DNA of 64,000 nt from a virus: IMG/VR virus record IMGVR_UViG_3300048818_000054, positions 1 to 64,000 of that record. One strand, given 5' to 3'. The notes beneath the pieces were generated by a model. That model did no database searches, had not been told where the DNA came from, and saw nothing but the letters and a program-made list of their open reading frames with translations. Positions 1 to 64,000 of this stretch are shown here, piece after piece (position 1 is the stretch's first letter; every line of letters starts with the position of its first letter). The position numbers were made by a program, and so were the translations under genes.

Positions 1-710
1 GTGGGAAAACCTTGCCGTCCGTTAGCGTGCCCCAATCGTCAATCATCGAAGCTGCGTCTTGAATGCGCCCGCAATCAATTCCAGCGCCGTCAGCAAGGTT
101 TTCCCACGCGCCGGCCGCTATCCACTTCAACGTGGCTTGGTTCCAAACCAGCGAATAGCCATTTATCGCCGTAGCTTCGGTCACGTTCACGTCGGACAAA
201 CCGGACAGTGCGAGACCTTCGGTTCCGCCCAAAACCCACGTATCGGTGTCTACCTTCGTAATCGACACCATCGAGTACTGCGTGGTGGTGGTTGCTGATG
301 CTGCCGCGTTCTCAAGCGTGACGCCAGCGCCAGCCGCCACGGTCAAAGCGCCAGCGCCCATCTGATCCATGATGATGGTGGTGCCGATGACGAAAGCCAC
401 CGTGGCGTTTGCCGGAATGGTAAAAGTGAGCGGCGAAGCCTTGTTTGCCCTAACCCAAGTGTTCGCGTCGGTAAGGACGAACTGATAGCTGCCCGTCTGT
501 TGCGTGATCGTTACTTCTGGGGCCGTTGCTACCCATTTTGAGGTCGCTTGGTTCCAAGACAGCAATTGCGTGTCTATGCCGGACCCTTCGGTCACGTTAA
601 CATCGGTCAACGCGTGAAGCGTGGTCGCGCCTGCGCCGGTAGCCGGGTTCTGACGGTTGTTCTTTCCGTGCCCGCTGCGGCTTCCCGGATTTGGCGCGAA
701 GTCAGCCATT
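1..710 (-). CDS. Tail fibre repeat protein, N-terminal part (runs off left edge)
   Basis: Open frame from ATG at 710 to the window edge, about 236 codons, no stop. The first 11 residues, MADFAPNPGSR, are identical to the start of the gene just upstream, so the two are tandem paralogues. It carries the motif LTDVNVTEGSGIDTQLLSW, then a roughly 100-residue beta-rich domain (VLTDANTWVRANK near its start, IIMDQMGAGALTVAAGAGVT in its middle), then a second LSDVNVTEATAINGYSLVW copy. Both modules recur in the fibre gene at 41251-43269. AAGGAC precedes the ATG, 11 bp after the upstream stop. Role as a fibre or receptor-binding subunit is inferred from the repeats. Confidence 0.8.
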
Positions 711-721
711 TGGGGAAGTCC

Positions 722-1837
722 TTACACGCCGCCCAGAGTAGCGTATGCGGACAAATCGGACGCCGCCACAACCGGGTTAGGAAGCTGGGCAGACGTGGCA
801 ATTCCCGAGATATCGGTGAAAGCTGGCTGAGCCAAATGTGGCACGCCGGACGTGTCGATATAGGAAATCCAATTGTACGACGAAAACGCGATGCTCTCCA
901 CGCCGCCGAGCGACGAAGAGCCGGGATTGGGCAAGCGGGCGGCCGGTAGCGTGCCGGACGAAATATTCGAGGCGTTGGTCGTGTCGGTCGTGGCCGAGGC
1001 GGCAAGCAACGGAACTTCAAGGGTGAATTCCCAAACGTCAGACGCGCTTTTCGTCAATCTGCCTTGCTGGAACTGAGTCTTGAAGACCAATCCGTTCGCT
1101 GAATTTATGGTCACGCCACCGGTCGCAACTATCGTGGTCACGCCAGCGCCGATCATTTCAACGTCAATGACGGTTCCGATCGGGAAAGCGACGGTCGCAT
1201 TGAGGGGGACGGTCAAATTGTTGGCCGAGCCCACGTTCATCTGAACAAGCTTGCCGGCGTCGCCAAGGACAAGCACGTAGCTGGCCGTCTGAGCGTTTAT
1301 GCCGGCCACGGAAAGCTGGATCGCCAAGCCCGAGACTGCGCCTGCCGCGATGGCAATCGCGACCGATGACAGGGAAGTGATAAGGCCCTTGGCGTTGACG
1401 GTCGCCTCAAGGGTGTGGTCGGCCGCACCATAGCTGCTTGGGCTCCCATTGACGGTCGCCAACGTGGTCGCAACCGCGCCGGCCGGGGTCGTGATATCGC
1501 CCGTGAGAGCGGGCATCTGACCAGCGGCGACGGAGCCAGAGATATTGCCGAACGAAAAGGCTTTCGCCTCCCATTTGCTCGCGCCATTGTTCCAATAGAG
1601 CAGGAACGTGTCTATGCCCGCGCCTTCGGAAACCGTCACGTCGGACAAGGACGAAAGCGCCGAGGCGACCGCGCCTGTGGTCCAGCGCTGCGTCGTGCTG
1701 TTCCAAACCAGCGCGTAGCCGTTGGATATGGCGGCGTCGCTGAACTCCACGTCGCCAAGGTTTTGCAGCGTGCCGATACGCTTGCTTCCGTAGCCTTTGC
1801 CCGTGCGCGAGCCGGGATTTGGAGCGAAATCGGCCAT
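722..1837 (-). CDS. Tail fibre repeat protein
   Basis: 371 residues. N-terminus MADFAPNPGSR is shared with the following gene. It then has LQNLGDVEFSDAAISNGYAL and LSSLSDVTVSEGAGIDTFLL repeat motifs (VxVxEGxGIDxxLLxWNxxxxKW type), a central threonine/alanine-rich stretch, a beta-domain (VLVLGDAGKLVQMNVGSANN to SDVWEFTLEVP) and a C-terminal segment with ASNISSGTLPAARLPNPGSS. The last feature, also present at 2277-2651, is common in phage fibre tips. Belongs to a fibre cluster 722-3013 with tight spacing. Likely virion-associated and receptor-facing; exact receptor unknown. Confidence 0.85.
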   Translation of the reverse strand: MADFAPNPGSRTGKGYGSKRIGTLQNLGDVEFSDAAISNGYALVWNSTTQRWTTGAVASALSSLSDVTVSEGAGIDTFLLYWNNGASKWEAKAFSFGNISGSVAAGQMPALTGDITTPAGAVATTLATVNGSPSSYGAADHTLEATVNAKGLITSLSSVAIAIAAGAVSGLAIQLSVAGINAQTASYVLVLGDAGKLVQMNVGSANNLTVPLNATVAFPIGTVIDVEMIGAGVTTIVATGGVTINSANGLVFKTQFQQGRLTKSASDVWEFTLEVPLLAASATTDTTNASNISSGTLPAARLPNPGSSSLGGVESIAFSSYNWISYIDTSGVPHLAQPAFTDISGIATSAQLPNPVVAASDLSAYATLGGV

Positions 1838-1849
1838 TTCTCAGAGTCC

Positions 1850-2275
1850 TTAGAAGTCGGACGCGATGCAATGAACCGTGACGTTACCGCCAACCAGCGT
1901 GGCAACTGCGTTCACCGTCAGCGTGTCGCCAGAGATCATGTAGAAGAATGGGTTGCCGTCATTGTCCACTGGCAAGCCAACAGCGTCCACCGCGTTCATG
2001 AGGTTGACGGACGCGGGCGTAACGGCGGCCTGACCTGACGTGATCGGGATCGCCACAACCCACATGTTGTACTGGACGGCCGAGTTCGTAATCGAGACCT
2101 GAATGTTCCCGATCGAAGAGTTGAGGCCCGACGCCCACATGCCCATGATCTTTGAGCCATTCGCGCCAGCGGTGTAAAGCGTCTGCGGGGCCGTGGTCTC
2201 AGCAACGGTGATGATGACGCGGCCGGCTTGCGGCTGCTTCGGGAAGGTGGGGATAGAGTTCTGGGTGAATGACAT
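1850..2275 (-). CDS. Putative virion protein, 141 aa
   Basis: Starts at ATG 2275, which abuts the stop of the upstream fibre gene. The sequence is beta-rich with no charged clusters (AGRVIITVAETTAPQTLYTA, GNVTVHCIASDF at the C-terminus), as in small beta-sandwich fibre or decoration proteins. It lies between two fibre repeat genes, which suggests a tail-fibre accessory or baseplate component. I do not recognise a named family. Confidence 0.75.
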   Translation of the reverse strand: MSFTQNSIPTFPKQPQAGRVIITVAETTAPQTLYTAGANGSKIMGMWASGLNSSIGNIQVSITNSAVQYNMWVVAIPITSGQAAVTPASVNLMNAVDAVGLPVDNDGNPFFYMISGDTLTVNAVATLVGGNVTVHCIASDF

Positions 2276-2276
2276 T

Positions 2277-2651
2277 TCACACCCCTCCTAGGGCGGCCTG
2301 CAACGGTAGGGACACTAGGGGCGGCAATTGAGCAGCCGGGAGCGTGCCCGACGTGATGTTCGAAGCGTCGGTTGTATCCGTGAAAGCCGAGGGAGCCAAT
2401 AGCGTGGCTTCCCATCTGGACGCGGTATTGTTCCACGTCAAAGCGTAGCCGTCGATAGAAATGCCTTCGGTGACTTGCACGTCGGTAAGCTGTTGAAGCG
2501 TGGTTGCGCCTCCGCCGCCACCGCCAGTGGCCGAGGCAATCCACTTCTTGGTCGAATTATTCCAGATTAGGCCATAACCGTCTATCCCCGCCCCTTCGGT
2601 GATATTCACGTCCGGCAAGCGGCTCAGCGGGGGAACGATCGTCAGGCTCAC
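2277..2651 (-). CDS. Small tail fibre repeat protein, 124 aa
   Basis: GTG start at 2651 overlaps the TGA of the upstream gene (GTGA). Contains two copies of the fibre repeat (LPDVNITEGAGIDGYGLIWN and LTDVQVTEGISIDGYALTWN) separated by a glycine run (GGGGGG), then ASNITSGTLPAAQLP near the C-terminus as in the neighbouring fibre. The glycine run looks like a flexible hinge. Fibre role inferred from the repeats and neighbours. Confidence 0.8.
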   Translation of the reverse strand: MSLTIVPPLSRLPDVNITEGAGIDGYGLIWNNSTKKWIASATGGGGGGATTLQQLTDVQVTEGISIDGYALTWNNTASRWEATLLAPSAFTDTTDASNITSGTLPAAQLPPLVSLPLQAALGGV

Positions 2652-3013
2652 GTCAAAACCTCAATCAAAAGAGTGGTTCCGCCGCTTCCGGTAGCGTCAT
2701 AGACGATTGCGCCCAGCGTGTCGCCAGCCGGGGCATCCCATTCGACAGCTTCTCCGGGATTGAGATTTGCGCCCGCTACCACGGCAACATTCGATCCCAC
2801 GTTAGCAATGGCGGTAGTGACGGCCCCAGCGGGCAGCGTGGCAGCGTTCGTTACGCGTTGCAGGGTGGCGACGCGGCTCGTACCCTTGCCGACGTCCAGC
2901 ACCATCTTTAGGGCGTACAGAGGCAAGCCGGTTGCCGGGTCAGCCCCGATAAGCTCGGCCGCAAGGGCAATCTGGACGCCATTGGCGTCCTCGATTAGGT
3001 AGTTGTCGGCCAC
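2648..3013 (-). CDS. Putative virion protein, 121 aa
   Basis: GTG start at 3013, with GAGG six bases upstream inside a hairpin arm. Beta-rich, no transmembrane segment; SGGTTLLIEVLT at the C-terminus. It is the first gene of the left fibre cluster and overlaps the next by GTGA. Probably a fibre-proximal or adaptor protein by position; no family recognised. Confidence 0.75.
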   Translation of the reverse strand: MADNYLIEDANGVQIALAAELIGADPATGLPLYALKMVLDVGKGTSRVATLQRVTNAATLPAGAVTTAIANVGSNVAVVAGANLNPGEAVEWDAPAGDTLGAIVYDATGSGGTTLLIEVLT

Positions 3014-3020
3014 GGTAGAC

Positions 3021-3042
3021 CTCGAAGGCTAAGCCTTTCGAG
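3021..3042 (-). promoter_or_regulatory. Hairpin overlapping the ribosome binding site of the fibre cluster
   Basis: On the minus strand CTCGAA and TTCGAG arms flank AGGC/GCCT around a short loop, with one bulge. The GAGG ribosome binding site for the GTG at 3013 sits in the 3' arm, so folding would hide it. No T-run follows, so a terminator is less likely than translational control. Confidence 0.4.
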
Positions 3043-3045
3043 ACC

Positions 3046-3258
3046 TTACGCTAGACCTTTCTCTTCCGCAAGCCAACAGGGCATCGTGACGCGCACGACG
3101 CAACCACTGACTGGCTCTATGTCGATTTGCGACAGTGGCAGAAAATGGACACCGAACTGGTTATCGTTCATGCGGCACTTAAGCGCGCCGCCCGGCGTCC
3201 TGCCCAATTCGAGCATTTCATAGGTGACGATCATGTCTTTGGCGCGGTAGCTGGTCAT
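3046..3258 (-). CDS. Hypothetical protein, 70 aa
   Basis: ATG 3258 (MTSYRAKDMIVTYEMLELGR) is preceded by AAGAGG with good spacing. An in-frame ATG at 3351 would add 31 residues and overlap the upstream membrane gene by 19 bases; I prefer 3258 for its ribosome binding site. Predicted soluble, mixed alpha/beta, with a short C-terminal charged tail (AEEKGLA). Sits between the membrane protein and the fibre cluster. Function unknown. Confidence 0.65.
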   Translation of the reverse strand: MTSYRAKDMIVTYEMLELGRTPGGALKCRMNDNQFGVHFLPLSQIDIEPVSGCVVRVTMPCWLAEEKGLA

Positions 3259-3332
3259 TCGTATGGCCTCTTGAAACCTTCTATATTGGCGGGTCGCGAC
3301 AGCGCCGCCGCGCGTGCCCCCAAGCACGCCGT

Positions 3333-3857
3333 TCAAGAAGGGCGGAGACATACCGATAAAACGGTGAATGCGACGACAGCGATCGGCAGCGCGGCGCCTC
3401 CTATCCAAAGCGCGGACGTGAGCACTCGTGCTGATCGCACAAGGGCCGCGCGATTGCGATCGATGCGATTCTGAACGTCCTCAAGCGCTGCCCGCAGGAT
3501 TGGGGTTAGGTCTTCGCCAGCGCACCCCTGAGCGAGCAGCCGAGGCTCGTATCCGTTGACGAAGAAGTCTGCAGGTTTCGCGGATATTGCGCAGAGGATC
3601 GCGGCAAGGAACAGCAAAGCAGCGGCGGCGCCAATCGCCCAGAAAAGTGCAAGAGAAGGCTCGTGAGTTGCCGCGACGAGCGCGCCCACAAGAGCGGCGA
3701 GGGCGCCGGCGGCCGCCCCAAACATTCCGGTTAGTGTAACGGCGCGCTGGTCATTGGCGATCGCCAATTGCACGGTGCCTTGGAGACAAGCTTCCCCTTG
3801 GCGGTTCAGCTCCGCGAGAGCCTGCGGTGGAACTGTCGAAAAATCGATCGTCTGCAT
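3333..3857 (-). CDS. Membrane protein with three predicted transmembrane segments
   Basis: 174 residues. Transmembrane segments at about residues 44-62 (MFGAAAGALAALVGALVAA), 70-90 (ALFWAIGAAAALLFLAAILC) and 145-168 (ALWIGGAALPIAVVAFTVLSV), with a charged linker containing EDVQNRIDRNRAALVRSAR between the second and third. The start ATG 3857 has only a weak GAGAAAG upstream. Could be a holin-like or superinfection-exclusion protein, but nothing in the sequence decides this. Confidence 0.75.
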   Translation of the reverse strand: MQTIDFSTVPPQALAELNRQGEACLQGTVQLAIANDQRAVTLTGMFGAAAGALAALVGALVAATHEPSLALFWAIGAAAALLFLAAILCAISAKPADFFVNGYEPRLLAQGCAGEDLTPILRAALEDVQNRIDRNRAALVRSARVLTSALWIGGAALPIAVVAFTVLSVCLRPS

Positions 3858-3860
3858 TTT

Positions 3861-4127
3861 CTAACTTTCTCGTACCTTGGGAGCGGGAAGGTTGCGTTTC
3901 TTGAGTACGTGCTTGTAATTCTGGCAGTCGCCGCGCGTCTCTAGGTTGCACGTCGGCTTCAAGTACCACTGGCCGCAATGGGCGCATTGGATAGGCTCTG
4001 GCAGCGCCCCAACGTCAACGCCTTCGCGCGCGTGGTTGCGGTGAACCGGGACGGCAATCTCCGCAGTCGGGGCCAACTCTTCAATCGGCCTCGGCTGCGG
4101 GGCGTCCTTTCTGCGTAGCAGCTTCAA
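3861..4127 (-). CDS. Small cysteine-motif protein, 88 aa
   Basis: TTG start at 4127 overlaps the TGA of the upstream gene (TTGA), a coupling seen elsewhere in this window. It contains IQCAHCGQWYLKPTCNLETR followed by GDC, giving a CxxC-x(8)-C-x(6)-C pattern typical of a single zinc-binding site. The N-terminal half is proline-rich. Possibly a nucleic-acid or protein-interaction module; function unknown. Confidence 0.7.
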   Translation of the reverse strand: MKLLRRKDAPQPRPIEELAPTAEIAVPVHRNHAREGVDVGALPEPIQCAHCGQWYLKPTCNLETRGDCQNYKHVLKKRNLPAPKVRES

Positions 4128-4639
4128 GCGTGCATGTCCGACAGCTTGGCGATGAAAGGTTCGGTGCCGTTGAGCGACGCGTCGGGGTCTTCGGACGGCA
4201 CTTGCTCAACCGCCGCAACCGCCTCGCCATCCGCGACCAAGGCGAACTTGCCCTCATGCGCGCGCTTGTACATGCCTTTGGTTCCGGTACGAACCACCCA
4301 GCCTTTCTTGAGCCAGAAATCGATCGCGGTCTGGGCGGCGTTCGTGCCGATACCCTTAGCGTCCAAGCCCTTGCGCGCAAGACACTTTCTGGCTTCGTGG
4401 ATGCTGATAACCTCTACGCCGGCAGCTTCGAACAAGTCGAAGACCGCAATGTTGCAAGCATAGCGTTCGGACAGCGGGCGATTGCGCCTGCCGCTGACAG
4501 AGCCGCCCTTCTTCTCTGATCCCCCGAACTTGTAGGTGACGATGCCTTTCGCAATAAGCGTTTGCAGGGCTTCGAACACCTGATTGGTATTGACCGGCTT
4601 CAAAAACAACCGGATAGACGTGACTGTTTCGTCGGACAC
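4124..4639 (-). CDS. Hypothetical protein, 171 aa, possible helix-turn-helix
   Basis: GTG start at 4639 with GGGAG upstream. Helical N-terminus (TNQVFEALQTLIAKGIVTYK), a central EAGVEVISIHEARKCLARKG-like helical segment (about residues 73-92) and a stretch WLKKGWVVRTGTKGMYKR that resembles a winged-helix wing. The C-terminus is acidic. A DNA-binding role is possible but not shown. Confidence 0.75.
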   Translation of the reverse strand: MSDETVTSIRLFLKPVNTNQVFEALQTLIAKGIVTYKFGGSEKKGGSVSGRRNRPLSERYACNIAVFDLFEAAGVEVISIHEARKCLARKGLDAKGIGTNAAQTAIDFWLKKGWVVRTGTKGMYKRAHEGKFALVADGEAVAAVEQVPSEDPDASLNGTEPFIAKLSDMHA

Positions 4640-4658
4640 TTTAATTCTCCCTTATACG

Positions 4659-4681
4659 CCCGCCAAACTCATTCTGGCGGG
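4659..4681 (-). terminator. Hairpin at the end of the DUF4031 gene
   Basis: Perfect 7-bp stem CCCGCCA/TGGCGGG with a 9-nt loop that contains the stop codon of the gene at 4669-5031. There is no T-run after it, so intrinsic termination would be weak; it may instead protect the upstream message from decay. Confidence 0.4.
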
Positions 4682-5031
4682 GGTTCTTCTTTCGGTCCAG
4701 TCTCGAGCGGCGGGGGCCGGATGACGGCTCGCGCAAACCGCTGTTGAGAGTGTTCCGTAATTGGTTCTGGCAGTATACCTGTTCGCCTTCGACATGCAAC
4801 CATTGTTCCGAGTTGTCGCATCGTCACGGCAACAGCGCCTTTTTCGATAGCACGGTTCCGCATCTTCTGAGCAACATCGTAATGGTCGCCTTGATACCAC
4901 TTGCGCTGGACGCCGATCTTGTCGGCCATCGCGTGAAGCTCTTCTTCCGTGGTCGCGACCATGTGGGACATTTTCATGCGGCCGAACCGCCCCATCGGAT
5001 ATTTGAACATGTCGTCAATGAAAACGGTCAT
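4669..5031 (-). CDS. DUF4031 family protein
   Basis: 120 residues from ATG 5031, which overlaps the upstream stop (ATGA). The N-terminus MTVFIDDMFKYPMGRFGRMK, then EEELHAMADKIGVQRKWYQG and later AVAVTMRQLGTM, matches the DUF4031 pattern (V-[YF]-[VI]-D-[DN]-M, GRMKMSHM, ELHAMADKIG, GDHYD). The family is small, common in phages and actinobacteria, and has no established activity; the conserved Asp, His and Glu residues suggest a metal or nucleotide site. The C-terminal tail after residue 85 is extra and proline-rich. Confidence 0.85.
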   Translation of the reverse strand: MTVFIDDMFKYPMGRFGRMKMSHMVATTEEELHAMADKIGVQRKWYQGDHYDVAQKMRNRAIEKGAVAVTMRQLGTMVACRRRTGILPEPITEHSQQRFARAVIRPPPLETGPKEEPPPE

Positions 5032-5180
5032 TTCAGGTCTTGCCCCGTGTAAGGCTCGCGTGAGACCATCACCCATTGCCCGGCGAACAGGACATAGGTT
5101 TCCCAAAATCGGTTTTGGTACATGCGCGTTCCGTCCGCCCACTCGGGGCCCGCGTATTCCGCGATGAAATATCTGACCAT
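5028..5180 (-). CDS. Hypothetical protein, 50 aa
   Basis: ATG 5180 to TGA 5028 (begins MVRYFIAEYAGPEWADGTR, ends REPYTGQDLK). Its stop overlaps the ATG of the DUF4031 gene (ATGA), and it starts 4 bp after the stop of the gene upstream. The frame is rich in aromatic residues. It lacks a strong Shine-Dalgarno sequence, so translation is probably coupled. Function unknown. Confidence 0.6.
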   Translation of the reverse strand: MVRYFIAEYAGPEWADGTRMYQNRFWETYVLFAGQWVMVSREPYTGQDLK

Positions 5181-5183
5181 TGC

Positions 5184-5306
5184 TCAGTTCCGGTTGCTGC
5201 CGCTTCGCGTTTTACCGCACTTGAAACACCGCTCGGCCCAGCATCCAAAGCCGATTGGGATACCGCGCCAGTCGTGCCAGCAAAGCCGGCGCAGAAAGCT
5301 AATCAT
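5184..5306 (-). CDS. Hypothetical basic protein, 40 aa
   Basis: ATG 5306 overlaps the last codons of the RMF-like gene upstream. The product begins MISFLRRLCWHDWRGIPIGF and contains four cysteines (C9, C22, C27, C30; the last three as CWAERCFKC), which could bind a metal. Coupled by position to its neighbours. Function unknown. Confidence 0.55.
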   Translation of the reverse strand: MISFLRRLCWHDWRGIPIGFGCWAERCFKCGKTRSGSNRN

Positions 5307-5487
5307 CGGTCGGGTCCAGCGGCTTCGCGTCGGCTATCGAGGCGTCGAAACCTTCGTCCCATTCGGCCGAGTCTTCTGACGTTTCGATGCGGTCTCGAAA
5401 CGGGTTGTCGCGCTTGGTCTTGCCGCGCTTATGCGCCTTGTAGCCCTTGGTATAGGGATCAAGCATCCACTCTTTGTCTTCGACCAT
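5299..5487 (-). CDS. RMF/CrpP-like small protein (copy 2)
   Basis: 62 residues from ATG 5487, with GGAGAA six bases upstream; the ATG overlaps the stop of copy 1 (TGATG). Pattern YTKGYKAHKRG, NPFRDR and WDEGFDASIADA matches the GxxAxxxGxxxxxNPF...WxxGF layout of ribosome modulation factor-like and CrpP-like phage proteins. RMF binds 16S rRNA and inactivates ribosomes; CrpP-like proteins are reported in phages and plasmids. Which role applies here is unknown. Confidence 0.65.
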   Translation of the reverse strand: MVEDKEWMLDPYTKGYKAHKRGKTKRDNPFRDRIETSEDSAEWDEGFDASIADAKPLDPTDD

Positions 5488-5645
5488 CACCCGTTCTCCA
5501 ATTGGCACTCCAACCAGCCATCGTTCCAACTCGCGAATTCGTCGGACTGGTCGTCATAGGGGTTTGACGTTTCTGAGCGTCCCGACAGATAAGCATCGAA
5601 CCCGCATTCCCACGCCAGTTTCTCGCTTTCAGTCAGTTCAGGCAT
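5487..5645 (-). CDS. RMF/CrpP-like small protein (copy 1)
   Basis: 52 residues from ATG 5645 to TGA 5487. Begins MPELTESEKLAWECGFDAYL, then SNPYDDQ and WNDGWLECQ: AWxxGFDAYLSGR, NPY and WxxGW are the signature positions of ribosome modulation factor-like proteins. Family length is about 50-60 residues, so it is complete. Next to a diverged second copy in the same operon. Acts, if like RMF, on the host ribosome in the cytoplasm. Confidence 0.7.
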   Translation of the reverse strand: MPELTESEKLAWECGFDAYLSGRSETSNPYDDQSDEFASWNDGWLECQLENG

Positions 5646-6177
5646 CGTGGGTGCTCCCGAGGTAGGTTTTGAGCGCGTCGATATGCGCGGCGAAAGCTTT
5701 GGCGGTGTGTTGTCGAGCCAGCTTCATCACCATGGCCTCTATAGCGGGCATGGCGGCCTCGATGATGCGATGGGCGTATTCGGTCACGATCGCTTCTTCT
5801 GCGTCTCGGCCGGGCTCTTCGCGGGCTCTACGCTCCATTTCGTCGCGATCGGCGGCAATCTCTTCGGGGGTACGCGTGTGCTGCTCTTCGGTGAGGTTTC
5901 CATCCATGAGTGTAACGATTGCGGTTTTATCAGATGGGTTGAAGGCTGGTCGGCCTGTCTCTTGCTGGCTCGGGCCGTCGATCAAGGTTGCTTCGACATA
6001 GGTTGCTTCGACATAGCGCGGAACCATGCGGCTGAGCGGGTTCTGTGCTTCGAGCGCATGACACGTCAGCAAGTCCGCGATGTAGGGGACAAGCAGAATG
6101 CCGGCGCGGCGCGCGCGGAACGCAAGTTCGTCTCTTACGGCCGTGTCGATATTAACGTCTATGTGAACGATGCTCAC
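5638..6177 (-). CDS. Hypothetical protein, 179 aa
   Basis: GTG 6177 follows the upstream stop by 8 bp and has AGAAGAAG before it; the longer in-frame start at 6222 lies inside the upstream membrane-protein gene, so it is less likely. The N-terminal VHIDVNIDTAVRDELAFRAR segment resembles a ribbon-helix-helix-type beta-strand plus helix. The centre holds an acidic EEIAADRDEMERRAREE helix. DNA binding is possible; no family assigned. Confidence 0.7.
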   Translation of the reverse strand: MSIVHIDVNIDTAVRDELAFRARRAGILLVPYIADLLTCHALEAQNPLSRMVPRYVEATYVEATLIDGPSQQETGRPAFNPSDKTAIVTLMDGNLTEEQHTRTPEEIAADRDEMERRAREEPGRDAEEAIVTEYAHRIIEAAMPAIEAMVMKLARQHTAKAFAAHIDALKTYLGSTHDA

Positions 6178-6185
6178 GGCTTCTT

Positions 6186-6326
6186 CTACCCGAATAGGTC
6201 TCTCAGGATGATGATCGGCCAAACAAACGCCACGGCGGTTAGCGTCGCGCCCACGAACATCAAAGTCATGAGCACTAGGCCGAGGATCGCGATTACCAAT
6301 TCACTGATTGCGTTGAATAGCTTCAT
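6186..6326 (-). CDS. Small membrane protein, 46 aa
   Basis: ATG 6326 with AGGAAG four bases upstream, TAG at 6186. Begins MKLFNAISELVIAILGLVLM and is almost entirely hydrophobic up to residue 40, enough for two closely packed transmembrane helices. It overlaps the end of the zinc-ribbon gene upstream by 26 bp in another frame. One of several tiny membrane proteins in this region. Function unknown. Confidence 0.65.
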   Translation of the reverse strand: MKLFNAISELVIAILGLVLMTLMFVGATLTAVAFVWPIIILRDLFG

Positions 6327-6498
6327 GGTCTTCCTCACGGGCGAGTTTCAACCTACGGTCAAGCTCACGCTTCTTCGCGGCTTCGTCGGCCCGCGCAATA
6401 GCGGCGTCTCGCGCAGCGCACATAGGACACGTCCCGTCGCGCGCGTGAGCGCTGGACACGTAATGTCCCTTTGAGCACATGAACTTGCCGATTGCCAT
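6301..6498 (-). CDS. Small zinc-ribbon protein with basic/acidic helical tail
   Basis: 65 residues from ATG 6498. CSKGHYVSSAHARDGTCPMC gives a C-x3-H...C-x2-C metal site, followed by a long charged helix (RADEAAKKRELDRRLKLARE). First gene after the promoter at 6527-6554; its Shine-Dalgarno sequence is in the loop of the hairpin at 6504-6518. An in-frame TTG at 6507 is rejected as the start because it falls in that hairpin. Confidence 0.75.
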   Translation of the reverse strand: MAIGKFMCSKGHYVSSAHARDGTCPMCAARDAAIARADEAAKKRELDRRLKLAREEDHEAIQRNQ

Positions 6499-6503
6499 CC
6501 AAG

Positions 6504-6518
6504 GCAACCTCCTGTTGC
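6504..6518 (-). promoter_or_regulatory. 5'-leader hairpin with Shine-Dalgarno in loop
   Basis: Minus strand reads GCAAC-AGGAG-GTTGC: a 5-bp stem with the Shine-Dalgarno in the 5-nt loop, nine bases before ATG 6498. The predicted transcription start is about two bases upstream, so the hairpin would be the 5' end of the mRNA. Confidence 0.6.
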
Positions 6519-6526
6519 GAAAGGCG

Positions 6527-6554
6527 ACTATGAACGATTGGTTTGAGTTTGCAA
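6527..6554 (-). promoter_or_regulatory. Promoter for the zinc-ribbon gene operon
   Basis: -35 TTGCAA (6549-6554), 16-bp spacer, -10 CATAGT (6527-6532). The -10 is weak, but spacing and position match the other promoters in the window. The 14-bp palindrome lies 12 bp upstream. Confidence 0.45.
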
Positions 6555-6566
6555 GCGAAACTTTTG

Positions 6567-6580
6567 TGCAACTAGTTGCA
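6567..6580 (-). promoter_or_regulatory. Palindrome TGCAACTAGTTGCA, copy 1
   Basis: Perfect 14-bp palindrome three bases after the stop of the gene at 6583-6843 and upstream of the promoter at 6527-6554. Followed on the minus strand by CAA, as in most copies. Confidence 0.8.
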
Positions 6581-6582
6581 AA

Positions 6583-6843
6583 TCATATCGAGGGATTGCG
6601 GCCAGCGCCTATGTCGCCATCGGTGTAAGTCACGAAGCGCAGCTTGCCGTTGCCGAGCACAAGCGACTTCTGACCCTGATAGCCTTTTGCCAAGAGCGGG
6701 CTTGAAACGAGCACAAGCCAAATCTCCGTCTCGACCAAGCTCTTGCTATGGACACGAATTAGGTCAGAGAAAGGCGGCTCGGCAATCGCGGCCAAGAGGT
6801 TCGGGTGCATTTCAACATGAGCCGTTCCCATGGCGTCCCTCAT
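6583..6843 (-). CDS. Hypothetical protein, 86 aa, last gene of the ExbB-like operon
   Basis: ATG 6843 overlaps the upstream stop (ATGA). Mixed hydrophobic protein with IWLVLVSSPLLAKGYQGQK near its middle and VLGNGKLRFVTYTDGD later; no clear transmembrane helix. Translationally coupled to the membrane-protein operon, and its stop is followed directly by the palindrome at 6567. Function unknown. Confidence 0.7.
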   Translation of the reverse strand: MRDAMGTAHVEMHPNLLAAIAEPPFSDLIRVHSKSLVETEIWLVLVSSPLLAKGYQGQKSLVLGNGKLRFVTYTDGDIGAGRNPSI

Positions 6844-7352
6844 TTGTCTGGCGCTACCCTCACCGTGTTGGGCAGGATCACATAATCGCCGCCCGTGTTC
6901 TCTCCGCCGAAGTGGAGCGTGCCGTAATCGTTGCCGTCGCCTCCCGTGACCTTTGGTATATCGGCCAGTTTCAAGTGAACAGGAATGCCGTCAGCCAAAA
7001 GCTCTCTGGCTTCTGTCAAGAGCTTTTGAAGGGAAGGCGTCAAGTCCACCTTGTAGGCGCGCACTCGACCGTCGCTTGGGAAAACCCACAAGTCAACCTT
7101 CTTCTTCCCATCGGGCCAAAAAGCGACCAACTGAACTTCGTCCGGCATGGCCGCGATTGTCGTCTCTACCGGCAAGCCCATCATAAGCGGCACGCGGAAC
7201 GTAGTCAGGCCGGCAAGGCCAACCAGCAATATAGGCAGCGACAGCTTCGTGTGGACAGGGGCGTTCGTTGTGCGGAAAAGCCACGCGGCGACAAGAGCCA
7301 CCGCAGCCACATACAGACCAAAGGTTGAGACGAACGGTGCGAAGTTGCTCAT
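6840..7352 (-). CDS. Membrane protein with extracytoplasmic or cytoplasmic domain, 170 aa
   Basis: Two transmembrane segments (about residues 10-27, STFGLYVAAVALVAAWLF, and 39-56, LPILLVGLAGLTTF) followed by a soluble domain of about 110 residues with alternating strands (DEVQLVAFWPDGKKKVDLWV). Start ATG overlaps the previous gene's stop (ATGA), and its own stop overlaps the next ATG. Third membrane protein of the ExbB-like operon; it may be an accessory subunit. No family recognised. Confidence 0.75.
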   Translation of the reverse strand: MSNFAPFVSTFGLYVAAVALVAAWLFRTTNAPVHTKLSLPILLVGLAGLTTFRVPLMMGLPVETTIAAMPDEVQLVAFWPDGKKKVDLWVFPSDGRVRAYKVDLTPSLQKLLTEARELLADGIPVHLKLADIPKVTGGDGNDYGTLHFGGENTGGDYVILPNTVRVAPDK

Positions 7353-8038
7353 TTCATGCTTCCCGATGCGTCAAAAACATGGCTCGTGACCAGCATGAGC
7401 GGCGGGTCGGCAAGGGTGCAGTTGCCTTGGTTATCGAGGTCGAAACTGACGACGTTGATGCACTGTTTCTGGTGAACAAGAATGACCTCTTGCGAGAAAA
7501 TCGTCTCCACCTTGGGGTTGAGCTTGATGACCTCCACGCGGACCGGGCATTTCAAGTCGCGGTCATTGTCCGCCACGTCTTGGCCGTTGCGGTGAAACTT
7601 GAACATGTGAACGCCCACGTCGAAGCGACCGGGCAGCTTGCCTCGGATCGTGGTCATTTCCTTTTGGGTAAGGTCGTCAATCTCTGTGCTCTTGCCGTTG
7701 CCCGCGCCGTCGCGGTCGTCAACGAAGTGCTTCGAGTCCACCCAGCCCTTGCAATCGTGGTCAAGGCTGACGCCGTGGGACTCACGGGCGTTGTACCAAA
7801 CGTCGGTCTGACCCGACTTGTCCAAGGAACTGCTGTCGGGGATAATGACGTGCAAATCCACGTCCGCGTCATAGTCCATAGACCACTCTGCGGTGATGAC
7901 GTATTCGGCGGTGATCTTGAGGCCGGCCGCTTGGTCCTTTGGCGCGACCTGATTTATCAGGACGGCTTGCTGGGCGAGCAGATAATCGACAAGCGCAATC
8001 CAGCCTATGCGCTCAAGGAACTGGCGTCGATCAATCAT
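7349..8038 (-). CDS. Membrane-anchored YfaP/DUF2135-like protein
   Basis: 229 residues from ATG 8038, which overlaps the TGA of the ExbB-like gene (ATGA). One N-terminal hydrophobic segment (GWIALVDYLLAQQAVLI, about residues 11-27), then a beta-domain: AEWSMDYDADVDLHVIIPDS, VSLDHDCKGWVDS and later GRFDVGVHMFKFHRNGQD. This follows the DUF2135/YfaP layout (W...DxDLHVxxP...LDxD.xG...G.Y.V.vh.....). The topology of a single N-terminal anchor plus exported domain resembles ExbD/TolR, although the domain differs. Cys200 and Cys209 might form a disulphide. Partner of the upstream channel-like protein by operon position. Confidence 0.7.
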   Translation of the reverse strand: MIDRRQFLERIGWIALVDYLLAQQAVLINQVAPKDQAAGLKITAEYVITAEWSMDYDADVDLHVIIPDSSSLDKSGQTDVWYNARESHGVSLDHDCKGWVDSKHFVDDRDGAGNGKSTEIDDLTQKEMTTIRGKLPGRFDVGVHMFKFHRNGQDVADNDRDLKCPVRVEVIKLNPKVETIFSQEVILVHQKQCINVVSFDLDNQGNCTLADPPLMLVTSHVFDASGSMK

Positions 8039-8475
8039 ACGCGGGCCGCGTGGCGCGCGCCCCAATCCAAATTAAATACGAGGGTTGAGACGATAATCAA
8101 CCCAATCGCCCCGGCCTGTATCGTCACGATAGATGTACCGAGTGGAGTAAGACCGGATGAACCTAGGCTCAAAGCCACTATGTTTATCCGTAATCCCGTG
8201 GTCGTCCCGAGGATGCCCCACAACGGCAGCACGCCCATGGCGTAAATCGCCCAATAGGGCTGCGTATCCGAAGCAACTCGCCAAGATTGCCAGCCCAATA
8301 AGAAGGCCGAAACGAGCACGTATCCCGCGATAATCGAAGTCGTGTAGGACAAATCCGTGCGCCACGTCTCTTGTAAAATGCCTTGGAACCAACCAAAGCA
8401 AACGGCCACCAAGAGCGCAAGACAAAGAACGAAATGCTGCACGAAGCATCGGTGGCCCATCATATCGAAGTCCAA
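8035..8475 (-). CDS. MotA/TolQ/ExbB-like membrane protein
   Basis: 146 residues, four predicted transmembrane helices (about 14-33, 43-61, 74-95, 108-134). The last two contain VLPLWGILGTTTGLRINIVA and LGTSIVTIQAGAIGLIIVST, which match the MotA/TolQ/ExbB proton-channel signature (G-LGT-xxG near helix 3, then small residues and AxGL in helix 4). TTG 8475 overlaps the upstream stop; ATG 8463 is an alternative. If the family call is right, it would form a pentameric ion channel that couples proton flow to a partner protein. The family is usually over 200 residues, so this is a minimal version. Confidence 0.6.
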   Translation of the reverse strand: MDFDMMGHRCFVQHFVLCLALLVAVCFGWFQGILQETWRTDLSYTTSIIAGYVLVSAFLLGWQSWRVASDTQPYWAIYAMGVLPLWGILGTTTGLRINIVALSLGSSGLTPLGTSIVTIQAGAIGLIIVSTLVFNLDWGARHAARV

Positions 8476-9114
8476 TCAGATTGCGTTGTCCCAAGGCTTC
8501 ACATGCCCTTCATGCTCGCTGTCGGATTTTGGCGCTGTCTCGCCCGGCACGTCGGGATGCGCGTCAAAGCGAGGATCAAGCGGCGAGTGGGCAGGGCCGT
8601 CCGGGGGCGTCGGCGGGATCATTGTGACAGGCGGCACGACGGGCGCGGAGGGCTGACCCTTGACCAACTTCTGGAAGGCCGTCTTGAGGTTCGCCAGCAC
8701 GGTCTTGGCCGGCACGACGCCGGTTCCGCACGATACGCCCTTGACGACAAAGCGAACCAGCGCATTCGGATACTTCGGGTCTTCCGATATGCTGATGAAC
8801 ACCTGATCTGCATGAAGGTCCGTCTTGGGCGGGATGGCGTTGACGACGGCCATAAACTTCTTGGCTTTGTCGCCGCTGATAATGAGCAGCGCGCCGTGGC
8901 TGTAGTCTGCGGCCTCTTTGAAAATCTGCTCGACCGTGGCGACAGGCAGACAAGCCTTCATGATCGGGTCTTGCGACGCGTCCTGAATGAACACCTTGTC
9001 CATGGTGGTGCCGCCATCGGAAACTCCGATGCTTTTGACGGCTAGGGAGGGCGTGGCCCATAGAACGATTGAAAGAACGTTGGCGATTAGGCCGATCGGT
9101 ATCCAGCGGAGCAT
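8476..9114 (-). CDS. Secreted protein with signal peptide, 212 aa
   Basis: ATG 9114 with GAGGAA upstream gives a classic signal peptide: MLRW, hydrophobic core IPIGLIANVLSIVLWA, cleavage after PSLA. The mature part has two cysteines (in IMKACLP and VSCGTG) and a proline-rich tail (VVPPVTMIPPTPPDGPAHSP). First gene of the ExbB-like operon, so probably its periplasmic component. The longer frame to 9141 lacks a ribosome binding site. No family recognised. Confidence 0.75.
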   Translation of the reverse strand: MLRWIPIGLIANVLSIVLWATPSLAVKSIGVSDGGTTMDKVFIQDASQDPIMKACLPVATVEQIFKEAADYSHGALLIISGDKAKKFMAVVNAIPPKTDLHADQVFISISEDPKYPNALVRFVVKGVSCGTGVVPAKTVLANLKTAFQKLVKGQPSAPVVPPVTMIPPTPPDGPAHSPLDPRFDAHPDVPGETAPKSDSEHEGHVKPWDNAI

Positions 9115-9139
9115 GTCAGTGTTCCTCTTCGAATTGACC

Positions 9140-9167
9140 ACTCTGGCCTATTCAAGGGATTTGTCAA
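9140..9167 (-). promoter_or_regulatory. Possible promoter for the ExbB-like operon
   Basis: Consensus -35 TTGACA (9162-9167) with 16 bp to CAGAGT (9140-9145), a poor -10. It lies at the right distance from the operon's first start (9114). Weak on its own. Confidence 0.3.
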
Positions 9168-9477
9168 GCCGCTTGCTGCGACGCAAAGCACGCTTCTCGT
9201 CTGCCAATTGCTTCGCTTGAAGGTCGATCGCCTTCAATTTCAGGGCTGCAACGTCTATGCCGGCCGGCGTCACGACGTAAACCGTATCCTTCTGATCGTT
9301 GATTTTGTGACTCGCGCGCATGAGGCCCATTTCGATCAACTCTTCGATCAATGGGACGCAATCGTGGCCGGGCGAGGCGCAAAAGAAGTTGCGATGCGAG
9401 GTTCTGATCTTGCCTTGTAGGCCGAGGCTATGCGTCAGAATGCCCAAATGCGTGTCGGTCAGATTTTCTAGGCTCAT
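9148..9477 (-). CDS. Winged-helix-like protein, 109 aa
   Basis: ATG 9477 overlaps the upstream stop (ATGA). MSLENLTDTHLGILTHSLGL, then CVPLIEELIEMGLMRASHKI and DTVYVVTPAGIDVA: helix, recognition-type helix, and a strand pair ending in TPAG, as in winged-helix phage proteins. C-terminal third is a charged helix (KQLADEKRALRRSKRLDK). May bind DNA; its target is unknown. Confidence 0.7.
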   Translation of the reverse strand: MSLENLTDTHLGILTHSLGLQGKIRTSHRNFFCASPGHDCVPLIEELIEMGLMRASHKINDQKDTVYVVTPAGIDVAALKLKAIDLQAKQLADEKRALRRSKRLDKSLE

Positions 9478-9677
9478 ATCAGCTTCCTGACTTCCAATTC
9501 GGCAAACAGCAACGCCTTGTGCGCGGAAATGCCTTCGGCCCCGATGATCGTTGCTTGGGGACTTTTCGCGATCAAGTCTTCGCAATCGGCGTAATAAGCC
9601 AACGCGTCTTTGATCTCTTTGACCGTCATCTTTTCGATCGGGACACCGGCAAAACTGTAGCCGCTGCGCGTTCTCAT
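9474..9677 (-). CDS. Hypothetical protein, 67 aa
   Basis: ATG 9677 overlaps the upstream stop (ATGA) and the next gene starts inside its stop. Helical: KMTVKEIKDALAYYADCEDL, then HKALLFAELEVRKLI. Part of a chain of coupled small genes from 10749 to 9148. Function unknown. Confidence 0.7.
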   Translation of the reverse strand: MRTRSGYSFAGVPIEKMTVKEIKDALAYYADCEDLIAKSPQATIIGAEGISAHKALLFAELEVRKLI

Positions 9678-9856
9678 TTTACGCGGTCGAGCAGTAGGGT
9701 CGCCATCGCTACTATGTCTGCGGCGGTCGCGGATATGCCGTGGACTTGGAACCAGTGGCGCGCCAAGTCGAACGTATCCATCACCCTCAAAATCTGTAGG
9801 GCGTCGAAGGGACGCTTGACGATATCCGCGTGCAAAGCGGCTTCGCTCTCTTTCAT
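9674..9856 (-). CDS. Hypothetical protein, 60 aa
   Basis: ATG 9856 overlaps the upstream stop (ATGA). Largely helical (DALQILRVMDTFDLARHWFQ, DIVAMATLLLDRVK). The long upstream in-frame extension is rejected because it is a shadow of the gene at 9853-10287. Function unknown. Confidence 0.65.
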   Translation of the reverse strand: MKESEAALHADIVKRPFDALQILRVMDTFDLARHWFQVHGISATAADIVAMATLLLDRVK

Positions 9857-10287
9857 GACGGAACTCCGCGCGCGTCTTCCCGCATCTTGGCAAGCGCGGC
9901 CTGTTCGGTGCGCTGGGTGGCGTGAATTTCCTTCTGGTAAGCGGCAATCTCGGCCCGCGTCATCAAGCGCCAATCGTCGGCAAGCTTGGCGAGGTTCGGT
10001 TCTTGGAAAACCTTCTGGGCCTCTTCCGATACATGCTCGCCGGCTGCCAGTTGAAGCGCGCCTTCGATAGTGATGCGCGTGTTCAGGTGCGTCTTGTCCG
10101 ACGTGAGGTAAAGCTGAATATCGATACTGACGCCTTCGGGGGCTGTCCACACGACGGGGTAAGCCAGTGGGGCCAATGTCACGTCCAACTTGGGCGGATG
10201 CACGCTGCACGGGCCGAGGCCGCATACGGCGCACGTACGGGGATATGGCTTGCCTTGCGCGGCAAGGTCTTTCTGGCACTCAGGCAT
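9853..10287 (-). CDS. Hypothetical cysteine-motif protein, 144 aa
   Basis: ATG 10287 overlaps the TAA of the upstream regulator (TAATG). N-terminal MPECQKDLAAQ and TCAVCGLGPCSVH give C, CxxC and C, a possible zinc knuckle over residues 4-27. A beta-rich middle (VSIDIQLYLTSDKTHLNTRI) precedes a helical C-terminus (MTRAEIAAYQKEIHATQRTE). Function unknown; coupled to the alpha-CTD-like gene. Confidence 0.7.
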   Translation of the reverse strand: MPECQKDLAAQGKPYPRTCAVCGLGPCSVHPPKLDVTLAPLAYPVVWTAPEGVSIDIQLYLTSDKTHLNTRITIEGALQLAAGEHVSEEAQKVFQEPNLAKLADDWRLMTRAEIAAYQKEIHATQRTEQAALAKMREDARGVPS

Positions 10288-10625
10288 TAGTAAAATCCCC
10301 CGATCATTTCCGTGATCTCGGCTGCGCCCGTCTTGCCGATGTTCGGCCAGCGCAAAAGGTCTCTGAAACCAATCTTTCGAATTTCGTCATCGGACACTTG
10401 GTCAGGACCGAAAATTCCTCGAAGGCCATTGACCGCTCTAGTGCTCAAGCCGCGCTTGCGCCAATTGTCGGCGGGCAGGGCTTCATATTCTTGAGCCTTC
10501 GCCACGATCATGTCAACCATCGGGCGCGTGACACCGGCAACTTCAGCGATCGTGACGTGATGCACGCCTTCGCAATGAAGTTCGTACACGCGAGCGTGCG
10601 GGATCAAGCATTTGTTAAGTTTCAT
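10287..10625 (-). CDS. HTH protein with RNA polymerase alpha-CTD-like (HhH) domain
   Basis: 112 residues from ATG 10625 with AGGAAG upstream. Residues about 10-45 look like a helix-turn-helix (VYELHCEGVHHVTIAEVAGV, then TRPMVDMIVAKAQEY). Residues about 58-110 read LSTRAVNGLRGIFGPDQVSD ... IRKIGFRDLLRWPNIGKTGA, matching the alpha-CTD pattern LSxRAxNxL ... DLLxxxNxGKxxxxEI. Alpha-CTD binds DNA UP elements and activators; similar helix-hairpin-helix units also occur in DNA-binding proteins unrelated to RNAP. Candidate phage transcription regulator. The call rests on motif resemblance only. Confidence 0.6.
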   Translation of the reverse strand: MKLNKCLIPHARVYELHCEGVHHVTIAEVAGVTRPMVDMIVAKAQEYEALPADNWRKRGLSTRAVNGLRGIFGPDQVSDDEIRKIGFRDLLRWPNIGKTGAAEITEMIGGFY

Positions 10626-10749
10626 GGCTGCACTTCCTATCCCAATCCTGCACGTAAGGGTCAAGGAATGGCGTATCGTTTTCGCCCGGCACGATATCCG
10701 GATTGCCACGACGCACCGTTCGAAACCTATTGTCGCTCACGTCGGGCAT
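10615..10749 (-). CDS. Hypothetical protein, 44 aa
   Basis: ATG 10749 overlaps the end of the gene at 10737-11210, and its TAA overlaps the start of the next gene. Product begins MPDVSDNRFRTVRRGNPDIV and ends YVQDWDRKCSHET. Charged, soluble. Coupling on both sides supports translation; function unknown. Confidence 0.55.
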   Translation of the reverse strand: MPDVSDNRFRTVRRGNPDIVPGENDTPFLDPYVQDWDRKCSHET

Positions 10750-11210
10750 GGGAAACCCCAATCGGTGACGCGGCCTTGCAAAAGCTTGATGGCCGACTTG
10801 CTGGCGTAGCCAATTAAACCGTAGACCTTGTTCGAAAGCGTCGCCTTCTGGAGATAGGCGGTGCTGAACGGAACACCGAAATAGCCGTGGACGTAATCGT
10901 TCGGCTCTATCGTCGGGTCGAACACCTGACCGTTATCGTCCACTGTCCAAGCGTGGTCGATCGGAATGCCGTGAACCGTAATCATGCCTTCCACGTAGCG
11001 CCGATCTTTGTTCCTGAACGCGTCATGCGTGGCGTTCATGTAGCATTGCTTCGGCTGGCCGCGCGGGCCGAGGTAAGTCTGATCGGTGACGGTGTAGGCA
11101 ACGCCGTGTCTAAGCAAGAAATGTTGTGGTGACAGAATATCGAACCTAGGGGGCATCAAGTCGGACACCATCGTCAGATATTTCTTGATCTGATCGACAT
11201 GCTCACTCAT
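10737..11210 (-). CDS. Protein with Cys-His-Asp papain/transglutaminase-like layout
   Basis: 157 residues; ATG 11210 overlaps the upstream stop (ATGA). The order QCYMNATHDAF (Cys about residue 56), IDHAWTVDDNGQVFDPTIEP (His about 85, Asp about 97) is the Cys...His-A-W...D-P-T arrangement of papain/transglutaminase-fold phage proteins. If active it would be a thiol hydrolase or amidase acting in the cytoplasm. Substrate unknown. No signal peptide. Confidence 0.55.
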   Translation of the reverse strand: MSEHVDQIKKYLTMVSDLMPPRFDILSPQHFLLRHGVAYTVTDQTYLGPRGQPKQCYMNATHDAFRNKDRRYVEGMITVHGIPIDHAWTVDDNGQVFDPTIEPNDYVHGYFGVPFSTAYLQKATLSNKVYGLIGYASKSAIKLLQGRVTDWGFPCPT

Positions 11211-11416
11211 GGGAGCACCGTGCAGGCGGCGTCCGTAGTGGTCGCCGGGGTCGTGCGGGTCGCGAAGTGATCGCGCATCCAGCGCCTGCGCTCGGCCACC
11301 AAGTCACGGGGCTCTGAGGCGCGCATTCCAGCTATCGCCAGTGCGGCGCTGTTCTTGTGCGGCCTGCCAAGACCGGGCAGGCGGTTCGTGGGTTGCAGCA
11401 TGTTGAAGGTTGCCAT
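11207..11416 (-). CDS. Hypothetical protein, 69 aa, probably leaderless
   Basis: ATG 11416 lies six bases after the -10 box of the promoter at 11423-11450, so the mRNA would begin at or next to the start codon, and no Shine-Dalgarno exists. Product begins MATFNMLQPTNRLPGLGRPH and has an arginine-rich middle (EPRDLVAERRRWMRD). First gene of the coupled series that runs to 9148. Function unknown. Confidence 0.6.
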   Translation of the reverse strand: MATFNMLQPTNRLPGLGRPHKNSAALAIAGMRASEPRDLVAERRRWMRDHFATRTTPATTTDAACTVLP

Positions 11417-11422
11417 AATTCA

Positions 11423-11450
11423 AACATAGCACCTGTCACGTCTCTTGCAA
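11423..11450 (-). promoter_or_regulatory. Promoter, TTGCAA-16-TATGTT
   Basis: -35 at 11445-11450 and -10 at 11423-11428, with GTGC just before the -10. Very like the promoter at 15840-15867, including matching sequence 33 bp upstream of the -35. Confidence 0.65.
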
Positions 11451-11473
11451 GTGTAAGTCTCTGTAGTGGTTAA

Positions 11474-11692
11474 TCAATCCTTATAGGCGGCAGGCGGGTC
11501 GTCCTTGAACTTCACCTTGCGGCTGTCCGTTTCCAGTGCCGCCTTGATCTCCGCCTTCACGAATTCGAATATGTGGTCGGCGTCGTTTCGGCCTGACACG
11601 ATGCGCGTCAGCAAGCAGCGGCACCGCTCATGCAAGCGATGATCCCTTAGTGTGTGAGCGCCTTTGAGGGTCAATTGATGCTCGGCGGACAA
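11474..11692 (-). CDS. Hypothetical basic protein, 72 aa
   Basis: TTG at 11692 gives 72 residues; a TTG at 11674 that overlaps the upstream TGA (TTGA) gives 66 and fits the coupling style here. HTLRDHRLHERCRCLLTRIV is basic and helical; C-terminus KVKFKDDPPAAYKD. Last gene before the promoter at 11423. Function unknown. Confidence 0.55.
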   Translation of the reverse strand: MSAEHQLTLKGAHTLRDHRLHERCRCLLTRIVSGRNDADHIFEFVKAEIKAALETDSRKVKFKDDPPAAYKD

Positions 11693-11928
11693 TCTGAAAT
11701 CGGGGTGAAATGCACATTGTCATCGTTCCGCGTGATCTCTTCCCACACGTCGGCTGCGGTCTCTGGCGCGATGTTGCCGCATCCGCCCGCGATGCTCTTG
11801 CTCTCGTAATCCAGCGTGAAGATCGCGGCATAGCCCATGCTTGGGAATTTCTTGGCCATCAAAGCATCGAACGCAGCCTGCGCCTCGGATAGGATGACCA
11901 TCTTGGCGGTCTTCACCAGATTTGACAT
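11671..11928 (-). CDS. Hypothetical protein, 85 aa
   Basis: ATG 11928 with TGGAG upstream; it overlaps the end of the previous gene by 16 bp. Begins MSNLVKTAKMVILSEAQAAF; middle GYAAIFTLDYESKSIAGGCG. Mixed alpha/beta, soluble. Function unknown. Confidence 0.7.
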   Translation of the reverse strand: MSNLVKTAKMVILSEAQAAFDALMAKKFPSMGYAAIFTLDYESKSIAGGCGNIAPETAADVWEEITRNDDNVHFTPISDCPPSIN

Positions 11929-12275
11929 TTGACGAACTCCATTCGGCGCGAGGTTGTTTGATGGCTCTTGCCCGGCCGTCCTGACCTTACACCAAACAGC
12001 ACCGGTTCGCCGTGGTCAATCTCCAATTTTGTCGCAATGAGTCTGAGAGCGTTAATCAGGTCCACCGTGCGCTCTGGCATCTGAAAATTCGCACCCAAAT
12101 AGGCGTACATTTGGCAGCCTTCAACGTGGCCGTGAATGACCTCTTCGAACGTGGGGTCTTGCTCGCTCTTGAGCACGCCTTGCTCGACTAGGTAGCGTCG
12201 TGAGCCGAGGGGATGCACGCCGGGGGTGACAAGACAGCGCTTGCGATCTTGGCTGATGTAGAAGCGCTCGCTCAT
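11913..12275 (-). CDS. Hypothetical protein, 120 aa
   Basis: ATG 12275 overlaps the upstream stop (ATGA). Contains EGCQMYAYLGANFQMPERTV and LINALRLIATKLEIDHGEPV. No transmembrane segment or known motif. Coupled between the WYL-like gene and the gene at 11671. Function unknown. Confidence 0.7.
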   Translation of the reverse strand: MSERFYISQDRKRCLVTPGVHPLGSRRYLVEQGVLKSEQDPTFEEVIHGHVEGCQMYAYLGANFQMPERTVDLINALRLIATKLEIDHGEPVLFGVRSGRPGKSHQTTSRRMEFVKCQIW

Positions 12276-12481
12276 GCTTTAGGAGCCCAACTGTGAATGT
12301 CCTTCATCGCAAATTCGCGATACAGGGCGATCTCACCTTTTTTGATGACTTCGGCATTCAACAGGTATTGCGCTTCGGTGTGCCACGGCGTCGTCCCCAA
12401 CCGAACGCCGATCGGACGGATCAAGTAGGTTTTCCGGTGACCACGCCAGTTCGTGTAATCAATCTCTACGTACGGGCTCAA
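12272..12481 (-). CDS. Single WYL-like domain protein, 69 aa
   Basis: TTG 12481 overlaps the upstream TGA and has GGAGG seven bases before it. VEIDYTNWRGHRKTYLIRPI, then WHTEAQYLLNAEVIKKGEIA and REFAMKDIHSW follow the WYL domain pattern (I-x-Y-x-N..G....R.I.P, WH...Q.LL.A.D..K...R.FA.KDI). WYL domains sense ligands in bacterial and phage regulators; a lone domain without HTH may act as a co-regulator. An alternative ATG at 12508 is possible. Confidence 0.6.
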   Translation of the reverse strand: MSPYVEIDYTNWRGHRKTYLIRPIGVRLGTTPWHTEAQYLLNAEVIKKGEIALYREFAMKDIHSWAPKA

Positions 12482-12609
12482 AAACAATCCTCCACAATTT
12501 TGTTCCATATCCCGCGAATGGCGTTGTAAACAAGCACCGTCGCGCGCATGAAGCCAAATAAGGCAAAGCAGAGTAGGATATTCGAGACTGGTTCTGAAAG
12601 ACTGGTCAT
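12478..12609 (-). CDS. Small membrane protein, 43 aa
   Basis: ATG 12609 with GAGG upstream, TGA 12478 overlapping the WYL-like start. MTSLSEPVSNILLCFALFGF, then MRATVLVYNAIRGIWNKIVE: one transmembrane segment near residues 9-32 and an amphipathic tail. Function unknown. Confidence 0.6.
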   Translation of the reverse strand: MTSLSEPVSNILLCFALFGFMRATVLVYNAIRGIWNKIVEDCF

Positions 12610-12659
12610 ACGTCCTCATGCCCATCTGGGCGGTAGCCGGGCAGCGGATCGCCGGCAAG

Positions 12660-12953
12660 CTACGTAGCGGGCTTGTGTGGCGGCTTGGGGATATTGAGGC
12701 CGGCGTTCGACATGTTGCCTTCATCGGGCGTGAACTTCATTCCGGGCGGCATAACACGCAAGAGGGTCTGTCCGGCCTTGCAACTGCGGATAATGAAGTC
12801 GGCAATGTCATCGCGGCCTTGCGGGACGCCCAAGCTGACGATGTTGTCGCCGTCATCGAACAAAACCCACATGTCGGCCACGCCGCCGCCCGCCAGCGCG
12901 ATCGTCTTGATCTTCTGGCCGACGATCTTGGTCTGCGTGATGATGATCGTCAC
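12660..12953 (-). CDS. Hypothetical protein, 97 aa
   Basis: GTG 12953 with GGAGG eight bases upstream. Beta-rich start (VTIIITQTKIVGQKIKTIAL), then ADMWVLFDDGDNIVSLGVPQ and a helical DDIADFIIRSCKAG. The longer frame to 13109 is rejected because it overlaps another gene. Function unknown. Confidence 0.7.
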   Translation of the reverse strand: MTIIITQTKIVGQKIKTIALAGGGVADMWVLFDDGDNIVSLGVPQGRDDIADFIIRSCKAGQTLLRVMPPGMKFTPDEGNMSNAGLNIPKPPHKPAT

Positions 12954-12957
12954 ATGC

Positions 12958-13119
12958 TTATCCTCCTTGGAAGCGCCAGCTAATCGTGTCGATAAGATGT
13001 TGCAGAACTGCCCGAGCGTCTTCGAGATCGCCGCCCCAAACCTCGAATGTGCTGAGTGAGGCTTGTAAGTGCGCGCGTAGGTGCGACGGCTCTTTCGGAT
13101 CGTGCTCAATCATCAACAT
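12958..13119 (-). CDS. Hypothetical protein, 53 aa
   Basis: ATG 13119 (or 13113) with AGGAGATAG upstream; TAA 12958 lies four bases from the next start. MLMIEHDPKEPSHLRAHLQA, then TFEVWGGDLEDARAVLQHLI. Soluble, helical. Function unknown. Confidence 0.6.
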   Translation of the reverse strand: MLMIEHDPKEPSHLRAHLQASLSTFEVWGGDLEDARAVLQHLIDTISWRFQGG

Positions 13120-13139
13120 CTATCTCCTATGGTGCGCGG

Positions 13140-13352
13140 TCACTTGGGCGGTTCCAATACGTTCCTCGGCTGATCTTTGAAATCGCCACGCAGCCACAAA
13201 CGGGTGACCAAGAACTCTCCGAACACGCAAAGCAATCGCACTTCGCTCTCGCTTACCACGTCCGGATCAAAATCTAGCGCCACGGTGCGCGCGTATTCGT
13301 GCAGAGCGCGAAGCTCTGGCCGTAATGGATTGCCGGCTTGGTCGGTCACCAT
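13140..13352 (-). CDS. Hypothetical protein, 70 aa
   Basis: ATG 13352 overlaps the upstream stop by 7 bp. Charged helical protein (RPELRALHEYARTVALDFDP, SESEVRLLCVFGEFLVTRLW). Coupled to the gene at 13346. Function unknown. Confidence 0.65.
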   Translation of the reverse strand: MVTDQAGNPLRPELRALHEYARTVALDFDPDVVSESEVRLLCVFGEFLVTRLWLRGDFKDQPRNVLEPPK

Positions 13353-13570
13353 TGCGCCGGGTCTTTTGGGGCAACTTGGGGATTGGAGCCTTCTTGCATA
13401 TGAGCGATGCGTTCCAACGCGTCGGCGCAGCGCGCCATCTGAGCGGTCACAATCTCCGCAACGTCGGAAAGCGCAAGGGCTAACTTGATGCTGTTCACTT
13501 CGTTAGCTGGCATCGCGACCACAAGCCGCAAATTGTGGAACACGGCTCGGCCGGCTTCAATGTCGCTCAT
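13346..13570 (-). CDS. Hypothetical protein, 74 aa
   Basis: ATG 13570 preceded by GGGAGGTTGCC. The in-frame start at 13594 lacks a ribosome binding site. Helical: FHNLRLVVAMPANEVNSIKL, ALALSDVAEIVTAQMARCAD. Downstream of the promoter at 13646-13673. Function unknown. Confidence 0.7.
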   Translation of the reverse strand: MSDIEAGRAVFHNLRLVVAMPANEVNSIKLALALSDVAEIVTAQMARCADALERIAHMQEGSNPQVAPKDPAQW

Positions 13571-13655
13571 GGCAACCTCCCAATAAATAACCAATACCCC
13601 CAGAAGCCAGACAAATTAAAAAACCAAGGGCTAAACCAAACAGTGTGTTAAGCAC
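13557..13655 (-). CDS. Possible 32-aa membrane peptide
   Basis: GTG 13655 with GGGGG five bases upstream. MLNTLFGLALGFLICLASGG, then IGYLLGGCHERH: one strong transmembrane segment. Conflict: the promoter at 13646-13673 would start its transcript downstream of this GTG, so only readthrough from upstream could express it. Confidence 0.35.
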   Translation of the reverse strand: MLNTLFGLALGFLICLASGGIGYLLGGCHERH

Positions 13656-13673
13656 GGCAACCCCCTTGTGCAA
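13646..13673 (-). promoter_or_regulatory. Promoter with palindrome at -35, TTGCAC-16-TTAACA
   Basis: -35 (13668-13673) is the right half of the palindrome; -10 TTAACA (13646-13651) preceded by GTGC. Weaker -10 than its relatives. Confidence 0.45.
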
Positions 13674-13682
13674 CTAGTTGCA
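13669..13682 (-). promoter_or_regulatory. Palindrome TGCAACTAGTTGCA, copy 2
   Basis: Overlaps the -35 of the promoter at 13646-13673; followed by CAAGG on the minus strand. Protein bound here would block the promoter. Confidence 0.8.
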
Positions 13683-13744
13683 AATGCGACCGGGCTCTTC
13701 ACCCGATCGCCATTCGTCTTAAGCGGCGAAAGAACCGCCCGATA

Positions 13745-14074
13745 TCAGGCCGCGAGTTTGCTTTTGCGGCGGGTGGACTTCGCCTTTGACATCGTGCCGC
13801 CGAATGCGATAACGAGCGCTTCGACAGAGCCGTAGAAACGGGGAAGGCCGTGAGGGCGAGACAGGTCGCGGGTGTAATAGACAGGCGAACGCCATTCGCC
13901 AAGCCCGCCATTGCCGTCATCGTCACGAATACATTCCTGCTTGACGTAGCCGACCGTGACGCCGTTGCCATTGAGAACCGGATACTTGAACTTCGGATAC
14001 CCGTAAATCGACGTGTACTTGACGGGCTCTCCCACCGTACAGTCGAACAGGCTTGCAGCATTGTTATAAGGCAT
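13745..14074 (-). CDS. Hypothetical protein, 109 aa
   Basis: ATG 14074 with GGAGAAGG upstream. YTSIYGYPKFKYPVLNGNGV, then DDGNGGLGEWRSPVYYTRDL; C-terminus strongly basic (SKAKSTRRKSKLAA), which suggests nucleic-acid binding. First gene after the promoter at 14128-14155. A frame starting at TTG 14109 is a shadow. Function unknown. Confidence 0.7.
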   Translation of the reverse strand: MPYNNAASLFDCTVGEPVKYTSIYGYPKFKYPVLNGNGVTVGYVKQECIRDDDGNGGLGEWRSPVYYTRDLSRPHGLPRFYGSVEALVIAFGGTMSKAKSTRRKSKLAA

Positions 14075-14105
14075 TTTCCTTCTCCTATTTCGGACGGAAT
14101 GTCCG

Positions 14106-14120
14106 ACAACCTCTTGTTGT
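14106..14120 (-). promoter_or_regulatory. 5'-leader hairpin ACAAC-AAGAG-GTTGT
   Basis: Same 5+5+5 shape as the other leader hairpins, right at the predicted mRNA 5' end. Here a second hairpin (CGGAC-ATTCC-GTCCG) follows, and a separate GGAG serves the gene at 14074. Confidence 0.5.
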
Positions 14121-14127
14121 GGGCGTG

Positions 14128-14155
14128 ACGATAGACGATCGCGTTCCGAAGTCAA
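14128..14155 (-). promoter_or_regulatory. Promoter, TTGACT-16-TATCGT
   Basis: -35 (14150-14155) overlaps the TGA stop of the gene at 14152; -10 at 14128-14133. Near-identical to the promoter at 20326-20353 (shared TTGACTTC, ATCGTCTATCGTCACG). Confidence 0.7.
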
Positions 14156-14445
14156 TCGGTCAGCGAACCGCCTGCCTCAATATTTTCATTGTGGTTAGCA
14201 GCCGCATCTAGGATGGCATTGCGGATTGCTTCGAACAAAGCAGCGTTTGAGATCGTATAGCATTGAACTTGCTTTATCATTTTGGCGCGCTCGGCTTTGG
14301 CCTCTCCAAGCGACGCGTAAACCAGCGCAATAGTGTTGCTATTCTGCAACAGATCAAAACCCCACCCTGACCATGCTTTGCGGAGTGGTGCAACGAATGT
14401 CGTTATCGGCGGCGGCTCTCTCAGAATGTGAGCGTTACGCGGCAC
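14152..14445 (-). CDS. Hypothetical protein, 97 aa
   Basis: GTG 14445 with AAGGAG seven bases upstream. WSGWGFDLLQNSNTIALVYA, then EAKAERAKMIKQVQCYTISN, and a helical C-terminus. Last gene of the coupled chain that starts at 15803. Function unknown. Confidence 0.65.
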   Translation of the reverse strand: MPRNAHILREPPPITTFVAPLRKAWSGWGFDLLQNSNTIALVYASLGEAKAERAKMIKQVQCYTISNAALFEAIRNAILDAAANHNENIEAGGSLTD

Positions 14446-14635
14446 GGGGTTTCTCCTTCGCAATCGGCAAGCCGCAAACGTGAAGGCCGTGGATCGTGAA
14501 CCAGACGCGGCGCATCTTGCCGTCCTGACGAACCACCCAGCCCTTGCGATTGGAATAAATCGTTCGCTTGATGATCCATTCGACCCTTAGCCCGTGCGGC
14601 GTCGTCTGGCGAAACATGATTAGATATTTGCCCAT
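14435..14635 (-). CDS. Hypothetical protein, 66 aa
   Basis: ATG 14635 begins two bases after the upstream TAG. MGKYLIMFRQTTPHGLRVEW, then TIYSNRKGWVVRQDGKMRRV and WFTIHGLHVCGLPIAKEK: strand-rich and basic. Overlaps the next gene by 11 bp. Function unknown. Confidence 0.65.
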   Translation of the reverse strand: MGKYLIMFRQTTPHGLRVEWIIKRTIYSNRKGWVVRQDGKMRRVWFTIHGLHVCGLPIAKEKPRAA

Positions 14636-14636
14636 G

Positions 14637-14816
14637 CTACGCATCTTCCACCTGTTCCTGATAGTCGGCCATTGCGATCTCTCGCGTCTTGCCATGGCCG
14701 ATGATTTGATGGCCGGCGTCCGGCGCTCCATCGTACGTGTCTTCGTCGATCACTGACCAGTCAAAATCTCTGATCGGTATCGGCGGGGGATCGTAATGCG
14801 CGACGATCTTGGTCAT
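14637..14816 (-). CDS. Hypothetical protein, 59 aa
   Basis: ATG 14816 overlaps the upstream stop (ATGA). Acidic: MTKIVAHYDPPPIPIRDFDW, SVIDEDTYDGAPDAGHQIIG, ends MADYQEQVEDA. Function unknown. Confidence 0.65.
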   Translation of the reverse strand: MTKIVAHYDPPPIPIRDFDWSVIDEDTYDGAPDAGHQIIGHGKTREIAMADYQEQVEDA

Positions 14817-14959
14817 CGCGCTTCGATCGTGCAAATGTCGCCCAGCGGATGCGCTCCAGATAGGCGGCGCAAGCCGCTCGCCTCATATTTCGTTATGACG
14901 ACGGGCTGGCGGCGCAAGCCGCTCGCCTCATATTTCGTTATGACGACGGGCTTGCTCAC
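14813..14959 (-). CDS. 48-aa protein with internal 15-residue duplication
   Basis: GTG 14959 overlaps the upstream TGA. The sequence has two exact copies of PVVITKYEASGLRR, separated by Q, encoded by the 45-bp tandem repeat at 14863-14952; then LSGAHPLGDICTIEAR. The stop overlaps the next ATG. The exact DNA identity means the duplication is recent and in frame. Function unknown. Confidence 0.6.
   Translation of the reverse strand: MSKPVVITKYEASGLRRQPVVITKYEASGLRRLSGAHPLGDICTIEAR
14863..14952 (-). repeat. Perfect 45-bp tandem duplication
   Basis: Positions 14863-14907 and 14908-14952 are identical. The unit is 15 codons, so the reading frame of the surrounding gene is kept. Confidence 0.95.
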
Positions 14960-15291
14960 AACATGTACTCCTCTGCTAGAGGCGGCAACGGCACGTATGC
15001 CTTCACGGCCTTGAAAGCGTCAACGTATTTATTCCGAGGGCCTTTCTTTTCGATTGGTGTGCCCTCTAGGAAGCGTTCGATAAATTGGGGGTAGGTCATA
15101 AGGGCCGCGCCACGAAGGGCGGCTGCACGCGCCTTGCATGTGTCTATGCGGCTCGCTACGAGCAGTTGCGCGGTGATGCCGAACTGCTTGTGAACCGTGA
15201 TCCCAACTTTCGAGCAGGCGTCGATCAAGTCGGCGCGATTGATTGGCTTTCCAATCTCGTCAAAAGCGGGTCCGGTGAAAACTACGTTCAT
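14956..15291 (-). CDS. BRCT-domain protein, 111 aa
   Basis: ATG 15291 overlaps the upstream stop (ATGA). NVVFTGPAFDEIGKPINRAD, LIDACSKVGITVHKQFGITA, QLLVASRIDTCKARAAALRG, then MTYPQFIERFL: the V-x-F-T-G start, G in helix 1 turn, LLVA strand, K-A-x-A and final F-I are the BRCT layout of bacterial DNA ligase and of small phage BRCT proteins. BRCT domains bind DNA ends or nicks or phosphopeptides. No ligase is adjacent. C-terminal 35 residues are extra. Confidence 0.8.
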   Translation of the reverse strand: MNVVFTGPAFDEIGKPINRADLIDACSKVGITVHKQFGITAQLLVASRIDTCKARAAALRGAALMTYPQFIERFLEGTPIEKKGPRNKYVDAFKAVKAYVPLPPLAEEYML

Positions 15292-15419
15292 GGCTGCACC
15301 TGCTTCAACATCGCCTTTTCGAGGTTCTTACGGATGTAGTTCAGCGCCGACCTAGACAAGCCCTTTTCGCGAAGTAATTGGATATAAAGTTCGATCTTAA
15401 CGTGTGTCAGGGCGTTCAT
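15288..15419 (-). CDS. Hypothetical basic helical protein, 43 aa
   Basis: ATG 15419 and the stop both overlap neighbours (ATGA at each end). MNALTHVKIELYIQLLREKG, then LSRSALNYIRKNLEKAML: looks like a single short helix-turn-helix or amphipathic hairpin. Function unknown. Confidence 0.6.
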   Translation of the reverse strand: MNALTHVKIELYIQLLREKGLSRSALNYIRKNLEKAMLKQVQP

Positions 15420-15490
15420 GTGAAAAACCAGAGCAGCCAAGCCGTCACGTAGGAGAGGCCGAGCAGGGAACCGATGATGAAGGCGTTCAC
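15416..15490 (-). CDS. 24-aa membrane peptide
   Basis: GTG 15490 with AAGGAG eight bases upstream; overlaps both neighbours (GTGA, ATGA). MNAFIIGSLLGLSYVTAWLL then WFFT: a single transmembrane span with almost nothing else. Function unknown. Confidence 0.55.
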   Translation of the reverse strand: MNAFIIGSLLGLSYVTAWLLWFFT

Positions 15491-15603
15491 GCTATTGCTC
15501 CTTTCAGGAAAGCGATTTGTGTCCGGTAGAAGTGGGCGCGCTTCGTGCCCTTCCGGATTTTCTTTTCGTATTTGGCGATTAGGCGTTTGGCGATCTCAAT
15601 CAT
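15487..15603 (-). CDS. Hypothetical basic protein, 38 aa
   Basis: ATG 15603 overlaps the upstream stop (ATGA). MIEIAKRLIAKYEKKIRKGT, KRAHFYRTQIAFLKGAIA: strongly basic amphipathic helices. Function unknown. Confidence 0.6.
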   Translation of the reverse strand: MIEIAKRLIAKYEKKIRKGTKRAHFYRTQIAFLKGAIA

Positions 15604-15803
15604 GACTGAACCCAGCAGTCCACGTCAGGGTTTAAGATGTTGCCGAACTTGCATTCGTGGTCGGCCAAGTCCGTGATGAAGCCGTGAACCTGAAAGAACT
15701 CGTAAGAGTTTGAGGCCGGCTCGGCTCGGACCGCCGTGACAAAGCAGGCAACGATCGCGAGGGTCAAAACGAGGAAACCGAAAAGGTTTGGGCGGCGGGT
15801 CAT
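15600..15803 (-). CDS. Small exported protein, 67 aa
   Basis: ATG 15803 with GGAG seven bases upstream in a hairpin loop. Signal peptide: MTRRPN, core LFGFLVLTLAIVACFVTAV, cleavage after RA. The mature part is about 43 residues with two cysteines (HECKFGN, DVDCWVQ). First gene of a nine-gene coupled chain. An in-frame ATG at 15833 would be at +1 of the promoter. Function in the periplasm unknown. Confidence 0.65.
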   Translation of the reverse strand: MTRRPNLFGFLVLTLAIVACFVTAVRAEPASNSYEFFQVHGFITDLADHECKFGNILNPDVDCWVQS

Positions 15804-15807
15804 TCCG

Positions 15808-15820
15808 AAGCTCCGTGCTT
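15808..15820 (-). promoter_or_regulatory. 5'-leader hairpin AAGC-ACGGA-GCTT
   Basis: 4-bp stem, 5-nt loop holding the Shine-Dalgarno for ATG 15803. The flanks CCCACAAGC and GCTTCGG are shared with the leader at 17294. Confidence 0.5.
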
Positions 15821-15839
15821 GTGGGAAGATCATGCAATA

Positions 15840-15867
15840 TACATAGCACTTGCAGCGGCTCTTGCAA
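15840..15867 (-). promoter_or_regulatory. Promoter, TTGCAA-16-TATGTA
   Basis: -35 at 15862-15867, -10 at 15840-15845, GTGC before the -10. Shares TTGCAAGAG and an upstream TAAGGATT-ATTAA block with the promoter at 11423. Confidence 0.65.
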
Positions 15868-15946
15868 GCGGAAGTATCTGATATACTTAATAAATCCTTA
15901 CTTTTATCTCCCAGCCGTATACCGGGCGCTTATGCGCGTTCGCGTA

Positions 15947-16369
15947 TCACAATCTCTTGCCGTCCCAGCGCAAGTCTTGCAGCCGGTAGGACGTATCGAG
16001 GAAGTCCAGAGCATCGAGTTTCTTGATTTGCTTTTGCAACGAAACGATCTTCTTCATCTGCATCCCGAGCGCTTGGGCACGGGCCTCACTGAGCGTCATA
16101 TGCCAGTCCGGCTTGTGGAACATTTCGGATTGGTTCATGCCGCCGAGGCGGTGAACTACGACGGCTCTCTGCTCTTCGCCCCAAAAGTGGTCAAGCGTGT
16201 AAACGCCGATGCCCGCGCTGAGCGCGTACTTGGTCACGAAAATATCAGTAGCGGCATGTTCGACTTTATGGCGGCTGGCGACTATCTGGCCGAATGCAGG
16301 ATGCGAATATTTCTTGCCGTCTCGCATCGCATCTTCGTTGACGGTAGGCTCTTGAATAGGTCGGCTCAT
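15947..16369 (-). CDS. Hypothetical protein, 140 aa
   Basis: ATG 16369 with GAGG upstream. AFGQIVASRHKVEHAATDIF, VTKYALSAGIGVYTLDHFWG, then a long charged helix (MTLSEARAQALGMQMKKIVS, LQKQIKKLDALDFLDTSYRL). The frame upstream of 16369 overlaps another gene. A coiled-coil C-terminus is likely. Function unknown. Confidence 0.75.
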   Translation of the reverse strand: MSRPIQEPTVNEDAMRDGKKYSHPAFGQIVASRHKVEHAATDIFVTKYALSAGIGVYTLDHFWGEEQRAVVVHRLGGMNQSEMFHKPDWHMTLSEARAQALGMQMKKIVSLQKQIKKLDALDFLDTSYRLQDLRWDGKRL

Positions 16370-16383
16370 GTCTGAAAATCCTC

Positions 16384-16527
16384 TCAGGGGTTTTTCCCGT
16401 TCATCCAAATTGAATAGAGCAGTAGCGTGATGATCGGCGCTGGGAACCACACCGATAGCGTCATGAGCGAAAGGCAACCAATGCCTTGAGCCAATGCCAA
16501 CTTATTGCGTTCAGCCCATTCAATCAT
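16384..16527 (-). CDS. Small membrane protein, 47 aa
   Basis: ATG 16527 overlaps the upstream stop (ATGA). MIEWAERNKLALAQGIGCLS, LMTLSVWFPAPIITLLLYSI: two short hydrophobic segments. Function unknown. Confidence 0.6.
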   Translation of the reverse strand: MIEWAERNKLALAQGIGCLSLMTLSVWFPAPIITLLLYSIWMNGKNP

Positions 16528-16637
16528 TTCTTGATCCTTCCGGCGCTTCCGCGCTCAGCTATGAATGCGACGAACATAGTCGTCACGAAAACAGCGACGG
16601 TCACTAGGCCGGCGACGATGTAGAAAATGTCCTTCAT
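16524..16637 (-). CDS. Small membrane protein, 37 aa
   Basis: ATG 16637 overlaps the upstream stop (ATGA). MKDIFYIVAGLVTVAVFVTT then MFVAFIAERGSAGRIKK: one transmembrane helix and a basic tail that should stay cytoplasmic. Function unknown. Confidence 0.6.
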   Translation of the reverse strand: MKDIFYIVAGLVTVAVFVTTMFVAFIAERGSAGRIKK

Positions 16638-17287
16638 GCTGCTTTGGCCTTCTTGGGGAACGGCAGTCCAAAATTCCTAGCGCACGTTTCGCCATACCCG
16701 ACTTCAACGGAGCGCTGGTCTTCGCCTTCACCGAGGGCGGCGTTGCAGAAAGAGCAATTGCCGGTAAGTTGCCCGTAGGTTGCAGCGGCCTGTTCGGCGT
16801 TGTCAGAAATCTCTTTGAGCAAATCGGTCACGCTCGGGATGTATTCGCTGATGCCGGGGTCGCTTGAGTTGGACGGTTCGAACTGGCCGGCGCGCGTCAC
16901 GCGTCCGAACCACTTGTTCTCTCCATACTTCTCACCATCGGTGATGTTGATTTGACCGGGGCACTTGGACTGCTTGCCGGCAATCGCCAGCATGATCGGC
17001 TGTCCATATGCGGTCTGTATCCTGATCTTGGGATGCTTCAAGTGCTTTGAAGCGGTGTCGAACAGGGTCATGAGGCCGGATAGCTCGCCCACGTCCACAG
17101 TCGTCTTTTCGACCTTGGGAGCGACGGAGCGATCGGCAAGAACGCCAACCCAATGCCACTGTTTCTCCGAAAGCTTGCCCCACTTGGCGAGGCTGCCCAT
17201 TAGATTGTGGGCGAAAGATGCGTCGCTGTCTTTGAGGGTCGAAACGTTGTTCTTGAGAATGCTGAGTTTGTCGATATTGGCGGTCAT
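16634..17287 (-). CDS. DUF6011-like zinc-motif protein, 217 aa
   Basis: ATG 17287 with AGGAGG nine bases upstream in a hairpin loop. N-terminal helical region (WGKLSEKQWHWVGVLADRSV), a beta middle (KIRIQTAYGQPIMLAIAGKQ, NKWFGRVTRAGQFEP), and a C-terminal NCSFCNAALGEGEDQRSVEV followed by GYGETCARNFGLPF. The CxxC...GYGxxCAxxxGLP ending matches DUF6011-type phage proteins and should bind one zinc. Function of the family is unknown. An alternative ATG at 17314 sits at +1 of the promoter. Confidence 0.75.
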   Translation of the reverse strand: MTANIDKLSILKNNVSTLKDSDASFAHNLMGSLAKWGKLSEKQWHWVGVLADRSVAPKVEKTTVDVGELSGLMTLFDTASKHLKHPKIRIQTAYGQPIMLAIAGKQSKCPGQINITDGEKYGENKWFGRVTRAGQFEPSNSSDPGISEYIPSVTDLLKEISDNAEQAAATYGQLTGNCSFCNAALGEGEDQRSVEVGYGETCARNFGLPFPKKAKAA

Positions 17288-17293
17288 GTGCCG

Positions 17294-17306
17294 AAGCCTC
17301 CTGCTT
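17294..17306 (-). promoter_or_regulatory. 5'-leader hairpin AAGC-AGGAG-GCTT
   Basis: 4-bp stem with the Shine-Dalgarno in the loop, upstream of ATG 17287. Confidence 0.55.
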
Positions 17307-17320
17307 GTGGGCATAATGTG

Positions 17321-17348
17321 AACGTAGCACCTATCTTGTGAATTTCAA
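17321..17348 (-). promoter_or_regulatory. Promoter, TTGAAA-16-TACGTT
   Basis: -35 at 17343-17348, -10 at 17321-17326, GTGC before the -10. Second of two tandem promoters for the gene at 17287. Confidence 0.55.
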
Positions 17349-17376
17349 GAGCAATTCACCCGTAGATCATGCTTAT

Positions 17377-17404
17377 ACGATAGCACCTTCGCGACCTTGT
17401 GCAA
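17377..17404 (-). promoter_or_regulatory. Promoter with palindrome at -35, TTGCAC-16-TATCGT
   Basis: -35 (17399-17404) is the right half of the palindrome; -10 at 17377-17382 preceded by GTGC. An ATG (ending after four codons, MIYG) lies six bases past the -10. Confidence 0.65.
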
Positions 17405-17413
17405 CTAGTTGCA
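17400..17413 (-). promoter_or_regulatory. Palindrome TGCAACTAGTTGCA, copy 3
   Basis: Extends to a 16-bp palindrome (17399-17414). Overlaps the -35 box of the promoter at 17377. Confidence 0.8.
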
Positions 17414-17423
17414 CTGAAAGTGG

Positions 17424-17951
17424 TTACTTTATGGTCGAATAGCTCTTGGCGGCGGCAGAGAAAGTTTCGGCCGTGGTCAGGTGATTGGTCTGTTCGAAAA
17501 GGGGCGCTATCGCTGCAATCAGCGTGGGGTCTGGCGGACCCTTGATCCAACCTCGGGCGAGAGCGGTCTTCTTCGAAACGACCAGATAGGACGTGTCGAG
17601 CGGCCCAGGATGCCGGCTTATGACGTGGCTCTTGTGAATGAACGGCTTGTCGCCAAGGTTTTTGGCAAAGCGCAGTTCGGTCGCTGTCTCCCGGATGATC
17701 TTGACGTGCAGGATCACGGTTTCGATATTGTCGGCATTCTTCGTGGGGGCCACGTAGAGCTTCTGGCCGGGATAGGGCAGGGGCTTCGCTGGCGGCATAT
17801 AGGCCGGGCAAGGCGTAATCTTCACTACCTGATATCCGAGGGTGACCTTGGTAACGGTGTAGGCCGCTCCGTTTGTCTCTTGGAGTTTGGTCGCCAGCAT
17901 GTTTGCGGTGATGCTGTCGGGATAGATCATTTGGGATAGGGCAGATTGCAT
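17424..17951 (-). CDS. Hypothetical protein, 175 aa
   Basis: ATG 17951 with GGAG seven bases upstream. TANMLATKLQETNGAAYTVT, KVTLGYQVVKITPCPAYMPP, then a beta segment NIETVILHVKIIRETATELR and LDTSYLVVSKKTALARGWIK. Soluble alpha/beta. No family recognised. Its stop is 10 bp before palindrome copy 3. Confidence 0.75.
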   Translation of the reverse strand: MQSALSQMIYPDSITANMLATKLQETNGAAYTVTKVTLGYQVVKITPCPAYMPPAKPLPYPGQKLYVAPTKNADNIETVILHVKIIRETATELRFAKNLGDKPFIHKSHVISRHPGPLDTSYLVVSKKTALARGWIKGPPDPTLIAAIAPLFEQTNHLTTAETFSAAAKSYSTIK

Positions 17952-17994
17952 AGGGTCGCTCCATGCAGGATTTGGGGGGGTGCTTGCTAATTGT

Positions 17995-18120
17995 TCAAAT
18001 CATTTCCGTATCTTGAACATGACACTGCTCCGACTCTTTTTCAATATACGGATACGGTTTTCCGTACTTTACGGTAAATTTTGTGCTAACGACGCTCTCT
18101 GTTAATTGGGGAAGTTCCAT
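17995..18120 (-). CDS. Short AT-rich ORF, possibly the 3' part of a frameshifted gene
   Basis: ATG 18120 to TGA 17995, 41 residues: MELPQLTESVVSTKFTVKYG, then KPYPYIEKESEQCHVQDTEM. The frame is open for 20 more codons upstream without a good start. Upstream in another frame, ATG 18210 has a strong AGGAG but stops after 10 codons (MGENRISMLQ, then TGA). A +1 shift at CAA-TGA would join them. The region is more AT-rich than its neighbours. Either recoded, broken or imported. Confidence 0.45.
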   Translation of the reverse strand: MELPQLTESVVSTKFTVKYGKPYPYIEKESEQCHVQDTEMI

Positions 18121-18252
18121 CACCACTTCTACTGCTGGCTCTTTGGCATGATTTTTTAAGTTCGCAACCCAATCATTGAAGCATGCTTATCCGGTTTTCA
18201 CCCATAGCTACTACTCCTTGCGGGCGGCATCCTCAGTCATTGGCCCAAGCCC

Positions 18253-18576
18253 TCAAAGCTTCCTCAAGCTCGGCGACGAGGTAACGAGGGCTCCCTTGTA
18301 TGAGACGCATCCGGGGTGGTCTATAGGCATTGTGAGGGTATATCGCTTTTTGCCAATTTCAATGCCGCCAGCCTTGCGCTCGTATTCGAGGTTGCGAGCA
18401 TAACCGCACGCTACAAGGTCTTCCCATTCGAAGCCTTCTTTCCCACCGATCGTGGGGACTTGTTCGTCAGCAATGGCGGCGTGCAGCAAAACCACGCGCT
18501 CTTCAAACGGCAACCCGCATTCGCTCGGAGGCGGATCGAAGAATTTGCTCTTGTGGTGATGGGCTCTGCCCTTCAT
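18253..18576 (-). CDS. Hypothetical protein, 107 aa
   Basis: ATG 18576 lies 11 bp after the stop of the membrane peptide upstream. HHHKSKFFDPPPSECGLPFE, then EWEDLVACGYARNLEYERKA and RYTLTMPIDHPGCVSYKGAL. The longer in-frame extension to 18729 overlaps two other small genes. Soluble. Function unknown. Confidence 0.65.
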   Translation of the reverse strand: MKGRAHHHKSKFFDPPPSECGLPFEERVVLLHAAIADEQVPTIGGKEGFEWEDLVACGYARNLEYERKAGGIEIGKKRYTLTMPIDHPGCVSYKGALVTSSPSLRKL

Positions 18577-18587
18577 GCGAGCGCCGG

Positions 18588-18698
18588 TCACGGGACGGTC
18601 TCTACCGGTATCGCGAACACCAAAAGGATCGCCAGAAATACGAGCAAGCCAACGAAAGCATATAGCTCGATCTTCTGATAGATCGTCATCTTGGGCAT
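18588..18698 (-). CDS. Small membrane protein, 36 aa
   Basis: ATG 18698 with GGGAG nine bases upstream. MPKMTIYQKIELYAFVGLLV then FLAILLVFAIPVETVP: single transmembrane helix. Directly downstream of palindrome copy 4. Function unknown. Confidence 0.6.
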   Translation of the reverse strand: MPKMTIYQKIELYAFVGLLVFLAILLVFAIPVETVP

Positions 18699-18714
18699 CG
18701 CACGTCTCCCTTTG

Positions 18715-18728
18715 TGCAACTAGTTGCA
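18715..18728 (-). promoter_or_regulatory. Palindrome TGCAACTAGTTGCA, copy 4
   Basis: 16-bp palindrome 18714-18729. Provides the TAG stop of the gene at 18720-18833 and sits just before the ribosome binding site of the next. No -10 box at the usual distance. Confidence 0.8.
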
Positions 18729-18833
18729 CGAAAAGTTTAGAGGCTGAGTCTTCACAATTTCGTCTAAGTAGGCGGCGACTTTCTCTCTCGCCTCCGACTT
18801 CGAGGCGGCAGAAACATCAAACGAATAGCTCAT
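18720..18833 (-). CDS. Hypothetical protein, 37 aa
   Basis: ATG 18833 with GAGG seven bases upstream. MSYSFDVSAASKSEAREKVA then AYLDEIVKTQPLNFSCN. The TAG stop lies inside the palindrome. Soluble, helical. Function unknown. Confidence 0.55.
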   Translation of the reverse strand: MSYSFDVSAASKSEAREKVAAYLDEIVKTQPLNFSCN

Positions 18834-18837
18834 GGGG

Positions 18838-18915
18838 TTACCTCGTATTAGTGAACGTCGGCGGGCCGGTTCCAAGCGACTTCTCAGCCGTAGGCCGGTA
18901 CTCCTGTCCTATCAT
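18838..18915 (-). CDS. Possible 25-aa peptide
   Basis: ATG 18915 to TAA 18838: MIGQEYRPTAEKSLGTGPPT then FTNTR. GAGG lies 11 bases upstream, which is far. The frame continues open 12 codons upstream without a start. Weak evidence. The rest of the gap 18916-18981 shows nothing. Confidence 0.35.
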   Translation of the reverse strand: MIGQEYRPTAEKSLGTGPPTFTNTR

Positions 18916-18981
18916 TTCGCCGTGGCCCTCACGTATGAGGCGACGAAACGATCATTGGCTTTGCCCGGAGTCGATTGTCCC

Positions 18982-20289
18982 TTACAGTTCGTTTGCGTTC
19001 GGCGGGGCCGGTTCGCAATTGATCGACCACTTCGGATACGCCTCGGCGGTCATTTGAAGAATGACTTCCATGGCGTTTTCGCCAAGCAGGACTTGCAGGC
19101 TCTCGAAAACCTGTTGCGCCGACAAGCCGCCAATGCTGATGATCTTCTGACCACCGTTGCCGGCCATGAAATCCATGCAGATATATTCGAGCGCCATCGT
19201 GTCGAATTCGGTCTGGCCGACGATCTTGGCCTTGGCGAGCGCGGCTTTGATGCCGATCTTCTGGTTTTCATGGACCTTGAACGTCATAGTGGTGACGGTC
19301 TTGGCTTCCTGCTCTTCGATCGTGAGAGGCGCGGATGCCGCGAGCGACGCCTTGACCAGTTCGATCAAGGACTGTTTGTTGTTCTTGAGCGCCACTTCCA
19401 CCCAATGATCGACGTTTTCAACCGTGATGATCTTGGAAAGCTCTTTCAGCTTCACCCAGCCGACCATGTTGACTTTCGACCACGGCACCTTGGAATTCGC
19501 CAGATCGTTGTAAATCTGGATATAGTACATCGCCTTGCGATATTCCAACTCATGCTCTTGTTCGATGAATTCGCGGAACGATTTGTATTCGTGCGCGCCG
19601 GCCATCGTGTACCAGCCCTTGGTCTGGACATGGGACAGGACGCCACCGAGGCGTAACCAAGCGACTTCGGCCTCATTCGAGAGCGCGGCGACAAGCGCAA
19701 GGCTCTCTTTCTCGCCCATGTTCTCGATCTCGAACACGATATCGGCAATGAGGTTGTCAACCGGGTCCAAGACTTCTCCGTGTTTCAAGTCTGACACGGC
19801 AACGGCGGTGCCTTTGGCTTTCTTGACGGCAGCCTTCGCGGCCTTGACTTCGGCCTTCGTCGGCGTCTTGGGCAAGTCTTTGCCGGCCGCAATCTCAGCC
19901 TCCGTCAATTCGGGCTTCGGCTGTAAGGCAGGCGCGGCAGCGGTCGAAGGCGCGTCGGGAATGTGAGCGATCGGGTCGGCGGCGGCATTCGCCGTCAAGC
20001 CAGCGCCGGACACTTCGGGTCCGTCAGCTTCGTTGCCTTCGTCGGAAGGGGAAAGGTCGAACGTCTTGAGCGCCCAATCGCGCTTTTCGCCAACCTTCAT
20101 TGTGGACCAGCCATCGGGCGGCGTCGCTTCCTGATCCTGCAACATTTTGTCTAGTTGCTTGGACGTGGCTTTCTTCACGTCTTCGGCGCTCTCGATCTCA
20201 TACGAGGGGGCTTCGGCGGGCGCTTCTGGCTGCTTCAATGTGTCAGTGGCGAGCTTGCCGCCATTCAAAAGATCAAGGGATGCGGACAT
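18982..20289 (-). CDS. Large helical protein, 435 aa, unknown function
   Basis: ATG 20289, Shine-Dalgarno in the loop of the hairpin at 20296. Residues 1-160 are low-complexity, rich in Ala, Pro, Glu and Lys (KAEVKAAKAAVKKAKGTAVA). From about 165 on it is a folded helical domain: WLRLGGVLSHVQTKGWYTMA, FREFIEQEHELEYRKAMYYI, MVGWVKLKELSKIITVENVD. This middle resembles helical domains of phage proteins thought to bind DNA, but I cannot name it. It has its own strong promoter at the end of the recombination cluster. Confidence 0.8.
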   Translation of the reverse strand: MSASLDLLNGGKLATDTLKQPEAPAEAPSYEIESAEDVKKATSKQLDKMLQDQEATPPDGWSTMKVGEKRDWALKTFDLSPSDEGNEADGPEVSGAGLTANAAADPIAHIPDAPSTAAAPALQPKPELTEAEIAAGKDLPKTPTKAEVKAAKAAVKKAKGTAVAVSDLKHGEVLDPVDNLIADIVFEIENMGEKESLALVAALSNEAEVAWLRLGGVLSHVQTKGWYTMAGAHEYKSFREFIEQEHELEYRKAMYYIQIYNDLANSKVPWSKVNMVGWVKLKELSKIITVENVDHWVEVALKNNKQSLIELVKASLAASAPLTIEEQEAKTVTTMTFKVHENQKIGIKAALAKAKIVGQTEFDTMALEYICMDFMAGNGGQKIISIGGLSAQQVFESLQVLLGENAMEVILQMTAEAYPKWSINCEPAPPNANEL

Positions 20290-20295
20290 GATATA

Positions 20296-20310
20296 GCGAC
20301 CTCCTGTCGC
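20296..20310 (-). promoter_or_regulatory. 5'-leader hairpin GCGAC-AGGAG-GTCGC
   Basis: Same shape as the GCAAC leader hairpins but with the third stem pair changed from A-T to G-C on both arms: a compensatory change. Confidence 0.65.
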
Positions 20311-20325
20311 GGTTTCTGTGACGTG

Positions 20326-20353
20326 ACGATAGACGATTTTGTTCGGAAGTCAA
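20326..20353 (-). promoter_or_regulatory. Promoter, TTGACT-16-TATCGT
   Basis: -35 at 20348-20353 overlaps the TGA of the RuvC-like gene; -10 at 20326-20331. Near-duplicate of 14128-14155. Confidence 0.7.
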
Positions 20354-20871
20354 TTCGATCTTTTTACCATTGAGCCAGCGATGGCCCTCATTTCCTTGGT
20401 CACTCCCATCAATTGGTTCGCGTGAGAGAGGCCCATTGCGGCGAGAGTATAAGCGTCCGCGATGTTGTTTGTCGCGCTTTCATAGCCCCAGCGCTTCAAA
20501 ACTGACATCATCACCACGTCTTTCTGCGAATTGCCTTTGCCGGTGACGAATTTCTTCAATTCCGAGGCTTTTGGTTCGAACCAATTCAGGCCGTCGAGAG
20601 AGAACATTAGGCGCAACATGCCGCCGATCTCCACAAGGGGGATGACAGAATTGGCATTCCGCATGTTCAAGCTGTAGCCTTCGAGCACGATAACGTTTGG
20701 GCCAAATTTAGCAATGCGGAGCATCACTTCGCTGAGTATCGAGCGCTGGCGTTGAAGGCCAATCAGCTTCTTGAAGGAAATCTCTTCCGCATGGATCAAG
20801 CTCGGCGTGGGCGTCTCTTCTGGTTGAAGCACGACTATGCCGGTCGCGGTGACTGACAAGTCAATGCCCAT
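20350..20871 (-). CDS. RuvC-like Holliday junction resolvase
   Basis: 173 residues from ATG 20871. MGIDLSVTATGIVVLQPEE holds the first catalytic Asp in the GIDxSxxxTG motif; VIVLEGYSL the Glu; NNIADAYTLAAMG the C-terminal Asp. This is the RNase H/RuvC fold with usual length 160-180. It would cut four-way junctions or branched replication intermediates in the cytoplasm. No clear Shine-Dalgarno; TTG 20895 is an alternative start that overlaps the upstream stop. Confidence 0.8.
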   Translation of the reverse strand: MGIDLSVTATGIVVLQPEETPTPSLIHAEEISFKKLIGLQRQRSILSEVMLRIAKFGPNVIVLEGYSLNMRNANSVIPLVEIGGMLRLMFSLDGLNWFEPKASELKKFVTGKGNSQKDVVMMSVLKRWGYESATNNIADAYTLAAMGLSHANQLMGVTKEMRAIAGSMVKRSN

Positions 20872-20887
20872 GGAAACGAAATGAGGG

Positions 20888-21133
20888 TCAAACAAGGCCG
20901 CTGATCTCTCGCGACATTCGATAGATCGAATTGATAGTGTCCGCCCAGCAATCGAGCAGCATGTGCAATTCCTCACGCACGGCCTCGGCTGGCACGTACT
21001 GGCCCATCATGCAAAGCGAGCCGTAAATCGACATGCGCGCCTCAATGATCTGCTTCTGGCCGGCAACCGAAGTCGCGGCGGCTTTAACGGCAAGCTGCTT
21101 CTCTTCGGCGGTCAAAGGAACGAGGTTGCTCAT
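20888..21133 (-). CDS. Hypothetical helical protein, 81 aa
   Basis: ATG 21133 overlaps the upstream stop (ATGA). MSNLVPLTAEEKQLAVKAAA, then EAVREELHMLLDCWADTINS. Entirely helical. Between the nuclease and the resolvase, so perhaps an accessory recombination factor. Function unknown. Confidence 0.7.
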   Translation of the reverse strand: MSNLVPLTAEEKQLAVKAAATSVAGQKQIIEARMSIYGSLCMMGQYVPAEAVREELHMLLDCWADTINSIYRMSREISGLV

Positions 21134-22038
21134 AGCGTGTCCTTCCAGTCATAAACCGGGGGATAGTCACCGCTGAAACAAACATCCTTTAGCGAGCAAA
21201 CGCAAGCCCTTTTTGTGAGAGCGGTAGGGCAAATGCCCCGAGGCATTCCAACTTCGCCAGCGCGGAAGTCTTTGACCACTTTGGCGCGCGCGGACGGCGC
21301 TTCGGTATCGTTGTCATTGCGCTTGATGATGAACTCTTTGAACGGGCTGAACCTTTCCTTGATGCCCATCGGGGCGAGGTCTGGCGCGAGACAGCCGTAA
21401 CCGCCTTTAGATATATATAGGACCAACGCAAGATCGGTGTCCACGCCTTCGACTTCGCTCTCTTCGATGATCCTAAGATAGAGGTTCGTTCGCAAGCGGT
21501 GCTCAGCGAGCGGGGCCACAAGCGCCTTATAAGGCTCCGGGGCGATGGTCTTGATCTCGACAGGACGGAGCTTGCCGCTGCCCAACTCGACCAGCATATC
21601 AACGCCGCATGACGCTCCGGTCACTTTCGATATGAAGCGCATTTCGATCGGCTTGAACGATTTACAATGGCAATCTGGCGTCTCGCAAACGAGCGGGCGC
21701 TTGCCGACGTAGGTTATATTCCCGCAACTGACGCATTCCCAATCGCATACGGCTTTTCCCATGTCGGCAAATTGATGAACGATCCAATCCTGCATCCAGC
21801 GGCCGATCGCAAACGTCACGTTCATGGACGTGTCCAAGAACTCGGGCCACTCTTTCGCTTGGGTAGTGTCGAGCAGCGCGTAATAGCGCGGGCAAAAGCC
21901 TTCGGGCTTCGTGAGCGATGACGCGTGAACAGGATCATTCGAGCGCGCGGGCTGTTGAATGTTCAGGTGATTGTGGAGCCAATAGCGCAAGCTGGCAGTA
22001 GGAACGGCTTTATCCGTCCGAACAAAAGTCATTGCCAT
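21130..22038 (-). CDS. PD-(D/E)XK nuclease with probable Fe-S cluster (Cas4/RecB-like)
   Basis: 302 residues. SCGVDMLVELGSGKLRPVEI then KTI gives the catalytic D...E-x-K motif. CPRYYALLDTTQ near residue 49 and, at the C-terminus, CPTALTKRACVCSLKDVCF supply cysteines in the arrangement of Cas4/AddB-type 4Fe-4S nucleases. There are also CVSCGNITYV and CETPDCHCK cysteines in the middle, perhaps a zinc site. Likely a replication/recombination exonuclease. Start ATG 22038, alternative ATG 22032. Confidence 0.75.
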   Translation of the reverse strand: MAMTFVRTDKAVPTASLRYWLHNHLNIQQPARSNDPVHASSLTKPEGFCPRYYALLDTTQAKEWPEFLDTSMNVTFAIGRWMQDWIVHQFADMGKAVCDWECVSCGNITYVGKRPLVCETPDCHCKSFKPIEMRFISKVTGASCGVDMLVELGSGKLRPVEIKTIAPEPYKALVAPLAEHRLRTNLYLRIIEESEVEGVDTDLALVLYISKGGYGCLAPDLAPMGIKERFSPFKEFIIKRNDNDTEAPSARAKVVKDFRAGEVGMPRGICPTALTKRACVCSLKDVCFSGDYPPVYDWKDTL

Positions 22039-22187
22039 TATTTCTTGCTCGACTTTTTGCGATTGGCCTCGCGCACGGCGCGCTGGCGTTCCGCTTCAAT
22101 GCGCTCTGACACTGAGCCGTGGACGCGCGCGCCTTTGTAGCGCTGGCGCATTCTGTCACGGGCACGACGGCAATCAGCGACGCTCAT
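22038..22187 (-). CDS. Small very basic protein, 49 aa
   Basis: ATG 22187 overlaps the end of the upstream nuclease; TAA 22038 overlaps the next ATG (TAATG). MSVADCRRARDRMRQRYKGA, then ERIEAERQRAVREANRKKSS. About one third Arg/Lys; probably binds nucleic acid. Function unknown. Confidence 0.6.
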   Translation of the reverse strand: MSVADCRRARDRMRQRYKGARVHGSVSERIEAERQRAVREANRKKSSKK

Positions 22188-22500
22188 TCATCAACTCCAA
22201 GAAATCGGCCAATGGCACGCAAACCCAATCTCCACCGGGCCACGATGCGCCAGACATTTTCGTGAACGATATGCCGAGAGCAGGCTTCTTGCCGGCGCGC
22301 AACGCTTCGCCTTCGATCTTTGCCAGCCAAGCGAAGTGAACCGTCAGGCTGTCCGTGATGGTGGACTTAGCTTCCATCAAAACGTCGCCAAGGTCAATAT
22401 CGCCTTTCGCGCCAGTCATCGCGCCGGACACGGGGCGCAGTCTCCCGCCCATCTTCTTGCCAAGGCGTTTTTCTGATGCTCGGCCGGCGTCGCCAATCAT
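22174..22500 (-). CDS. Small PD-(D/E)XK-like nuclease, 108 aa
   Basis: ATG 22500 overlaps the stop of the RecA-like gene (ATGA). GDIDLGDVLMEAKSTITDSL gives D...E-A-K, the PD-(D/E)XK core, followed by a helix and the strand KKPALGISFTK. The size fits Holliday-junction-resolvase-like or VRR-type nucleases. Position after the recombinase supports a recombination role. Could be inactive. Confidence 0.6.
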   Translation of the reverse strand: MIGDAGRASEKRLGKKMGGRLRPVSGAMTGAKGDIDLGDVLMEAKSTITDSLTVHFAWLAKIEGEALRAGKKPALGISFTKMSGASWPGGDWVCVPLADFLELMNERR

Positions 22501-23585
22501 TCGTCAGCCTCTTCGTCTGGCGCTTGAAGGTTGCCGGTCAAAAGCAGTTCGTTGATGATGTTCTTGCGGAGATTGGCACCGTACGCCTTATTGGTCCGAA
22601 TGTAGGCTTCGCACGCGTCTAGCGTCGGATACTCGGTGCCGCACATAACCCAGCCCTTTTTCTCGTGCCTCTTCAATTGACCAAGGTGCTTCATGTAAGC
22701 GGCAACAGTGTTCCAATCGTCGCAATCGCCAACATTCCAGCCGTTGTGAGCGACGGTCACCATCTTGTACATGCCTTCAATGCCGATGATCGGGCACTTG
22801 TTCTTGGGCAAGGTGAACGTGACCTCTTTTCCCACGGGCAGCACCTTCGAAACCTTCGGGTCTAGGATATTCTTGCCGTATACGCGTAGCCGTATCGAAG
22901 ATTGAAACAACGGGGCGAAACCGCCCGGCGTCGTCTCAGGCGAGCCATACATGACGCCGATCTTGTGGCGAATTTGGTTGATGTAAAGCAGCGTCGGGAA
23001 GCGGCCTTCTTTCTCACATTCGTTCAGCGCAGAGCCGGTCTTACGGACAAGCGAGCCCACAACGTTTGCGGTGCGGCCGGGATTAGCGGATGAAGCGGAC
23101 TTCTCAGCCTCTTGCGTCGATATCATGGCGGCTAGACTGTCGATCGCCACGACGCCGCAATCCTCTGCAAGCAGGAATTTCTCGGCCATGTCCACAACTT
23201 CTTCGGCGTAGTGCGGCTGGACAACGATCACTTTGTCAGTATCGACGCCCATCTTTCGCGCCCACGGTTCGTCAAACCCTTCAATCGAAATGAAGACGTT
23301 CGTTTTGTCCGGCCAAAGCAACTGGTGCATCTTGATTGCGGACAGGATGACATTCGTTTTGTTCGAACTCTCAGGGCCGAACACGGTTGACGCCTTGCCG
23401 CGCGGGAAGCCGCCGCCCATGGCAAGGTCAAGAGGGAACAGGCCGGTAGGGCAGCGGTCGCCAACAGCGGTGTAACCGCCATAGTGACCAACACTATCGC
23501 CAAGCTCTTTCTTGAACTTGCCTAGGACGGATTTGGCGGACGTAGCGCCAGCGCCCGCCGGCGCTTTTTTGATCGTTAAAGCCAT
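22497..23585 (-). CDS. RecA/UvsX-like recombinase
   Basis: 362 residues from ATG 23585, which overlaps the upstream stop (TAATG). Walker A is FGPESSNKT (RecA has GPESSGKT, so the usual Gly is Asn here). Walker B is VVAIDSLAAM. GRFPTLLYINQIRHKIGVMY matches the RecA L2-region start (NQxRxKIGVMxG). It would form filaments on single-stranded DNA and catalyse strand exchange. The first nine residues MALTIKKAP form a tag shared with three other replication proteins in this window. Confidence 0.9.
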   Translation of the reverse strand: MALTIKKAPAGAGATSAKSVLGKFKKELGDSVGHYGGYTAVGDRCPTGLFPLDLAMGGGFPRGKASTVFGPESSNKTNVILSAIKMHQLLWPDKTNVFISIEGFDEPWARKMGVDTDKVIVVQPHYAEEVVDMAEKFLLAEDCGVVAIDSLAAMISTQEAEKSASSANPGRTANVVGSLVRKTGSALNECEKEGRFPTLLYINQIRHKIGVMYGSPETTPGGFAPLFQSSIRLRVYGKNILDPKVSKVLPVGKEVTFTLPKNKCPIIGIEGMYKMVTVAHNGWNVGDCDDWNTVAAYMKHLGQLKRHEKKGWVMCGTEYPTLDACEAYIRTNKAYGANLRKNIINELLLTGNLQAPDEEADE

Positions 23586-23917
23586 TACGCGGGATGATCC
23601 GTTTGGAGTTGCAGGACGATCGGGTTTAGGCGCTCTTCCACCCACTTATCGGCGTACTGGTAGGTTTCGTCAATCTCGGCCGGCAAGCAGGGAAGTTTGA
23701 TAGAAATCTCCTGCCGACACGATTTGAAATTGCCGAGGTTATGGGTGTAGGACGAAACGACCCCTACCTCCGCGTAGGGAGTGGGCGACGCGATAGGCGC
23801 CGCGCTAGTGTGGTCTTGCACTTCCAACGTCTTCGTCACTTCGCTATCTACCACGCCCTTTGTCGATTGCGTGGTCGTCTGTTGCACGACGGGTTTCTTC
23901 TTCATTATCAGGGCCAT
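23585..23917 (-). CDS. Hypothetical protein with replication N-terminal tag, 110 aa
   Basis: ATG 23917 overlaps the helicase stop (TAATG), and its stop overlaps the recombinase start. MALIMKKKPVVQQTTTQSTK carries the MALxxKKxP tag. The centre is threonine/serine-rich; the C-terminal half (SCRQEISIKLPCLPAEIDET, YQYADKWVEERLNPIVLQLQ) looks folded. By position it may be a recombination mediator or recombinase partner. Family unknown. Confidence 0.65.
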   Translation of the reverse strand: MALIMKKKPVVQQTTTQSTKGVVDSEVTKTLEVQDHTSAAPIASPTPYAEVGVVSSYTHNLGNFKSCRQEISIKLPCLPAEIDETYQYADKWVEERLNPIVLQLQTDHPA

Positions 23918-25302
23918 TAGATTATGTCCTTCACTTCGCATCCAATTGACTTATACCACTTAAGCCGGGAGGCTGCGTAACCGGCGAAAACTAGAGAGTC
24001 ATTGTCCACCAAATCCACGACGACGGGATCGTGTTTGCCTTCGAATGAGCGGCGGATGCGCCCAACTGGCTGGGTGACGTTTGAGCGCGGCATGGCGAGG
24101 ATTGCGGTATCAAGCCACGGAATGTCGGTCCCCTCGCCAAGCATGATATATGTCGAGAACAGCACGTCTTTCTTGGCTTCCCGATCGCGATGCTCGATCT
24201 CTGATTTGCCAACTGCGCCAACGTAAAGCCCCATCTGTTTCATGCTGATTTTCAAAGCGGTGTTGCATATGCGGATGATCGCTTTCAAGTGCTCATGCTG
24301 CGTCGAGAACACCGCGATCTTGCGGCCTTTTAGCAAAGCCTCTTCAACCATCGAAGCGATCAAGCGGTTGCGCTCCGGGTCGGCGGCGATGATGCGCTCG
24401 ATATGCGCGGTCTTGCCGGCGTCGTGGGGCAGACGGATAAGCTCTTCGGTCACGGCAAGCGTCACCGGGTCTTTCAGCTTCTTATAGACTCGCGGGCAGG
24501 CCCATGACGACGCAAAGCGCAGCACGCGGGGGACCATAAGCTCTTCTGTCGATTGGGCGCGTACGGGGCCGATATGGGCTTGGATCACGATATCCTTGCC
24601 GTCCTTGCGCTTGGGCGTAGCAGACAGACCTATGCGATATTTCGCGGGCAGCATGAAAGCGGCGTTCGAAAACTTGTCGGCGGCCAAGCGGTGAACTTCA
24701 TCGAACACGATGGTTCCGAATTGCCGTAGCAGCGTCAACACTTCGGCCGGATATTTGTCGGCCTTGCTCAAACTCTGAATGTTGGCGATGACGATATCGG
24801 TATCGATGATCTGGCAATAATTGCCCTTGATGGCACCTATGCGGTGTTTAGGTACGCCCAAGAGCACATGAGCGCTCTCAGCCCATTGCGCGGCAACGTC
24901 GTCTTTGGTCACAACGATGATCGCTTTGCGTCCGATCAAGTGTATGGCGTAAAGGCCGAGCGGCGTCTTGCCCCAGCCCGTGTGAGCGCACACAACGCCG
25001 GACTGCCCGTTCAGCAAGAAATCTCGGACTTCATCGAACAGTTCGACTTGATGCGAGCGCGGCTCCGGACATTTCTCAAATTCTACTTCGTCGCCAAGCG
25101 CGCGGTCGTCAACGCCAAGTGGGCAGACGGCGCGCGGCAACTGGATCAAGCCAAGGTCCGCACGGTAAAGCGGGATTGGCGTCGGGTCAAAATTCGACGT
25201 GAAAGTGAAGCGCTCGCGCAAAGCTTCGCTGTCGTGATAGATAGCCGAGGCCCCCGTTGATAGGGGAACCTCGACCATCGTAAGGTCGGAAAGCTTGGTC
25301 AC
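23917..25302 (-). CDS. SF2 helicase (UvsW/DEAD-like)
   Basis: 461 residues, GTG 25302 with AAGGA upstream. Motif I AHTGWGKT, motif II DEVH, motif III GLSATPKRKDGKD, motif VI QPVGRIRRSFEGK, in the right order. Expected to be an ATP-dependent helicase that remodels branched DNA, like T4 UvsW. Palindrome copy 5 lies just before the ribosome binding site. Confidence 0.9.
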   Translation of the reverse strand: MTKLSDLTMVEVPLSTGASAIYHDSEALRERFTFTSNFDPTPIPLYRADLGLIQLPRAVCPLGVDDRALGDEVEFEKCPEPRSHQVELFDEVRDFLLNGQSGVVCAHTGWGKTPLGLYAIHLIGRKAIIVVTKDDVAAQWAESAHVLLGVPKHRIGAIKGNYCQIIDTDIVIANIQSLSKADKYPAEVLTLLRQFGTIVFDEVHRLAADKFSNAAFMLPAKYRIGLSATPKRKDGKDIVIQAHIGPVRAQSTEELMVPRVLRFASSWACPRVYKKLKDPVTLAVTEELIRLPHDAGKTAHIERIIAADPERNRLIASMVEEALLKGRKIAVFSTQHEHLKAIIRICNTALKISMKQMGLYVGAVGKSEIEHRDREAKKDVLFSTYIMLGEGTDIPWLDTAILAMPRSNVTQPVGRIRRSFEGKHDPVVVDLVDNDSLVFAGYAASRLKWYKSIGCEVKDII

Positions 25303-25317
25303 TGACTAAGTTCCTTG

Positions 25318-25331
25318 TGCAACTAGTTGCA
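25318..25331 (-). promoter_or_regulatory. Palindrome TGCAACTAGTTGCA, copy 5
   Basis: 16-bp palindrome 25317-25332 in the short gap between the SSB stop and the helicase GTG. Followed by CAAGG. No -10 at the usual distance. Confidence 0.8.
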
Positions 25332-25336
25332 CTAAA

Positions 25337-26122
25337 TCAAAGGTTGCTCTTCATTCCAGCGGTCGCTTTTTCGTGACCGATGCCTTTGACTGCCTTGCCG
25401 ATGCCGAGCGTAATCAACTCGGCGGCCGGGCGGAACTTGATCTCTTCCTCGTAATTTGCTGGCGTAACGTCCTCGTCTTTGAGGCTGTATTTCGCGCAGA
25501 AATCGTCCCAATCGGTCCACTTGTATGTGGGCACGAACAGGCTGCCGACGCGCGGCGACTTCTTGCCGATACGCGACACGTCGAACGTCTGGCCGGCGAG
25601 ACCGACAACTGGCTTCGAGAGCTTCGTCAACGCGGCGATGGTATCGCGCTTTCCGACGAACAGAGCCTTGCGATTGGTCAAGAGCTTGCCTTCATTCGGG
25701 CCGCTCTGAATTTCGTAAGGGGTGTGGTTGATGATCGTGGCGACCGCGACGAAAGCCGGTTCGTCGCCGCCTTCGCACATGGGGCAAGGCTGCGTCGTGT
25801 CCAGTTCGGCGGTGCAGACGAAATTGTCGGGCTTGCCGTTAATCATGATCGTGTGCTCATGAAAACGTGGAAGGTCAAGAACTCCTTCATCGTCGAGAGC
25901 GCCATCAAGGAACGTGATCGAAGCCTCTTGGCCTTCCTTCAAATAGAAGCGGCGAAGGGAATTCATTTCCTCTTGACGAAGGGCGGCCTTAGCTTCGTTC
26001 TGCGCGATGGCAGTCTTAGCGGCGGCTCCTGTCTTCATCCATGAGAGGGTGCCGGCTTGCTTCGGTGCGGCGGCTTGGACTTCGGAAACAGCGGCGGGGT
26101 TTTTCTTGAACGTAAGTGCCAT
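25337..26122 (-). CDS. Single-stranded DNA-binding protein, gp32-like
   Basis: 261 residues from ATG 26122. N-terminus MALTFKKNPAAVSEVQAAAP, then LRRFYLKEGQEASITFLDGA, which is the start of a gp32-like OB core; FVCTAELDTTQPCPMCEGGD provides zinc ligands. The core ends with WTDWDDFCAKYSLKDED. It would coat single-stranded DNA during replication. It lies between primase and SF2 helicase and has its own promoter at 26172. Confidence 0.75.
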   Translation of the reverse strand: MALTFKKNPAAVSEVQAAAPKQAGTLSWMKTGAAAKTAIAQNEAKAALRQEEMNSLRRFYLKEGQEASITFLDGALDDEGVLDLPRFHEHTIMINGKPDNFVCTAELDTTQPCPMCEGGDEPAFVAVATIINHTPYEIQSGPNEGKLLTNRKALFVGKRDTIAALTKLSKPVVGLAGQTFDVSRIGKKSPRVGSLFVPTYKWTDWDDFCAKYSLKDEDVTPANYEEEIKFRPAAELITLGIGKAVKGIGHEKATAGMKSNL

Positions 26123-26171
26123 GATGAATGTACCTTCACAAAAGGCGGGTCTGACTCTCTGGTCGGCCGCC

Positions 26172-26199
26172 AAAATAGGCCATGCTAGGTAATTGTCAA
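26172..26199 (-). promoter_or_regulatory. Promoter for the SSB gene, TTGACA-16-TATTTT
   Basis: -35 at 26194-26199 lies inside the last codons of the primase gene; -10 at 26172-26177. Leader about 45 nt. Confidence 0.65.
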
Positions 26200-27165
26200 G
26201 CTATACTTTCCGAGCAAAGCCACTAATTCTTGTTCGGTCATTTCTCCGGGGTCTTTGCGGTGAAGCGGGGGTTTCAAGTGCGTGATGACGTGATCTTGGC
26301 CGATCAATTGGCCGATCTTCTTACGCCCCGCATCGCCACCCTTTCCGCGATCAAACAGCGTGAACCATTCGAGCGCGTCACCCATGCGTTTCAACTTTTC
26401 CTTGCTGGGCGTCGCGAATAGTGGACTGACGACATTATCATAAACTCGCGCACAAGAGAGCACGTCAAACGGACCTTCCACAACCAAGATAGGGCGGTCA
26501 CGATCTACCCAACTTTCTCCGAACCAAACGATCGGATTGTTCTTCTCAGCATGGGTGTACATGCGATAGCGGGGCTCCGTGGACGCGTCTACAGCGCGAC
26601 CATGTAGGCCGACAAGCTGGCCTTCAAAGTCCCGTATGGGGAAGCATACGCGGCGCTGCGCGGTATCGGCTTTTATATCGAGCACGTCCGCTAGTTCGGG
26701 TGGCACGTTGCGCTCTTTTAGGTAGTCAACCGCGAACGGGACGTGCCGCCAGCCGGGGAAGCTGTAGAGCCACCATGTCGGAAAAACGTGTACACCCTTC
26801 GGACTGTGGAACAGCGTGTCTTCCTCAGTCGGATGATCGAAGCCTACGGACACGGCGGCCTCGGCGTCGAGTATCAATTGAAGCGCTTGGCCCCAATGCA
26901 CGTTGACATGTGCAGCCTTCTTGCTGCGGTAGCGCATGTCCAAAACAAGGTCGGTCATTGAGCCGTGCCAGTCGCACGCGAAGCAATCTGTGTGGGCGTC
27001 GCCGGGCTCTATCACGGCGGCGAAGGCCGGCTTCTTGTCGGTACCTTGATCGTGCGTCCACGGCGCGAGCGGACAGGATGACACGATGCGACCGGGGCGC
27101 GTCTGCGTCTGAGGAACCTTCGCGCCAATGAACGCGAGGAAAACGCGCGTCTGCTCTTTGTTCAT
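26185..27165 (-). CDS. DNA primase (zinc motif plus TOPRIM)
   Basis: 326 residues; ATG overlaps the upstream stop (ATGA). Zinc motif: SCPLAPWTHDQG and TDCFACDWHGSM (C..H...C..C, CHC2-like). TOPRIM: ILVVEGPFDVLSC and WFTLFDRGKGGDAGR, giving the Glu and D-x-G positions (DxD is changed to DRG). No helicase domain; the DnaB-like helicase is a separate gene nearby. Synthesises RNA primers for lagging-strand replication. Confidence 0.85.
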   Translation of the reverse strand: MNKEQTRVFLAFIGAKVPQTQTRPGRIVSSCPLAPWTHDQGTDKKPAFAAVIEPGDAHTDCFACDWHGSMTDLVLDMRYRSKKAAHVNVHWGQALQLILDAEAAVSVGFDHPTEEDTLFHSPKGVHVFPTWWLYSFPGWRHVPFAVDYLKERNVPPELADVLDIKADTAQRRVCFPIRDFEGQLVGLHGRAVDASTEPRYRMYTHAEKNNPIVWFGESWVDRDRPILVVEGPFDVLSCARVYDNVVSPLFATPSKEKLKRMGDALEWFTLFDRGKGGDAGRKKIGQLIGQDHVITHLKPPLHRKDPGEMTEQELVALLGKYSLTIT

Positions 27166-27626
27166 GCGGTGTCGGCAACAGCGCGACGTACGATTTTCAT
27201 TGTGCGACCGGTGCGCGCCGTCGAGAGCACAAGCTCTTTTTGTGGCGGCGTCAGATAGTCGTCAAGGTTCTTGAGCGTGATCGTCGCCAGCTTCATGAAC
27301 AGTTCGTTGCCCAGCATCTTCTTGGCTTCGGGCAGATTGGAAATAGAGCGCGACGTGGCTCGCTTGCCTGCCGTGAGGATGAAATACTCGCCAACCTCTT
27401 CGATCAAATCGTCATCGCCCCCAAGCGCATTGATCTTCGCCTGCAAATCGGTCTTGGCGTCTTTCAGCGGCTTCAACGTTTCGGTCAAGTCGGCAATCGC
27501 GGCCAACACCTGTACGGCGTTCATTTGAAGCGTGCCGACCAAATCGATGGCTTCGGCAAGTTCGGATAACGTATCGACCGCAATCGCTTCGACGGGGAGC
27601 GGCTTCTTTTTCAGGACCAGTTTCAT
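27162..27626 (-). CDS. Hypothetical protein with replication N-terminal tag, 154 aa
   Basis: ATG 27626 with AAGAGG in the loop of a leader hairpin. MKLVLKKKPLPVEAIAVDTL has the tag-like LxxKKxP start. A long helical region (TLQMNAVQVLAAIADLTETL, KPLKDAKTDLQAKINALGGD) suggests a coiled coil, then NLPEAKKMLGNELFMKLATI. First gene of the primase-SSB-helicase group, coupled to primase. Function unknown. Confidence 0.7.
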   Translation of the reverse strand: MKLVLKKKPLPVEAIAVDTLSELAEAIDLVGTLQMNAVQVLAAIADLTETLKPLKDAKTDLQAKINALGGDDDLIEEVGEYFILTAGKRATSRSISNLPEAKKMLGNELFMKLATITLKNLDDYLTPPQKELVLSTARTGRTMKIVRRAVADTA

Positions 27627-27630
27627 GATG

Positions 27631-27645
27631 GCAACCTCTTGTTGC
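27631..27645 (-). promoter_or_regulatory. Leader hairpin GCAAC-AAGAG-GTTGC
   Basis: 5-bp stem, Shine-Dalgarno in the loop, five bases before ATG 27626. Confidence 0.6.
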
Positions 27646-27649
27646 GGGC

Positions 27650-27724
27650 GGTCCCTCTGGCCTCCTATTCCACATGACCGTTTTACCGGGGTAGTGGATA
27701 ATCACGCGCGGGAGCCGAGGGACC
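27650..27724 (-). ncRNA. Structured 5' leader upstream of the primase operon
   Basis: Outer 8-bp stem GGTCCCTC/GAGGGACC (27717-27724 with 27650-27657), inside it CCAC/GTGG and CCG/CGG pairings. The predicted transcription start (about 27725) is right at the outer stem. It could be an mRNA-stabilising or ligand-sensing leader; no known riboswitch class recognised. Confidence 0.4.
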
Positions 27725-27731
27725 AAGGCGG

Positions 27732-27759
27732 ACGATAGGCGAAAGCCCGCCTCTGTCAA
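27732..27759 (-). promoter_or_regulatory. Promoter for the primase operon, TTGACA-16-TATCGT
   Basis: -35 at 27754-27759 directly follows the stop of the methyltransferase gene; -10 at 27732-27737. Confidence 0.7.
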
Positions 27760-28359
27760 TCAAATCTTCTTGAAAATGGTTACCACCCGGAAACGGTGAT
27801 TGGTCGAACGGACAACGCCGATGACAGCCTCGATCTTCCATTGATCCTTGCGATACATGGGGAGCACTTGGTCAAGCCAGACTAGGTGCGTCCCCACGAC
27901 GGCGCGGGCGGCGAGCGCCTTGAGGACTAGGTTCCTCCGGACCATCGTAGTTCCGTAACGCATGGCGTCGTCTTGGCTGTAAGGCGGGTCAGCAAGGATG
28001 ATATCGTAATTCCAAACCGGAACATTTTGCAGCGTCTGGGCGTCATCCACGAATGTTGGATTGTTTTCTGGATTGAAGTCAACCGTGTCGCCGGGATAGG
28101 TTTCTGTATCGACCTTCCCACTGAAAAGGTGAAGCGTCCGTTGCTTTTCAGGGAATAGGGCGCGAATTCGTCTGAGGTATCCCGCAGGGTAGCCTCCATA
28201 GTACTTGGATTTGACACGATAATCATTCCCCAAAAGCCACGTTCCTACAACGCGGCCGTCGCCGGCAATGAACAGCGCTTGCGGGAAACCGGTCTTCTCC
28301 GCGTAGTTTGCGAGGCGCTGCGGCCACGTCCAGCCGTGGATCATGGTCTGGGTTTTCAT
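27760..28359 (-). CDS. DNA N6-adenine/N4-cytosine methyltransferase-like protein
   Basis: 199 residues from ATG 28359, overlapping the upstream stop (ATGA). IILADPPYSQDDAMRYGTTM contains the catalytic DPPY motif; LHLFSGKVDTETYPG is the likely SAM-binding motif. The target-recognition region is short. It may protect phage DNA from host restriction or modify it in regulation. The specificity cannot be read from sequence. Confidence 0.75.
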   Translation of the reverse strand: MKTQTMIHGWTWPQRLANYAEKTGFPQALFIAGDGRVVGTWLLGNDYRVKSKYYGGYPAGYLRRIRALFPEKQRTLHLFSGKVDTETYPGDTVDFNPENNPTFVDDAQTLQNVPVWNYDIILADPPYSQDDAMRYGTTMVRRNLVLKALAARAVVGTHLVWLDQVLPMYRKDQWKIEAVIGVVRSTNHRFRVVTIFKKI

Positions 28360-28772
28360 GCGCCGTCCGGCATGACGATACGGACCTTTTTGTTTTTCTT
28401 GATCGCGTAGCGGACGGTCGCCCACGTTCCCGATCGCAACTCTTCAGGGCCTTTCGGACAAGCGATCAAGAAATCGCATTCGTCCACCATCGCGTGATTG
28501 CGATCTAAATAGTCCAACGGCTGACGGTTCTCGTTGGCGCGCGGGCCGTTGCCGGCCGCCTTGGACCTGTTCAGCGGCGGATGCAGCACTTGATACAAGC
28601 CAATATTAGCCGCGATCTCGAAGGCTTGTGCGTCGGCCCCGATGCAATCTCCGGAATGGAACCTCTTCGGCATATACGAGCGTAATATGAGGCCGACCCG
28701 CGCGAACTGCCGAGGCGTCATGCCAATCTGCGTGCCGGTGAAGGCGATAGCGTTGTGACCTTCGTTTGTCAT
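28356..28772 (-). CDS. SLOG-family Rossmann protein
   Basis: 138 residues from ATG 28772, overlapping the helicase stop (ATGA). IAFTGTQIGMTPRQFARVGL, FHSGDCIGADAQAFEIAANI, NHAMVDECDFLIACPKGPEE, LRSGTWATVRYAIKKNKKVR match the SLOG pattern (hhGDCxGAD, LIAxP, RSGTWxTVRxAxK). SLOG proteins bind nucleotides or their derivatives; DprA and LOG are relatives. In a phage it may sense or process nucleotides. Confidence 0.75.
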   Translation of the reverse strand: MTNEGHNAIAFTGTQIGMTPRQFARVGLILRSYMPKRFHSGDCIGADAQAFEIAANIGLYQVLHPPLNRSKAAGNGPRANENRQPLDYLDRNHAMVDECDFLIACPKGPEELRSGTWATVRYAIKKNKKVRIVMPDGA

Positions 28773-30040
28773 GGGTACTGCAATTCGTCCAGAGAAATTT
28801 CGGCTAGTTCTGAGAAATCCATGTTGACGAAATCCCACAAGACCTTGAACTCGCCCACTTCGCCGTTGCGGCCTTTGAGCAGAGTGACAATCTTGTGCTT
28901 GATGCTGTCGATCGTGTCGCCTTGCATGAAGCCGAGCGCGAGCGATGAGTACTGGGCGATGGCGTCGGAATATCCGATATCGTCCATGTTCACTTTGTCG
29001 CCGTGCTTTTTCTTCATCTTCTCGCTGGCGCTCTTCGCAAACTGCCAGCTAACGACGGTCGGGGCGATGTTGCACAACTCGCGCTTTATCAGGGGCACGT
29101 TCTTGGCGACACGCTTGTAGGGGTCGTGCTCATGCGGATGCGACAGAATATAGCCGCCATCAACGAACATGGCGTCTGGCTTGAGTTGTCTCGCGAGCAC
29201 CCAAATGTCTTCGACCGAGGCGGTTACATCGCCGTCCACCACCCAAAATGGTGCGCCGAAGCCTGCAACTTCGAGCAAGCCTTTTTTCAGTTTCTTGATA
29301 CCGAACGTCGATAGCGTTCCGTTCTTTAGGTCGGATGAATTGACGCTTGCCACGATGGCGGCGAGGCGCTGTTCGATCGGTAGCGCCTTCATTTCCATGC
29401 TGACGAACATTCGGGATTGCGGATTGGCGCTTAGCGCGGTGCCTTGCCACCCGAATAACGCGGTGTAGAGCATGAAAAACGTCTTTCCGTTTGCGGGTCT
29501 TCCGACAAACGAGACTAGATCGCCGGCAACCAAACCGCCAGTCATCTTGTCGAGATAGGGCCAACCGAGAAACAGAGAATTCGAATTGTCCTTCCCCAGC
29601 GCGTCGCCAAAGGTCGTCATGATGATCTCGTAGGCGTGCCGAAAGTCCACCACGTTCTTGCCCATCTTGCGCTGGGCCAACATCATGATCGCGTTGGTCA
29701 TCACCTTGAGCGCGCCGGGCACGTCCTTGGCGTTCGGGTCAAGCAGGGCGTTGATCTCTTTGCCGGCAAGCTTGAGCGTGTCTTCGATGAACCGGTTTTG
29801 GAGCAAGTCGAGATAGTAGGCGCTAGGTTCGGCTGCGGTGCCCACTGACTCGCCTGTATGGGCGAGGATGGTATTGGCAGTCGGGAGCGCGCCATACTGC
29901 TTGATGAAGCTGCGGATGAACTTGTAGGGGGCTTCCTCAGTGCCTTTGAACAGGTGGTCGATTGGACCTTGGCCTATCAGGTCGGCGGCTCCGCCTTCCG
30001 CCAATAGCGCGGCCATGAACATTTTACCCAAAACGCTCAT
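28769..30040 (-). CDS. DnaB-like replicative helicase
   Basis: 423 residues. Walker A is FVGRPANGKTFFML, Walker B AMFVDGGYIL, with RMFVSMEMKALPIEQRL (DnaB motif H1a-like SMEM) and VSWQFAKSASEKMKKK (Q-motif). An N-terminal helical domain of about 150 residues precedes it. Hexameric 5'-3' helicase at the fork. Start ATG 30040, two bases after the upstream stop. Confidence 0.85.
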   Translation of the reverse strand: MSVLGKMFMAALLAEGGAADLIGQGPIDHLFKGTEEAPYKFIRSFIKQYGALPTANTILAHTGESVGTAAEPSAYYLDLLQNRFIEDTLKLAGKEINALLDPNAKDVPGALKVMTNAIMMLAQRKMGKNVVDFRHAYEIIMTTFGDALGKDNSNSLFLGWPYLDKMTGGLVAGDLVSFVGRPANGKTFFMLYTALFGWQGTALSANPQSRMFVSMEMKALPIEQRLAAIVASVNSSDLKNGTLSTFGIKKLKKGLLEVAGFGAPFWVVDGDVTASVEDIWVLARQLKPDAMFVDGGYILSHPHEHDPYKRVAKNVPLIKRELCNIAPTVVSWQFAKSASEKMKKKHGDKVNMDDIGYSDAIAQYSSLALGFMQGDTIDSIKHKIVTLLKGRNGEVGEFKVLWDFVNMDFSELAEISLDELQYP

Positions 30041-30042
30041 GG

Positions 30043-30603
30043 TCAGGCTTTCACGATCTGAAAATTTTCGGTGATGAAGTCACAGAAAGCCGTCCCGTAC
30101 TCGGCGTCTAGGCCGGTCCAACTTGAAACTGCGATGACGGTATGAAGGCCGTCCGCCTGTCGAGCGTAAAGCAAGTCAAGCAGCATTCCCGGATGCCACG
30201 CGGACATTGCCCCGCCTTCCTCTTTTTTGAAAAAGAAGTTCGGGATAAGCAAGCACGTCGCGTCTGGCTCTTCGCCGTACTTGAGAATTTCGAGCACAGT
30301 CGAGAGGGTCATCATGCGGGCGCGAATGAAGTTGCGGACCAAAGCAGCGGTCAAGGCCGACATGCGCTTGTCCACGGGAGCGACCAGCTTGGACTTGCCG
30401 AGGTAGCAAAGCCCACGCTTCTCCGTCTGGTTGAACTTCTTGAGGTAGGCGATCTCTTCCGGCGCGCAGAGCCCGATCATGGACGTACTGAGCCAATGAG
30501 GCTGAATGCCCGCGTCACGGGCAAAATGAGCCATGTCGGCAACCAGCCGCTCATGATGCGCTTCGACAAGCACTCCAGAGGTGTACGGGTCAGTCATCGT
30601 CAT
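30043..30603 (-). CDS. Possible helicase loader (degenerate AAA+), 186 aa
   Basis: ATG 30603 (or 30597); overlaps the previous gene. KRGLCYLGKSKLVAPVDKRM stands where Walker A would be but lacks GxxxxGK[ST]. ATCLLIPNFFFKKEEGGAMS, then LLDLLYARQADGLHTVIAVS and SWTGLDAEYG resemble the Walker B/sensor-1 part of DnaC/IstB-type loaders (LLIDNF...LY.R......I..SS). Position between initiator-like and helicase genes supports the idea. Not proven. Confidence 0.5.
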   Translation of the reverse strand: MTMTDPYTSGVLVEAHHERLVADMAHFARDAGIQPHWLSTSMIGLCAPEEIAYLKKFNQTEKRGLCYLGKSKLVAPVDKRMSALTAALVRNFIRARMMTLSTVLEILKYGEEPDATCLLIPNFFFKKEEGGAMSAWHPGMLLDLLYARQADGLHTVIAVSSWTGLDAEYGTAFCDFITENFQIVKA

Positions 30604-31522
30604 CAAGGTCACTGTTCGGGTCTAAAATCTGTGCCATCGTCAGCTTAGACGGTTTCTTGAGATTTGCAACTAGTTGCACGGGGGGTGACGGCGCAGCTTC
30701 GATGACCGGCGTTGAGGCCGGGCCGGCATTCTCGCCATTCACGAATTTGATGGCGTAATGGCGATATGTCGCGAGGAAGGCCACGGTCGGTTGCTGGGGG
30801 TAGGTTTTGAGCCCGGCCTGCTCTTTGACGAACTTTCCGAAGCTGATCCATAAATCCATGACGTGTTTCAATGTGGTGGTCGCGGTGCCGACCGGGCAAG
30901 CGTCAAAGAACAATCGAAGCTGGGCGCTCTGCTTGGCGGTCATGCTCATGATCGGAACATCGAACCAGTGCTTGATTTTTTCCAGCCACGTCAATTCGAG
31001 TAGCTTCGAAGGCTTCATCGGATTGTGCATTTTAGCCACAAGGGCAAGCACGTCTTTGGTTGAATGTCCCACTTCAATCTCTCCGAGAGAATTCTCTGTT
31101 TCTGGTCCAGCCTCCGTTTGCGTGAGCAAGATTTCTTCTTGAATATCTTCTTGAATATCTTCTTGCTCTATGATTGGTCCCTTTAGGGCTATAGCGTTAG
31201 ACCCTATAGGGCCTGCCTCATGTCCCTTTAGGGCCTCACGTGTACGCGACGGAAGCGAATAATGGCCGATAGTTTTGTGGTTGAAAACGGCCATTTTCCA
31301 GTCGATATGGTTCTGCTCTCGTAGCAGCGAAACGGCCCGTTTGATCTGCTTCATCGAACACGCTGTCTCTTCCATCAAGTCGGTATGGGACTGCGGAGTG
31401 GTTGTCTTCCCGTATTTCAACGCGCCTTCGTAAAGGAATTGCAGACGCAAGAGGACGATCGCGGCTACAGGATCGCCGGTCAGGCGGTGTGCGCGGGCTA
31501 GGTAGTTGTCCACTCTTGGCAT
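30590..31522 (-). CDS. Winged-helix replication initiator-like protein, 310 aa
   Basis: ATG 31522 with AAGGA upstream; the frame upstream of it (to 31693) looks non-coding. Residues about 13-95 form a winged helix: HRLTGDPVAAIVLLRLQFLY, HTDLMEETACSMKQIKRAVS, LLREQNHIDWKMAVFNHKTI. A flexible acidic linker (EQEDIQEDIQEEILLTQTEA) leads to a second helical domain (KLLELTWLEKIKHWFDVPIM). Layout is like phage initiators that bind an origin and recruit helicase. It holds palindrome copy 6 in its coding sequence. Confidence 0.65.
   Translation of the reverse strand: MPRVDNYLARAHRLTGDPVAAIVLLRLQFLYEGALKYGKTTTPQSHTDLMEETACSMKQIKRAVSLLREQNHIDWKMAVFNHKTIGHYSLPSRTREALKGHEAGPIGSNAIALKGPIIEQEDIQEDIQEEILLTQTEAGPETENSLGEIEVGHSTKDVLALVAKMHNPMKPSKLLELTWLEKIKHWFDVPIMSMTAKQSAQLRLFFDACPVGTATTTLKHVMDLWISFGKFVKEQAGLKTYPQQPTVAFLATYRHYAIKFVNGENAGPASTPVIEAAPSPPVQLVANLKKPSKLTMAQILDPNSDLDDDD
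30642..30669 (-). promoter_or_regulatory. Internal promoter with palindrome at -35, TTGCAA-16-TAAGCT
   Basis: Inside the 3' end of the initiator-like gene. -35 at 30664-30669 is in the palindrome; -10 at 30642-30647. Would drive the loader-like gene. Confidence 0.5.
30665..30678 (-). promoter_or_regulatory. Palindrome TGCAACTAGTTGCA, copy 6 (in coding sequence)
   Basis: The only copy inside a gene; it encodes part of VQLVAN. Keeping the exact palindrome in coding DNA argues that the site itself is selected. Confidence 0.8.
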
Positions 31523-31770
31523 ACCAAATCCTTGAACGCGGAAACGCGGACCGGGGCAAGCACACCCGATCCGCGCCACCGTAGCGAGCGCGTAGCATCG
31601 CTCGATTACCCGCTTAGAGCACCGGTCCCAATGCGACTTGGGGTAGTCGGCGCAACGGGATAAAGACGGCGCGCGCCAGTCAGGGAAAAACACGCGCCGT
31701 TTACGAAAGACGGGTCGGTCTGACTCAGGTTCCCTTAAGGGGGGCTGTCCAGACCTACCCTCGCGAGGGA
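31523..31770 (-). other. 248-bp non-coding region with hairpins, candidate origin
   Basis: No convincing gene. On the minus strand it has CCCTCGCGAGGG (31758-31769), CCCTTAAGGG (31732-31741), GGCGCGCGCC (31668-31677), a 6-bp hairpin CGAGCG/CGCTCG (31585-31604) and a 10-bp hairpin with one mismatch (31546-31574). It lies directly before the replication initiator-like gene. Origin function is inference. Confidence 0.4.
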
Positions 31771-32514
31771 TTAGTCTTCGGCGTCCGTGTCTTCGTCATC
31801 GCTGACAAGGCTGGACTGGTCTTCCTCGATATCTTCGGCCTCTTGACCCTTCTTGTTCTTGGGCAGGCTCTCGTAGACTTTGGCGAGGATGGCGCTTTCC
31901 ATCCCGAAGGCGTCGATCATCGTTTCGGCCAGCGCTTCGACCACGGCCTTTGACGACGCGATGTTGTTTTGGGCGACTTCGAGGCCGGGAGCGAAAATGC
32001 TGTCGATCCATGACGCCATCTTGCGCGGCGTGATGACCAAGTTCTCCGCGCCCGCTAGCGTGACCAGATAGTCCGCCATCTTCTTCGCGACGGTTGCGGC
32101 ATTGTCGATCAAAAGCTGCTGGCTCGCCACGTCCCCTTTCAGACTGCCTCGGATGAAGGCCGAAATGTTAGTCGAAGATCGGTCTTTTCCCTTATTGATC
32201 CAATCGACCTTCGGCCAAGCCGACCACGTATCTCCGTTCGGCTTTTTGAACGCCACGACCTTTGCCGCCGCGTCCACGTCCTTGAACAGGTCGCCAGCCG
32301 GCGCGGAGCGCAGACGTGCGACAAAGTAGGTTGTTCCGGGAACGCCCTTGTGCTTGCCGTCAGCGAAGCCATAGGGCTTGATCCCGAGCGCAAGGTCGCC
32401 CGATCGTGCGAACACCAGATAATCCGGTGAGCCGCCCGATCCGAGCATAAAGGTGAGGGGTGATTTGGGGGCTTCTTCGCCGTCGCCCTTGGGTTGCTTT
32501 GCTTGTTTAGCCAA
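31771..32514 (-). CDS. Hypothetical protein with acidic C-terminus, 247 aa
   Basis: TTG start 32514; AGGAGG lies six bases upstream in a hairpin loop, and no ATG fits. TFMLGSGGSPDYLVFARSGD, TTYFVARLRSAPAGDLFKDV, then a helical region and an acidic tail (EAEDIEEDQSSLVSDDEDTD). Acidic tails are typical of single-stranded DNA-binding and replication proteins that recruit partners. Located between the AAA+ ATPase and the initiator-like gene. Family unknown. Confidence 0.75.
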   Translation of the reverse strand: MAKQAKQPKGDGEEAPKSPLTFMLGSGGSPDYLVFARSGDLALGIKPYGFADGKHKGVPGTTYFVARLRSAPAGDLFKDVDAAAKVVAFKKPNGDTWSAWPKVDWINKGKDRSSTNISAFIRGSLKGDVASQQLLIDNAATVAKKMADYLVTLAGAENLVITPRKMASWIDSIFAPGLEVAQNNIASSKAVVEALAETMIDAFGMESAILAKVYESLPKNKKGQEAEDIEEDQSSLVSDDEDTDAED

Positions 32515-32515
32515 T

Positions 32516-32532
32516 GGAAACCTCCTGTTTCC
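32516..32532 (-). promoter_or_regulatory. 5'-leader hairpin GGAAAC-AGGAG-GTTTCC
   Basis: 6-bp stem with changed pairs relative to the GCAAC family but the same AGGAG loop: compensatory variation. Confidence 0.65.
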
Positions 32533-32549
32533 GGGGTTACTATACTATG

Positions 32550-32577
32550 AACATACGCTCTCGCGCGCCTATGTCAA
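32550..32577 (-). promoter_or_regulatory. Promoter, TTGACA-16-TATGTT
   Basis: -35 at 32572-32577 within the last codons of the AAA+ gene; -10 at 32550-32555. Confidence 0.7.
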
Positions 32578-33777
32578 GGATTGAAACTTCACATAATGCG
32601 TAACGGCCTCAGTCATTGAAGCATGGCTAACACGGGTGCCTTCGGCAAGGTTCGATTTGGCGAGAGCCATGGTTGCGATCTTGTCGGCGGCGACATTGTT
32701 CTTGGTCGTATTGTCGTGCCCGAACGTAAGCAACAGCGACACCGCGAAGTTCGCCGCTTCACTCTGATCCATCCCTTCGAAAACCATCACCTTGTCAATG
32801 CGGCCGGCGCGGTACAGTTCCTTGGGCAGCACCTTGTCATTGTTGGTCGTCATGAACGTCAGCACGCGGCTCTTGTGCTCGGCAAGCCACCAAAGCATTT
32901 GCGAGAGCATCCCGGCCGTGGTGCCCGAACTGTCATCGTGGCTCTGGCTGAACAGCTTTTCTACCTCGTCTAGTACGATCACGCATTCTGCCTCATTGTC
33001 GGCGCGCGCAAGGTTGATGGCGAGGTTGCCTTCGGACTGACCGACGAACTTCCCTTTCGTGCCCGCAACGTCGAGACGGAACAGGGGCACGCCCCAGCTT
33101 TCGGCAATGAACTTGGCAGCGGCGGTCTTGCCCACGCCGGGCGGACCGGTTGCCAAGATGCCGCGAGGGACCAACCGCGGGTCGGTCCCCGTGAGGAAAA
33201 ACGGCTTCTCTCGCGCAGTCCAGCCTTGGAGGGCTAGAGAGGGCTCATAGAAGCCCTGCTTCGTTTCGACTTGTGTGAGCCCCTGACTGCCATGAAAGCA
33301 CTCCTTGCGGGTCGCGCTGAGCCCTCCTACGGTCAAGCTGGCGTCGCGCGCCATAGTGAGGCGGACAAGCTCGGCCGTTTCCTTGATCGTGCAGCCGCCG
33401 AGGCCGCGCATGAGGGCAAGCGCCTTGGCGTTGTCCTTCGTGACGTGGTTGACGAATTGGCGTAGCAGCGGCTTGGGGACCGGGGCCTCTCCCGCGTCAA
33501 ACATAGGCTCCATTATCTGGTCCGGATTGACCATTATGAGAGTGCAGCCCATCTTGACCAGCCGGCTGTAAACCTCAATGAGGTTGAATACTTCCTTCGG
33601 CTTGCAGCGGTGCCAATAGAGCGCGTCTTGCTGATCTGGCAACGGCGTGTTGGGGGGCCAAAGCTTGGGCTTCTTGCCGGTGATCTCTTCGAGCACGGCC
33701 GAAAAGTTCATCGTGTCACGCGTGCTTGTCGCAATGATGGGGATTTGAGCCTTTACGGCCAGCGCGAGAATTTCCAT
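32569..33777 (-). CDS. AAA+ ATPase
   Basis: 402 residues from ATG 33777. N-terminal 190 residues of unknown fold, then Walker A ATGPPGVGKTAAAKFIAESW, Walker B CVIVLDEVEKLF, sensor 1 FMTTNNDKVLPKELYRAGRI with an arginine finger. This is a classic AAA+ of the ClpX/FtsH/Rubisco-activase sort. Chaperone or remodeller for replication or virion proteins; no protease is adjacent. The TTG at 33783 is not used because it falls in the leader hairpin. Confidence 0.85.
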   Translation of the reverse strand: MEILALAVKAQIPIIATSTRDTMNFSAVLEEITGKKPKLWPPNTPLPDQQDALYWHRCKPKEVFNLIEVYSRLVKMGCTLIMVNPDQIMEPMFDAGEAPVPKPLLRQFVNHVTKDNAKALALMRGLGGCTIKETAELVRLTMARDASLTVGGLSATRKECFHGSQGLTQVETKQGFYEPSLALQGWTAREKPFFLTGTDPRLVPRGILATGPPGVGKTAAAKFIAESWGVPLFRLDVAGTKGKFVGQSEGNLAINLARADNEAECVIVLDEVEKLFSQSHDDSSGTTAGMLSQMLWWLAEHKSRVLTFMTTNNDKVLPKELYRAGRIDKVMVFEGMDQSEAANFAVSLLLTFGHDNTTKNNVAADKIATMALAKSNLAEGTRVSHASMTEAVTHYVKFQSLT

Positions 33778-33779
33778 GA

Positions 33780-33794
33780 GCAACCTCCTGTTGC
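33780..33794 (-). promoter_or_regulatory. 5'-leader hairpin GCAAC-AGGAG-GTTGC
   Basis: Identical to the hairpin at 6504-6518; begins at the predicted 5' end of the message. Confidence 0.65.
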
Positions 33795-33801
33795 ACGGCG
33801 C

Positions 33802-33829
33802 ACGATAGACGAACGCCTGCCGATTGCAA
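33802..33829 (-). promoter_or_regulatory. Promoter with palindrome at -35, TTGCAA-16-TATCGT
   Basis: -35 at 33824-33829 in the palindrome; -10 at 33802-33807. CGTCTATCGT around the -10 is shared with promoters 14128 and 20326. Confidence 0.7.
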
Positions 33830-33838
33830 CTAGTTGCA
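33825..33838 (-). promoter_or_regulatory. Palindrome TGCAACTAGTTGCA, copy 7
   Basis: Overlaps the -35 of the promoter for the AAA+ ATPase gene. Confidence 0.8.
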
Positions 33839-33842
33839 CGGA

Positions 33843-34040
33843 TTATGCGACGGCGGGCACGGCGGCGTAGGATTTTTCACGGAATATGGGGAAAGAGGAC
33901 GCGCGACCGATAGCGTTCAATTCGAAGGCAAGTTCGATCGCCGCGCATTGTTCAACGGCAATCGGGCGCGTCGGGTTTATGTGGCTCCGCGCCAGATACT
34001 TGCGTGAAGGCGTGGTGACCTGAACATTGAACTTCGTCAT
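33843..34040 (-). CDS. Hypothetical protein, 65 aa
   Basis: ATG 34040 with AGGAG upstream in an imperfect hairpin. MTKFNVQVTTPSRKYLARSH, then EQCAAIELAFELNAIGRASS. The in-frame ATG at 34142 would add 34 residues, but the promoter at 34074 favours 34040. Function unknown. Confidence 0.65.
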   Translation of the reverse strand: MTKFNVQVTTPSRKYLARSHINPTRPIAVEQCAAIELAFELNAIGRASSFPIFREKSYAAVPAVA

Positions 34041-34044
34041 GTGG

Positions 34045-34058
34045 CAAGCTCCTGATTG
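34045..34058 (-). promoter_or_regulatory. Imperfect 5'-leader hairpin CAATC-AGGA-GCTTG
   Basis: Same position and loop as the other leader hairpins; one stem pair is a mismatch. Confidence 0.35.
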
Positions 34059-34073
34059 TAGGGGGATAATCAG

Positions 34074-34101
34074 GACATATGCCCTTTCTGGCCTCTTGCA
34101 A
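34074..34101 (-). promoter_or_regulatory. Promoter, TTGCAA-16-TATGTC
   Basis: -35 at 34096-34101, -10 at 34074-34079; TTGCAAGAG shared with promoters 11423 and 15840. Confidence 0.65.
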
Positions 34102-34138
34102 TAGGCGCTCTTCGTATTCGTGGCGAGTACCGGTGCGA

Positions 34139-34189
34139 TCATGAGTCCAACTCGATCTCGTCATCCTCGTCATCGGGCTCCGGTCCCAT
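34139..34189 (-). CDS. Possible 16-aa acidic peptide
   Basis: ATG 34189 overlaps the upstream stop (TGATG); sequence MGPEPDDEDDEIELDS. Could be a translated linker only. Very short, so weak. Confidence 0.3.
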   Translation of the reverse strand: MGPEPDDEDDEIELDS

Positions 34190-34485
34190 CACTTGCTCGC
34201 CACAAGGTTAATGTTCACAAGGGTTTGCTTGATTATCCAGCCGCGAGGGATGGTGATGCGATTGTTGGTTTCCATCTTCTCGCCGTTCATTCCCCATGTT
34301 CCGGCAACGACCAAGCAGTCGTCATCCTCAATCACGACCATGCCTATGGACGTGCAGCGCTGGGGCAGGTCGGCCTCATGCTGCTCTTTCCAGCCCACAT
34401 CGGCCACCGCATCGTCCCAAGTGACGATCACGACTTTGGCGCGAACGCTGATCTTGGCGGGCTTGACGGGGGCTTTCTTGACCAT
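34189..34485 (-). CDS. Hypothetical beta-rich protein, 98 aa
   Basis: ATG 34485 with AAGGA upstream. Basic start (MVKKAPVKPAKISVRAKVVI), then IGMVVIEDDDCLVVAGTWGM and PRGWIIKQTLVNINLVASK. Strand-rich, soluble. Downstream of the nucleotide-metabolism pair. Function unknown. Confidence 0.7.
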   Translation of the reverse strand: MVKKAPVKPAKISVRAKVVIVTWDDAVADVGWKEQHEADLPQRCTSIGMVVIEDDDCLVVAGTWGMNGEKMETNNRITIPRGWIIKQTLVNINLVASK

Positions 34486-34489
34486 GGCG

Positions 34490-34930
34490 TCATTCCTTCG
34501 GCTTTGTCAGCTTGTGGATTAAGGCGGTAGCCGAGGCGGTCTTCTTCGGCCTGTCGTCTATAATCTTCCCCGTGGCGAAGGCGTCAATCAAAATCCCGCA
34601 GCACGCGCGTACTGAGGCCAAGTTCAATACCAGCGACCGGCTGTCAACGTCGATATCGTCGCCGCAAAACCATTGCATCAAATGGCGCATTGCTGCGTCA
34701 TAATAGATGCTTGCGCGTATCGGCGTATCCAGCCAGTTATATGCTCCGTACTTGGCGGCTCCGTCCGCCATAACGCGCCCTTCTTCAAGCAAGGCGACCG
34801 GGGGGATGTAACTGATCCCCGGTTTGAGCCGGCCGATTTTGTCTTTCGGGTTGCTTAGGTCGTGATCGGGCGGTAGCGCAGCGTCACCGGATGAATGAGC
34901 CACAGAGGCTTTTTTAACTCGCGAAACCAT
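34490..34930 (-). CDS. dATP/dGTP diphosphohydrolase-like (MazZ-like, DUF5664)
   Basis: 146 residues from ATG 34930 with GGAG upstream; overlaps the upstream gene by 76 bp (GTG 34903 is an alternative). NPKDKIGRLKPGISYIPPVA, RVMADGAAKYGAYNWLDTPI, YYDAAMRHLMQWFCGDDIDV, LVLNLASVRACCGILIDAFA and IDDRP match the family named after cyanophage S-2L MazZ, all-alpha NTP pyrophosphohydrolases that remove dGTP/dATP. Here it may adjust the dNTP pool. No PurZ or DatZ is seen in this window. Confidence 0.75.
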   Translation of the reverse strand: MVSRVKKASVAHSSGDAALPPDHDLSNPKDKIGRLKPGISYIPPVALLEEGRVMADGAAKYGAYNWLDTPIRASIYYDAAMRHLMQWFCGDDIDVDSRSLVLNLASVRACCGILIDAFATGKIIDDRPKKTASATALIHKLTKPKE

Positions 34931-35253
34931 GCGATCTCCATTTGGACGCCCTTGCTGTCTTTCCAGCCGGGCATTTCAGCGATCAAGCCGCCGTATGAAA
35001 CCTCGACCATGGGTTTGTCCAGCGGCATAAAGATCGCGTGGGAAAAGGGGTCGATCCCGGACGCAAGGGCGATGCCGTGCGTATGTGCGATCGGGCTAAA
35101 AGTTGGGACGCCCGCAAGGAACAGGCGGCCGGTCATTTTCTGCGCGAACGCGTTGGCGTCATTGATGCCGTGAGGCCACTTCGAATAGCAAGTCCCCAAG
35201 TACCAGTAACCTTTGTCCTTGGGAAGTTCGGTGATCTCATATTCGGTTCTCAC
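34855..35253 (-). CDS. Nucleoside 2-deoxyribosyltransferase-like protein (DUF1937)
   Basis: 132 residues from GTG 35253, overlapping the upstream TGA (GTGA). GYWYLGTCYSKWPHGINDAN, GVPTFSPIAHTHGIALASGI, then WKDSKGVQMEIAWFRELKKP fit DUF1937: a Y-L-x-x-x-Y-S start, a fSPI-x-H strand end and S-x-G-V-x-x-E-I with the likely catalytic Glu. These enzymes cleave or swap the base of deoxynucleosides. Next to the MazZ-like gene. Confidence 0.7.
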   Translation of the reverse strand: MRTEYEITELPKDKGYWYLGTCYSKWPHGINDANAFAQKMTGRLFLAGVPTFSPIAHTHGIALASGIDPFSHAIFMPLDKPMVEVSYGGLIAEMPGWKDSKGVQMEIAWFRELKKPLWLIHPVTLRYRPITT

Positions 35254-36929
35254 GCTCGGTACCTTCCATCCGCCAATGTGACGATCGTGCGCTTGCCGCT
35301 CTGGTAAGTGACGATCTCCGCGTGATGCCACGCGCCCGGTCCCTTCGAGGCGTATCGAAGGTCAAGCCTTGAGGACGTGCCCGCGATATAGGCTCCGTCT
35401 CTGATTTGCGGCTCATGCGTGTGAGCGGTGTTCATGCGTTCGACAAGCTTTGCCATGCCCATGGGCGAGCCGCGCGTGCCACGCGGGCCTTTGTCGCCGT
35501 GCAGCCCACATTCGATTGGCGCGGTGTCCTGACAGACAAGATAGGAGTTGCCGGGGTTGAGGAAGCGGACGCCTTCGAGGTCGCTACCGGAGTTCCGCAG
35601 CCCGAAGATATGGGCTTGGAACTCTTCTCCGTCGCCGTCTTCAATCGCCTTAAACCACGCGGCGTTCAATTCGTGCCAAATGCGCGCGTTGCCGGGATCG
35701 TAATGGCCGGCCGTGTCCTTGAGCCACGTATCGAGCATGGCATTGTGGTTCGATGCGACGTGAACCGAAGTTGACCAGTCGCGCATGGTCGCGCGAAGGA
35801 AATGCGCCGTGTTGACGAACATGTTTCGAACGCTGTCCTGCTTCTCCGATCGTATCAAGGCGTTTTCGTGCGGGTCGCGGATAGTGTGATGCCCGCGCGC
35901 CTTCATCGAAAAGCTGTCGTGAAAGAACTGGTGCTTGGGTTTCAAATCATCGAGCATCGAGCTACCACCGGGACCGATACTTGGGCCGCACGCAACCGGC
36001 GTCCAACCCCACAGCACCTTGGCAACGTCCATGTCGAGTTCTTCGTAATGCACGTCGCCCCAAGTAATCGCTTCGACGGGCGGGCCGGGCATGACCTCGC
36101 CATCCTTCACGAACACGTCAAGGTCTTGGAATGAGCCGTCTTTGCCGAAAGATATCTGGCGCAGAAAGAACACGCCATCGGGCCGTATCTCCGCGATGGT
36201 CGCGCCGGGAGTGTGGTGGAACTCGGCCTTCTGGCCGGCATTCTTCTGGACATAGTTCGGCTTCGTGATGACGCCTGTGGTCATGATTTGCTTGCCGGGC
36301 CGGCCGGGCATAACCGGGACGCTCTTCAAAGCGATCTTGGCATGTGGGAACACGGCCCAATGGTCGCGGGTGTTGGTTTCCCAGCCGGTGAGGGGATCGA
36401 CGGCGGTAGGAAGGATGTTCGCCTTGCCAAACCACGTCAGCTTGGGCGCGAGGTCCACCACTTCGGGGCGCAACAATTTCTCGATCCTTTGCGAGAAATG
36501 GCCGGTATCGACCATGTGCTCTTCGAAGAGGCCCTTCTGATAGGTGAAGCCGCCGACTATGACCTCTCCGTCGCGCTGGGCGGCGTATGCCTGTAGATTG
36601 TTCAGGGCGGCCTCATACGTGCCAGTTTCGTCTTGGGCGGCGGTCATCAAGACCACGCGTACTTTGGCTGGGCGGGCTTCTACGGTCATCTTTGGCAGCA
36701 AAATCTTGGTCTTGGTACCGGCCTTCAAGGCGTGAGCGTCTGCCGTGGTGGTTGCATCCTTCGGCGGGAGCAAGCCTTGCGCTCGCATCCTGACGACGTG
36801 CTGGAAAAACGTGGCGCGCTTGACGTGCATCAACTTGCTGGCAGCTTCGACATTGCCCTTGGTTTTTGCCAAGTTTGCGCGGGCGCGTTCGACATATTCG
36901 GACGCGAAGACAATCAGGGAAGCGCTCAT
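35250..36929 (-). CDS. Calcineurin-like phosphoesterase with N-terminal HTH, 559 aa
   Basis: ATG 36929 (upstream 15 codons lack a ribosome binding site). Residues 20-60 form an HTH (VEAASKLMHVKRATFFQHVV). The rest has metallophosphoesterase motifs in order: TWGDVHYEELD (GDxH), FFHDSFSMKARGHH, HVASNHNAMLDTWL (GNH[DE]-like, with S for G), and MNTAHTHEPQIR (GHTH-like). No family match beyond the fold. Could be a nuclease or a phosphatase; phage T5 A1 is of similar length, but I cannot establish homology. Confidence 0.65.
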   Translation of the reverse strand: MSASLIVFASEYVERARANLAKTKGNVEAASKLMHVKRATFFQHVVRMRAQGLLPPKDATTTADAHALKAGTKTKILLPKMTVEARPAKVRVVLMTAAQDETGTYEAALNNLQAYAAQRDGEVIVGGFTYQKGLFEEHMVDTGHFSQRIEKLLRPEVVDLAPKLTWFGKANILPTAVDPLTGWETNTRDHWAVFPHAKIALKSVPVMPGRPGKQIMTTGVITKPNYVQKNAGQKAEFHHTPGATIAEIRPDGVFFLRQISFGKDGSFQDLDVFVKDGEVMPGPPVEAITWGDVHYEELDMDVAKVLWGWTPVACGPSIGPGGSSMLDDLKPKHQFFHDSFSMKARGHHTIRDPHENALIRSEKQDSVRNMFVNTAHFLRATMRDWSTSVHVASNHNAMLDTWLKDTAGHYDPGNARIWHELNAAWFKAIEDGDGEEFQAHIFGLRNSGSDLEGVRFLNPGNSYLVCQDTAPIECGLHGDKGPRGTRGSPMGMAKLVERMNTAHTHEPQIRDGAYIAGTSSRLDLRYASKGPGAWHHAEIVTYQSGKRTIVTLADGRYRA

Positions 36930-36939
36930 GGGGAATGCC

Positions 36940-37374
36940 TCATGGTTCGCCGTGCTTTGAGCACAGTTCGGCACGCGCTTCGTCTCTACCTTGCTGTCGG
37001 GCGTGTTCCAACTCGATCCGATGTTCTGATCGAGCTAGGGTTTCGGCAACATTAGTGGCAAGGGCGCGCGCCGAGGCAGCTTCGGAAAGTATCTGATCCA
37101 GTCGAGCGGTAGCCCGCGTCTGCGCGCTGCTCATAAATTCCATCAACTCGCGAAGCCGGGAAAGGACTTCGGCAATTTGCGCGGCCATTAGGCCGAAGCC
37201 TGCGCTCTGAGCGGTCGGATCGACGGCAAGCGAAGTCGCTACCGCGCCACGGATGCGCTTGTAATAGCCCCAAACTCCAACGGCGGTGACGGCAACAGCC
37301 ATTCCGAAATTGGCATAGGCTTGAAGCGAGCCAGAAAACATATTTGCCACGTCTGGCCCCGCGCCTTCCATCAT
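36940..37374 (-). CDS. Single-span membrane protein with coiled coil, 144 aa
   Basis: ATG 37374 overlaps the upstream stop (ATGA). Transmembrane segment about residues 20-38 (YANFGMAVAVTAVGVWGYYK), then a long helix (LSRLRELMEFMSSAQTRATA, LATNVAETLARSEHRIELEH). In the lysis cluster; it could be a holin accessory protein. Function not established. Confidence 0.7.
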   Translation of the reverse strand: MMEGAGPDVANMFSGSLQAYANFGMAVAVTAVGVWGYYKRIRGAVATSLAVDPTAQSAGFGLMAAQIAEVLSRLRELMEFMSSAQTRATARLDQILSEAASARALATNVAETLARSEHRIELEHARQQGRDEARAELCSKHGEP

Positions 37375-37850
37375 TCACCTTCCGGTCGATCAATCTCCAA
37401 GGTCGCAATGTAAGTGTTCACCACGTCCAAGATGAATAGACCAACGTATACGGGGGCAGCGAAGTTCCAGTGCGGTAAAGAGAACGCGCCGAAGATAAGC
37501 TGAAACCAGACGAAACAAGAGAGGAAGGAACAGGCCGCGCGAATGTGCGGGGATAGGGTAAATGTGGGGAATGTGCCGTTGATAATCAGCGCGAATAGGC
37601 GCCCGCCGCCGAGTAGCAGCATGACGTATAGCCAAAAGTCTTGCGACGCTAGACGCGTGAGATAGGCGTAAGTGTCAGCGTGCGGGTCATTCTCGAATAG
37701 GCCCTGATTTTGCATCATGACCAGTCCCATCCCGAACAGGATGCCCGATGCAACCCACGACCCGTAGCGCAAACGGAAATGCGCCATTGCTCCCCTGAAC
37801 AAGGAATTGACCGGATTGTAGTTTGGGTTCCGCGCTATCGCCATTTCCAT
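37371..37850 (-). CDS. Four-span membrane protein, holin candidate
   Basis: 159 residues; ATG 37850 (or GTG 37853) overlaps the o-spanin stop. Transmembrane helices about 33-48 (VASGILFGMGLVMM), 73-91 (FWLYVMLLLGGGRLFALII), 104-122 and 132-150 (APVYVGLFILDVVNTYIATL). Located in the lysis cluster next to spanins and endolysin. Size is large for a holin; inference only. Confidence 0.65.
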   Translation of the reverse strand: MEMAIARNPNYNPVNSLFRGAMAHFRLRYGSWVASGILFGMGLVMMQNQGLFENDPHADTYAYLTRLASQDFWLYVMLLLGGGRLFALIINGTFPTFTLSPHIRAACSFLSCFVWFQLIFGAFSLPHWNFAAPVYVGLFILDVVNTYIATLEIDRPEGE

Positions 37851-38332
37851 CACGGCCTCTTGACGCCGGCTCGAAGGTGTTGAAGCACCTTATGCCAGAA
37901 AGGGTGCCATACGACCGGAGCCGGCGCGGGAACAGGCGGCGTCGCTGTCGCAATTCCTGGTACGACAGCGGCGGGGGCCGGAACGGGGGGTGTAGGGACA
38001 GCGGCGGGAATTTCGACCTTCGTTCCGACCTTGGGGGCGAACCAGCCTAGGTAGGAATGCGTGGGCACAACGGCGGTGATCTGGCGGCCAACACGCGTGA
38101 CCACGACGGGCGGGTCTTGCGCGGCGGCTAGGTTGCTCACGCGGGTCCAACAGCCGGCCGAAACGCCGCGCTCGAAGTGGGCCGACAGACGCATTTCCCC
38201 GACCTTCGTTGTCGAGTGGACGTTCTGCAAACTGTCAACGATGACACCGCAAGGCTTGTCAACTGGCAGGCTTGATACACACCCCGTTGTCGCGATCCCA
38301 ATTGCCACCAGCGGTAAAGCAATCTTCAACAT
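37850..38332 (-). CDS. Outer-membrane lipoprotein, probable o-spanin
   Basis: 160 residues from ATG 38332, which lies inside the i-spanin gene in another frame. MLKIALPLVAIGIATTGCVS carries a signal peptide ending in a lipobox-like TTGC. The middle is beta-like and the C-terminal half is proline-rich (AVPTPPVPAPAAVVPGIATA), as in o-spanins. Would be anchored in the outer membrane and connect to the i-spanin at lysis. Longer than typical Rz1. Confidence 0.65.
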   Translation of the reverse strand: MLKIALPLVAIGIATTGCVSSLPVDKPCGVIVDSLQNVHSTTKVGEMRLSAHFERGVSAGCWTRVSNLAAAQDPPVVVTRVGRQITAVVPTHSYLGWFAPKVGTKVEIPAAVPTPPVPAPAAVVPGIATATPPVPAPAPVVWHPFWHKVLQHLRAGVKRP

Positions 38333-38531
38333 TTTTCTGTCCCTTTGCAGCTTCCGCCTGCGACTTCGCATTGGCGGTCTGAATATCGGTTATCGCGGCA
38401 GCGTAGCCTTCGTCATAGACCTTGTGGTGCTCATAGGCGAGGAAGCCCGCCGCGCCAGCCACGATGACGCCATAGAAAGCGTAACGTAGCAAGGCGGGAA
38501 GGCCGATGTTCGTAATGAGGAAGGCGAGCAT
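38259..38531 (-). CDS. Probable i-spanin (Rz-like), 90 aa
   Basis: ATG 38531. An N-terminal transmembrane segment (LLRYAFYGVIVAGAAGFLAY) then a periplasmic helical stretch (YAAAITDIQTANAKSQAEAA) and a cysteine-bearing end (DCFTAGGNWDRDNGVCIK). It overlaps the o-spanin start by 74 bp, the classic embedded Rz/Rz1 layout. Short for a spanin. Works with the o-spanin to fuse inner and outer membranes. Confidence 0.65.
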   Translation of the reverse strand: MLAFLITNIGLPALLRYAFYGVIVAGAAGFLAYEHHKVYDEGYAAAITDIQTANAKSQAEAAKGQKNVEDCFTAGGNWDRDNGVCIKPAS

Positions 38532-38687
38532 TCACTTGACCCCGGACGGGTGAGGAAGGTGTGACGGTTTGGTCGGCCGTAACGGCGGCATACGGTGAAC
38601 CGGTGCCGTCGCCATCACATGCGGAATAGGCTTTGCCGACGCGCGGGCTTGCGCTTGAATATGAGCGATAGGCTCGATTTTCATCAT
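38532..38687 (-). CDS. Hypothetical proline/histidine-rich peptide, 51 aa
   Basis: ATG 38687 (second ATG 38684) overlaps the endolysin stop; TGA 38532 abuts the i-spanin start. MMKIEPIAHIQAQARASAKP, then MATAPVHRMPPLRPTKPSHL. No transmembrane segment. Bridges endolysin and i-spanin. Function unknown. Confidence 0.55.
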   Translation of the reverse strand: MMKIEPIAHIQAQARASAKPIPHVMATAPVHRMPPLRPTKPSHLPHPSGVK

Positions 38688-39607
38688 GCAGCCTTTGCGA
38701 GTGGAACTACAGGCGTCGGCGGGACGTTATCATTAACGGCCACAATTGGGAAGGGTCCATCGGCGTCAGGGTTAACAGGCTTCTTGAGCGCGCCCGCAGC
38801 GGCAGCGGCCGTCGCATCTGACCCGTATTTGAAGATGAAGCCGGCAATCGCTCCAAGCATCGTAAGCCCTACTAGAATATAGGTAATCCAGTGATGGTCG
38901 CCGCCGATAGACTGCAATTGCGGAACGGTTGCGGTGACGATTGTGCCCACCGATCCCGAGGCGGTGACAACGTGCGTGACAATCGGATTGACGGCGGGTT
39001 GGACCATATTATCGTCCACTTCCGCCTTCTGATGACCGCCTGCCGAGGTAACGTCAACTGGCATTGGCGCTGTCGCGGCGTTCGACCAAGCGTCGGCAGT
39101 CTTCTTGCCGTTGGCGATGCGTGCGGCCCAGCCCTTGCCGAACTCTGGCCATGTGGCAAGGCGCTCAAGCGTGCCAAGGCGGTGCTGACAAAAGCTGTCG
39201 ATCAAGCCGTCGATATCGTTGACGGCGGCGAGCGCGGCCATGGTCTTCGGACCAAGATCGCCGTCCGCCTGACCGGTGTAGCCGTCCATCGCCTGTTGAA
39301 GCCATATGGTAGCGCGGCCGACGCCCGAGTTGACCGAGGCGTCAAAGAACGCAAAGTCGAGCCCGATCGGGAAAGCATCGCATTGCCCACGGTCCCAATA
39401 CTGCGTCTTGTAAATCTCCGCGACCTCGGCGTCCGTGATCGAATAAACGTCGATCAAAGCCTCGTCGCGCTGCTGCCGCCAAGAATTGTAAGTGCGCTGC
39501 GTGATGCCATTGTTCGTCCGACCGCCGGGGTCTTTCGGGTTGTCAACCTTGCCTCCCTCGTAAACGAGAATGCGGGGCAATGATCGAACAAAATCAGCTT
39601 GGGACAC
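38684..39607 (-). CDS. Endolysin, GH108 type with C-terminal membrane segment
   Basis: 307 residues from GTG 39607 with AAGGAGG upstream; the TTG at 39631 is rejected because it lies in the palindrome. LVYEGGKVDNPKDPGGRTNN then GIT is the GH108 catalytic segment with Glu (EGG). DAFPIGLDFAFFDASVNSGV, AAIWLQQ-like and ADGDLGPKTMAALAAVND (PG_binding_3) follow. About residue 245-265 (WITYILVGLTMLGAIAGFIF) is a transmembrane helix, which is unusual; this may be a membrane-held endolysin. Hydrolyses peptidoglycan at lysis. Confidence 0.85.
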   Translation of the reverse strand: MSQADFVRSLPRILVYEGGKVDNPKDPGGRTNNGITQRTYNSWRQQRDEALIDVYSITDAEVAEIYKTQYWDRGQCDAFPIGLDFAFFDASVNSGVGRATIWLQQAMDGYTGQADGDLGPKTMAALAAVNDIDGLIDSFCQHRLGTLERLATWPEFGKGWAARIANGKKTADAWSNAATAPMPVDVTSAGGHQKAEVDDNMVQPAVNPIVTHVVTASGSVGTIVTATVPQLQSIGGDHHWITYILVGLTMLGAIAGFIFKYGSDATAAAAAGALKKPVNPDADGPFPIVAVNDNVPPTPVVPLAKAA

Positions 39608-39626
39608 GGGGCCCCTCCTTGGCGTG

Positions 39627-39640
39627 TGCAACTAGTTGCA
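39627..39640 (-). promoter_or_regulatory. Palindrome TGCAACTAGTTGCA, copy 8
   Basis: Between the fibre gene stop and the endolysin start. Followed by CAC on the minus strand. No -10 at the usual distance, so it may act on passing transcription. Confidence 0.8.
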
Positions 39641-39652
39641 ATCTTCTCTAGC

Positions 39653-41248
39653 TCAAATTCCGAGGTAAGGCAACCTTGGGATGACAGTATAGCCGGACGG
39701 GATAACCCCGGCAAAGGCCGTGTCACCGAAGTTCATGGTGATGGCACCGCCAGATGCCGTAAAGCCGGCCACGACCTTCCACGGTATCCCTTCGTCGAAG
39801 CCCGACATGCTGTAACCGCCGACTTCCGCGACAGGATCGGGTGGCGCGCTGCCATTCCAATCCGTGGCCTGCGTAATGTCCTTGTACCAAGCAAGACTGT
39901 TGACTACATCGATAGCGACTCCGAACCAGTCACCAGAGGTCGGAACAAACGCGAACGCGTTGAACGCCGGACCCTTACTGCCGGCGTTCTCCACGACGTT
40001 ATTGGTATTGTCGGCTGCTTCCGACTGATAGCTGTCCCAACCGGGCGCGCTCGCTGTCGAGAAAGCCGACGCGGCGAAACCAACGGCCGTGAGCGTGGCG
40101 GCCGTGCTTGCAAACGTCATCTTGAACTCGAAATAATACTTGCCACCCGCGAGGGATGGGGTGCCAAGAACGCTGCCCGTGAGAGAGGCCGTAGCAATCA
40201 AGTCGCCGCCGCTCAGAGTGACGTTCGTTGATTTGTTGGCCGGATCAAGGGTGATGGGGGCAGGCGTCGAGTAAGCCGGCGCGTCGAACGTCTGAGCGCT
40301 GCCAGACGTGTAATTGACGCCGCTGTTCGCGTGCCAAGCCGTCGTGTAATGCACGCCATCATCTGAGGATTGCACATAGAAATTATTCGGACATTGCGGA
40401 TAGTTGCCGCCGTCCGAGCGCGACGTAAGGACCACGCTAGAGCACTCAACCGGGCTCCCGCCATAGTTGATGCCGAGCACCTGACCGGTGTTGCCGTCCG
40501 AGGCGGACCATAGCGTTCCGCTGTTGCCGTCGAAAGCTTGATCGGCGTCATAGGTCGGCGTCGCGTAGGCTTCGGTAGAAAAGTGAGTTCCAACGCCCGT
40601 GCTCGTATCGGTGACGCCAGAATAGAACTGAATTTCTTGGAACGCGAAGGCGGTGTTGCCTTGGTTTTGCAGCATGGCGATTTGCCAATACTGATGCGAG
40701 CCCCAAGGCGATACGGACCAAGCAGGGAAGCTCCACGCCACATTGGAGAATTGTTGGATATGCGTGGCCTTGGCCCACGGGATGTAAGTCACCGCCGACC
40801 AAGCGTTGGTCCAAGACGATCCGTCATCCGACCATTCGACTTCGAAGCCGGTCGGCATTCCGGAGTAATTGTTATAGTCCGCGCAAAGCGTAACCACGTC
40901 CACGATGGCGGTCTTACCGGACCCGCAGTCTATGCCGAGCCACGCGCCGGAAACCGCGACCTCCCACGGATTGCTGATCGCGCTATCGTAATTGCCATCG
41001 AAAGCGAGAGAGCCGACATTGCTGCCGACGTGGCTGCTTTCCAGATAGGTGCCACCCGGCCCGGAAACCGTGTCCGCCAGATTGACGGCGTTGAACGATC
41101 CGTACGGGCCGACAAACTCGGCCTGCTTGATATAGAAGTCCCCGCCCGAACCAGCGCCGACAAAGTTCGCGATGCGCCAATAACGATGCCCCGTGGGCGC
41201 GCCGCCGCCTGAAGACTTGTGCGCGATGCACGCTAGCAGTTGCTTCAT
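39653..41248 (-). CDS. Tail fibre with discoidin-like and SPRY-like domains
   Basis: 531 residues from ATG 41248. Two discoidin (F5/8C)-like regions: HRYWRIANFVGAGSGGDFYI ... AFDGNYDSAISNPW and HQYWQIAMLQNQGNTAFAFQ ... AFDGNSGTLWSASD. Then a SPRY-like domain: SLAGGKYYFEFKMTFASTAA, SGDWFGVAIDVVNSLAWYKD. Both folds bind glycans or proteins, so this is a good receptor-binding candidate. It follows the DUF2793 fibre and precedes endolysin. Confidence 0.75.
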   Translation of the reverse strand: MKQLLACIAHKSSGGGAPTGHRYWRIANFVGAGSGGDFYIKQAEFVGPYGSFNAVNLADTVSGPGGTYLESSHVGSNVGSLAFDGNYDSAISNPWEVAVSGAWLGIDCGSGKTAIVDVVTLCADYNNYSGMPTGFEVEWSDDGSSWTNAWSAVTYIPWAKATHIQQFSNVAWSFPAWSVSPWGSHQYWQIAMLQNQGNTAFAFQEIQFYSGVTDTSTGVGTHFSTEAYATPTYDADQAFDGNSGTLWSASDGNTGQVLGINYGGSPVECSSVVLTSRSDGGNYPQCPNNFYVQSSDDGVHYTTAWHANSGVNYTSGSAQTFDAPAYSTPAPITLDPANKSTNVTLSGGDLIATASLTGSVLGTPSLAGGKYYFEFKMTFASTAATLTAVGFAASAFSTASAPGWDSYQSEAADNTNNVVENAGSKGPAFNAFAFVPTSGDWFGVAIDVVNSLAWYKDITQATDWNGSAPPDPVAEVGGYSMSGFDEGIPWKVVAGFTASGGAITMNFGDTAFAGVIPSGYTVIPRLPYLGI

Positions 41249-41250
41249 AA

Positions 41251-43269
41251 TCACGCGGCGTCTCCCGTCAAAATCCACTCATCCGTGCCCATCTTCGTGA
41301 GCGCGAGCACGGAGAATTGCGCGCGGGTGTTCAGCGAAGTCAAGGCATTATCGATCGTCACGCCGATGCCCGCCGCAACCGAAAGCTGCCCCACACCCAT
41401 CTGGTCCACGATGATTGAGCAGCCAATGTCAAAAGCGACCGAGCTATTGGGCGGGACGGTGAAGGTCAAAGCCGTCGCCTTATTGCCGCGAACCCACGTA
41501 TTCTCGTCTCCAAGGACGAAGATGTAGTTGGCCGTCTGCGACGTGATGGTGACGTTCGCGCTGGGTAGAGCCTTCGCTTCCCATTTCGTCGCACCGTTAT
41601 TCCAGTAGAGCACGAAACCATCAATGCCCGAGCCGGGCGTAACCGACACGTCGAAGAGATATTGAAGACCGGGAGTACCGGCAACCCATTTCGAAGTTCC
41701 ATTGTTCCATTGGAGGAAATCGCCGTTGATGCCCGATCCTTCCGTGACATTCACGTCGATAAGAGCGGCAAGGGTGGTGACCAGCGTAGGCTTGCCGGTC
41801 AAATCCGAATAGGCCCCCGTGATGGCGACGGTCGCTAACGTTGGCACCGTTAGCGTGCAATCCCATGTGTCCGTCCCGGATTTTATGAGGCGTGCGATCG
41901 TGTAGCGCGCGAGCATCACAAGCCCGGCCGGCGCGTTGATGGTGACGCCGCCAGTCGCAACGATGGTGGTTATGCCGGCCCCGATTTGCTGCACGTCGAT
42001 AACCGTGCCGATGGGATATGGGACCGAAGAGTTCAGGGGGACCGTGAGGTTGTTTGCCGAGGCGTTGCTCATGGTGATAAGCGCGCCTTCGTCAGCAATG
42101 ACGGTCGTGTAGCTTACGGTCTGGGCATTGACGCTGGTATAAACCGGGCCTTCGTCCGCACCGCTTGCGCCCGACAAAGTGGCCTGCCAAACGTTCGTCC
42201 CGACCTTGAACAAGGTGGCGACCGAATATTGACCGCCAAAGGTCAAGTCGCTGTCCTCTGAGTGAATAGTCACGCCCACGCCGGCCACAAGCGTTGTGAC
42301 GCCAGCCCCGGACTGCCCGACGTAAAGTATGGTCCCAATCGGGAAGGCGACCGAGCTATTCGGGGGAACCACGCAATTGTTGGCGCTCGCGTCGAACATG
42401 TCCACGAAGGTTGAAGCGTCGCTAATCGCCAACGTGTAATTCGAGGTTTGTTGATTGTAGCCGAGGATGCCGGGGATCGTGGGAGCCCACGCCGCGCCGT
42501 TCCACGCAAGCACCTTGCCGGTAGCGAGGCCGGTATAGGTCACGTCGGCAACGGAGGACAGCGCCGCCACGACCACGGACGGGCTCTTGGCCTCCCATTT
42601 CGAGGCTCCGTTGTTCCAATAGAGCACGTACCCGTCGATCCCGGCACCTTCCGTCACGGTCACGTCGGTAAGAGCGGCGAGCGTCGTTATGAGGGCTTTC
42701 GCCTCCCACGTTGAGGCTCCATTATTCCAGTAGAGCACCTTGCCGTCGATACCCGCTCCTTCGGTCACCGTAACGTCGGTCAAAGCCGCAAGCGTGGTGG
42801 TGGCCGAGGGCAGCGTCTCAGGCGTCCATTTGGACGTTCCGCTCTCCCACATGAGGACTTGCCCATTGGTAGGCGAGGTCGCGGCAACATTCGTCAAGTC
42901 GTCAAGCACGGTCGGCGTGCCGCTCGCGTCCGTGGTCCAATAGCCGCCACCCGAGCCCTGATAGGTGATGAAGGTGCTCGTATAGGCGTCATACATGCGG
43001 AGCTTGAGCGGCGGCGTGACGAACTGCCAACCGTTGTAATAGAACGTCAAGGTGCCCTGAAGCTGCCCAGCCCACGCGCCAGTAGGAGAAGACCCTATAA
43101 TGTAGGCGTCCCCTTCGGCCGGCGAGCCGGGCGGCGTGTTCATACCGTTTTCCAGCACCGATCCACGGAACACCGCGTCGATCAAAACCATGGCGGTGTT
43201 GAAGACGGCTTCCTTCTGCGCTTGGCTTGTCGTCATCAAGCCGATGCCTAGGATAGGAGTAAAGCTCAT
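41251..43269 (-). CDS. Tail fibre with DUF2793 N-terminus and tandem repeats, 672 aa
   Basis: ATG overlaps the upstream stop (ATGA). Residues 1-115 match DUF2793 (SFTPILGIGLMTTSQAQKEA, PPGSPAEGDAYIIGSSPTGA, W-Q-F-V-T-P-P), which joins fibres to the tail. Then at least five copies of a motif like LTDVTVTEGAGIDGYVLYWN with GASKWEAK, and three copies of a beta-domain (TLAISDASTFVDMFDASANN ... GTNVWQATLSG). The same modules are in the left fibre cluster 1-2651. Confidence 0.85.
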   Translation of the reverse strand: MSFTPILGIGLMTTSQAQKEAVFNTAMVLIDAVFRGSVLENGMNTPPGSPAEGDAYIIGSSPTGAWAGQLQGTLTFYYNGWQFVTPPLKLRMYDAYTSTFITYQGSGGGYWTTDASGTPTVLDDLTNVAATSPTNGQVLMWESGTSKWTPETLPSATTTLAALTDVTVTEGAGIDGKVLYWNNGASTWEAKALITTLAALTDVTVTEGAGIDGYVLYWNNGASKWEAKSPSVVVAALSSVADVTYTGLATGKVLAWNGAAWAPTIPGILGYNQQTSNYTLAISDASTFVDMFDASANNCVVPPNSSVAFPIGTILYVGQSGAGVTTLVAGVGVTIHSEDSDLTFGGQYSVATLFKVGTNVWQATLSGASGADEGPVYTSVNAQTVSYTTVIADEGALITMSNASANNLTVPLNSSVPYPIGTVIDVQQIGAGITTIVATGGVTINAPAGLVMLARYTIARLIKSGTDTWDCTLTVPTLATVAITGAYSDLTGKPTLVTTLAALIDVNVTEGSGINGDFLQWNNGTSKWVAGTPGLQYLFDVSVTPGSGIDGFVLYWNNGATKWEAKALPSANVTITSQTANYIFVLGDENTWVRGNKATALTFTVPPNSSVAFDIGCSIIVDQMGVGQLSVAAGIGVTIDNALTSLNTRAQFSVLALTKMGTDEWILTGDAA

Positions 43270-45944
43270 GGCACTTGTATCCCGATTGGAAAGCCTCGAC
43301 CGACTTTCTGGCTGATCTGGTAAATCACAAGGTAGACTTCGGCGGGCGGGCTGACGACGCTATAGTCAGCCTCCTGATCCGCATGGGTGTAATCCCAAGT
43401 GTAGCCGAGCGCGCCGACCGATGGCACAAGCGGATAGGTGTTTAGCACGGTACCGTTGGGCGCGGATAGCACGTCCACCGAATAGGTCTCCGGAAGGTCA
43501 TTGGCCGGCAAGGTGATATCCCCACCCGACAGCCATTGTCCGTTCTGGCGCGTGCGCGGAACCCAAGCCACCGTGATATCGCCGTTGGTAGCCCTGAATT
43601 TTTGCGTCACATGGACCGTATAGGGCCTGAAGCTGTTGCCGGTATCGCTGAAGGTGAAGCTGATCTGGTCGGCCGCGTTCGAATTGATCGAAACGTCGTG
43701 GAACGTATCGGTCTGATTGAGGTCGGCAAGCGTCGTGATGACCCGATTATATCCCTCGGTGACGCGAACGAAGTCCTCGCCCGTTACGTGCGTGTCCATC
43801 AAGCGCTCGGTGCCGCGCAGTCCGCGCATGAAGGTCGTCAGACGAAACAGGCCGTTTCCTAGATTTTGGGCGTTGGCGAACTGGACAAGCTCTTGGCCTA
43901 TGAAGGTCACGTTCAGAGCTTGGAAAAGAAGATCGCTTTCGGTAGCAGAAACCAAACCCATCCCGTTGATAATGCGGACAACAATGCTGCTCTCACGGTC
44001 CCAATAGCAAGGGTTCATGCCGGGCGCTAGGGCGTCCAAGGCGACACCGTGGGGAACATTGACTTGAGACGTGGCAATGCCCTGCCACGCGGAGCCTGAC
44101 GAAGGATTGATTATGTCCTGACCATAGGCTTGCGAGACGGACGGCGCGGCAGCGTCAACGAACAGCGTCCCGCCCTGCCACTGAATGCGTGAACCGGCGA
44201 GGATGACGTAAAATCCCGGAACGTCGGCGTCTGAGTCAGTCAGCAACGGGCAGTCATAGAGGTAGCTAAAGGTTGACGACGTGCCGGGGAGCACGGTCGC
44301 TCCAGCGCCCGATCCTGACGATATATCGACGCCCACGGTCTGCGACGGGTTGACGGACGGGTCCACATAATAGTGGTCCACGAACTGCGCCTTTATCAGG
44401 CCGTTAGCCCCCACTTCAAGTTGCGTGCAAAGGTACTCGTCGAACAATTCCGTGTTGTACTTGTTCTGAACTTTCACAACGTCGGTAGGCTCCAACGTGA
44501 TGTATTTGCGAGGCAATTGAATGCTGATGATCTTACGCGCGAACATGCGATTGGCGAGCATTTGAATAACAGCGCCTTGCGCGTCAGCACGATCAAGAGC
44601 TATCGTCAAATCCACCTTTTCGATCAAGGTTGAAGGCGTATTGTAGCGCGCGGCGTAGAGTTCGTTGGGCGAGTAATTCCGCGCTGGCTCCTGATATTTC
44701 AAATCTATGCGCTGCGGAAGGTCATAGTCCGACGTGCGCTGAATTTGCTCGCGGACCGGCAACGGGTCGGTATCGGCGTGCGCGCCAAAGTCGCCTCGCT
44801 GAAGGATTTGCGACGCACGGACATTGACCTCTCCAAACACGATTTTATAGCCGCTCTCCGCGCCATTGATCGGGAAAACCTTCTGAAGGTCTTGCAGGAT
44901 TTGGCGGGCGCTCGTAACCGTGGTCACGCAAAAGCCGGGGAAAATCGTGTCCGTAAAGTTGAATTGGAACTGCTCGACCGTGAGGCCGGCCTGAAGGCAA
45001 ATGCCCTGCATAACGTCAATGAGCGTGGTCGTGCCGCCCGGCGTGGTTTGGACTTCGGCCGTGATGCTTGGGACGTTGTTTCCGAAGTCCATAAGCTGAA
45101 GGTTCGTGATGACGAAATAGCAGCAATTGCGGAAGGCGGGCGCATTGCCCGCGCCGAGATAGCCTTCGAGCAAGCCGTTGGGGGCCTGTTCGTCATCGCC
45201 AAGGTAGACCTCGATAAGGTCGAACCGGTTGATTTGCTGCTCGTACTGATCCTGATTGTTCAGTCCGGAATAAAGCTGAGAGATAACATTCGTCACGCCA
45301 GCGCTGTCCGGGTAGAGGATGGCGTCAAAAATGCCCCCAGGGTCGGCCGGGGCTTCATCCACGATCGGATGCGCCATGATGTAGCCCACGGCGTCGGCCG
45401 GCGAAGAAAGCGTAACTTCGGTCGTGTCGAAATTGTTGAACGCGAACACGAAAGCACTCGCGGCGGCATAGTCCAGCGACACACCTTCTTCGTCAATTAG
45501 ACGGGTCGCTTCGGACTGATAGGCGGCGTCGAAAGCTTGGTTCGAAGTAGCGGCCACGATCGGATTGACATAGAGCAGCTTTTGGTTAGCCCAGACGCGG
45601 TTCAACTGGTAAACCGGTCCGGCGCAGACGCCCCAAGCGCCGTCAACCGAGTACGTGAAGGTGTAGTTCTTGACGGCGTTGCCCGTCAGCATTCCCTTGC
45701 CGCCCCCGCCCTTCTTGCTGGCCTGATGGGTGTGCATGGTCTCGATAAGCTCTGACGCGAAGATCATTTGCGTGGGGAGCTTCATGGTGCCCCACACCTG
45801 AATAATCGGCTGGCCGGGCGATACCGACGTGACGTTGATATCGGACAGGCGCGAGCCATAGGTGTCCGGCTTCTTCGGCGTGAAAAGCGCCGTAAGCAAC
45901 ATCCCGCCAAGACTGACGACAAGGCCGACAAGGAGCATAGCCAT
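43266..45944 (-). CDS. Tail tip / central fibre protein, J-like (Phage-tail_3)
   Basis: 892 residues; starts MAMLLVGLVVSLGGMLLTAL (hydrophobic N-terminus), then IIQVWGTMKLPTQMIFASEL. The region around VTTVTSARQILQDLQKVFPI and DYDLPQRIDLKYQEPARNYS is typical of the Phage-tail_3 domain of tail-tip attachment proteins. The C-terminus has fibronectin-like strands (TYSVDVLSAPNGTVLNTYPL). Follows the NlpC/P60 gene as in GTA-like tails. Contacts the host surface and the fibres. Confidence 0.8.
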   Translation of the reverse strand: MAMLLVGLVVSLGGMLLTALFTPKKPDTYGSRLSDINVTSVSPGQPIIQVWGTMKLPTQMIFASELIETMHTHQASKKGGGGKGMLTGNAVKNYTFTYSVDGAWGVCAGPVYQLNRVWANQKLLYVNPIVAATSNQAFDAAYQSEATRLIDEEGVSLDYAAASAFVFAFNNFDTTEVTLSSPADAVGYIMAHPIVDEAPADPGGIFDAILYPDSAGVTNVISQLYSGLNNQDQYEQQINRFDLIEVYLGDDEQAPNGLLEGYLGAGNAPAFRNCCYFVITNLQLMDFGNNVPSITAEVQTTPGGTTTLIDVMQGICLQAGLTVEQFQFNFTDTIFPGFCVTTVTSARQILQDLQKVFPINGAESGYKIVFGEVNVRASQILQRGDFGAHADTDPLPVREQIQRTSDYDLPQRIDLKYQEPARNYSPNELYAARYNTPSTLIEKVDLTIALDRADAQGAVIQMLANRMFARKIISIQLPRKYITLEPTDVVKVQNKYNTELFDEYLCTQLEVGANGLIKAQFVDHYYVDPSVNPSQTVGVDISSGSGAGATVLPGTSSTFSYLYDCPLLTDSDADVPGFYVILAGSRIQWQGGTLFVDAAAPSVSQAYGQDIINPSSGSAWQGIATSQVNVPHGVALDALAPGMNPCYWDRESSIVVRIINGMGLVSATESDLLFQALNVTFIGQELVQFANAQNLGNGLFRLTTFMRGLRGTERLMDTHVTGEDFVRVTEGYNRVITTLADLNQTDTFHDVSINSNAADQISFTFSDTGNSFRPYTVHVTQKFRATNGDITVAWVPRTRQNGQWLSGGDITLPANDLPETYSVDVLSAPNGTVLNTYPLVPSVGALGYTWDYTHADQEADYSVVSPPAEVYLVIYQISQKVGRGFPIGIQVP

Positions 45945-46409
45945 TTAGTAGGTTTCCTCCGTGCCCGGCAGATTGTAGAGGCAATGGAATTTCTGAACCC
46001 AGATGCGATTGTAGCTCTGCTCTACCACCTTTTGGAATTTGCTGAAGGAATGAATGACGGTCAGCCTGCCGCTGATCTCTCCGATGAAAGCGAAATGCTG
46101 CGGTTCGGACGGATGCCAGCCCCAATAGACGCATAGATCGCCGGGGATGGGCACTTGGCGGGCCGGCTTCCATAGTTGAGCGTCACATGGCGTGAGCAAC
46201 TGATGCCCCTGTGGCATAGAGCTATAGGCGTGTGGCGCGTCCACCGGATGGCCCATGTCTTTGCAGACCTCGATAAGGAGCCCGACGCAATCTATGCCCT
46301 TCCTGCCCCTTCCTTGATGAAGGTAAGGCGCGCCTACCCAATTGCGCGCGGCGGCGACGATCGCTCTGCGCTTCAAAACGTAGTCCACCGGTAGCTGTTC
46401 GGGCGTCAT
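45945..46409 (-). CDS. Tail-tip NlpC/P60 peptidase
   Basis: 154 residues from ATG 46409, overlapping the upstream stop (ATGA). RNWVGAPYLHQGRGRKGIDC, VGLLIEVCKDMGHP has the catalytic Cys in GIDCVGL; PQHFAFIGEISGRLTVIHSF has the His. NlpC/P60 tail proteins cut cell-wall peptides during DNA entry. Order DUF2460, DUF2163, NlpC/P60, J-like is standard. Confidence 0.85.
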   Translation of the reverse strand: MTPEQLPVDYVLKRRAIVAAARNWVGAPYLHQGRGRKGIDCVGLLIEVCKDMGHPVDAPHAYSSMPQGHQLLTPCDAQLWKPARQVPIPGDLCVYWGWHPSEPQHFAFIGEISGRLTVIHSFSKFQKVVEQSYNRIWVQKFHCLYNLPGTEETY

Positions 46410-46978
46410 TTGGTTTGCCTCGGAGCGTAGCCTTGCGAGGAAATGTTCGGCGTAGCCAATGCCCTCTCTTCGGTCGGCATGTCCGGGAACGCACGATGGT
46501 TGTCCAAATTGTTGAATTGCTGACACGAAAGCCTGATCTTGGCGCAGCCCACGGTAGCTTCGAACGTGTCACCGGGCAGGATAGCGTTGGGGAACTTTTC
46601 GAGACAGAAAATGTACGGAATTCCGGCTGACGCGCCCAAGCTGTCACGCACGGCGGACGAAAGCCCGGTGTTCCCTCCCGTCAACCAAGTAATGGTGCCG
46701 TACTGGAAATAGTGATCTGGATAATCGACCAAGCCGTGCTGGAATATCGCGGAATTTATCATGCCGAGCGGGTTGACGGTGCCAACCACAGTGCGGGCGA
46801 ATATCGCGGTCCAAACCATCCCACCGTCAGTCACGGTTGCGTATTCTGTCGTGGGCCACGACGGTTCGCTACCGCCACTCTCAGCGGTCACGGCAATGTA
46901 ATTCGGGGGGTCGGCCACAACTGCGCCTATCCCGCCTTGCAGCGGGTTAAACGGGCCGTATGAGTTCTTGCCACCCAT
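46406..46978 (-). CDS. BR0599-like C-terminal half of a split DUF2163 protein
   Basis: 190 residues; ATG 46978 overlaps the TAA of the N-terminal half (TAATG). YFQYGTITWLTGGNTGLSSA, IPYIFCLEKFPNAILPGDTF, EATVGCAKIRLSCQQFNNLD, NHRAFPDMP match the phage BR0599 domain, normally fused to DUF2163. The first 60 residues include a DGGMVWTAIF motif like DGIVWLTGDE in the other half. Tail hub protein. Confidence 0.75.
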   Translation of the reverse strand: MGGKNSYGPFNPLQGGIGAVVADPPNYIAVTAESGGSEPSWPTTEYATVTDGGMVWTAIFARTVVGTVNPLGMINSAIFQHGLVDYPDHYFQYGTITWLTGGNTGLSSAVRDSLGASAGIPYIFCLEKFPNAILPGDTFEATVGCAKIRLSCQQFNNLDNHRAFPDMPTEERALATPNISSQGYAPRQTK

Positions 46979-47916
46979 TAGATTTTGATCCCGAAGATAT
47001 CGACTGGCTCGCCCACATAGACGAACTCTTGAAGGTTATCGAAGGCCGGTCCTACTGCAATTTGCGTGTTGTCGTTTGGCCCGAGGTCATCGTTTGACGA
47101 TAAGCCTTGTCCCGGCACCGTTGGCGCGCGCTCGGCCGAGGCGTCATAGGTCGTCAACGGCGTCACGGGGGTTGCTTCGGTCGATCCGCCGACATACTCG
47201 TCTCCGGTTAGCCACACGATGCCGTCGCCTTGAGAAACCGAACTAGCCGCCACACCGGTAGCAAGAGAGGGTCCGCGCGTCGTGTACTGGGCGACATACC
47301 AGAAATTCTTCGACGCCGGGTGTGCAGTCTGATGTGCGGCCGATGCCTGAACTATGTCCCCAATGCCAGCGTCCGTGAGCAGGCCGAGCCGGTAGGTGTG
47401 GTTGGCCTGCCAAGCCGGGACAGCAAGCTTGACCTTGCACCGAGCGTCGCCAAGCTGCGCCCCGCATTGCAGCGTGTAGAAATAGCCGAACGGTTGCTGA
47501 AGCTGTTGAAATAGTGAGCGAAGCTGCGTGGTCCATTGGCCGTCTTTGATGATGATCTCGCCAAGAATGCCGCCGCGCAGCGGAACCACGCCCCACTCAG
47601 GATGGTAGCGACAAATCCAGAAAACTTGCACGACCGCGCTGTCCCATACGCCGCTCGCCAAATCCTGCTCGGTTATCAGTTCGTTGTCGAGCGCTTGGCA
47701 TTCGAGGTTGTCCACCGAGAAATCGGCCTTGCTCATGATGGCGGACGGGTTGAAGCCGTTCGTCGGGGTGTAAACGTCCACGCCATACGTGAACGGAATG
47801 TCTGAAGACGTGAAACCGAAGCGCTGCCCGTCTTTCCGCACGATTAGCCAGCCGGTATCGATCCGGGCAGTCTGGCTCTTCAGTTCGTTGAACAGGGGAG
47901 CGGGGATGCCTCTCAT
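46978..47916 (-). CDS. DUF2163 N-terminal half of split tail hub protein, 312 aa
   Basis: TGWLIVRKDGQRFGFTSSDI, TYGVDVYTPTNGFNPSAIMS, DNLECQALDNELITEQDLAS, YFYTLQCGAQLGDARCKVKL match DUF2163 in the first 190 residues. Then an inserted stretch containing GDGIVWLTGDEYVGGSTEAT before the TAA. The missing C-terminal BR0599 part is the next gene. The ATG overlaps the DUF2460-like stop (ATGA). Confidence 0.8.
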   Translation of the reverse strand: MRGIPAPLFNELKSQTARIDTGWLIVRKDGQRFGFTSSDIPFTYGVDVYTPTNGFNPSAIMSKADFSVDNLECQALDNELITEQDLASGVWDSAVVQVFWICRYHPEWGVVPLRGGILGEIIIKDGQWTTQLRSLFQQLQQPFGYFYTLQCGAQLGDARCKVKLAVPAWQANHTYRLGLLTDAGIGDIVQASAAHQTAHPASKNFWYVAQYTTRGPSLATGVAASSVSQGDGIVWLTGDEYVGGSTEATPVTPLTTYDASAERAPTVPGQGLSSNDDLGPNDNTQIAVGPAFDNLQEFVYVGEPVDIFGIKI

Positions 47917-49121
47917 GACGGGTCAGAACTCCGAACCTCTATCAGCTTGACGCTGTTCGCTCCGCCGACGCCGTAATCCTCAATGGTGGTCGCGAGCGTG
48001 TCCGTGTCGAAGCGCACCGGGACGTAAAACCAGAAACCGGCCGTAATCACCACGTCATTGAGCGGGGCCGCGCCGATGGCGATATTGATACCCACAACGG
48101 CGCTCTCGATCGGGTTGCCGTAGCCGGCCGGATACTGGATCACGCAAGAGCTTCCGTCGCCGGCCACGCTCTCCAAGATGCACGGGACGGGCGGCGTCGG
48201 CGGGTCATTGATGGCGACATTGTTCAGCGGGTTTGCCCATCCTAGCACCGAGCATGGGCGGCCAGTGAAGGTGGCAAGCGGGCTGAAGTCGCCGGCTAAG
48301 CCGGTGATAGTGGCGTTGGACGATCCCTCACTGACGCCATTCAGGGCATCCTTGGCGCAGCCGTGGCCCGAGATATCGACGGACGCGGGCGGCGTGAAGG
48401 TGACTATGCCCGTCTCTTCGTCCACCGTCCAATAGACGTAGGGGACGCCGTTCAAAGCAATGATGGTCGTGCCGGGTTGAGGGCGCGTGATCGGGCGCAC
48501 GTTCGATGACGAATTGGTCGCGTACACCTTGATAAGCTGGAAATCGACAAGCACGCCGTTTCCCACTCCAATGGTCTGATCCATGTTCGTGATCGGCGCA
48601 GCGGAACGCGCCTCGAAGGCTAGCGCGTAGCTGGACGTGTAGTCCACATTATCCTGATAATTGAAGCCGTAAAGCCGGCCCTTCATGGCGCGGAAAAACG
48701 CGATCAAGCCGGTAAGGTCTTCCATGGTCCTGACGCCGTACGCCACGTCATATTCCTGAAGCGGCTGGTCCCATCGGCCGACGCGCTGGTCATCGCCCGA
48801 GTCAACGATAATTACGTCGGTCGCGAAACGGACGCTGGCGACGGAATTGTAGCTTATATCTTTGGGGAAAACGTCTGTGAAAATCACTTGCGTAAATCCA
48901 TAGAGAGGGGTGTGAGTGCAGAGCACGCGAAGCTCTACACGGCTGATGTACAGGTGCGACGGCGGCGGCTTCGACAGGACCATAAGCGTCGCCTGCGTGG
49001 CCCTGACGCTCGGCGTGGCCGAGTAACCCAATACCCGCAATTCCTCACGCGTGACGCGCAAGTTCGGCGGGGCGACCTTCCCAAGTACCGAAAGGCTTTG
49101 CGTAGTCGAACGAAGGCTCAT
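47913..49121 (-). CDS. DUF2460 tail protein, 402 aa
   Basis: ATG 49121 overlaps the upstream stop (ATGA). Residues 1-65 hold tandem repeats of an about 17-residue unit (TTQSLSVLGKVAPPNLRVTR, EELRVLGYSATPSVRATQAT). Then QVIFTDVFPKDISYNSVASV, RWDQPLQEYDVAYGVRTMED, LIAFFRAMKGRLYGFNYQDN match DUF2460 (FP..Is..S; rW..p...YdvaygvR; FfrA..GrlyGF...D). A middle insertion makes it longer than the usual 210 residues. Distal tail assembly. Confidence 0.8.
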   Translation of the reverse strand: MSLRSTTQSLSVLGKVAPPNLRVTREELRVLGYSATPSVRATQATLMVLSKPPPSHLYISRVELRVLCTHTPLYGFTQVIFTDVFPKDISYNSVASVRFATDVIIVDSGDDQRVGRWDQPLQEYDVAYGVRTMEDLTGLIAFFRAMKGRLYGFNYQDNVDYTSSYALAFEARSAAPITNMDQTIGVGNGVLVDFQLIKVYATNSSSNVRPITRPQPGTTIIALNGVPYVYWTVDEETGIVTFTPPASVDISGHGCAKDALNGVSEGSSNATITGLAGDFSPLATFTGRPCSVLGWANPLNNVAINDPPTPPVPCILESVAGDGSSCVIQYPAGYGNPIESAVVGINIAIGAAPLNDVVITAGFWFYVPVRFDTDTLATTIEDYGVGGANSVKLIEVRSSDPS

Positions 49122-50581
49122 GGGATCAAGAACCCGATGTAGGCGGCTTGAACGTTGCCCGTGGTCCAAGCTCCCCCAGCGGGCGGCGACGTAATCAGGA
49201 ATTGCGAAGTCTGATAACTGGTCGAAACGCCGACCACGGGGCCGTCAGCCTCGGTCGCACTTGCCACGAAGCAAGGCTGATACGAGGCGACGCCGGCCGC
49301 ATCTTTGCGCGCGCGGACGCAAACCGCCACGGCCAGAATATCGATAATGTCGGCCGGCAAGGTGCTGACCGTGTAAAGCTCCTTGTGGCCCGCCGCGCCG
49401 GTAACAAGAGCGGCAGAGCCGAACGCGCCGGCCGCCGTGCCAGACGCCGTGTAGACTGAGGGGTAGGAGTTGCCCACCGTGCCCGGCAAGAGCGCCGTGA
49501 AGACGCCAGTGGTGGCGAAGGCGACGGCCGAGACTTCGGTGTTGGCGGTCATGAGAGCAGCGTATAGCGAGCCAGCACCGGACCCTAGATTGACGGCGTT
49601 GCACAGATTGACCATCGAAGCCGTGAAGCTCGTGCCAAGCGTCACGTCGCCATCGGTGTTCGTGTAACTCGTTTTGAACGTGTAGGTTTTCGAACCGATT
49701 TGAACGGTGTCTCCGTTCAAGAAATTGTTCGTGCTCGTTTCGGTGAAGGTGACGACGGCATAGGCCGAGCCCGTATCGTCCGCGAGATATGACGTGTCGT
49801 CATCGGGCGTCTGCTCATTGACCGACGTGAAGTGGCCCGAGCTTCCGCCAACTTGCGTGACGAATTGGTTCGGGCTTTCGTCCGACGCCGGGAAAATCGA
49901 ATGGACAACCACGTCGCCAAGGAACGTGTTGAAGGCCGCCCCGGTCTGATCGCAAAGGTAGAAATCGTCATAGTAAGCGCCGACGCATCCCGAAAGGTTC
50001 GGACCCTCAGAGACCGAAATGTTGGACGAAAAGTTGCCCAACTTGATCTGATTGCAGGAATTCGGCGCGCCAGACTTGCCGATCTTGATGCCGCTTAGGG
50101 TGATGACGGTTGAACCGTCCACCTTGACCTGAAGCGAGCCGGACGTAGCCGAGGGCGAATAGAGAATTTCGAGGTACTGCCACGTTCCGGGGAACAGCAC
50201 GTTCGGCGGCGACGCGCCGACAAGATCGCCGTCGCCAGACGTGATGCTAACGCCAGCCTCTCCGTCAGCATAAAGAACAAGCTGCGGCGTGATGAAGCCG
50301 AGCAGATTGTTGTACATGACCTCGGCAATGATGCCTGTCGTGCCCTGAAGGTTGACGGCAAAGCCGGCCACGATCGATGGTGACGTGGTGAACGAAACGA
50401 TAAGCTCCGATCCTTCGTTGATATTCAGTGAATAGCCAACGCTGGTCCGCGTGTTCGAACTGGTCTTCATGTTGCCAGAGCCTTGGGCGATGTAGCCCGA
50501 GGTAGACAAAATGCCGTTCGTTTCAACGTCGGTATTGTTCACCCCGTAGGCGTCGAAACCGTCGATCAAAAGAAGTGCCAC
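49118..50581 (-). CDS. Virion protein with concanavalin-like and inserted beta domains, 487 aa
   Basis: N-terminal MALLLIDGFDAYGVNNTDVE, GFITPQLVLYADGEAGVSIT, LEILYSPSATSGSLQVKVDG resembles a lectin/laminin-G-like beta sandwich. Residues about 285-400 (TFTETSTNNFLNGDTVQIGS to VYTASGTAAGAFGSAALVTG) are a domain also present in the major tail protein and, more distantly, in the 610-residue virion protein. Located between tape measure and DUF2460 gene. Probably displayed on the tail surface. Confidence 0.7.
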   Translation of the reverse strand: MALLLIDGFDAYGVNNTDVETNGILSTSGYIAQGSGNMKTSSNTRTSVGYSLNINEGSELIVSFTTSPSIVAGFAVNLQGTTGIIAEVMYNNLLGFITPQLVLYADGEAGVSITSGDGDLVGASPPNVLFPGTWQYLEILYSPSATSGSLQVKVDGSTVITLSGIKIGKSGAPNSCNQIKLGNFSSNISVSEGPNLSGCVGAYYDDFYLCDQTGAAFNTFLGDVVVHSIFPASDESPNQFVTQVGGSSGHFTSVNEQTPDDDTSYLADDTGSAYAVVTFTETSTNNFLNGDTVQIGSKTYTFKTSYTNTDGDVTLGTSFTASMVNLCNAVNLGSGAGSLYAALMTANTEVSAVAFATTGVFTALLPGTVGNSYPSVYTASGTAAGAFGSAALVTGAAGHKELYTVSTLPADIIDILAVAVCVRARKDAAGVASYQPCFVASATEADGPVVGVSTSYQTSQFLITSPPAGGAWTTGNVQAAYIGFLIP

Positions 50582-50591
50582 TGTCGTTTCC

Positions 50592-53500
50592 TCAGTTGTG
50601 CTTCGCGCCGGCCCGCGCCATCGAGGCGTGAGTCTGGGCGAGGATTTGGGAATGTGAAGACCGGAAGCTGTCTGCGTCGCGGGTCATAACGGTCATATTG
50701 ACGCGCGTGTCGCCACGGCGCGTATCTTGGCGCTCGGTACCGGCCGGCGTGGAACGGTTCTGAACGGCGTCGGCAAGGCGGTTCATGGCGGCGCTGTTGC
50801 GCGCGTCCTGATTGGCCGTGAGGACACGCTCGCCCCGCTGAAGCACGGCGGGGAATTCATCGTCTCCCATGCCATCATGGAAGCGAGGCGCGCCGATGAA
50901 GGCCAACGGGGAAATGTTGCGGGTGAAGGAACGATCGCGGCCGACTATGCCGCCCGAGTGCATTCCGCCGATGCCGCCCATGAGCATCTTGATAAGGCTC
51001 ATGCCGCCGCCGAGCATTTCCGACGTGCCAGCGCCCATTTGGCCGGCCGGGGCGACTCCGGGGCCAAGCGCGGCAGTCTGTGAAAACAGCCCGGCGAACG
51101 GGCTCGCGCCGGTCCCCAAGCCACCAGTAGACGCGTCGAGACCCCCGCCGCCAAAGACCGGAATATTCGGCGCGGTTAGAGGGACGCCGGCTTGACTGTG
51201 CAAGTTCACGTCCACCGGGGCCTTGTTCATATTCTGGCTATCGAAGCCGCCCTGACCAAACACGAAGGCGTCGCGCCCAGCCGCGCCCATGGGTTGAGGA
51301 CCACCGCCGCCAACGCCGAAGCCGATGTTACCACCGCTGAAGCCGCTGCCCTCAAACGAGATACCGGAGGACGGCCCACGCAAGTTGCCTAGACCGAAAT
51401 TCGGGTCGCTGGGACTTCCTGTAGCGGGGCCGATGTTGATGCCAGTGGACGGGCCGCGCAAGTTGCCGATGCCAAAATTCGGGTCGCTGAGACTGCCCTT
51501 GGCAGCCCCAATGTTGATGCCAGTGGACGGGCCACCACCGGGAAGGTTGAGACCGTATGGCGAGACAGGCTGATCGTTCCCGGCCACGCCAAAATATTCT
51601 GTGTTTTGGCCCCTGCCTGACACCTGACCAGCCGCGCGAGCGCGCGCTTGAAAAGCATCGCCGCCCCAACCATCGCCGCGACCGTTCGCGCCCGAGTAGA
51701 GCGGATTGAGATAGGAAGTGCCGCCGTGCGTCGGGTCTGATCCAGAAAGCGACGCTCGCGCTTCGGCAAGTTGCGCTTCCGTAGGCATAGGACGATCGGC
51801 AAGAGACGTGCCCGTACCGTGCGGGCCATTGATGCTTGAGAACTGAATTTTGGCGCTTAGCTGGCTTTCTATCGTCGAGCCATAACCGCGATAATTCGAT
51901 TGGGCGCGGTTCATCGCCGTCCAGTTGGTCATGGACATTTGGTTCGCACGGTCACCACCTTTAGTGACCTCCCCCGCGTTCATTTTCGCAAGGTTAACAA
52001 TGTCATCTTGGCTCACGTCGCGACCAACGTTGGCGGGCGGACGAAGGCCAGTAGGGTTGTTTGCGTCAGGATGGGTAGCAGCCGCGACGGCCGAGGTCGC
52101 CGCCGATACTGCTCCGGGTGGCACAGTATTTGCGTTCGGCGCGCCGCCTAGTCCGGATAGAGCAGCGGCAGCGTGCGGGCCTAGCACCGAACCCATAGGA
52201 GCGGCGGCAGAGCCAGAGCCACCGCTTACAGCGCCCAGAGCCGTGCGTGCGGCCCCTGCGGCTGCGCCTGCGGCGGCGAGTTCAGGCGGAGCGCCAGCGA
52301 CCGGGGCTGATATGGCGGCCGTGGCCGGCGACACGGCTCCGGGCTGAACTGTGTTCGGATTTGACGTGGCCGGCGAGCCAACGCCGTCCGTAACCCCCGG
52401 CACCGATCCGGCAGCGGAAGGTGTGACGCCGCCAGCGGGAGCCGCGCCGGCCGCGCCGGCAGGGGCAGCGCCACCCGAGCCGCCCGTGACATAGACGTTC
52501 GTGGCGTTGACGGACATTTGCTGATAGCTCTTCAGCGCGTCGCCGGTCTGACCCGACGCCTTGTTCGCCGCGTCCAGAGCAGCATTGGCCGACTTCACCT
52601 TATCTGCCGCGCCGCCGAGCGTGCCGAGACCGGAAATCTGATCGAGACCGGTCGCCTGCATCCCGCCCTTCATGAGCATATCGACGCCGCCCTTGACCAT
52701 GCTCTCGCCAATGGACTTGCCCATGGCGGCGAAGGGGTAGCGCTGGCCGTTCAAGGCCCCGATGATACCCGAGGAAAGGCCGCTCGACACGCTGGACGCA
52801 AGGTTCTGCTCCATCTTGCCGATCTGGTCATTCATCGTGCCGATGCTATTCGCCCAACCGGCAAAGCCCGTCGTCTGCGCTTTGTTGGCGTCTGAAAGCG
52901 CGCGGTTCACGTCCTGAAGAGCGGCCTTCTGGGCCTCCGTGACTTGTACGCCCTTCTCTTCGAGAGCCTGAATTTGCTTAAGGGTTTCAACGTCTTCCTT
53001 GCGATAGTCGCCGCCGATCTTCAACTGAGCGACAAGCTGGTCATTCAGCGTGACGATATGGCCCATCGGGTCGCGCGCGGCTTCGGTGTCCTTCGTAAGC
53101 TGCGCCATGCCGGCCGTGTCGCCAATGGACGATAGAGCCTTCATCTTGTCGTTATAGTCGGAAATCGCCTTGCCCTGAGAATGCGTCTCTCCAACGGCAG
53201 CCATCACGTCTTTAAGCTCGTACGCGACCTTCAATTCGGCCGTGAGGTTGTCCACTTCGCTCTTGGTCCAACCGGCGTTTTTCTCCTTGAAGTCGGAAAT
53301 GGTCTTCTCAACCGACGCGCTCTCTTTCTGAGCCGCCGTGATGGCGCTGGTCGCCGCGATCTCCTGTTGAAGGGAGCGCATTTGGTCGGCGTAAGCCTTC
53401 GCCGTGTCGGCCGCAGCTTTGGCGTTCATGCCCGCGCTGATGGCCTGATGCTCGGCGTCGTCTTGCGTGCCGGCGTGAAGCTCCCCGCCCTGCTCCATGT

Positions 53501-55505
53501 CGCGGAGCTTGGTCTTGATCTCAAGCTGGGTTTGCTGCTCTTTCGTGATGGCTTTCGCTTTGTCGATCTGATCGTTCAAGGTCTGCATTTCGACCTGAAC
53601 AGGCGTCATCTTCTTCTTGGCGAGAATTTGATCGGCTTCGTCCAACTGGACCTTATTGTCCTGTTGCTGATTGAGGGTCATTTGGCCGCGTGCAGTCGCG
53701 ATCTTTTCCTCAAGGTCTTTCACTTCCTCAAGCTTCTTCACCCAAGGAACGAACGAAGCGATGGTGGTCTCGATATCTTGCTGGCCCATGCCGCCGCCCG
53801 AGCCGCTTTCGGCGGCTTTGTGGGCGTCCTGAAGGCTGGCCGACGCTTGATGGTCGGCATAATTCGAACCGCCGCGCGCGCGCTGCCGCTGCGTTTCGGA
53901 TGAAGACTGGTTCTCCATGCCGTCCCAAGCGGTGTTGTGCGGGCGGAACTTGCCGGCCTCGTACTCTCCCTGCTTGCGCTTTTGCAGGGCGTCCGTGTTC
54001 CCGACAACAGCGTCCCAATCGTCTTGAAGGCCCCACCCCTGCTTGCGGCGGTCGCCAGCGTCATTGATCGCCCCGCCGACCACGCGGCCTGCTTCATAGG
54101 CCCCAAGAGCGGCCACCGCGAGGAACAGCGCACTGGTCAATCTCGACACGCCCCGAGCCATAATGCCAAGGCCCGCGCCTTCAGCCGCCCCGAGAGAACC
54201 GAGGCCGGTTATAGCGGTGCGGAACAGGCCAACAGCTTTCACGACACCCAGAATACCGGGGGCGAACAGCGCAAAGTCAATTAGGATTTTCCCGGCCGGG
54301 CCGAGGTCTTTGAGCGTCTCAGCGGTTGTATGAATGACGCCGGCCAGCGCTTGGAAAGCGACCGTCAAAATCGGGATAGCGTCAGCACCTATCTCCGTCT
54401 TGAACTCGGTCCAAGCCGTTGACATTTCGTTCAAAGCTCGGTCGAACTCCGACTTCATGTCGTGAGACATTTTGTCGGCCGCGCCGTCCGAATGGTCCGA
54501 AACCGTCAGTTGCTTATCGAGGTCTTTGATGCGCGACGCGAGCGCCTCGATCGTACGGACCTCGCGCGCGGCGCTGATCCCCAAGTTCTTGAGGAAGGTG
54601 GTATCGTCGCCGCCCGAGTTCTTGATGGCGTTGACGGCCTCCAAGACCTTCTCGAACGCCTCTTCCGGATGCTGCTCGACAAGCTTCTTGGCTTCGTCGG
54701 TCGTCATACGCATGTGCTCGGCAAGAGAGCGCAGCCCCGCGCCGCCCTGCTCGGCCTTCTGGTGCATCTGCGTGAGGACCATGCTGAACTGCATGGCGGT
54801 ACGCATCGGGTTGCCGCCTAGGTTGTCGAACTCGCGAGCGAAGGCGGCAAGGTGTTCGGCGCTGATGCCCATGCCTTGCGTTAGGCCGGCGAGGCGGCCG
54901 GTCATTTCGGTGATGCCCTCTATCCCAGAGCGCGCGCCTTTCGAGAGGCCGGCGAGCGCGTCGGCAAAATGGCCCACGTCATCAACGCCTTGGTCGGTAG
55001 CGAGTAGGATTTTGGCGACGCCGTTGGCGACCTGTTCAAGGTTGCCATCGTCAGTGATCTTGGACAAGGCGACCGAGAATTTCACTATATCCTCGCCGTG
55101 CGCGCCCATCTTCGAGGCGGCGACGGCAAGCTTGTCCATCTGTTGAACGGTGGCGTCGCCATTCTTCATGGAAATGTTCGCAAGCTCTTCGTGCAGAGCC
55201 ATCACGCTTTCGCGCGACATGTCGGCGTTTCGGCCGATCTCGCGAACGGCGCGGTCCATTTCCTGATAAGCGTCTACTGCGCCACGGATCATTTCGTTGG
55301 ACGCGTACATGGCGATCAAGGACTCGGCCGCGCCCTTGGCAGCCTCCATGACGCCCTTGATGCTATCGGCGGCCTCCTTGTGAGCGGCGGCCATGCCACG
55401 GGCTTGGTTGCCCGCCCCCTGAAGCGCAGCCGCGTGCGCCTGCAAGATAGACGACGCCTCGTCTCGCATTCGCAAGATGAAATTAAGCTCGTTGCTGTCG
55501 CTCAT
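50592..55505 (-). CDS. Tail tape measure protein
   Basis: 1637 residues, ATG overlaps the upstream stop (ATGA). Coiled-coil N-terminus (LNFILRMRDEASSILQAHAA), then the TMP domain (SKMGAHGEDIVKFSVALSKI, GISAEHLAAFAREFDNLGGN, FLKNLGISAAREVRTIEALA), membrane-like helices near 395-420 (DFALFAPGILGVVKAVGLFR), a long coiled coil, an Ala/Gly/Pro-rich part and a 26-residue tandem repeat. The C-terminus has EFPAVLQRGERVLTANQDAR. Sets tail length, which should be roughly 240 nm by the usual 0.15 nm per residue. Confidence 0.95.
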   Translation of the reverse strand: MSDSNELNFILRMRDEASSILQAHAAALQGAGNQARGMAAAHKEAADSIKGVMEAAKGAAESLIAMYASNEMIRGAVDAYQEMDRAVREIGRNADMSRESVMALHEELANISMKNGDATVQQMDKLAVAASKMGAHGEDIVKFSVALSKITDDGNLEQVANGVAKILLATDQGVDDVGHFADALAGLSKGARSGIEGITEMTGRLAGLTQGMGISAEHLAAFAREFDNLGGNPMRTAMQFSMVLTQMHQKAEQGGAGLRSLAEHMRMTTDEAKKLVEQHPEEAFEKVLEAVNAIKNSGGDDTTFLKNLGISAAREVRTIEALASRIKDLDKQLTVSDHSDGAADKMSHDMKSEFDRALNEMSTAWTEFKTEIGADAIPILTVAFQALAGVIHTTAETLKDLGPAGKILIDFALFAPGILGVVKAVGLFRTAITGLGSLGAAEGAGLGIMARGVSRLTSALFLAVAALGAYEAGRVVGGAINDAGDRRKQGWGLQDDWDAVVGNTDALQKRKQGEYEAGKFRPHNTAWDGMENQSSSETQRQRARGGSNYADHQASASLQDAHKAAESGSGGGMGQQDIETTIASFVPWVKKLEEVKDLEEKIATARGQMTLNQQQDNKVQLDEADQILAKKKMTPVQVEMQTLNDQIDKAKAITKEQQTQLEIKTKLRDMEQGGELHAGTQDDAEHQAISAGMNAKAAADTAKAYADQMRSLQQEIAATSAITAAQKESASVEKTISDFKEKNAGWTKSEVDNLTAELKVAYELKDVMAAVGETHSQGKAISDYNDKMKALSSIGDTAGMAQLTKDTEAARDPMGHIVTLNDQLVAQLKIGGDYRKEDVETLKQIQALEEKGVQVTEAQKAALQDVNRALSDANKAQTTGFAGWANSIGTMNDQIGKMEQNLASSVSSGLSSGIIGALNGQRYPFAAMGKSIGESMVKGGVDMLMKGGMQATGLDQISGLGTLGGAADKVKSANAALDAANKASGQTGDALKSYQQMSVNATNVYVTGGSGGAAPAGAAGAAPAGGVTPSAAGSVPGVTDGVGSPATSNPNTVQPGAVSPATAAISAPVAGAPPELAAAGAAAGAARTALGAVSGGSGSAAAPMGSVLGPHAAAALSGLGGAPNANTVPPGAVSAATSAVAAATHPDANNPTGLRPPANVGRDVSQDDIVNLAKMNAGEVTKGGDRANQMSMTNWTAMNRAQSNYRGYGSTIESQLSAKIQFSSINGPHGTGTSLADRPMPTEAQLAEARASLSGSDPTHGGTSYLNPLYSGANGRGDGWGGDAFQARARAAGQVSGRGQNTEYFGVAGNDQPVSPYGLNLPGGGPSTGINIGAAKGSLSDPNFGIGNLRGPSTGINIGPATGSPSDPNFGLGNLRGPSSGISFEGSGFSGGNIGFGVGGGGPQPMGAAGRDAFVFGQGGFDSQNMNKAPVDVNLHSQAGVPLTAPNIPVFGGGGLDASTGGLGTGASPFAGLFSQTAALGPGVAPAGQMGAGTSEMLGGGMSLIKMLMGGIGGMHSGGIVGRDRSFTRNISPLAFIGAPRFHDGMGDDEFPAVLQRGERVLTANQDARNSAAMNRLADAVQNRSTPAGTERQDTRRGDTRVNMTVMTRDADSFRSSHSQILAQTHASMARAGAKHN
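51370..51525 (-). repeat. Two tandem 78-bp repeats in the tape measure gene
   Basis: Copies start at 51370 and 51448, a partial third at 51526; 26 codons each, encoding GPSTGINIGxxxGSxSDPNF-like units. Copies differ at several bases, so they are not recent. Confidence 0.8.
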
Positions 55506-55921
55506 AGCCTTGGGCGTGCCTTCGGTATCGCGGCCTCGGCCGCAGCCTTTCGTTTTGCGTCCTCATTCCCGGCGTTATCACATTCCGCGTTCACCGCGTC
55601 TATGATCCGAAAAAGCTCGGCCGCCTTGTTCGACTGATCCATCACCGAGCCGATTTGCGGAAGGTGACCCGATTTATAGAACCCGTAATACAAGAACATC
55701 TGATGCCATTGCATCGGACGTGCCTTGAGGTCTTGGCGAGGGCACGCATAAGTGTCCTCTCCATCGATCTTGACCGGAAGGAAGGCTGGATTTACCCAGC
55801 CAACCCATCCGCCTTTTCCGTCCGGCCTAGCGCCATCGTCACCCTTTTTGAGAGGGTAGCTGTAGGCGGTGCAGCCCCATTCCTTTTGGCGCGTGCAGCC
55901 GTTGCATTGCCGTTCCGGCAT
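55502..55921 (-). CDS. Tail assembly chaperone, downstream ORF (frameshift partner)
   Basis: 139 residues from its own ATG 55921 (TAATG with the upstream ORF), but the frame is also open upstream to the slippery A_AAA_AAA, so the main product may be a 311-residue -1 frameshift fusion. CNGCTRQKEWGCTAYSYPLK and TYACPRQDLKARPMQWHQMF show CxxC...C...C. Position just before the tape measure gene is diagnostic for the gpGT-type partner that recruits tail tube subunits to the tape measure. Confidence 0.75.
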   Translation of the reverse strand: MPERQCNGCTRQKEWGCTAYSYPLKKGDDGARPDGKGGWVGWVNPAFLPVKIDGEDTYACPRQDLKARPMQWHQMFLYYGFYKSGHLPQIGSVMDQSNKAAELFRIIDAVNAECDNAGNEDAKRKAAAEAAIPKARPRL

Positions 55922-56436
55922 TAAGCGGATGGCGGCGATGCCTCGACGGATTTTTTTTCTTCAGCGGCGGTGACCTCGCTGATGTTTTTGATTTGCTGGG
56001 CAAGCTCCTGAATGAGGCGCACGCCCATCGTGTTCATGATCGCATCGGCCACCACGTCATAAGGCCGGCCGTTGACGACGGCGCGCTGAGTGGAGAACGA
56101 AAGAGCGTTGCCCTTGGCGTCGGCAAAGTTCGTGAAGCCGATCAAGCCATGGCGAACGGCTTCGATGTTCGTCTGATTGACCTTGGTATGAATTCCATAT
56201 TCGGTCGATCCCTCTTTGCCCGAAAGCGTTGAGGCGTTATCGTAAATCAGGCCCATCAAGAACACGTCAAGGCCGCGCAGCTTGAAGCTGGTCGCGCCTT
56301 CTTTGATCTCCACATGCTCTGTGAAGCCCTTCGTGCTGTCGGCCGGATCGTTGGGGGTTTTCGTCTTGACCTTGGACGGGTCCATATCGGAAACATAGTC
56401 CAAGCTGTCGGCGGTTGTCATCGCAATTAGGGCCAC
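55921..56436 (-). CDS. Tail assembly chaperone, upstream ORF (gpG-like)
   Basis: 171 residues from GTG 56436 with GGAGG upstream. FTEHVEIKEGATSFKLRGLD, VFLMGLIYDNASTLSGKEGS, then RPYDVVADAIMNTMGVRLIQ and a short charged tail (VTAAEEKKSVEASPPSA) in which the slippery run lies nine codons before the stop. This is the short, abundant form of the chaperone pair. Acts during tail assembly and is not in the finished virion in related phages. Confidence 0.75.
   Translation of the reverse strand: MALIAMTTADSLDYVSDMDPSKVKTKTPNDPADSTKGFTEHVEIKEGATSFKLRGLDVFLMGLIYDNASTLSGKEGSTEYGIHTKVNQTNIEAVRHGLIGFTNFADAKGNALSFSTQRAVVNGRPYDVVADAIMNTMGVRLIQELAQQIKNISEVTAAEEKKSVEASPPSA
55951..55957 (-). other. Programmed -1 frameshift site A_AAA_AAA
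   Basis: Minus strand codons GAA-AAA-AAA-TCC form a perfect X_XXY_YYZ heptamer. Eight bases downstream a GGCAT/ATGCC stem with a 16-nt loop could stimulate slipping. After a -1 shift the frame runs straight into the ORF at 55502-55921. Confidence 0.75.
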
Positions 56437-56487
56437 GGCTGCCTCCTTGGCTGTATGGCGTTATCGATCCCGGACGCTCGCACTTTG

Positions 56488-56501
56488 TGCAACTAGTTGC
56501 A
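56488..56501 (-). promoter_or_regulatory. Palindrome TGCAACTAGTTGCA, copy 9
   Basis: One base after the stop of the gene at 56503, 51 bp before the chaperone start. Followed by CAAAG. No -10 seen. Confidence 0.8.
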
Positions 56502-56502
56502 A

Positions 56503-56721
56503 TCAGTGTGGCCCATCCATAGGACCAACCTTATCGGCATGGGGACCGTTTATAAGGTGCGTCTTATCGGCAAGGACCATGGTGACCTTGGCCGGCGCGT
56601 AGCGCACGGCAAGCGCTTGGGCGGCTTCGAAGGTGAGCTTGACCGCCAGCACGTCGCCATAGAGGTTGCCCTCGCGATCGGCTTTCTGGACAACGTAAAC
56701 GCGGGCGACGAATTTCGACAT
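56503..56721 (-). CDS. Hypothetical protein, 72 aa
   Basis: ATG 56721. MSKFVARVYVVQKADREGNL, YGDVLAVKLTFEAAQALAVR, then KVTMVLADKTHLINGPHADK. Alpha/beta, soluble. Between the major tail protein and the tail chaperone. A hairpin precedes its start. Function unknown. Confidence 0.7.
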   Translation of the reverse strand: MSKFVARVYVVQKADREGNLYGDVLAVKLTFEAAQALAVRYAPAKVTMVLADKTHLINGPHADKVGPMDGPH

Positions 56722-56728
56722 GACGTTG

Positions 56729-56746
56729 GCGGGGCCGAAGCCCCGC
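56729..56746 (-). terminator. GC-rich hairpin with UUCG loop after the major tail protein gene
   Basis: Minus strand GCGGGGC-TTCG-GCCCCGC: 7-bp GC stem, extra-stable C(UUCG)G loop, three bases after the TAA. No T-run follows, so it probably blocks 3' decay of the abundant tail protein message or attenuates readthrough. Confidence 0.55.
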
Positions 56747-56749
56747 TCC

Positions 56750-58372
56750 TTACATCATGAAGATGAAAAATTCGTCGTTACCCAGCGAGCGCGCGAAGCG
56801 CATTCCAGCCTGATAGGCCAAGATGCCCGAGCGGTCCTGATACGTGAGGCCCGAGTACTGGGTGTTCGGCGCGAGCATCCAAATCGTGTTGCCAGCGGAC
56901 GTGCCGCAACGCATCTGGAAAGGCATTTCCTCGGCGGCGGCGAAGTGTCCCCAGAAATCTTGGTTCGCAACGGCGTCGGCTTCGGGGTCGATCCCACCTT
57001 CGGGCTTGCGCGACGTGATACGCACGCCGTTATAGCCATCGGACGAAGACACGTCGGGACGAATGACGATATCGTTCATCTGGTTGAAGGTGAACTTCTC
57101 CACGATCGCGTTGAACTGGTTGATCCACAAGCGGGCCAACTGGACCTGAGAGGGCAGTTCGGTCTCGAATACCGGCGTCGGATTGGGATCGTCAACCGCC
57201 GCGTCATAGGTGCCCGTGAAGGTCCACTTGATGGTGGCGAAGTTGCCGGCCGCAGCCGTAATGTCGAACGTGCCGTAAGAGCCCGGCATTTCGTGCAAAA
57301 CGTTGTCCTTGTGCATGTAGAGCGAAATGGACTGGAAATTCTGCGAAACCGGCGTGAGCAGCAAGCCGGCCGGCAGCAACCAAACCACCCATTGCATGGT
57401 GGTCACAAGGTTGCCGGTCCAAGTCGGCGTGATGGTCAGACCCTTCGTGCCCATGGCAAAGGGGCTGCCCGAGGTCACGACCGCAGCCGCGTCTCCTTCG
57501 CCAAGCACGTCCGAGGTCACGGTGATCTCGGCCACCCCGGAAGCGCCGGGGGTAGTGACCGAGAGATAGTAGCAAATGAGGTCGGTATTGGTCGCCTCAT
57601 TGAGGCCGCCAACCAGAGTGGCATGGGCGAACACGCCAGCCGCCGTACCGCTGGCAGTATAGACCGAAACAAGCGAGTTGCCGTCCGTGCCGGGCTGAAG
57701 CGCCGTGAAGGTGATAGTGGTCGCAAACACGGCTGAGACTTCCGTGTTCGTTACCGTGGGCGCTCCGTAACCGGTGCCGCGCGCCGAAGCGCCCGTGCCG
57801 GTGCCCATGATGGCGGCGACCAAGTTGGCGACGGACAGCGCGAAGCTGGCTCCGAGAACCACAAGGTTTGCCGTGCTCGCATAGGACGTGGCGAAGGTGT
57901 AGGTCTGTCCGCCAATGTCGATCGTGTCCCCGACCAAGAAATTGTTGGTCGAAGTTTCGGTGAAGACGACGGCGGCTTTGACCTGAGTGGCGTCTACCCA
58001 AGAGACGGGAACGTTCTGGTTGCCGACGATAAAGGGACCGAGCGTGCTCGGCATGTCGCTGCCCGAGAGCGCGTAACCGCACGCCTGAAACAGGCGGCAG
58101 ATGACGGGCGCATTGGCGAGCAGACCCGAGTTCTGAGCCCCGTTGCCGCGCAATTCCGTCTCGAAGGTCATCGAGGCGATCTTGCGGCCGATAATCACCG
58201 GCATGGGCGAGAGGTCGTTTCGAACGAAGTTTCGCTCAAGCACGTTCGGCTTGATGGCGAACTGCGGGTTGCTGACAAGGAAGCCATCGTTCACGCCGAC
58301 CGCGACCGGCGTATTGTAGGTGACTTCAAGGGCTCCCTGAAGCACCGCGAGGCGAGTAAGAAGGACGGTCAT
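56750..58372 (-). CDS. Major tail (tube) protein with inserted domain, 540 aa
   Basis: MTVLLTRLAVLQGALEVTYN, FLVSNPQFAIKPNVLERNFV, GRKIASMTFETELRGNGAQN are typical of lambda-like tail tube proteins (an N-terminal fold with E-x-E-L-R-G). Residues about 138-265 (VFTETSTNNFLVGDTIDIGG to TASGTAAGVFAHATLVGG) are an insertion also present in the 487-residue protein. The C-terminal half completes the tube protein (LARLWINQFNAIVEKFTFNQ). Forms the tail tube. Confidence 0.8.
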   Translation of the reverse strand: MTVLLTRLAVLQGALEVTYNTPVAVGVNDGFLVSNPQFAIKPNVLERNFVRNDLSPMPVIIGRKIASMTFETELRGNGAQNSGLLANAPVICRLFQACGYALSGSDMPSTLGPFIVGNQNVPVSWVDATQVKAAVVFTETSTNNFLVGDTIDIGGQTYTFATSYASTANLVVLGASFALSVANLVAAIMGTGTGASARGTGYGAPTVTNTEVSAVFATTITFTALQPGTDGNSLVSVYTASGTAAGVFAHATLVGGLNEATNTDLICYYLSVTTPGASGVAEITVTSDVLGEGDAAAVVTSGSPFAMGTKGLTITPTWTGNLVTTMQWVVWLLPAGLLLTPVSQNFQSISLYMHKDNVLHEMPGSYGTFDITAAAGNFATIKWTFTGTYDAAVDDPNPTPVFETELPSQVQLARLWINQFNAIVEKFTFNQMNDIVIRPDVSSSDGYNGVRITSRKPEGGIDPEADAVANQDFWGHFAAAEEMPFQMRCGTSAGNTIWMLAPNTQYSGLTYQDRSGILAYQAGMRFARSLGNDEFFIFMM

Positions 58373-58411
58373 GGTTCAATTCCCTTGTTTTGGTTTCACC
58401 GATGACCGGCC

Positions 58412-60244
58412 TTAGAACTGCGACGCGACAACGTGAAGGCCCGTGCCCCAAGTGTCGCCCGCCAGAGCGGTGACGCGCGCGGCCAAGGTCGCCATGGCAT
58501 TCGAGATTGCCACTTGGATAGTCGCGGCCAAGGTGTTCTGAACGCCACTCGCGCCGGTCGCGCCGGGATTGGTCGCGGCTACGGCGGCGTTGTCGGTCGT
58601 CACAACGTCGTGGATGGCGACAGTCGCGGCCGGCAAGACGCCGCCCGAGTTGTCGATCAAAGGCTGCAAGCCCGTGGTGCCGCCCACGTCGCCAAGGACA
58701 GCGTTCAACTGAGAGGCCATATAGGCGATGTTCGCCGTAACGGCCGCCAGAGTGGCGTTCCAAGTCGTGAGCGAAGCGCCGAGGGCAGCCGCGCCAGTCG
58801 TGGTCCCGCCGAGCACGCCCGAGCCGTCGAACACTTCCGAGTGCGTAGACGTGTTCGTGAAGACCAGCGAGTTGCCGCCGACGCCATCGACCAAGGCCGT
58901 GACGCTGAAGGTCGCGCCGCCACCCGCGTTCGGGACAAGCGAGGCAACCACCGTGTCTGGAACCGCCGTGTTCGGGACATAGACGCCCGCGCTGATGCCC
59001 GCCAAGCCGCGAACGGTCGAGGCCATCGAGGCGATAACGTCGGCCATGGTGGCAGCGAAGCCGGCCGCCGTGTTGGCGCGCACCTGAATTTGGCCGGGCG
59101 TGGTGCCAAGCGTCGTGATGAAGCTGAACGATTGATTGCCAATCGTCATAATGTCGCCGTTGATGAAGTTGGTAGTGGTGGCTTCCGTGATGGTGCCCAC
59201 GGCCTTGATGCCGGCCGCAACCGCGACCGTGGAGGCTTCGGACGCAAGCGTGGTCGAAACCGTCCCGCCGATGTTGTCCACCAGCGCGGCGAGATCGTTC
59301 TTCTCGCGATAGAGGTTGATCTTGGCGAGGATCGAAGAAAGCGCGTTCTGGTAGGCGTCAATGAGCGTGTTCGTGCCCGCCGTGGGGAGCGAAGCGCCGG
59401 ACACGTCCTGATAGCCGACCGGAGCCACAACCGCGACCTCGGCGATGGTGAGGACGCCCGAAGCGCCGCCCGTGCTGTCGGTGAGGGTGCCGGGCGTCGC
59501 GCCTTGCGTGAAGAATTCATTGTAGGCGCTGGCGAGAGAGGCGAAGTTATTCGCGACGGCGGCCAAGAACGCGGTGCCATCGGCCAAGAGAACCGAGTCC
59601 GAACCGGTCGCGCTGTCCACGGCGGCGGGGATAAGCCCGATGACCTTGGAGAGGTTCACTTCGCTGCCGAACGCATTGGCGATGACGGGCGCGCCGATGG
59701 CGGCCAAGCACTGGTTCATGCCGAACATGAGGTTGTACTGCGCGTTCATGATCGCATCGGCCTGCGCCACATACGAGGCGTAGCTGACGGCCAGAGCGCC
59801 CGCGCCGGTCGTGCAGGACAAGTCCTGAGCAACGATGGTCCCGAAGGTGCCGAGCGAGCCTTCCGCGTACTGAAGGTTCGCGACGCCGAGGCGGGCCAGC
59901 ATGTTATTGATGACCGAAACCCAGCCCTGAATGGCGTTGCGCGTCTTGGCAACGGAGGTCGTGAGGGCCGTGGTAAGGACGCCGCCCGCCGACACGGCGT
60001 TATAGACGCCCGTGGGGGCAATGAGGTTGACCAGCGGTAGCGCGCCGTCGCCGCCCATGGTGGGGGGGATGGCTGCGGTGCCCGTCGTGCTGTCGGTCAC
60101 GGCGCTGACGGCGGCGACCTGAAGTTTGGCAATGGCGTTGTCGATCGCGAGGCCACGGACAATGGCGGCAAGACCGTCAACCTCTCGGCTGGCGACTTTG
60201 GACTCGCCCGAGAACTGGGCGCGCTTGACAAAAACTGCGGTCAT
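58412..60244 (-). CDS. Large alanine-rich virion protein, 610 aa
   Basis: ATG 60244 with AGAGG upstream; the frame above it to 60307 crosses the palindrome. MTAVFVKRAQFSGESKVASR, then helices with many Ala/Val. Residues about 370-490 carry a copy of the inserted domain (ATTTNFINGDIMTIGNQSFS ... GVGGNSLVFTNTSTHSEVFD). No homolog recognised. By position (between tail terminator and tail tube) it is structural. Confidence 0.75.
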   Translation of the reverse strand: MTAVFVKRAQFSGESKVASREVDGLAAIVRGLAIDNAIAKLQVAAVSAVTDSTTGTAAIPPTMGGDGALPLVNLIAPTGVYNAVSAGGVLTTALTTSVAKTRNAIQGWVSVINNMLARLGVANLQYAEGSLGTFGTIVAQDLSCTTGAGALAVSYASYVAQADAIMNAQYNLMFGMNQCLAAIGAPVIANAFGSEVNLSKVIGLIPAAVDSATGSDSVLLADGTAFLAAVANNFASLASAYNEFFTQGATPGTLTDSTGGASGVLTIAEVAVVAPVGYQDVSGASLPTAGTNTLIDAYQNALSSILAKINLYREKNDLAALVDNIGGTVSTTLASEASTVAVAAGIKAVGTITEATTTNFINGDIMTIGNQSFSFITTLGTTPGQIQVRANTAAGFAATMADVIASMASTVRGLAGISAGVYVPNTAVPDTVVASLVPNAGGGATFSVTALVDGVGGNSLVFTNTSTHSEVFDGSGVLGGTTTGAAALGASLTTWNATLAAVTANIAYMASQLNAVLGDVGGTTGLQPLIDNSGGVLPAATVAIHDVVTTDNAAVAATNPGATGASGVQNTLAATIQVAISNAMATLAARVTALAGDTWGTGLHVVASQF

Positions 60245-60292
60245 GATGGTATTCCTCTGGTACGTGCCGGGGATGCCGACTTGTGGTTCTGC

Positions 60293-60306
60293 TGCAACTA
60301 GTTGCA
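60293..60306 (-). promoter_or_regulatory. Palindrome TGCAACTAGTTGCA, copy 10
   Basis: In the 106-bp gap before the 610-residue virion protein, 49 bp before its ATG. A small hairpin GGCCA-TTG-TGGCC (60319-60331) followed by TTAAAT lies upstream and could be a weak terminator. Confidence 0.8.
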
Positions 60307-60350
60307 CAAACTATTTAAGGCCACAATGGCCCGGTCTCATTCATGGCCCA

Positions 60351-60845
60351 TCAAAACGGCGGTGTAGCCGTCGCGCGCGGGTCGGCGTAGTTGTATCGGT
60401 ATTGGATTTGCGCGATGCAAACGCCCATGGCGGCTCGGTCCGCATAGGTTATGAGGTCCACTTCAGACCCGATGATCTTGGTATCTATGGCCCTTCCGCC
60501 CCATGTGCGGTCGGTAGTCATAGCGCGCTTCACGACGGTCAAAAGCTGTTCGATCAAGACGCCGGGGTCCGGATCGCCACGGTTTACGGTCGCCCGAAAC
60601 TCGATATTCACTTCCATGAAGCACATGACGTATGGCATTTGGAACTTCTCAGCCTCCTTCCCGGCGACGATACCGAGTGAGTACTGCTTCTTCTGATCGT
60701 TCTTGGTCAAAGGGCCAATCTCAACCGTCGAAAAATTGAAGCCGAACGGGTCACCGATCGGCAACGCGTCGGTCACAAGGGTCCGAAAATAGGTCTCGAT
60801 TGCCTGAATGATGGACAAGCGGACGCTGGTTACATTGGCGGTCAT
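60351..60845 (-). CDS. Tail terminator-like protein, 164 aa
   Basis: ATG 60845 overlaps the upstream stop (ATGA). VTSVRLSIIQAIETYFRTLV, then PYVMCFMEVNIEFRATVNRG, TWGGRAIDTKIIGSEVDLIT, VCIAQIQYRYNYAD: the strand-helix pattern and order after the HK97 gp10-like gene suit a tail terminator (gpU/gp17-like). Caps the tail at the head joint. Confidence 0.65.
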   Translation of the reverse strand: MTANVTSVRLSIIQAIETYFRTLVTDALPIGDPFGFNFSTVEIGPLTKNDQKKQYSLGIVAGKEAEKFQMPYVMCFMEVNIEFRATVNRGDPDPGVLIEQLLTVVKRAMTTDRTWGGRAIDTKIIGSEVDLITYADRAAMGVCIAQIQYRYNYADPRATATPPF

Positions 60846-61495
60846 GACGAAGCTCCTGCGGTCATCGCCTGAACGATGGCGTCGGCGGCGCGCGATTGAA
60901 AGTAGCCCAAGCCTGCGTCAATCGTGGTTCGCAAGCCGAGGCGAGGCGGAATGGTCACTGAGGTCTTTAGCACGTAAAGGGGGACGATGCTGGTCCCCCG
61001 GCGCTGGAAAATTATGAGGTTCCCGGCCTTTGACTTGGCAACGAAGGTGTTCGGCCACGCGCGCGGCCCCATCATGAGCGGCACCCCTTGAGCGTCCAGC
61101 GCGGGCGGCAATGGGATGGCGAGGAATTGCGCGTTCTTAGCGTGGATCGTGCCACCGTATTCTTGAATGGCGGCGTAGGGCACGTCCGATCCTATCGAAC
61201 CCATGATGGCGTCGAAGGTCTCACCGGTAACATTGACGGAGGCGGCAATGGACGCGATCAAGGCCCCGGTACGCTTGCTCAGGGACGTTTCTGTCGTGCC
61301 GCCCGGCCACGCGCCGCCGTGGCGCTGCGCGAGCGCGGTCGATACTTGGTTGAGAAATTCTCGAAGCTCTTGAGAAAGCACGCGGGCAGAGCCGTCCCAA
61401 TCTGACTTCAGAGCTTTGCCAAAAGCGGTCAAGCCGGCCGATATTGAGTCGAACCGCTGATCTCGGAAGTTGACTTCGATATCGAAGGTAGCCAC
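60842..61495 (-). CDS. HK97 gp10-like head-tail completion protein, 217 aa
   Basis: GTG 61495. KSDWDGSARVLSQELREFLN, WPGGTTETSLSKRTGALIAS, SDVPYAAIQEYGGTIHAKNA follow the HK97-gp10-like pattern (L..RTG.L..S...., Y....EYGG). Here the central R-T-G and EYGG motifs are clear. Longer than usual. Joins head and tail. Confidence 0.75.
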   Translation of the reverse strand: MATFDIEVNFRDQRFDSISAGLTAFGKALKSDWDGSARVLSQELREFLNQVSTALAQRHGGAWPGGTTETSLSKRTGALIASIAASVNVTGETFDAIMGSIGSDVPYAAIQEYGGTIHAKNAQFLAIPLPPALDAQGVPLMMGPRAWPNTFVAKSKAGNLIIFQRRGTSIVPLYVLKTSVTIPPRLGLRTTIDAGLGYFQSRAADAIVQAMTAGASS

Positions 61496-61502
61496 GGCAG
61501 CC

Positions 61503-62129
61503 TCAGAGCGGCAGTAGGGCTAGGGGAGCGTAGCGAAGGTGTTTGGATAGCAGGGAATTGAGTTGTGGCTGTAGCACCTTCGGCTCTAGCTTGATTTGCG
61601 CTTCCGAAAGCGACGCATCGTCCACCAAACCGAGCAAAGTCTTGATCTTGCACGCCTGTTGAAGCCAATCCGGAACCTCGGCCAACGAATAGCTCCCAAC
61701 GATCGGGGGCGATGATGCGTCGGGATCAAAGCCGGCGACGTAAACGATCTGAACGTACTGGCGGGAATAGCGATTGGCTACGTCCTTCACCAAGCCCTTG
61801 CCCGAGTGCAGAATGACGGTAGGCGTGTAATCGAGCAGCACGCTTCCATCGGTGAAGTTCGCATATTCGTAAGCCACCTTGACCGACGTAATGCTCGCGA
61901 TAAGCCCGCGCGTAAGGCGGAACTCGGTAGCAAAAGCCTGACCCTCAATCACGGTCGGCTCGTCCACATAGAACGTGTCCGTGAACGTGCCCCGGTCAAA
62001 GTCGGTATTGAGCAACCCGGCAAGCTGCGGCTCCGCAGCGTCCATCGCCATGGTGACGGCAAACGTAATGTCCGTCATCGCGTCAAAACCTAGGCGCTCG
62101 ACAACTTCCGTGACCGAGGCAAGCAACAT
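61503..62129 (-). CDS. Head-tail connector/adaptor protein, 208 aa
   Basis: ASVTEVVERLGFDAMTDITF, AMDAAEPQLAGLLNTDFDRG, then QYVQIVYVAGFDPDASSPPI and LQQACKIKTLLGLVDDASLS: the helical N-terminus, Y-V-A-G-F strand and C-terminal helix of gp6/gp15-like connector proteins. Start ATG 62129. Binds the portal; order MCP, this gene, gp10-like is conserved. Confidence 0.65.
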   Translation of the reverse strand: MLLASVTEVVERLGFDAMTDITFAVTMAMDAAEPQLAGLLNTDFDRGTFTDTFYVDEPTVIEGQAFATEFRLTRGLIASITSVKVAYEYANFTDGSVLLDYTPTVILHSGKGLVKDVANRYSRQYVQIVYVAGFDPDASSPPIVGSYSLAEVPDWLQQACKIKTLLGLVDDASLSEAQIKLEPKVLQPQLNSLLSKHLRYAPLALLPL

Positions 62130-62139
62130 GGCGTGGTCC

Positions 62140-62637
62140 TCACTTCATCTGAACGGCGACTTCGGGCTTTCCAGAGGCTTTGAAGACGCGCGGCTTGGTA
62201 TTGTCCGTGGTGACCGTCCCGTCCGCCGCGTCCAAGCGACCTTCGGTGGCCGGGCGCATGGGCGAGCGATTGGGCTCGTCCGGAGGATTGAGGACTTGCA
62301 TGGCGCGGTCGCGCTCGGCAACAGAAATCGGATATTTCAGCAATTCCGACAGGGCGTAATGGCTCGGCTTGCCTGAACGATCGAACTTCGTATCGTCGGG
62401 GGTTTCGAGCATACCCATCTTTTCGATGATATCTTCGATCAAAGCCTCGCCCTTGGGGCGATTGGCGAGGGCGTCGGCTTCGTATTCCTCTCGGCCGAAT
62501 ATGCCCTTGACGCGGAAGCGAGGATCGCTGTCAAGCAGCTTAGCCTCGTCGGAATTTACGTCCACTTCCTCGTCTTTGATGTAAATCCGGCCCCGGATGT
62601 TCAGACGGCGCGGACCAATGAGTTTTGCGGTAGGCAT
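62140..62637 (-). CDS. Hypothetical head-region protein, 165 aa
   Basis: ATG 62637 with GGAG upstream; the frame above it crosses the hairpin and is not used. RRLNIRGRIYIKDEEVDVNS, PSHYALSELLKYPISVAERD. Charged, soluble. Between MCP and connector; probably a head completion or decoration protein. No family recognised. Confidence 0.7.
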   Translation of the reverse strand: MPTAKLIGPRRLNIRGRIYIKDEEVDVNSDEAKLLDSDPRFRVKGIFGREEYEADALANRPKGEALIEDIIEKMGMLETPDDTKFDRSGKPSHYALSELLKYPISVAERDRAMQVLNPPDEPNRSPMRPATEGRLDAADGTVTTDNTKPRVFKASGKPEVAVQMK

Positions 62638-62693
62638 GACATTCTCCATTCGGGGCAGCTTTCGCCAGCCCATCTTCGGCCCGGTATTGGGCG

Positions 62694-62723
62694 ACAAAAG
62701 GGCGCAGCCGTTAAGCTACGCCC
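62694..62723 (-). terminator. Intrinsic terminator/attenuator after the major capsid gene
   Basis: Minus strand: 9-bp stem GGGCGTAGC/GCTGCGCCC (one G-T pair), 6-nt loop TTAACG, followed by TTTTGT. Good intrinsic terminator shape with a short U-run, so partial termination is likely, giving more capsid than downstream product. Confidence 0.7.
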
Positions 62724-62750
62724 TCATGTTCGGTCAAGCCGCGGTACAGA

Positions 62751-63752
62751 TCAAACCGTGGCGATGTTCTCGTACTGCACGATGGCGTCGCTCTCTTCGA
62801 TATTGAAGGCGATACGCGCCGTCAACACGATGATGTAAACGCGCTCCGTGATATCCTTGTCGAATTCCATGGACACCTGACGCTGAATGCCGAAAATCAG
62901 GTTCAGCGGGTCGGTGAACAGGCCCTCGGACTCAGGCATAAGAGCGACCGGGACCACGGGCGAACCGTAGGCGAAGGTCGGGCTCGTGCCCTGCGTCATC
63001 TGGTCGCCCAGCGCCGTTGCGCGGTCGGACAGCGTGTCGCGGTATTCCGTCTCGTTATTGACCGAGACGAAATGGTTCAGCGCGGGCTTGTTGCGCTGAT
63101 ACTGCGACGGCATGGTCTTCAAGCCCTGCTTGAAGATGGCCTTGCTGATCGACTGGCTGTTGGCGTTGAACACGTTGCCGGACGTGCTGGCGATATTGAG
63201 CCAGCCGGCGAACTGGCTGAGATAAGCCTGATCGTCTGTATCGGCGGCGTTCGTGTAGGCGGTATACGCAAGCAGGCCAAGCTCTTCCATGTCCAGCGCG
63301 GCGCGCTCGGCAATCAAGTCAATGATCGTCTGGCGCAGCCCGGCCGGGCCGGTGTTGGGCAATTCGTTCGTCGCCGTCGTGGCGCGCTCGATATTGTCCT
63401 CCATCACGTCGTACGGGATGTTGACCTGAGCGATCTGCTCCTTGGTCGTCAACTCGATCTGCGACGTGGTGGGCTTGGCGCGGCCGTCGAGAGCCGTGCT
63501 GTTGGAACCGTTCGCCGTAAGAGCAACGGCCGACGTGGCGGCGCGCAAGATGCGCGAGCCGAAGCCGATCTTGTTGATCTTGCGGATGGGAGCAACCATT
63601 TCGACCACGCGGCAGAGCCGAATGAGCGTGGGCTGCTTGATAAGTTTGCGGATGAAGGCCGCGCCCTGTTCGGGGCTCAGTTCACCGCCGTTGCTGGCGA
63701 GGTCCGCGATGGCGAGATCGGCCTTGCGGAGCAGGCTGCTGTTGCTGGACAT
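62751..63752 (-). CDS. Major capsid protein (HK97 fold)
   Basis: 333 residues. MSSNSSLLRKADLAIADLAS, then PIRKINKIGFGSRILRAATS, TTKEQIAQVNIPYDVMEDNI, AERAALDMEELGLLAYTAYT, VPVALMPESEGLFTDPLNLI, and VYIIVLTARIAFNIEESDAI. This spine-helix/A-domain order and length fit HK97-fold MCPs of the kind without a separate cleaved N-arm. The strongest head marker in the window. A terminator follows it. Confidence 0.85.
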   Translation of the reverse strand: MSSNSSLLRKADLAIADLASNGGELSPEQGAAFIRKLIKQPTLIRLCRVVEMVAPIRKINKIGFGSRILRAATSAVALTANGSNSTALDGRAKPTTSQIELTTKEQIAQVNIPYDVMEDNIERATTATNELPNTGPAGLRQTIIDLIAERAALDMEELGLLAYTAYTNAADTDDQAYLSQFAGWLNIASTSGNVFNANSQSISKAIFKQGLKTMPSQYQRNKPALNHFVSVNNETEYRDTLSDRATALGDQMTQGTSPTFAYGSPVVPVALMPESEGLFTDPLNLIFGIQRQVSMEFDKDITERVYIIVLTARIAFNIEESDAIVQYENIATV

Positions 63753-63793
63753 TTTCGTTCACTCCAAGTTTCTGTTGCAGTTGCTATCCGCGA

Positions 63794-64000
63794 TCACGCG
63801 CGGCGGGAAAATCCCGTATCCATGAGGGGCGGAGCGTTGTCGGCGGTCTTGGCGAAAGCCACAACCACGTCATCGTTCGCCTCCCCGAACACGGTCCCGA
63901 GTAGGGCCGCGTCGTGTTTCTTCACCGAGCCGACCACTTCGTCCACCCGGCTTCCTAGGGCCGATACGTCCTTCTTCACGCCAGCCAGACCGTCTTTCAC
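63794..64000 (-). CDS. C-terminal part of a head gene (runs off right edge)
   Basis: Frame open to the window edge, stop at 63794. LAGVKKDVSALGSRVDEVVG is a coiled coil, followed by NDDVVVAFAKTADNAPPLMD. By position directly upstream of MCP it is likely the end of a scaffold or prohead protease. Start and full length are not visible. Confidence 0.6.
   Translation of the reverse strand: MKDGLAGVKKDVSALGSRVDEVVGSVKKHDAALLGTVFGEANDDVVVAFAKTADNAPPLMDTGFSRRA

Follow-up and report, generated by a model that had tools for sequence, protein, structure and literature searches.

What does a 14-bp palindrome do when it recurs, letter for letter, along a phage genome? In the window, the whole 64-kb stretch of DNA analysed here, TGCAACTAGTTGCA occurs in ten exact copies (Table 1), and every coordinate given in an earlier note on this DNA was right. 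The window lies in a contig of 99,945 bp (G000), for which the count rises to 14 with further exact copies at 66485, 73759, 90807 and 96923. A trinucleotide model predicts about 0.00004 copies per 64 kb and about 0.00006 per 100 kb. All 14 copies are perfect palindromes, and no copies with one to three mismatches were found in the window.

A dispersed palindromic array

By our own gene calls, which place almost all genes of the contig on the minus strand, nine of the sites in the window lie at gene boundaries and one (30665) is intragenic, as the earlier note had described; likewise the minus strand continues with CAA at six of the ten. Considering all TGCAA-N4-TTGCA sites in G000, 13 of 15 are intergenic against 1.5 expected, and they are found at promoters and in short gaps. 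The sole overlap at site 18715 is with a doubtful gene call of 37 aa. The suggestion that the right half of the palindrome serves as a -35 box found no support, as a -10-like hexamer stands at the appropriate distance in only two of the 13 intergenic sites of G000 (0.7 expected), with no enrichment at that distance in relatives. A megablast search with positions 1-25000 of the window gave no match to named phages.

Table 1. Putative operator copies in the window and the gene of the candidate binding protein
Feature	Position	Strand	Remarks
Putative operator copy 1	6567..6580		Exact palindrome; 3 bp past preceding stop
Putative operator copy 2	13669..13682		Exact palindrome; immediately after terminator-like hairpin (hairpin judged by eye)
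Putative operator copy 3	17400..17413		Exact palindrome; intergenic
Putative operator copy 4	18715..18728		Exact palindrome; intergenic, start codon 17 bp on
Putative operator copy 5	25318..25331		Exact palindrome; in 34-bp gap between ssDNA-binding-like gene and helicase gene (phrogs, RcZahn annotation)
Putative operator copy 6	30665..30678		Exact palindrome; within gene 30590-31513
Putative operator copy 7	33825..33838		Exact palindrome; upstream of AAA-ATPase gene 32569-33777
Putative operator copy 8	39627..39640		Exact palindrome; upstream of endolysin-like gene 38684-39607
Putative operator copy 9	56488..56501		Exact palindrome; upstream of gene 55921-56436
Putative operator copy 10	60293..60306		Exact palindrome; intergenic
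Proposed operator-binding protein, phrog_17202 (435 aa)	18982..20289	-	Predicted helix-turn-helix

Conservation and variation across the clade

Every relative examined has its own version of the palindrome, with TGCA-N6-TGCA as the core common to a clade of phages and phage-plasmids of about 80-110 kb. Across 16 clade genomes a spacer of 6 alone stood out, with 408 sites where other spacers averaged 18. An unbiased search for inverted arms placed TGCAA-N4-TTGCA at the top, alone or in a tie, in almost every clade genome. Most members carry about 5-55 sites; the Vibrio members VHS1 and SIO-2 have 6 and 9, and p7, a resident plasmid of Rhizobium bangladeshense that belongs to the clade, has 42 of the TGCAA-N4-TTGCA form. 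The half-site geometry is found in phages of Rhodobacter, Rhizobium, Agrobacterium, Stenotrophomonas and Vibrio, and the centre is phage-specific, being CTAG in G000, TCAA in DLP5, ACGT in JP1 and CGCG in a Rhizobium plasmid.

Among 39 IMG/VR contigs picked on the single criterion of encoding phrog_17202, 648 TGCA-N6-TGCA sites were counted against 21 for a reversed control. Some of the phrog_17202 contigs without TGCA have GGCA, TGAA, GGAA or TCCA sites instead, and in these four contigs the half-sites are altered and the geometry is unchanged; no recognisable array was found in G052, G061 and G054. Scans with variant 14-mers returned largely chance single copies, and no report of the DLP5 14-mer was found in the literature. 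No homologue of G000 proteins was detected in four unrelated contigs that contain the exact 14-mer (G002, G004, G006 and G007), and there the 14-mer probably belongs to a different promoter motif.

In the pair DLP5 and Summit, which share 90% identity, each of the 30 sites that can be aligned is the same at 14 of 14 bases, and 22 of these sites are in coding DNA; of random 14-mers, 37% are unchanged. Sites also recur at matching genome positions, chiefly upstream of phrog_17202 and of the capsid protease (10 of 11), which is the opposite of the absence that the earlier note had named as counting against its idea. The DLP5 orthologue of the gene containing copy 6 has a site at equal offset, 835 bp from the start, the JP1 orthologue of the AAA-ATPase gene has an upstream site as at copy 7, and upstream sites are likewise present at the orthologues of the copy 9 gene in RcZahn and JP1. 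Spacing is more even than that of random positions or random gene starts, significantly so in DLP5, Summit, JP1, G029 and G030; these per-genome values are the ones that count, since the combined p-value takes in near-duplicate genomes and is not to be read at face value. The even spacing of G000 by itself is weak (p=0.08). Most sites lack a neighbouring promoter, and many (about two thirds in DLP5) are inside genes. In JP1, -10-like elements are over-represented immediately before the sites, which thus lie near +1.

Candidate binder and competing explanations

The array, its symmetry, its clade-wide conservation, the selection on its sites, the variant half-sites and the recurring positions are all computed observations. 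The protein that binds the sites is very probably encoded by the phage, and since the half-sites lie one helical turn apart, a symmetric dimer of a helix-turn-helix (HTH) protein is the probable binder. No lysogeny repressor has been identified in any clade genome. The earlier note had placed a repressor outside the window; the best candidate regulator, however, is encoded inside it, and we favour this protein, phrog_17202, with modest confidence. The family is present in all clade genomes except the fragment G031, and the near-identical contig G033 has it. In 31 of 62 members (about 5-8 expected) an operator is found in the 200 bp that precede phrog_17202, and often it stands 7-8 bp ahead of a TTGAC-like -35, by distances judged by eye; the promoter of the G000 gene has no operator, as in about half of the family.

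An AlphaFold2 model of phrog_17202 (pLDDT 86) contains an HTH whose second helix is predicted to start with the conserved YRKAMYY segment, at the near-invariant R-K-A-x-Y. No Pfam relative was found and a Foldseek search of the fold against the PDB gave no match; weak viral structure matches include DUF3102 and Spo0J/ParB-like proteins. G056, which alone among the contigs has a C as the second base of its half-site (TCCA), is among the few members that lost the Arg of R-K-A; the association between half-site and R-K-A gives a Fisher p of only 0.015 on few and related genomes. JP1 has TGCA sites, yet its phrog_17202 lacks the conserved Arg-Lys in our own alignment, and G067 and G060 have changed half-sites with R-K-A retained. 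A clade-wide family of 110 aa (23585) was rejected as the binder, with no hint of an HTH in its sequence and an annotation as unknown.

Our model, to which we give even weight for and against, takes the palindrome as the G000 version of a clade-wide operator. The phrog_17202 member in the window would occupy about 15 sites in G000, and its relatives up to about 55, near promoters, between genes and inside genes. Binding would shut down or damp transcription along a genome whose genes nearly all point one way, for instance while a temperate member persists as a plasmid prophage. Both DLP3 and DLP5 are temperate phages, the latter having been isolated in phagemid form (PMC7326821). Silencing or a roadblock, stoperator-like, is our best guess at the function of the sites, and it could fall either way. 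More tentatively, and with rather less confidence, the clade may possess an undescribed genome-wide control system, in which phrog_17202, as a dimeric HTH protein of a new family, on evenly spaced operators diversified into several specificities (TGCA, GGCA, TGAA, GGAA, TCCA) would combine repressor, roadblock and nucleoid or partition protein.

The alternative that survives best, though we consider it unlikely, is a dispersed centromere or genome-organising array of the ParB/Noc/KorB kind, at which a protein would load to condense, segregate or package the phage-plasmid, with secondary effects on transcription. The even spacing, the intragenic share of DLP5 sites, the plasmid residence of p7 and some of the weak structure matches of phrog_17202 suit it, as does a ParB_N protein in 14 of 17 genomes, encoded beside the large terminase, which could be the loader if phrog_17202 is not. 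However, SIO-2 and VHS1 have TGCA-N6-TGCA sites without a ParB_N homologue, Pfam recognises just the N-terminal domain of the ParB_N protein and no HTH, recurrence at specific promoters is what regulation predicts, and G000 itself is not clearly even. The correlation of ParB_N with the sites had looked perfect until the core was relaxed to TGCA-N6-TGCA, and this protein was rejected as the binder.

Rather improbable is a regulator of lytic gene timing, an activator or of mixed effect, instead of a lysogenic silencer. In many phages the operator closely precedes the -35 of the phrog_17202 promoter and, centred some 50 bp ahead of the transcription start, it would contact RNA polymerase; sites are also kept in phages described as lytic (the Vibrio group). 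The many intragenic and promoterless sites argue against this reading, and the position of JP1 sites near +1 suits repression. Still less probable is another phage protein as the binder, such as the XRE-type protein encoded at 90453-90788 of the G000 contig, which has an HTH_3 domain, a site 19 bp upstream of its gene and orthologues in RcZahn, RHph_Y1_11 and TM16. No homologue was found in the array-bearing DLP5, JP1 and Vibrio phages, and this candidate, confined to four genomes, was rejected.

That the phage exploits the site of a host regulator, as the earlier note had also considered, is very unlikely, because a single geometry recurs in phages whose hosts belong to five genera and two proteobacterial classes, with centres that differ by phage and half-sites that have been altered, which is hard to square with one host protein; the exact 14-mer is indeed present in some bacterial genomes, but scattered only. 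Least credible is an RNA hairpin (UGCAA-N4-UUGCA) acting in translation or RNA processing, which the many sites between a stop codon and a Shine-Dalgarno sequence would suit: the half-site is conserved across genes with no covariation within the stem, and asymmetric centres are balanced in orientation in G066 (19:20), VH2 (9:11) and p7 (10:8), so that the duplex and not one strand is apparently recognised; the hairpin was rejected on this balance of orientations.

Relation to known systems and significance

KorB of RK2, Noc and ParB/parS are systems in which dimers encoded on a plasmid or chromosome bind dispersed short palindromes. Silencing by KorB can act on genes at a distance (PMC11790492). 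Unlike in these systems, the ParB_N protein of the clade is missing from some members that have the sites, and it shows no HTH.

In L5 and other Cluster A phages, more than 20 short sites lie along a temperate genome at promoters and in short intergenic gaps, their sequence differs among related phages, and one lies upstream of the gene of the gp71 repressor itself; each L5 site is an asymmetric 13-bp sequence, set in the direction of transcription, to which a monomer binds (PMC9283540, PMC6550527). The clade array is alike in its many dispersed copies at promoters and short gaps, in sequence variation between relatives and in a site often upstream of the candidate binder gene, G000 excepted. 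The idea of an operator/stoperator-like array of a phage regulator fits as far as the dispersed array goes, whereas membership in the L5 type does not hold: the clade sites are 14-bp dyads, frequently intragenic in relatives and without consistent orientation (asymmetric centres are biased in RcZahn, JP1 and Y1_11, and orientation is undefined in symmetric G000), contrary to the claim that they are oriented with transcription, and phrog_17202, the candidate binder, appears to be of another family, as yet uncharacterised.

The nearest match in architecture is the 17-bp repeat of Corndog (Cluster O), TGTTCGG-N3-CCGAACA, with 34 invariant dyad-symmetric sites, intergenic and intragenic, distributed over the genome and of unknown function (PMC4351075). 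It differs in half-site and spacing, occurs in actinobacterial phages that are not obviously temperate, and has no known binder; nor is it the clade motif, as the top enriched inverted repeat of the clade is TGCA-N6-TGCA or its variants. The start-associated sequences of Cluster K are repeats close upstream of start codons and tied to translation starts (PMC4351075), unlike the many clade sites that are intragenic or far from starts.

The sites are under strong selection, most likely because a DNA-binding protein made by the phage lands on them to control its genome. The stoperator idea, until now mainly a mycobacteriophage curiosity, would thereby take in phages and phage-plasmids of proteobacteria that form a widespread clade, with dyad symmetry, even spacing, measurable selection, a concrete candidate protein and natural specificity variants as additions. 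The array could serve as a marker of clade membership and as a predictor of immunity groups, and the similar unexplained repeats of Corndog may be open to the same kind of probing. It also offers a route to asking how phages of this clade, including DLP3 and DLP5, which have been put forward for therapeutic use, stay lysogenic although no repressor has been recognised in them.

Palindrome copies in G000 and its relatives

The ten copies of a 14-bp palindrome listed in the earlier note were all exact and correctly placed, against an expectation of 0.00004 in 64 kb under a trinucleotide model. The window covers bases 1-64000 of a 99,945-bp virus record (G000), which holds 14 copies altogether. 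G000 carries about 140 genes, nearly throughout on the minus strand; of its 15 TGCAA-N4-TTGCA sites, 13 fall between genes, where 1.5 would be expected. These gene counts and placements rest on the calls of a simple custom gene caller. Fragments L025 and L069 from other metagenomes match G000 at 99.96-100% identity, hence the same phage is present in several samples.

Judged by major capsid and DNA polymerase, the nearest named relatives are Rhodobacter phage RcZahn (68% and 56% identity, respectively), Rhizobium phages RHph_Y1_11 and TM16, Stenotrophomonas Delepquintavirus DLP5, DLP3 and Summit, Vibrio phages including VH2_2019, SIO-2 and VHS1, and Agrobacterium phage JP1; going by these, our guess for the host is an alphaproteobacterium. 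DLP3 and DLP5 are temperate, DLP5 having been isolated as a phagemid (PMC7326821). Plasmid p7 (NZ_CP071625.1, 109 kb) of Rhizobium bangladeshense, labelled 'non-mobilizable', belongs to this clade as a phage-plasmid and encodes a capsid, a protease, a tape measure and a DNA polymerase. A distant homologue, contig G001 (IMGVR 3300009702_000028), carries the exact 14-mer eight times; it also repeats a promoter-like 12-mer, CTTGACAAAACT, six times, at times 7 bp downstream of the palindrome. A GTA-like tail protein and a T5 A1-like DNA transfer protein co-occur in G000.

RcZahn, Y1_11 and DLP5 lack the exact 14-mer, and each has its own version: TGCAATCAATTGCA in DLP5 (26 copies, both orientations counted), TGCAAACGTTTGCA in JP1 (23 copies; also in environmental contigs) and TGCAACAAATTGCA or TGCAACATATTGCA in the Rhizobium phages. 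When inverted 5-mers were searched for without bias, the TGCAA/TTGCA arm pair came top or joint top in nearly all clade genomes, the common core being TGCA-N6-TGCA. Across sixteen clade genomes, a spacer of six gave 408 sites against a mean of 18 for the other fourteen spacers, with individual counts of 27 in RcZahn, 38 in DLP5, 35 in JP1 and 48 in G029, although many compared contigs are kin to one another and the counts are not independent. Plasmid p7 has 53 such sites, and 42 of TGCAA-N4-TTGCA with mostly GC-rich centres. VHS1 (JF713456) and SIO-2 (HQ316604), which lack the ParB_N gene, have 6 and 9 sites, far below VH2_2019 (34) and KarBoss (26); their array is possibly in decay, tied to a more lytic life style.

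In L040, L041, L022, L044 and L058 (contigs G002-G007), TGCAACTAGTTGCA adjoins a repeated GTGCAAAGTTC ahead of a -10-like sequence; no protein homology to G000 was detectable in these contigs, and the elements are probably phage promoters of another group sharing the palindrome by chance. The single TGCAACTAGTTGCA in many Streptomyces genomes (L089 onward) is possibly a conserved host-regulator site unrelated to the array.

Conservation and placement of the sites

Summit and DLP5 agree at 90% of bases across 95% of the genome. None of their 30 alignable sites, of which 22 are intragenic, differs in any of the 14 bases, whereas 37% of random 14-mers are identical, and between Y1_11 and TM16 (73% identity) the arms are kept at most alignable sites while the centre varies. 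Such conservation is strong evidence that the sites function as DNA.

With one arm mismatch allowed, 10 of 11 genomes, G000 and SIO-2 among them, have a site no more than about 100 bp upstream of the capsid maturation protease; p7 has one there as well. For the intragenic G000 site, the orthologous DLP5 gene has one at equal offset (835 bp) with another centre, and four phages have a site at offset 674 of an epimerase gene. In DLP5, Summit, JP1, G029 and G030 (CV 0.45-0.55), sites are spaced more evenly than if placed at random or at random gene starts, with 0 of 2000 simulations as even; evenness is weak in G000 (p=0.08). In JP1, -10-like elements closely precede many sites (13, where 4.6 would be expected); other sites, read by eye, lie right after stop codons or ahead of terminator-like hairpins.

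Features of G000 discussed in the text
Feature	Position in G000	Strand	Position in L072
phrog_17202 family gene (in window; uncharacterised)	18982-20289		
Intragenic site	30665		
T5 A1-like DNA transfer protein (phrog_1745; in window)	35250-36974	-	
T5 A1-like DNA transfer protein (phrog_1745; in window)	43266-45944	-	
Site upstream of capsid maturation protease	66485		
ParB N-terminal-domain protein (ParB_N)	86403-87272	-	6403-7272
XRE-type HTH protein	90453-90788	-	10453-10788

A candidate binder

Proteins of replication, recombination and the virion make up most clade-wide families. The only clade genome without a phrog_17202 family member is the fragment G031, and the near-identical contig G033 has one. 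Of 62 members, 31 have an operator in the 200 bp upstream of the gene, where 5-8 would be expected, and it often precedes a TTGAC-like -35 by 7-8 bp; in G000 the promoter of this gene is without an operator. The 39 IMG/VR contigs gathered with this protein as sole bait together hold 648 TGCA-N6-TGCA sites against 21 in the reversed control. Among those examined without TGCA sites, G066 has GGCAAT-N2-ATTGCC (58 GCAAT-N2-ATTGC copies, mostly with GG arms, also at the protease), G067 seven copies of TGAAATTAATTTCA, one upstream of its phrog_17202 gene, G060 GGAAAT-N2-ATTTCC and G056 ten of TCCAA-N4-TTGGA; three or four others showed no clear array.

An AlphaFold2 model (46 sequences, pLDDT 86) is all-helical, with a predicted helix-turn-helix (helices 74-82 and 86-102) whose second helix opens with a near-invariant Y-R-K-A-x-Y. 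Ser replaces the Arg of R-K-A in G056 (TCCA), and T-I replaces K-A in G066 (GGCA); however, R-K-A is retained in G067 and G060 despite altered half-sites, and JP1 deviates from it yet keeps TGCA. The association is modest (p=0.015), the contigs being partly related. The model had no PDB match; weakly scoring viral structure matches include DUF3102 and Spo0J-like proteins. We infer that the phrog_17202 protein is a candidate array binder.

Two genes separate the start of this neighbourhood, common to the clade, from nothing else of note: the ParB_N gene is the second gene upstream of the large terminase, and in three phages contains an operator near its 3' end. The XRE-type HTH gene, with an operator 19 bp upstream, has orthologues only in RcZahn and Rhizobium phages.

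Possible roles of the array

The earlier note took the palindromes to resemble an L5-like operator/stoperator system, or else sites of a host regulator put to use by the phage. The likeness holds for the putative manner of working; membership does not, since L5 stoperators are asymmetric, oriented and monomer-bound (PMC9283540, PMC6550527) and the clade sites are dyads with no consistent orientation. Corndog's 17-bp palindromes, themselves unexplained (PMC4351075), come nearest in architecture but differ in sequence. On p7, the array sits on a resident plasmid. The main rival reading is that the array serves genome organisation or partition. Taken with the intragenic sites and the even spacing, the JP1 placement near -10-like elements, stops and hairpins fits a putative genome-wide silencing or roadblock system best.
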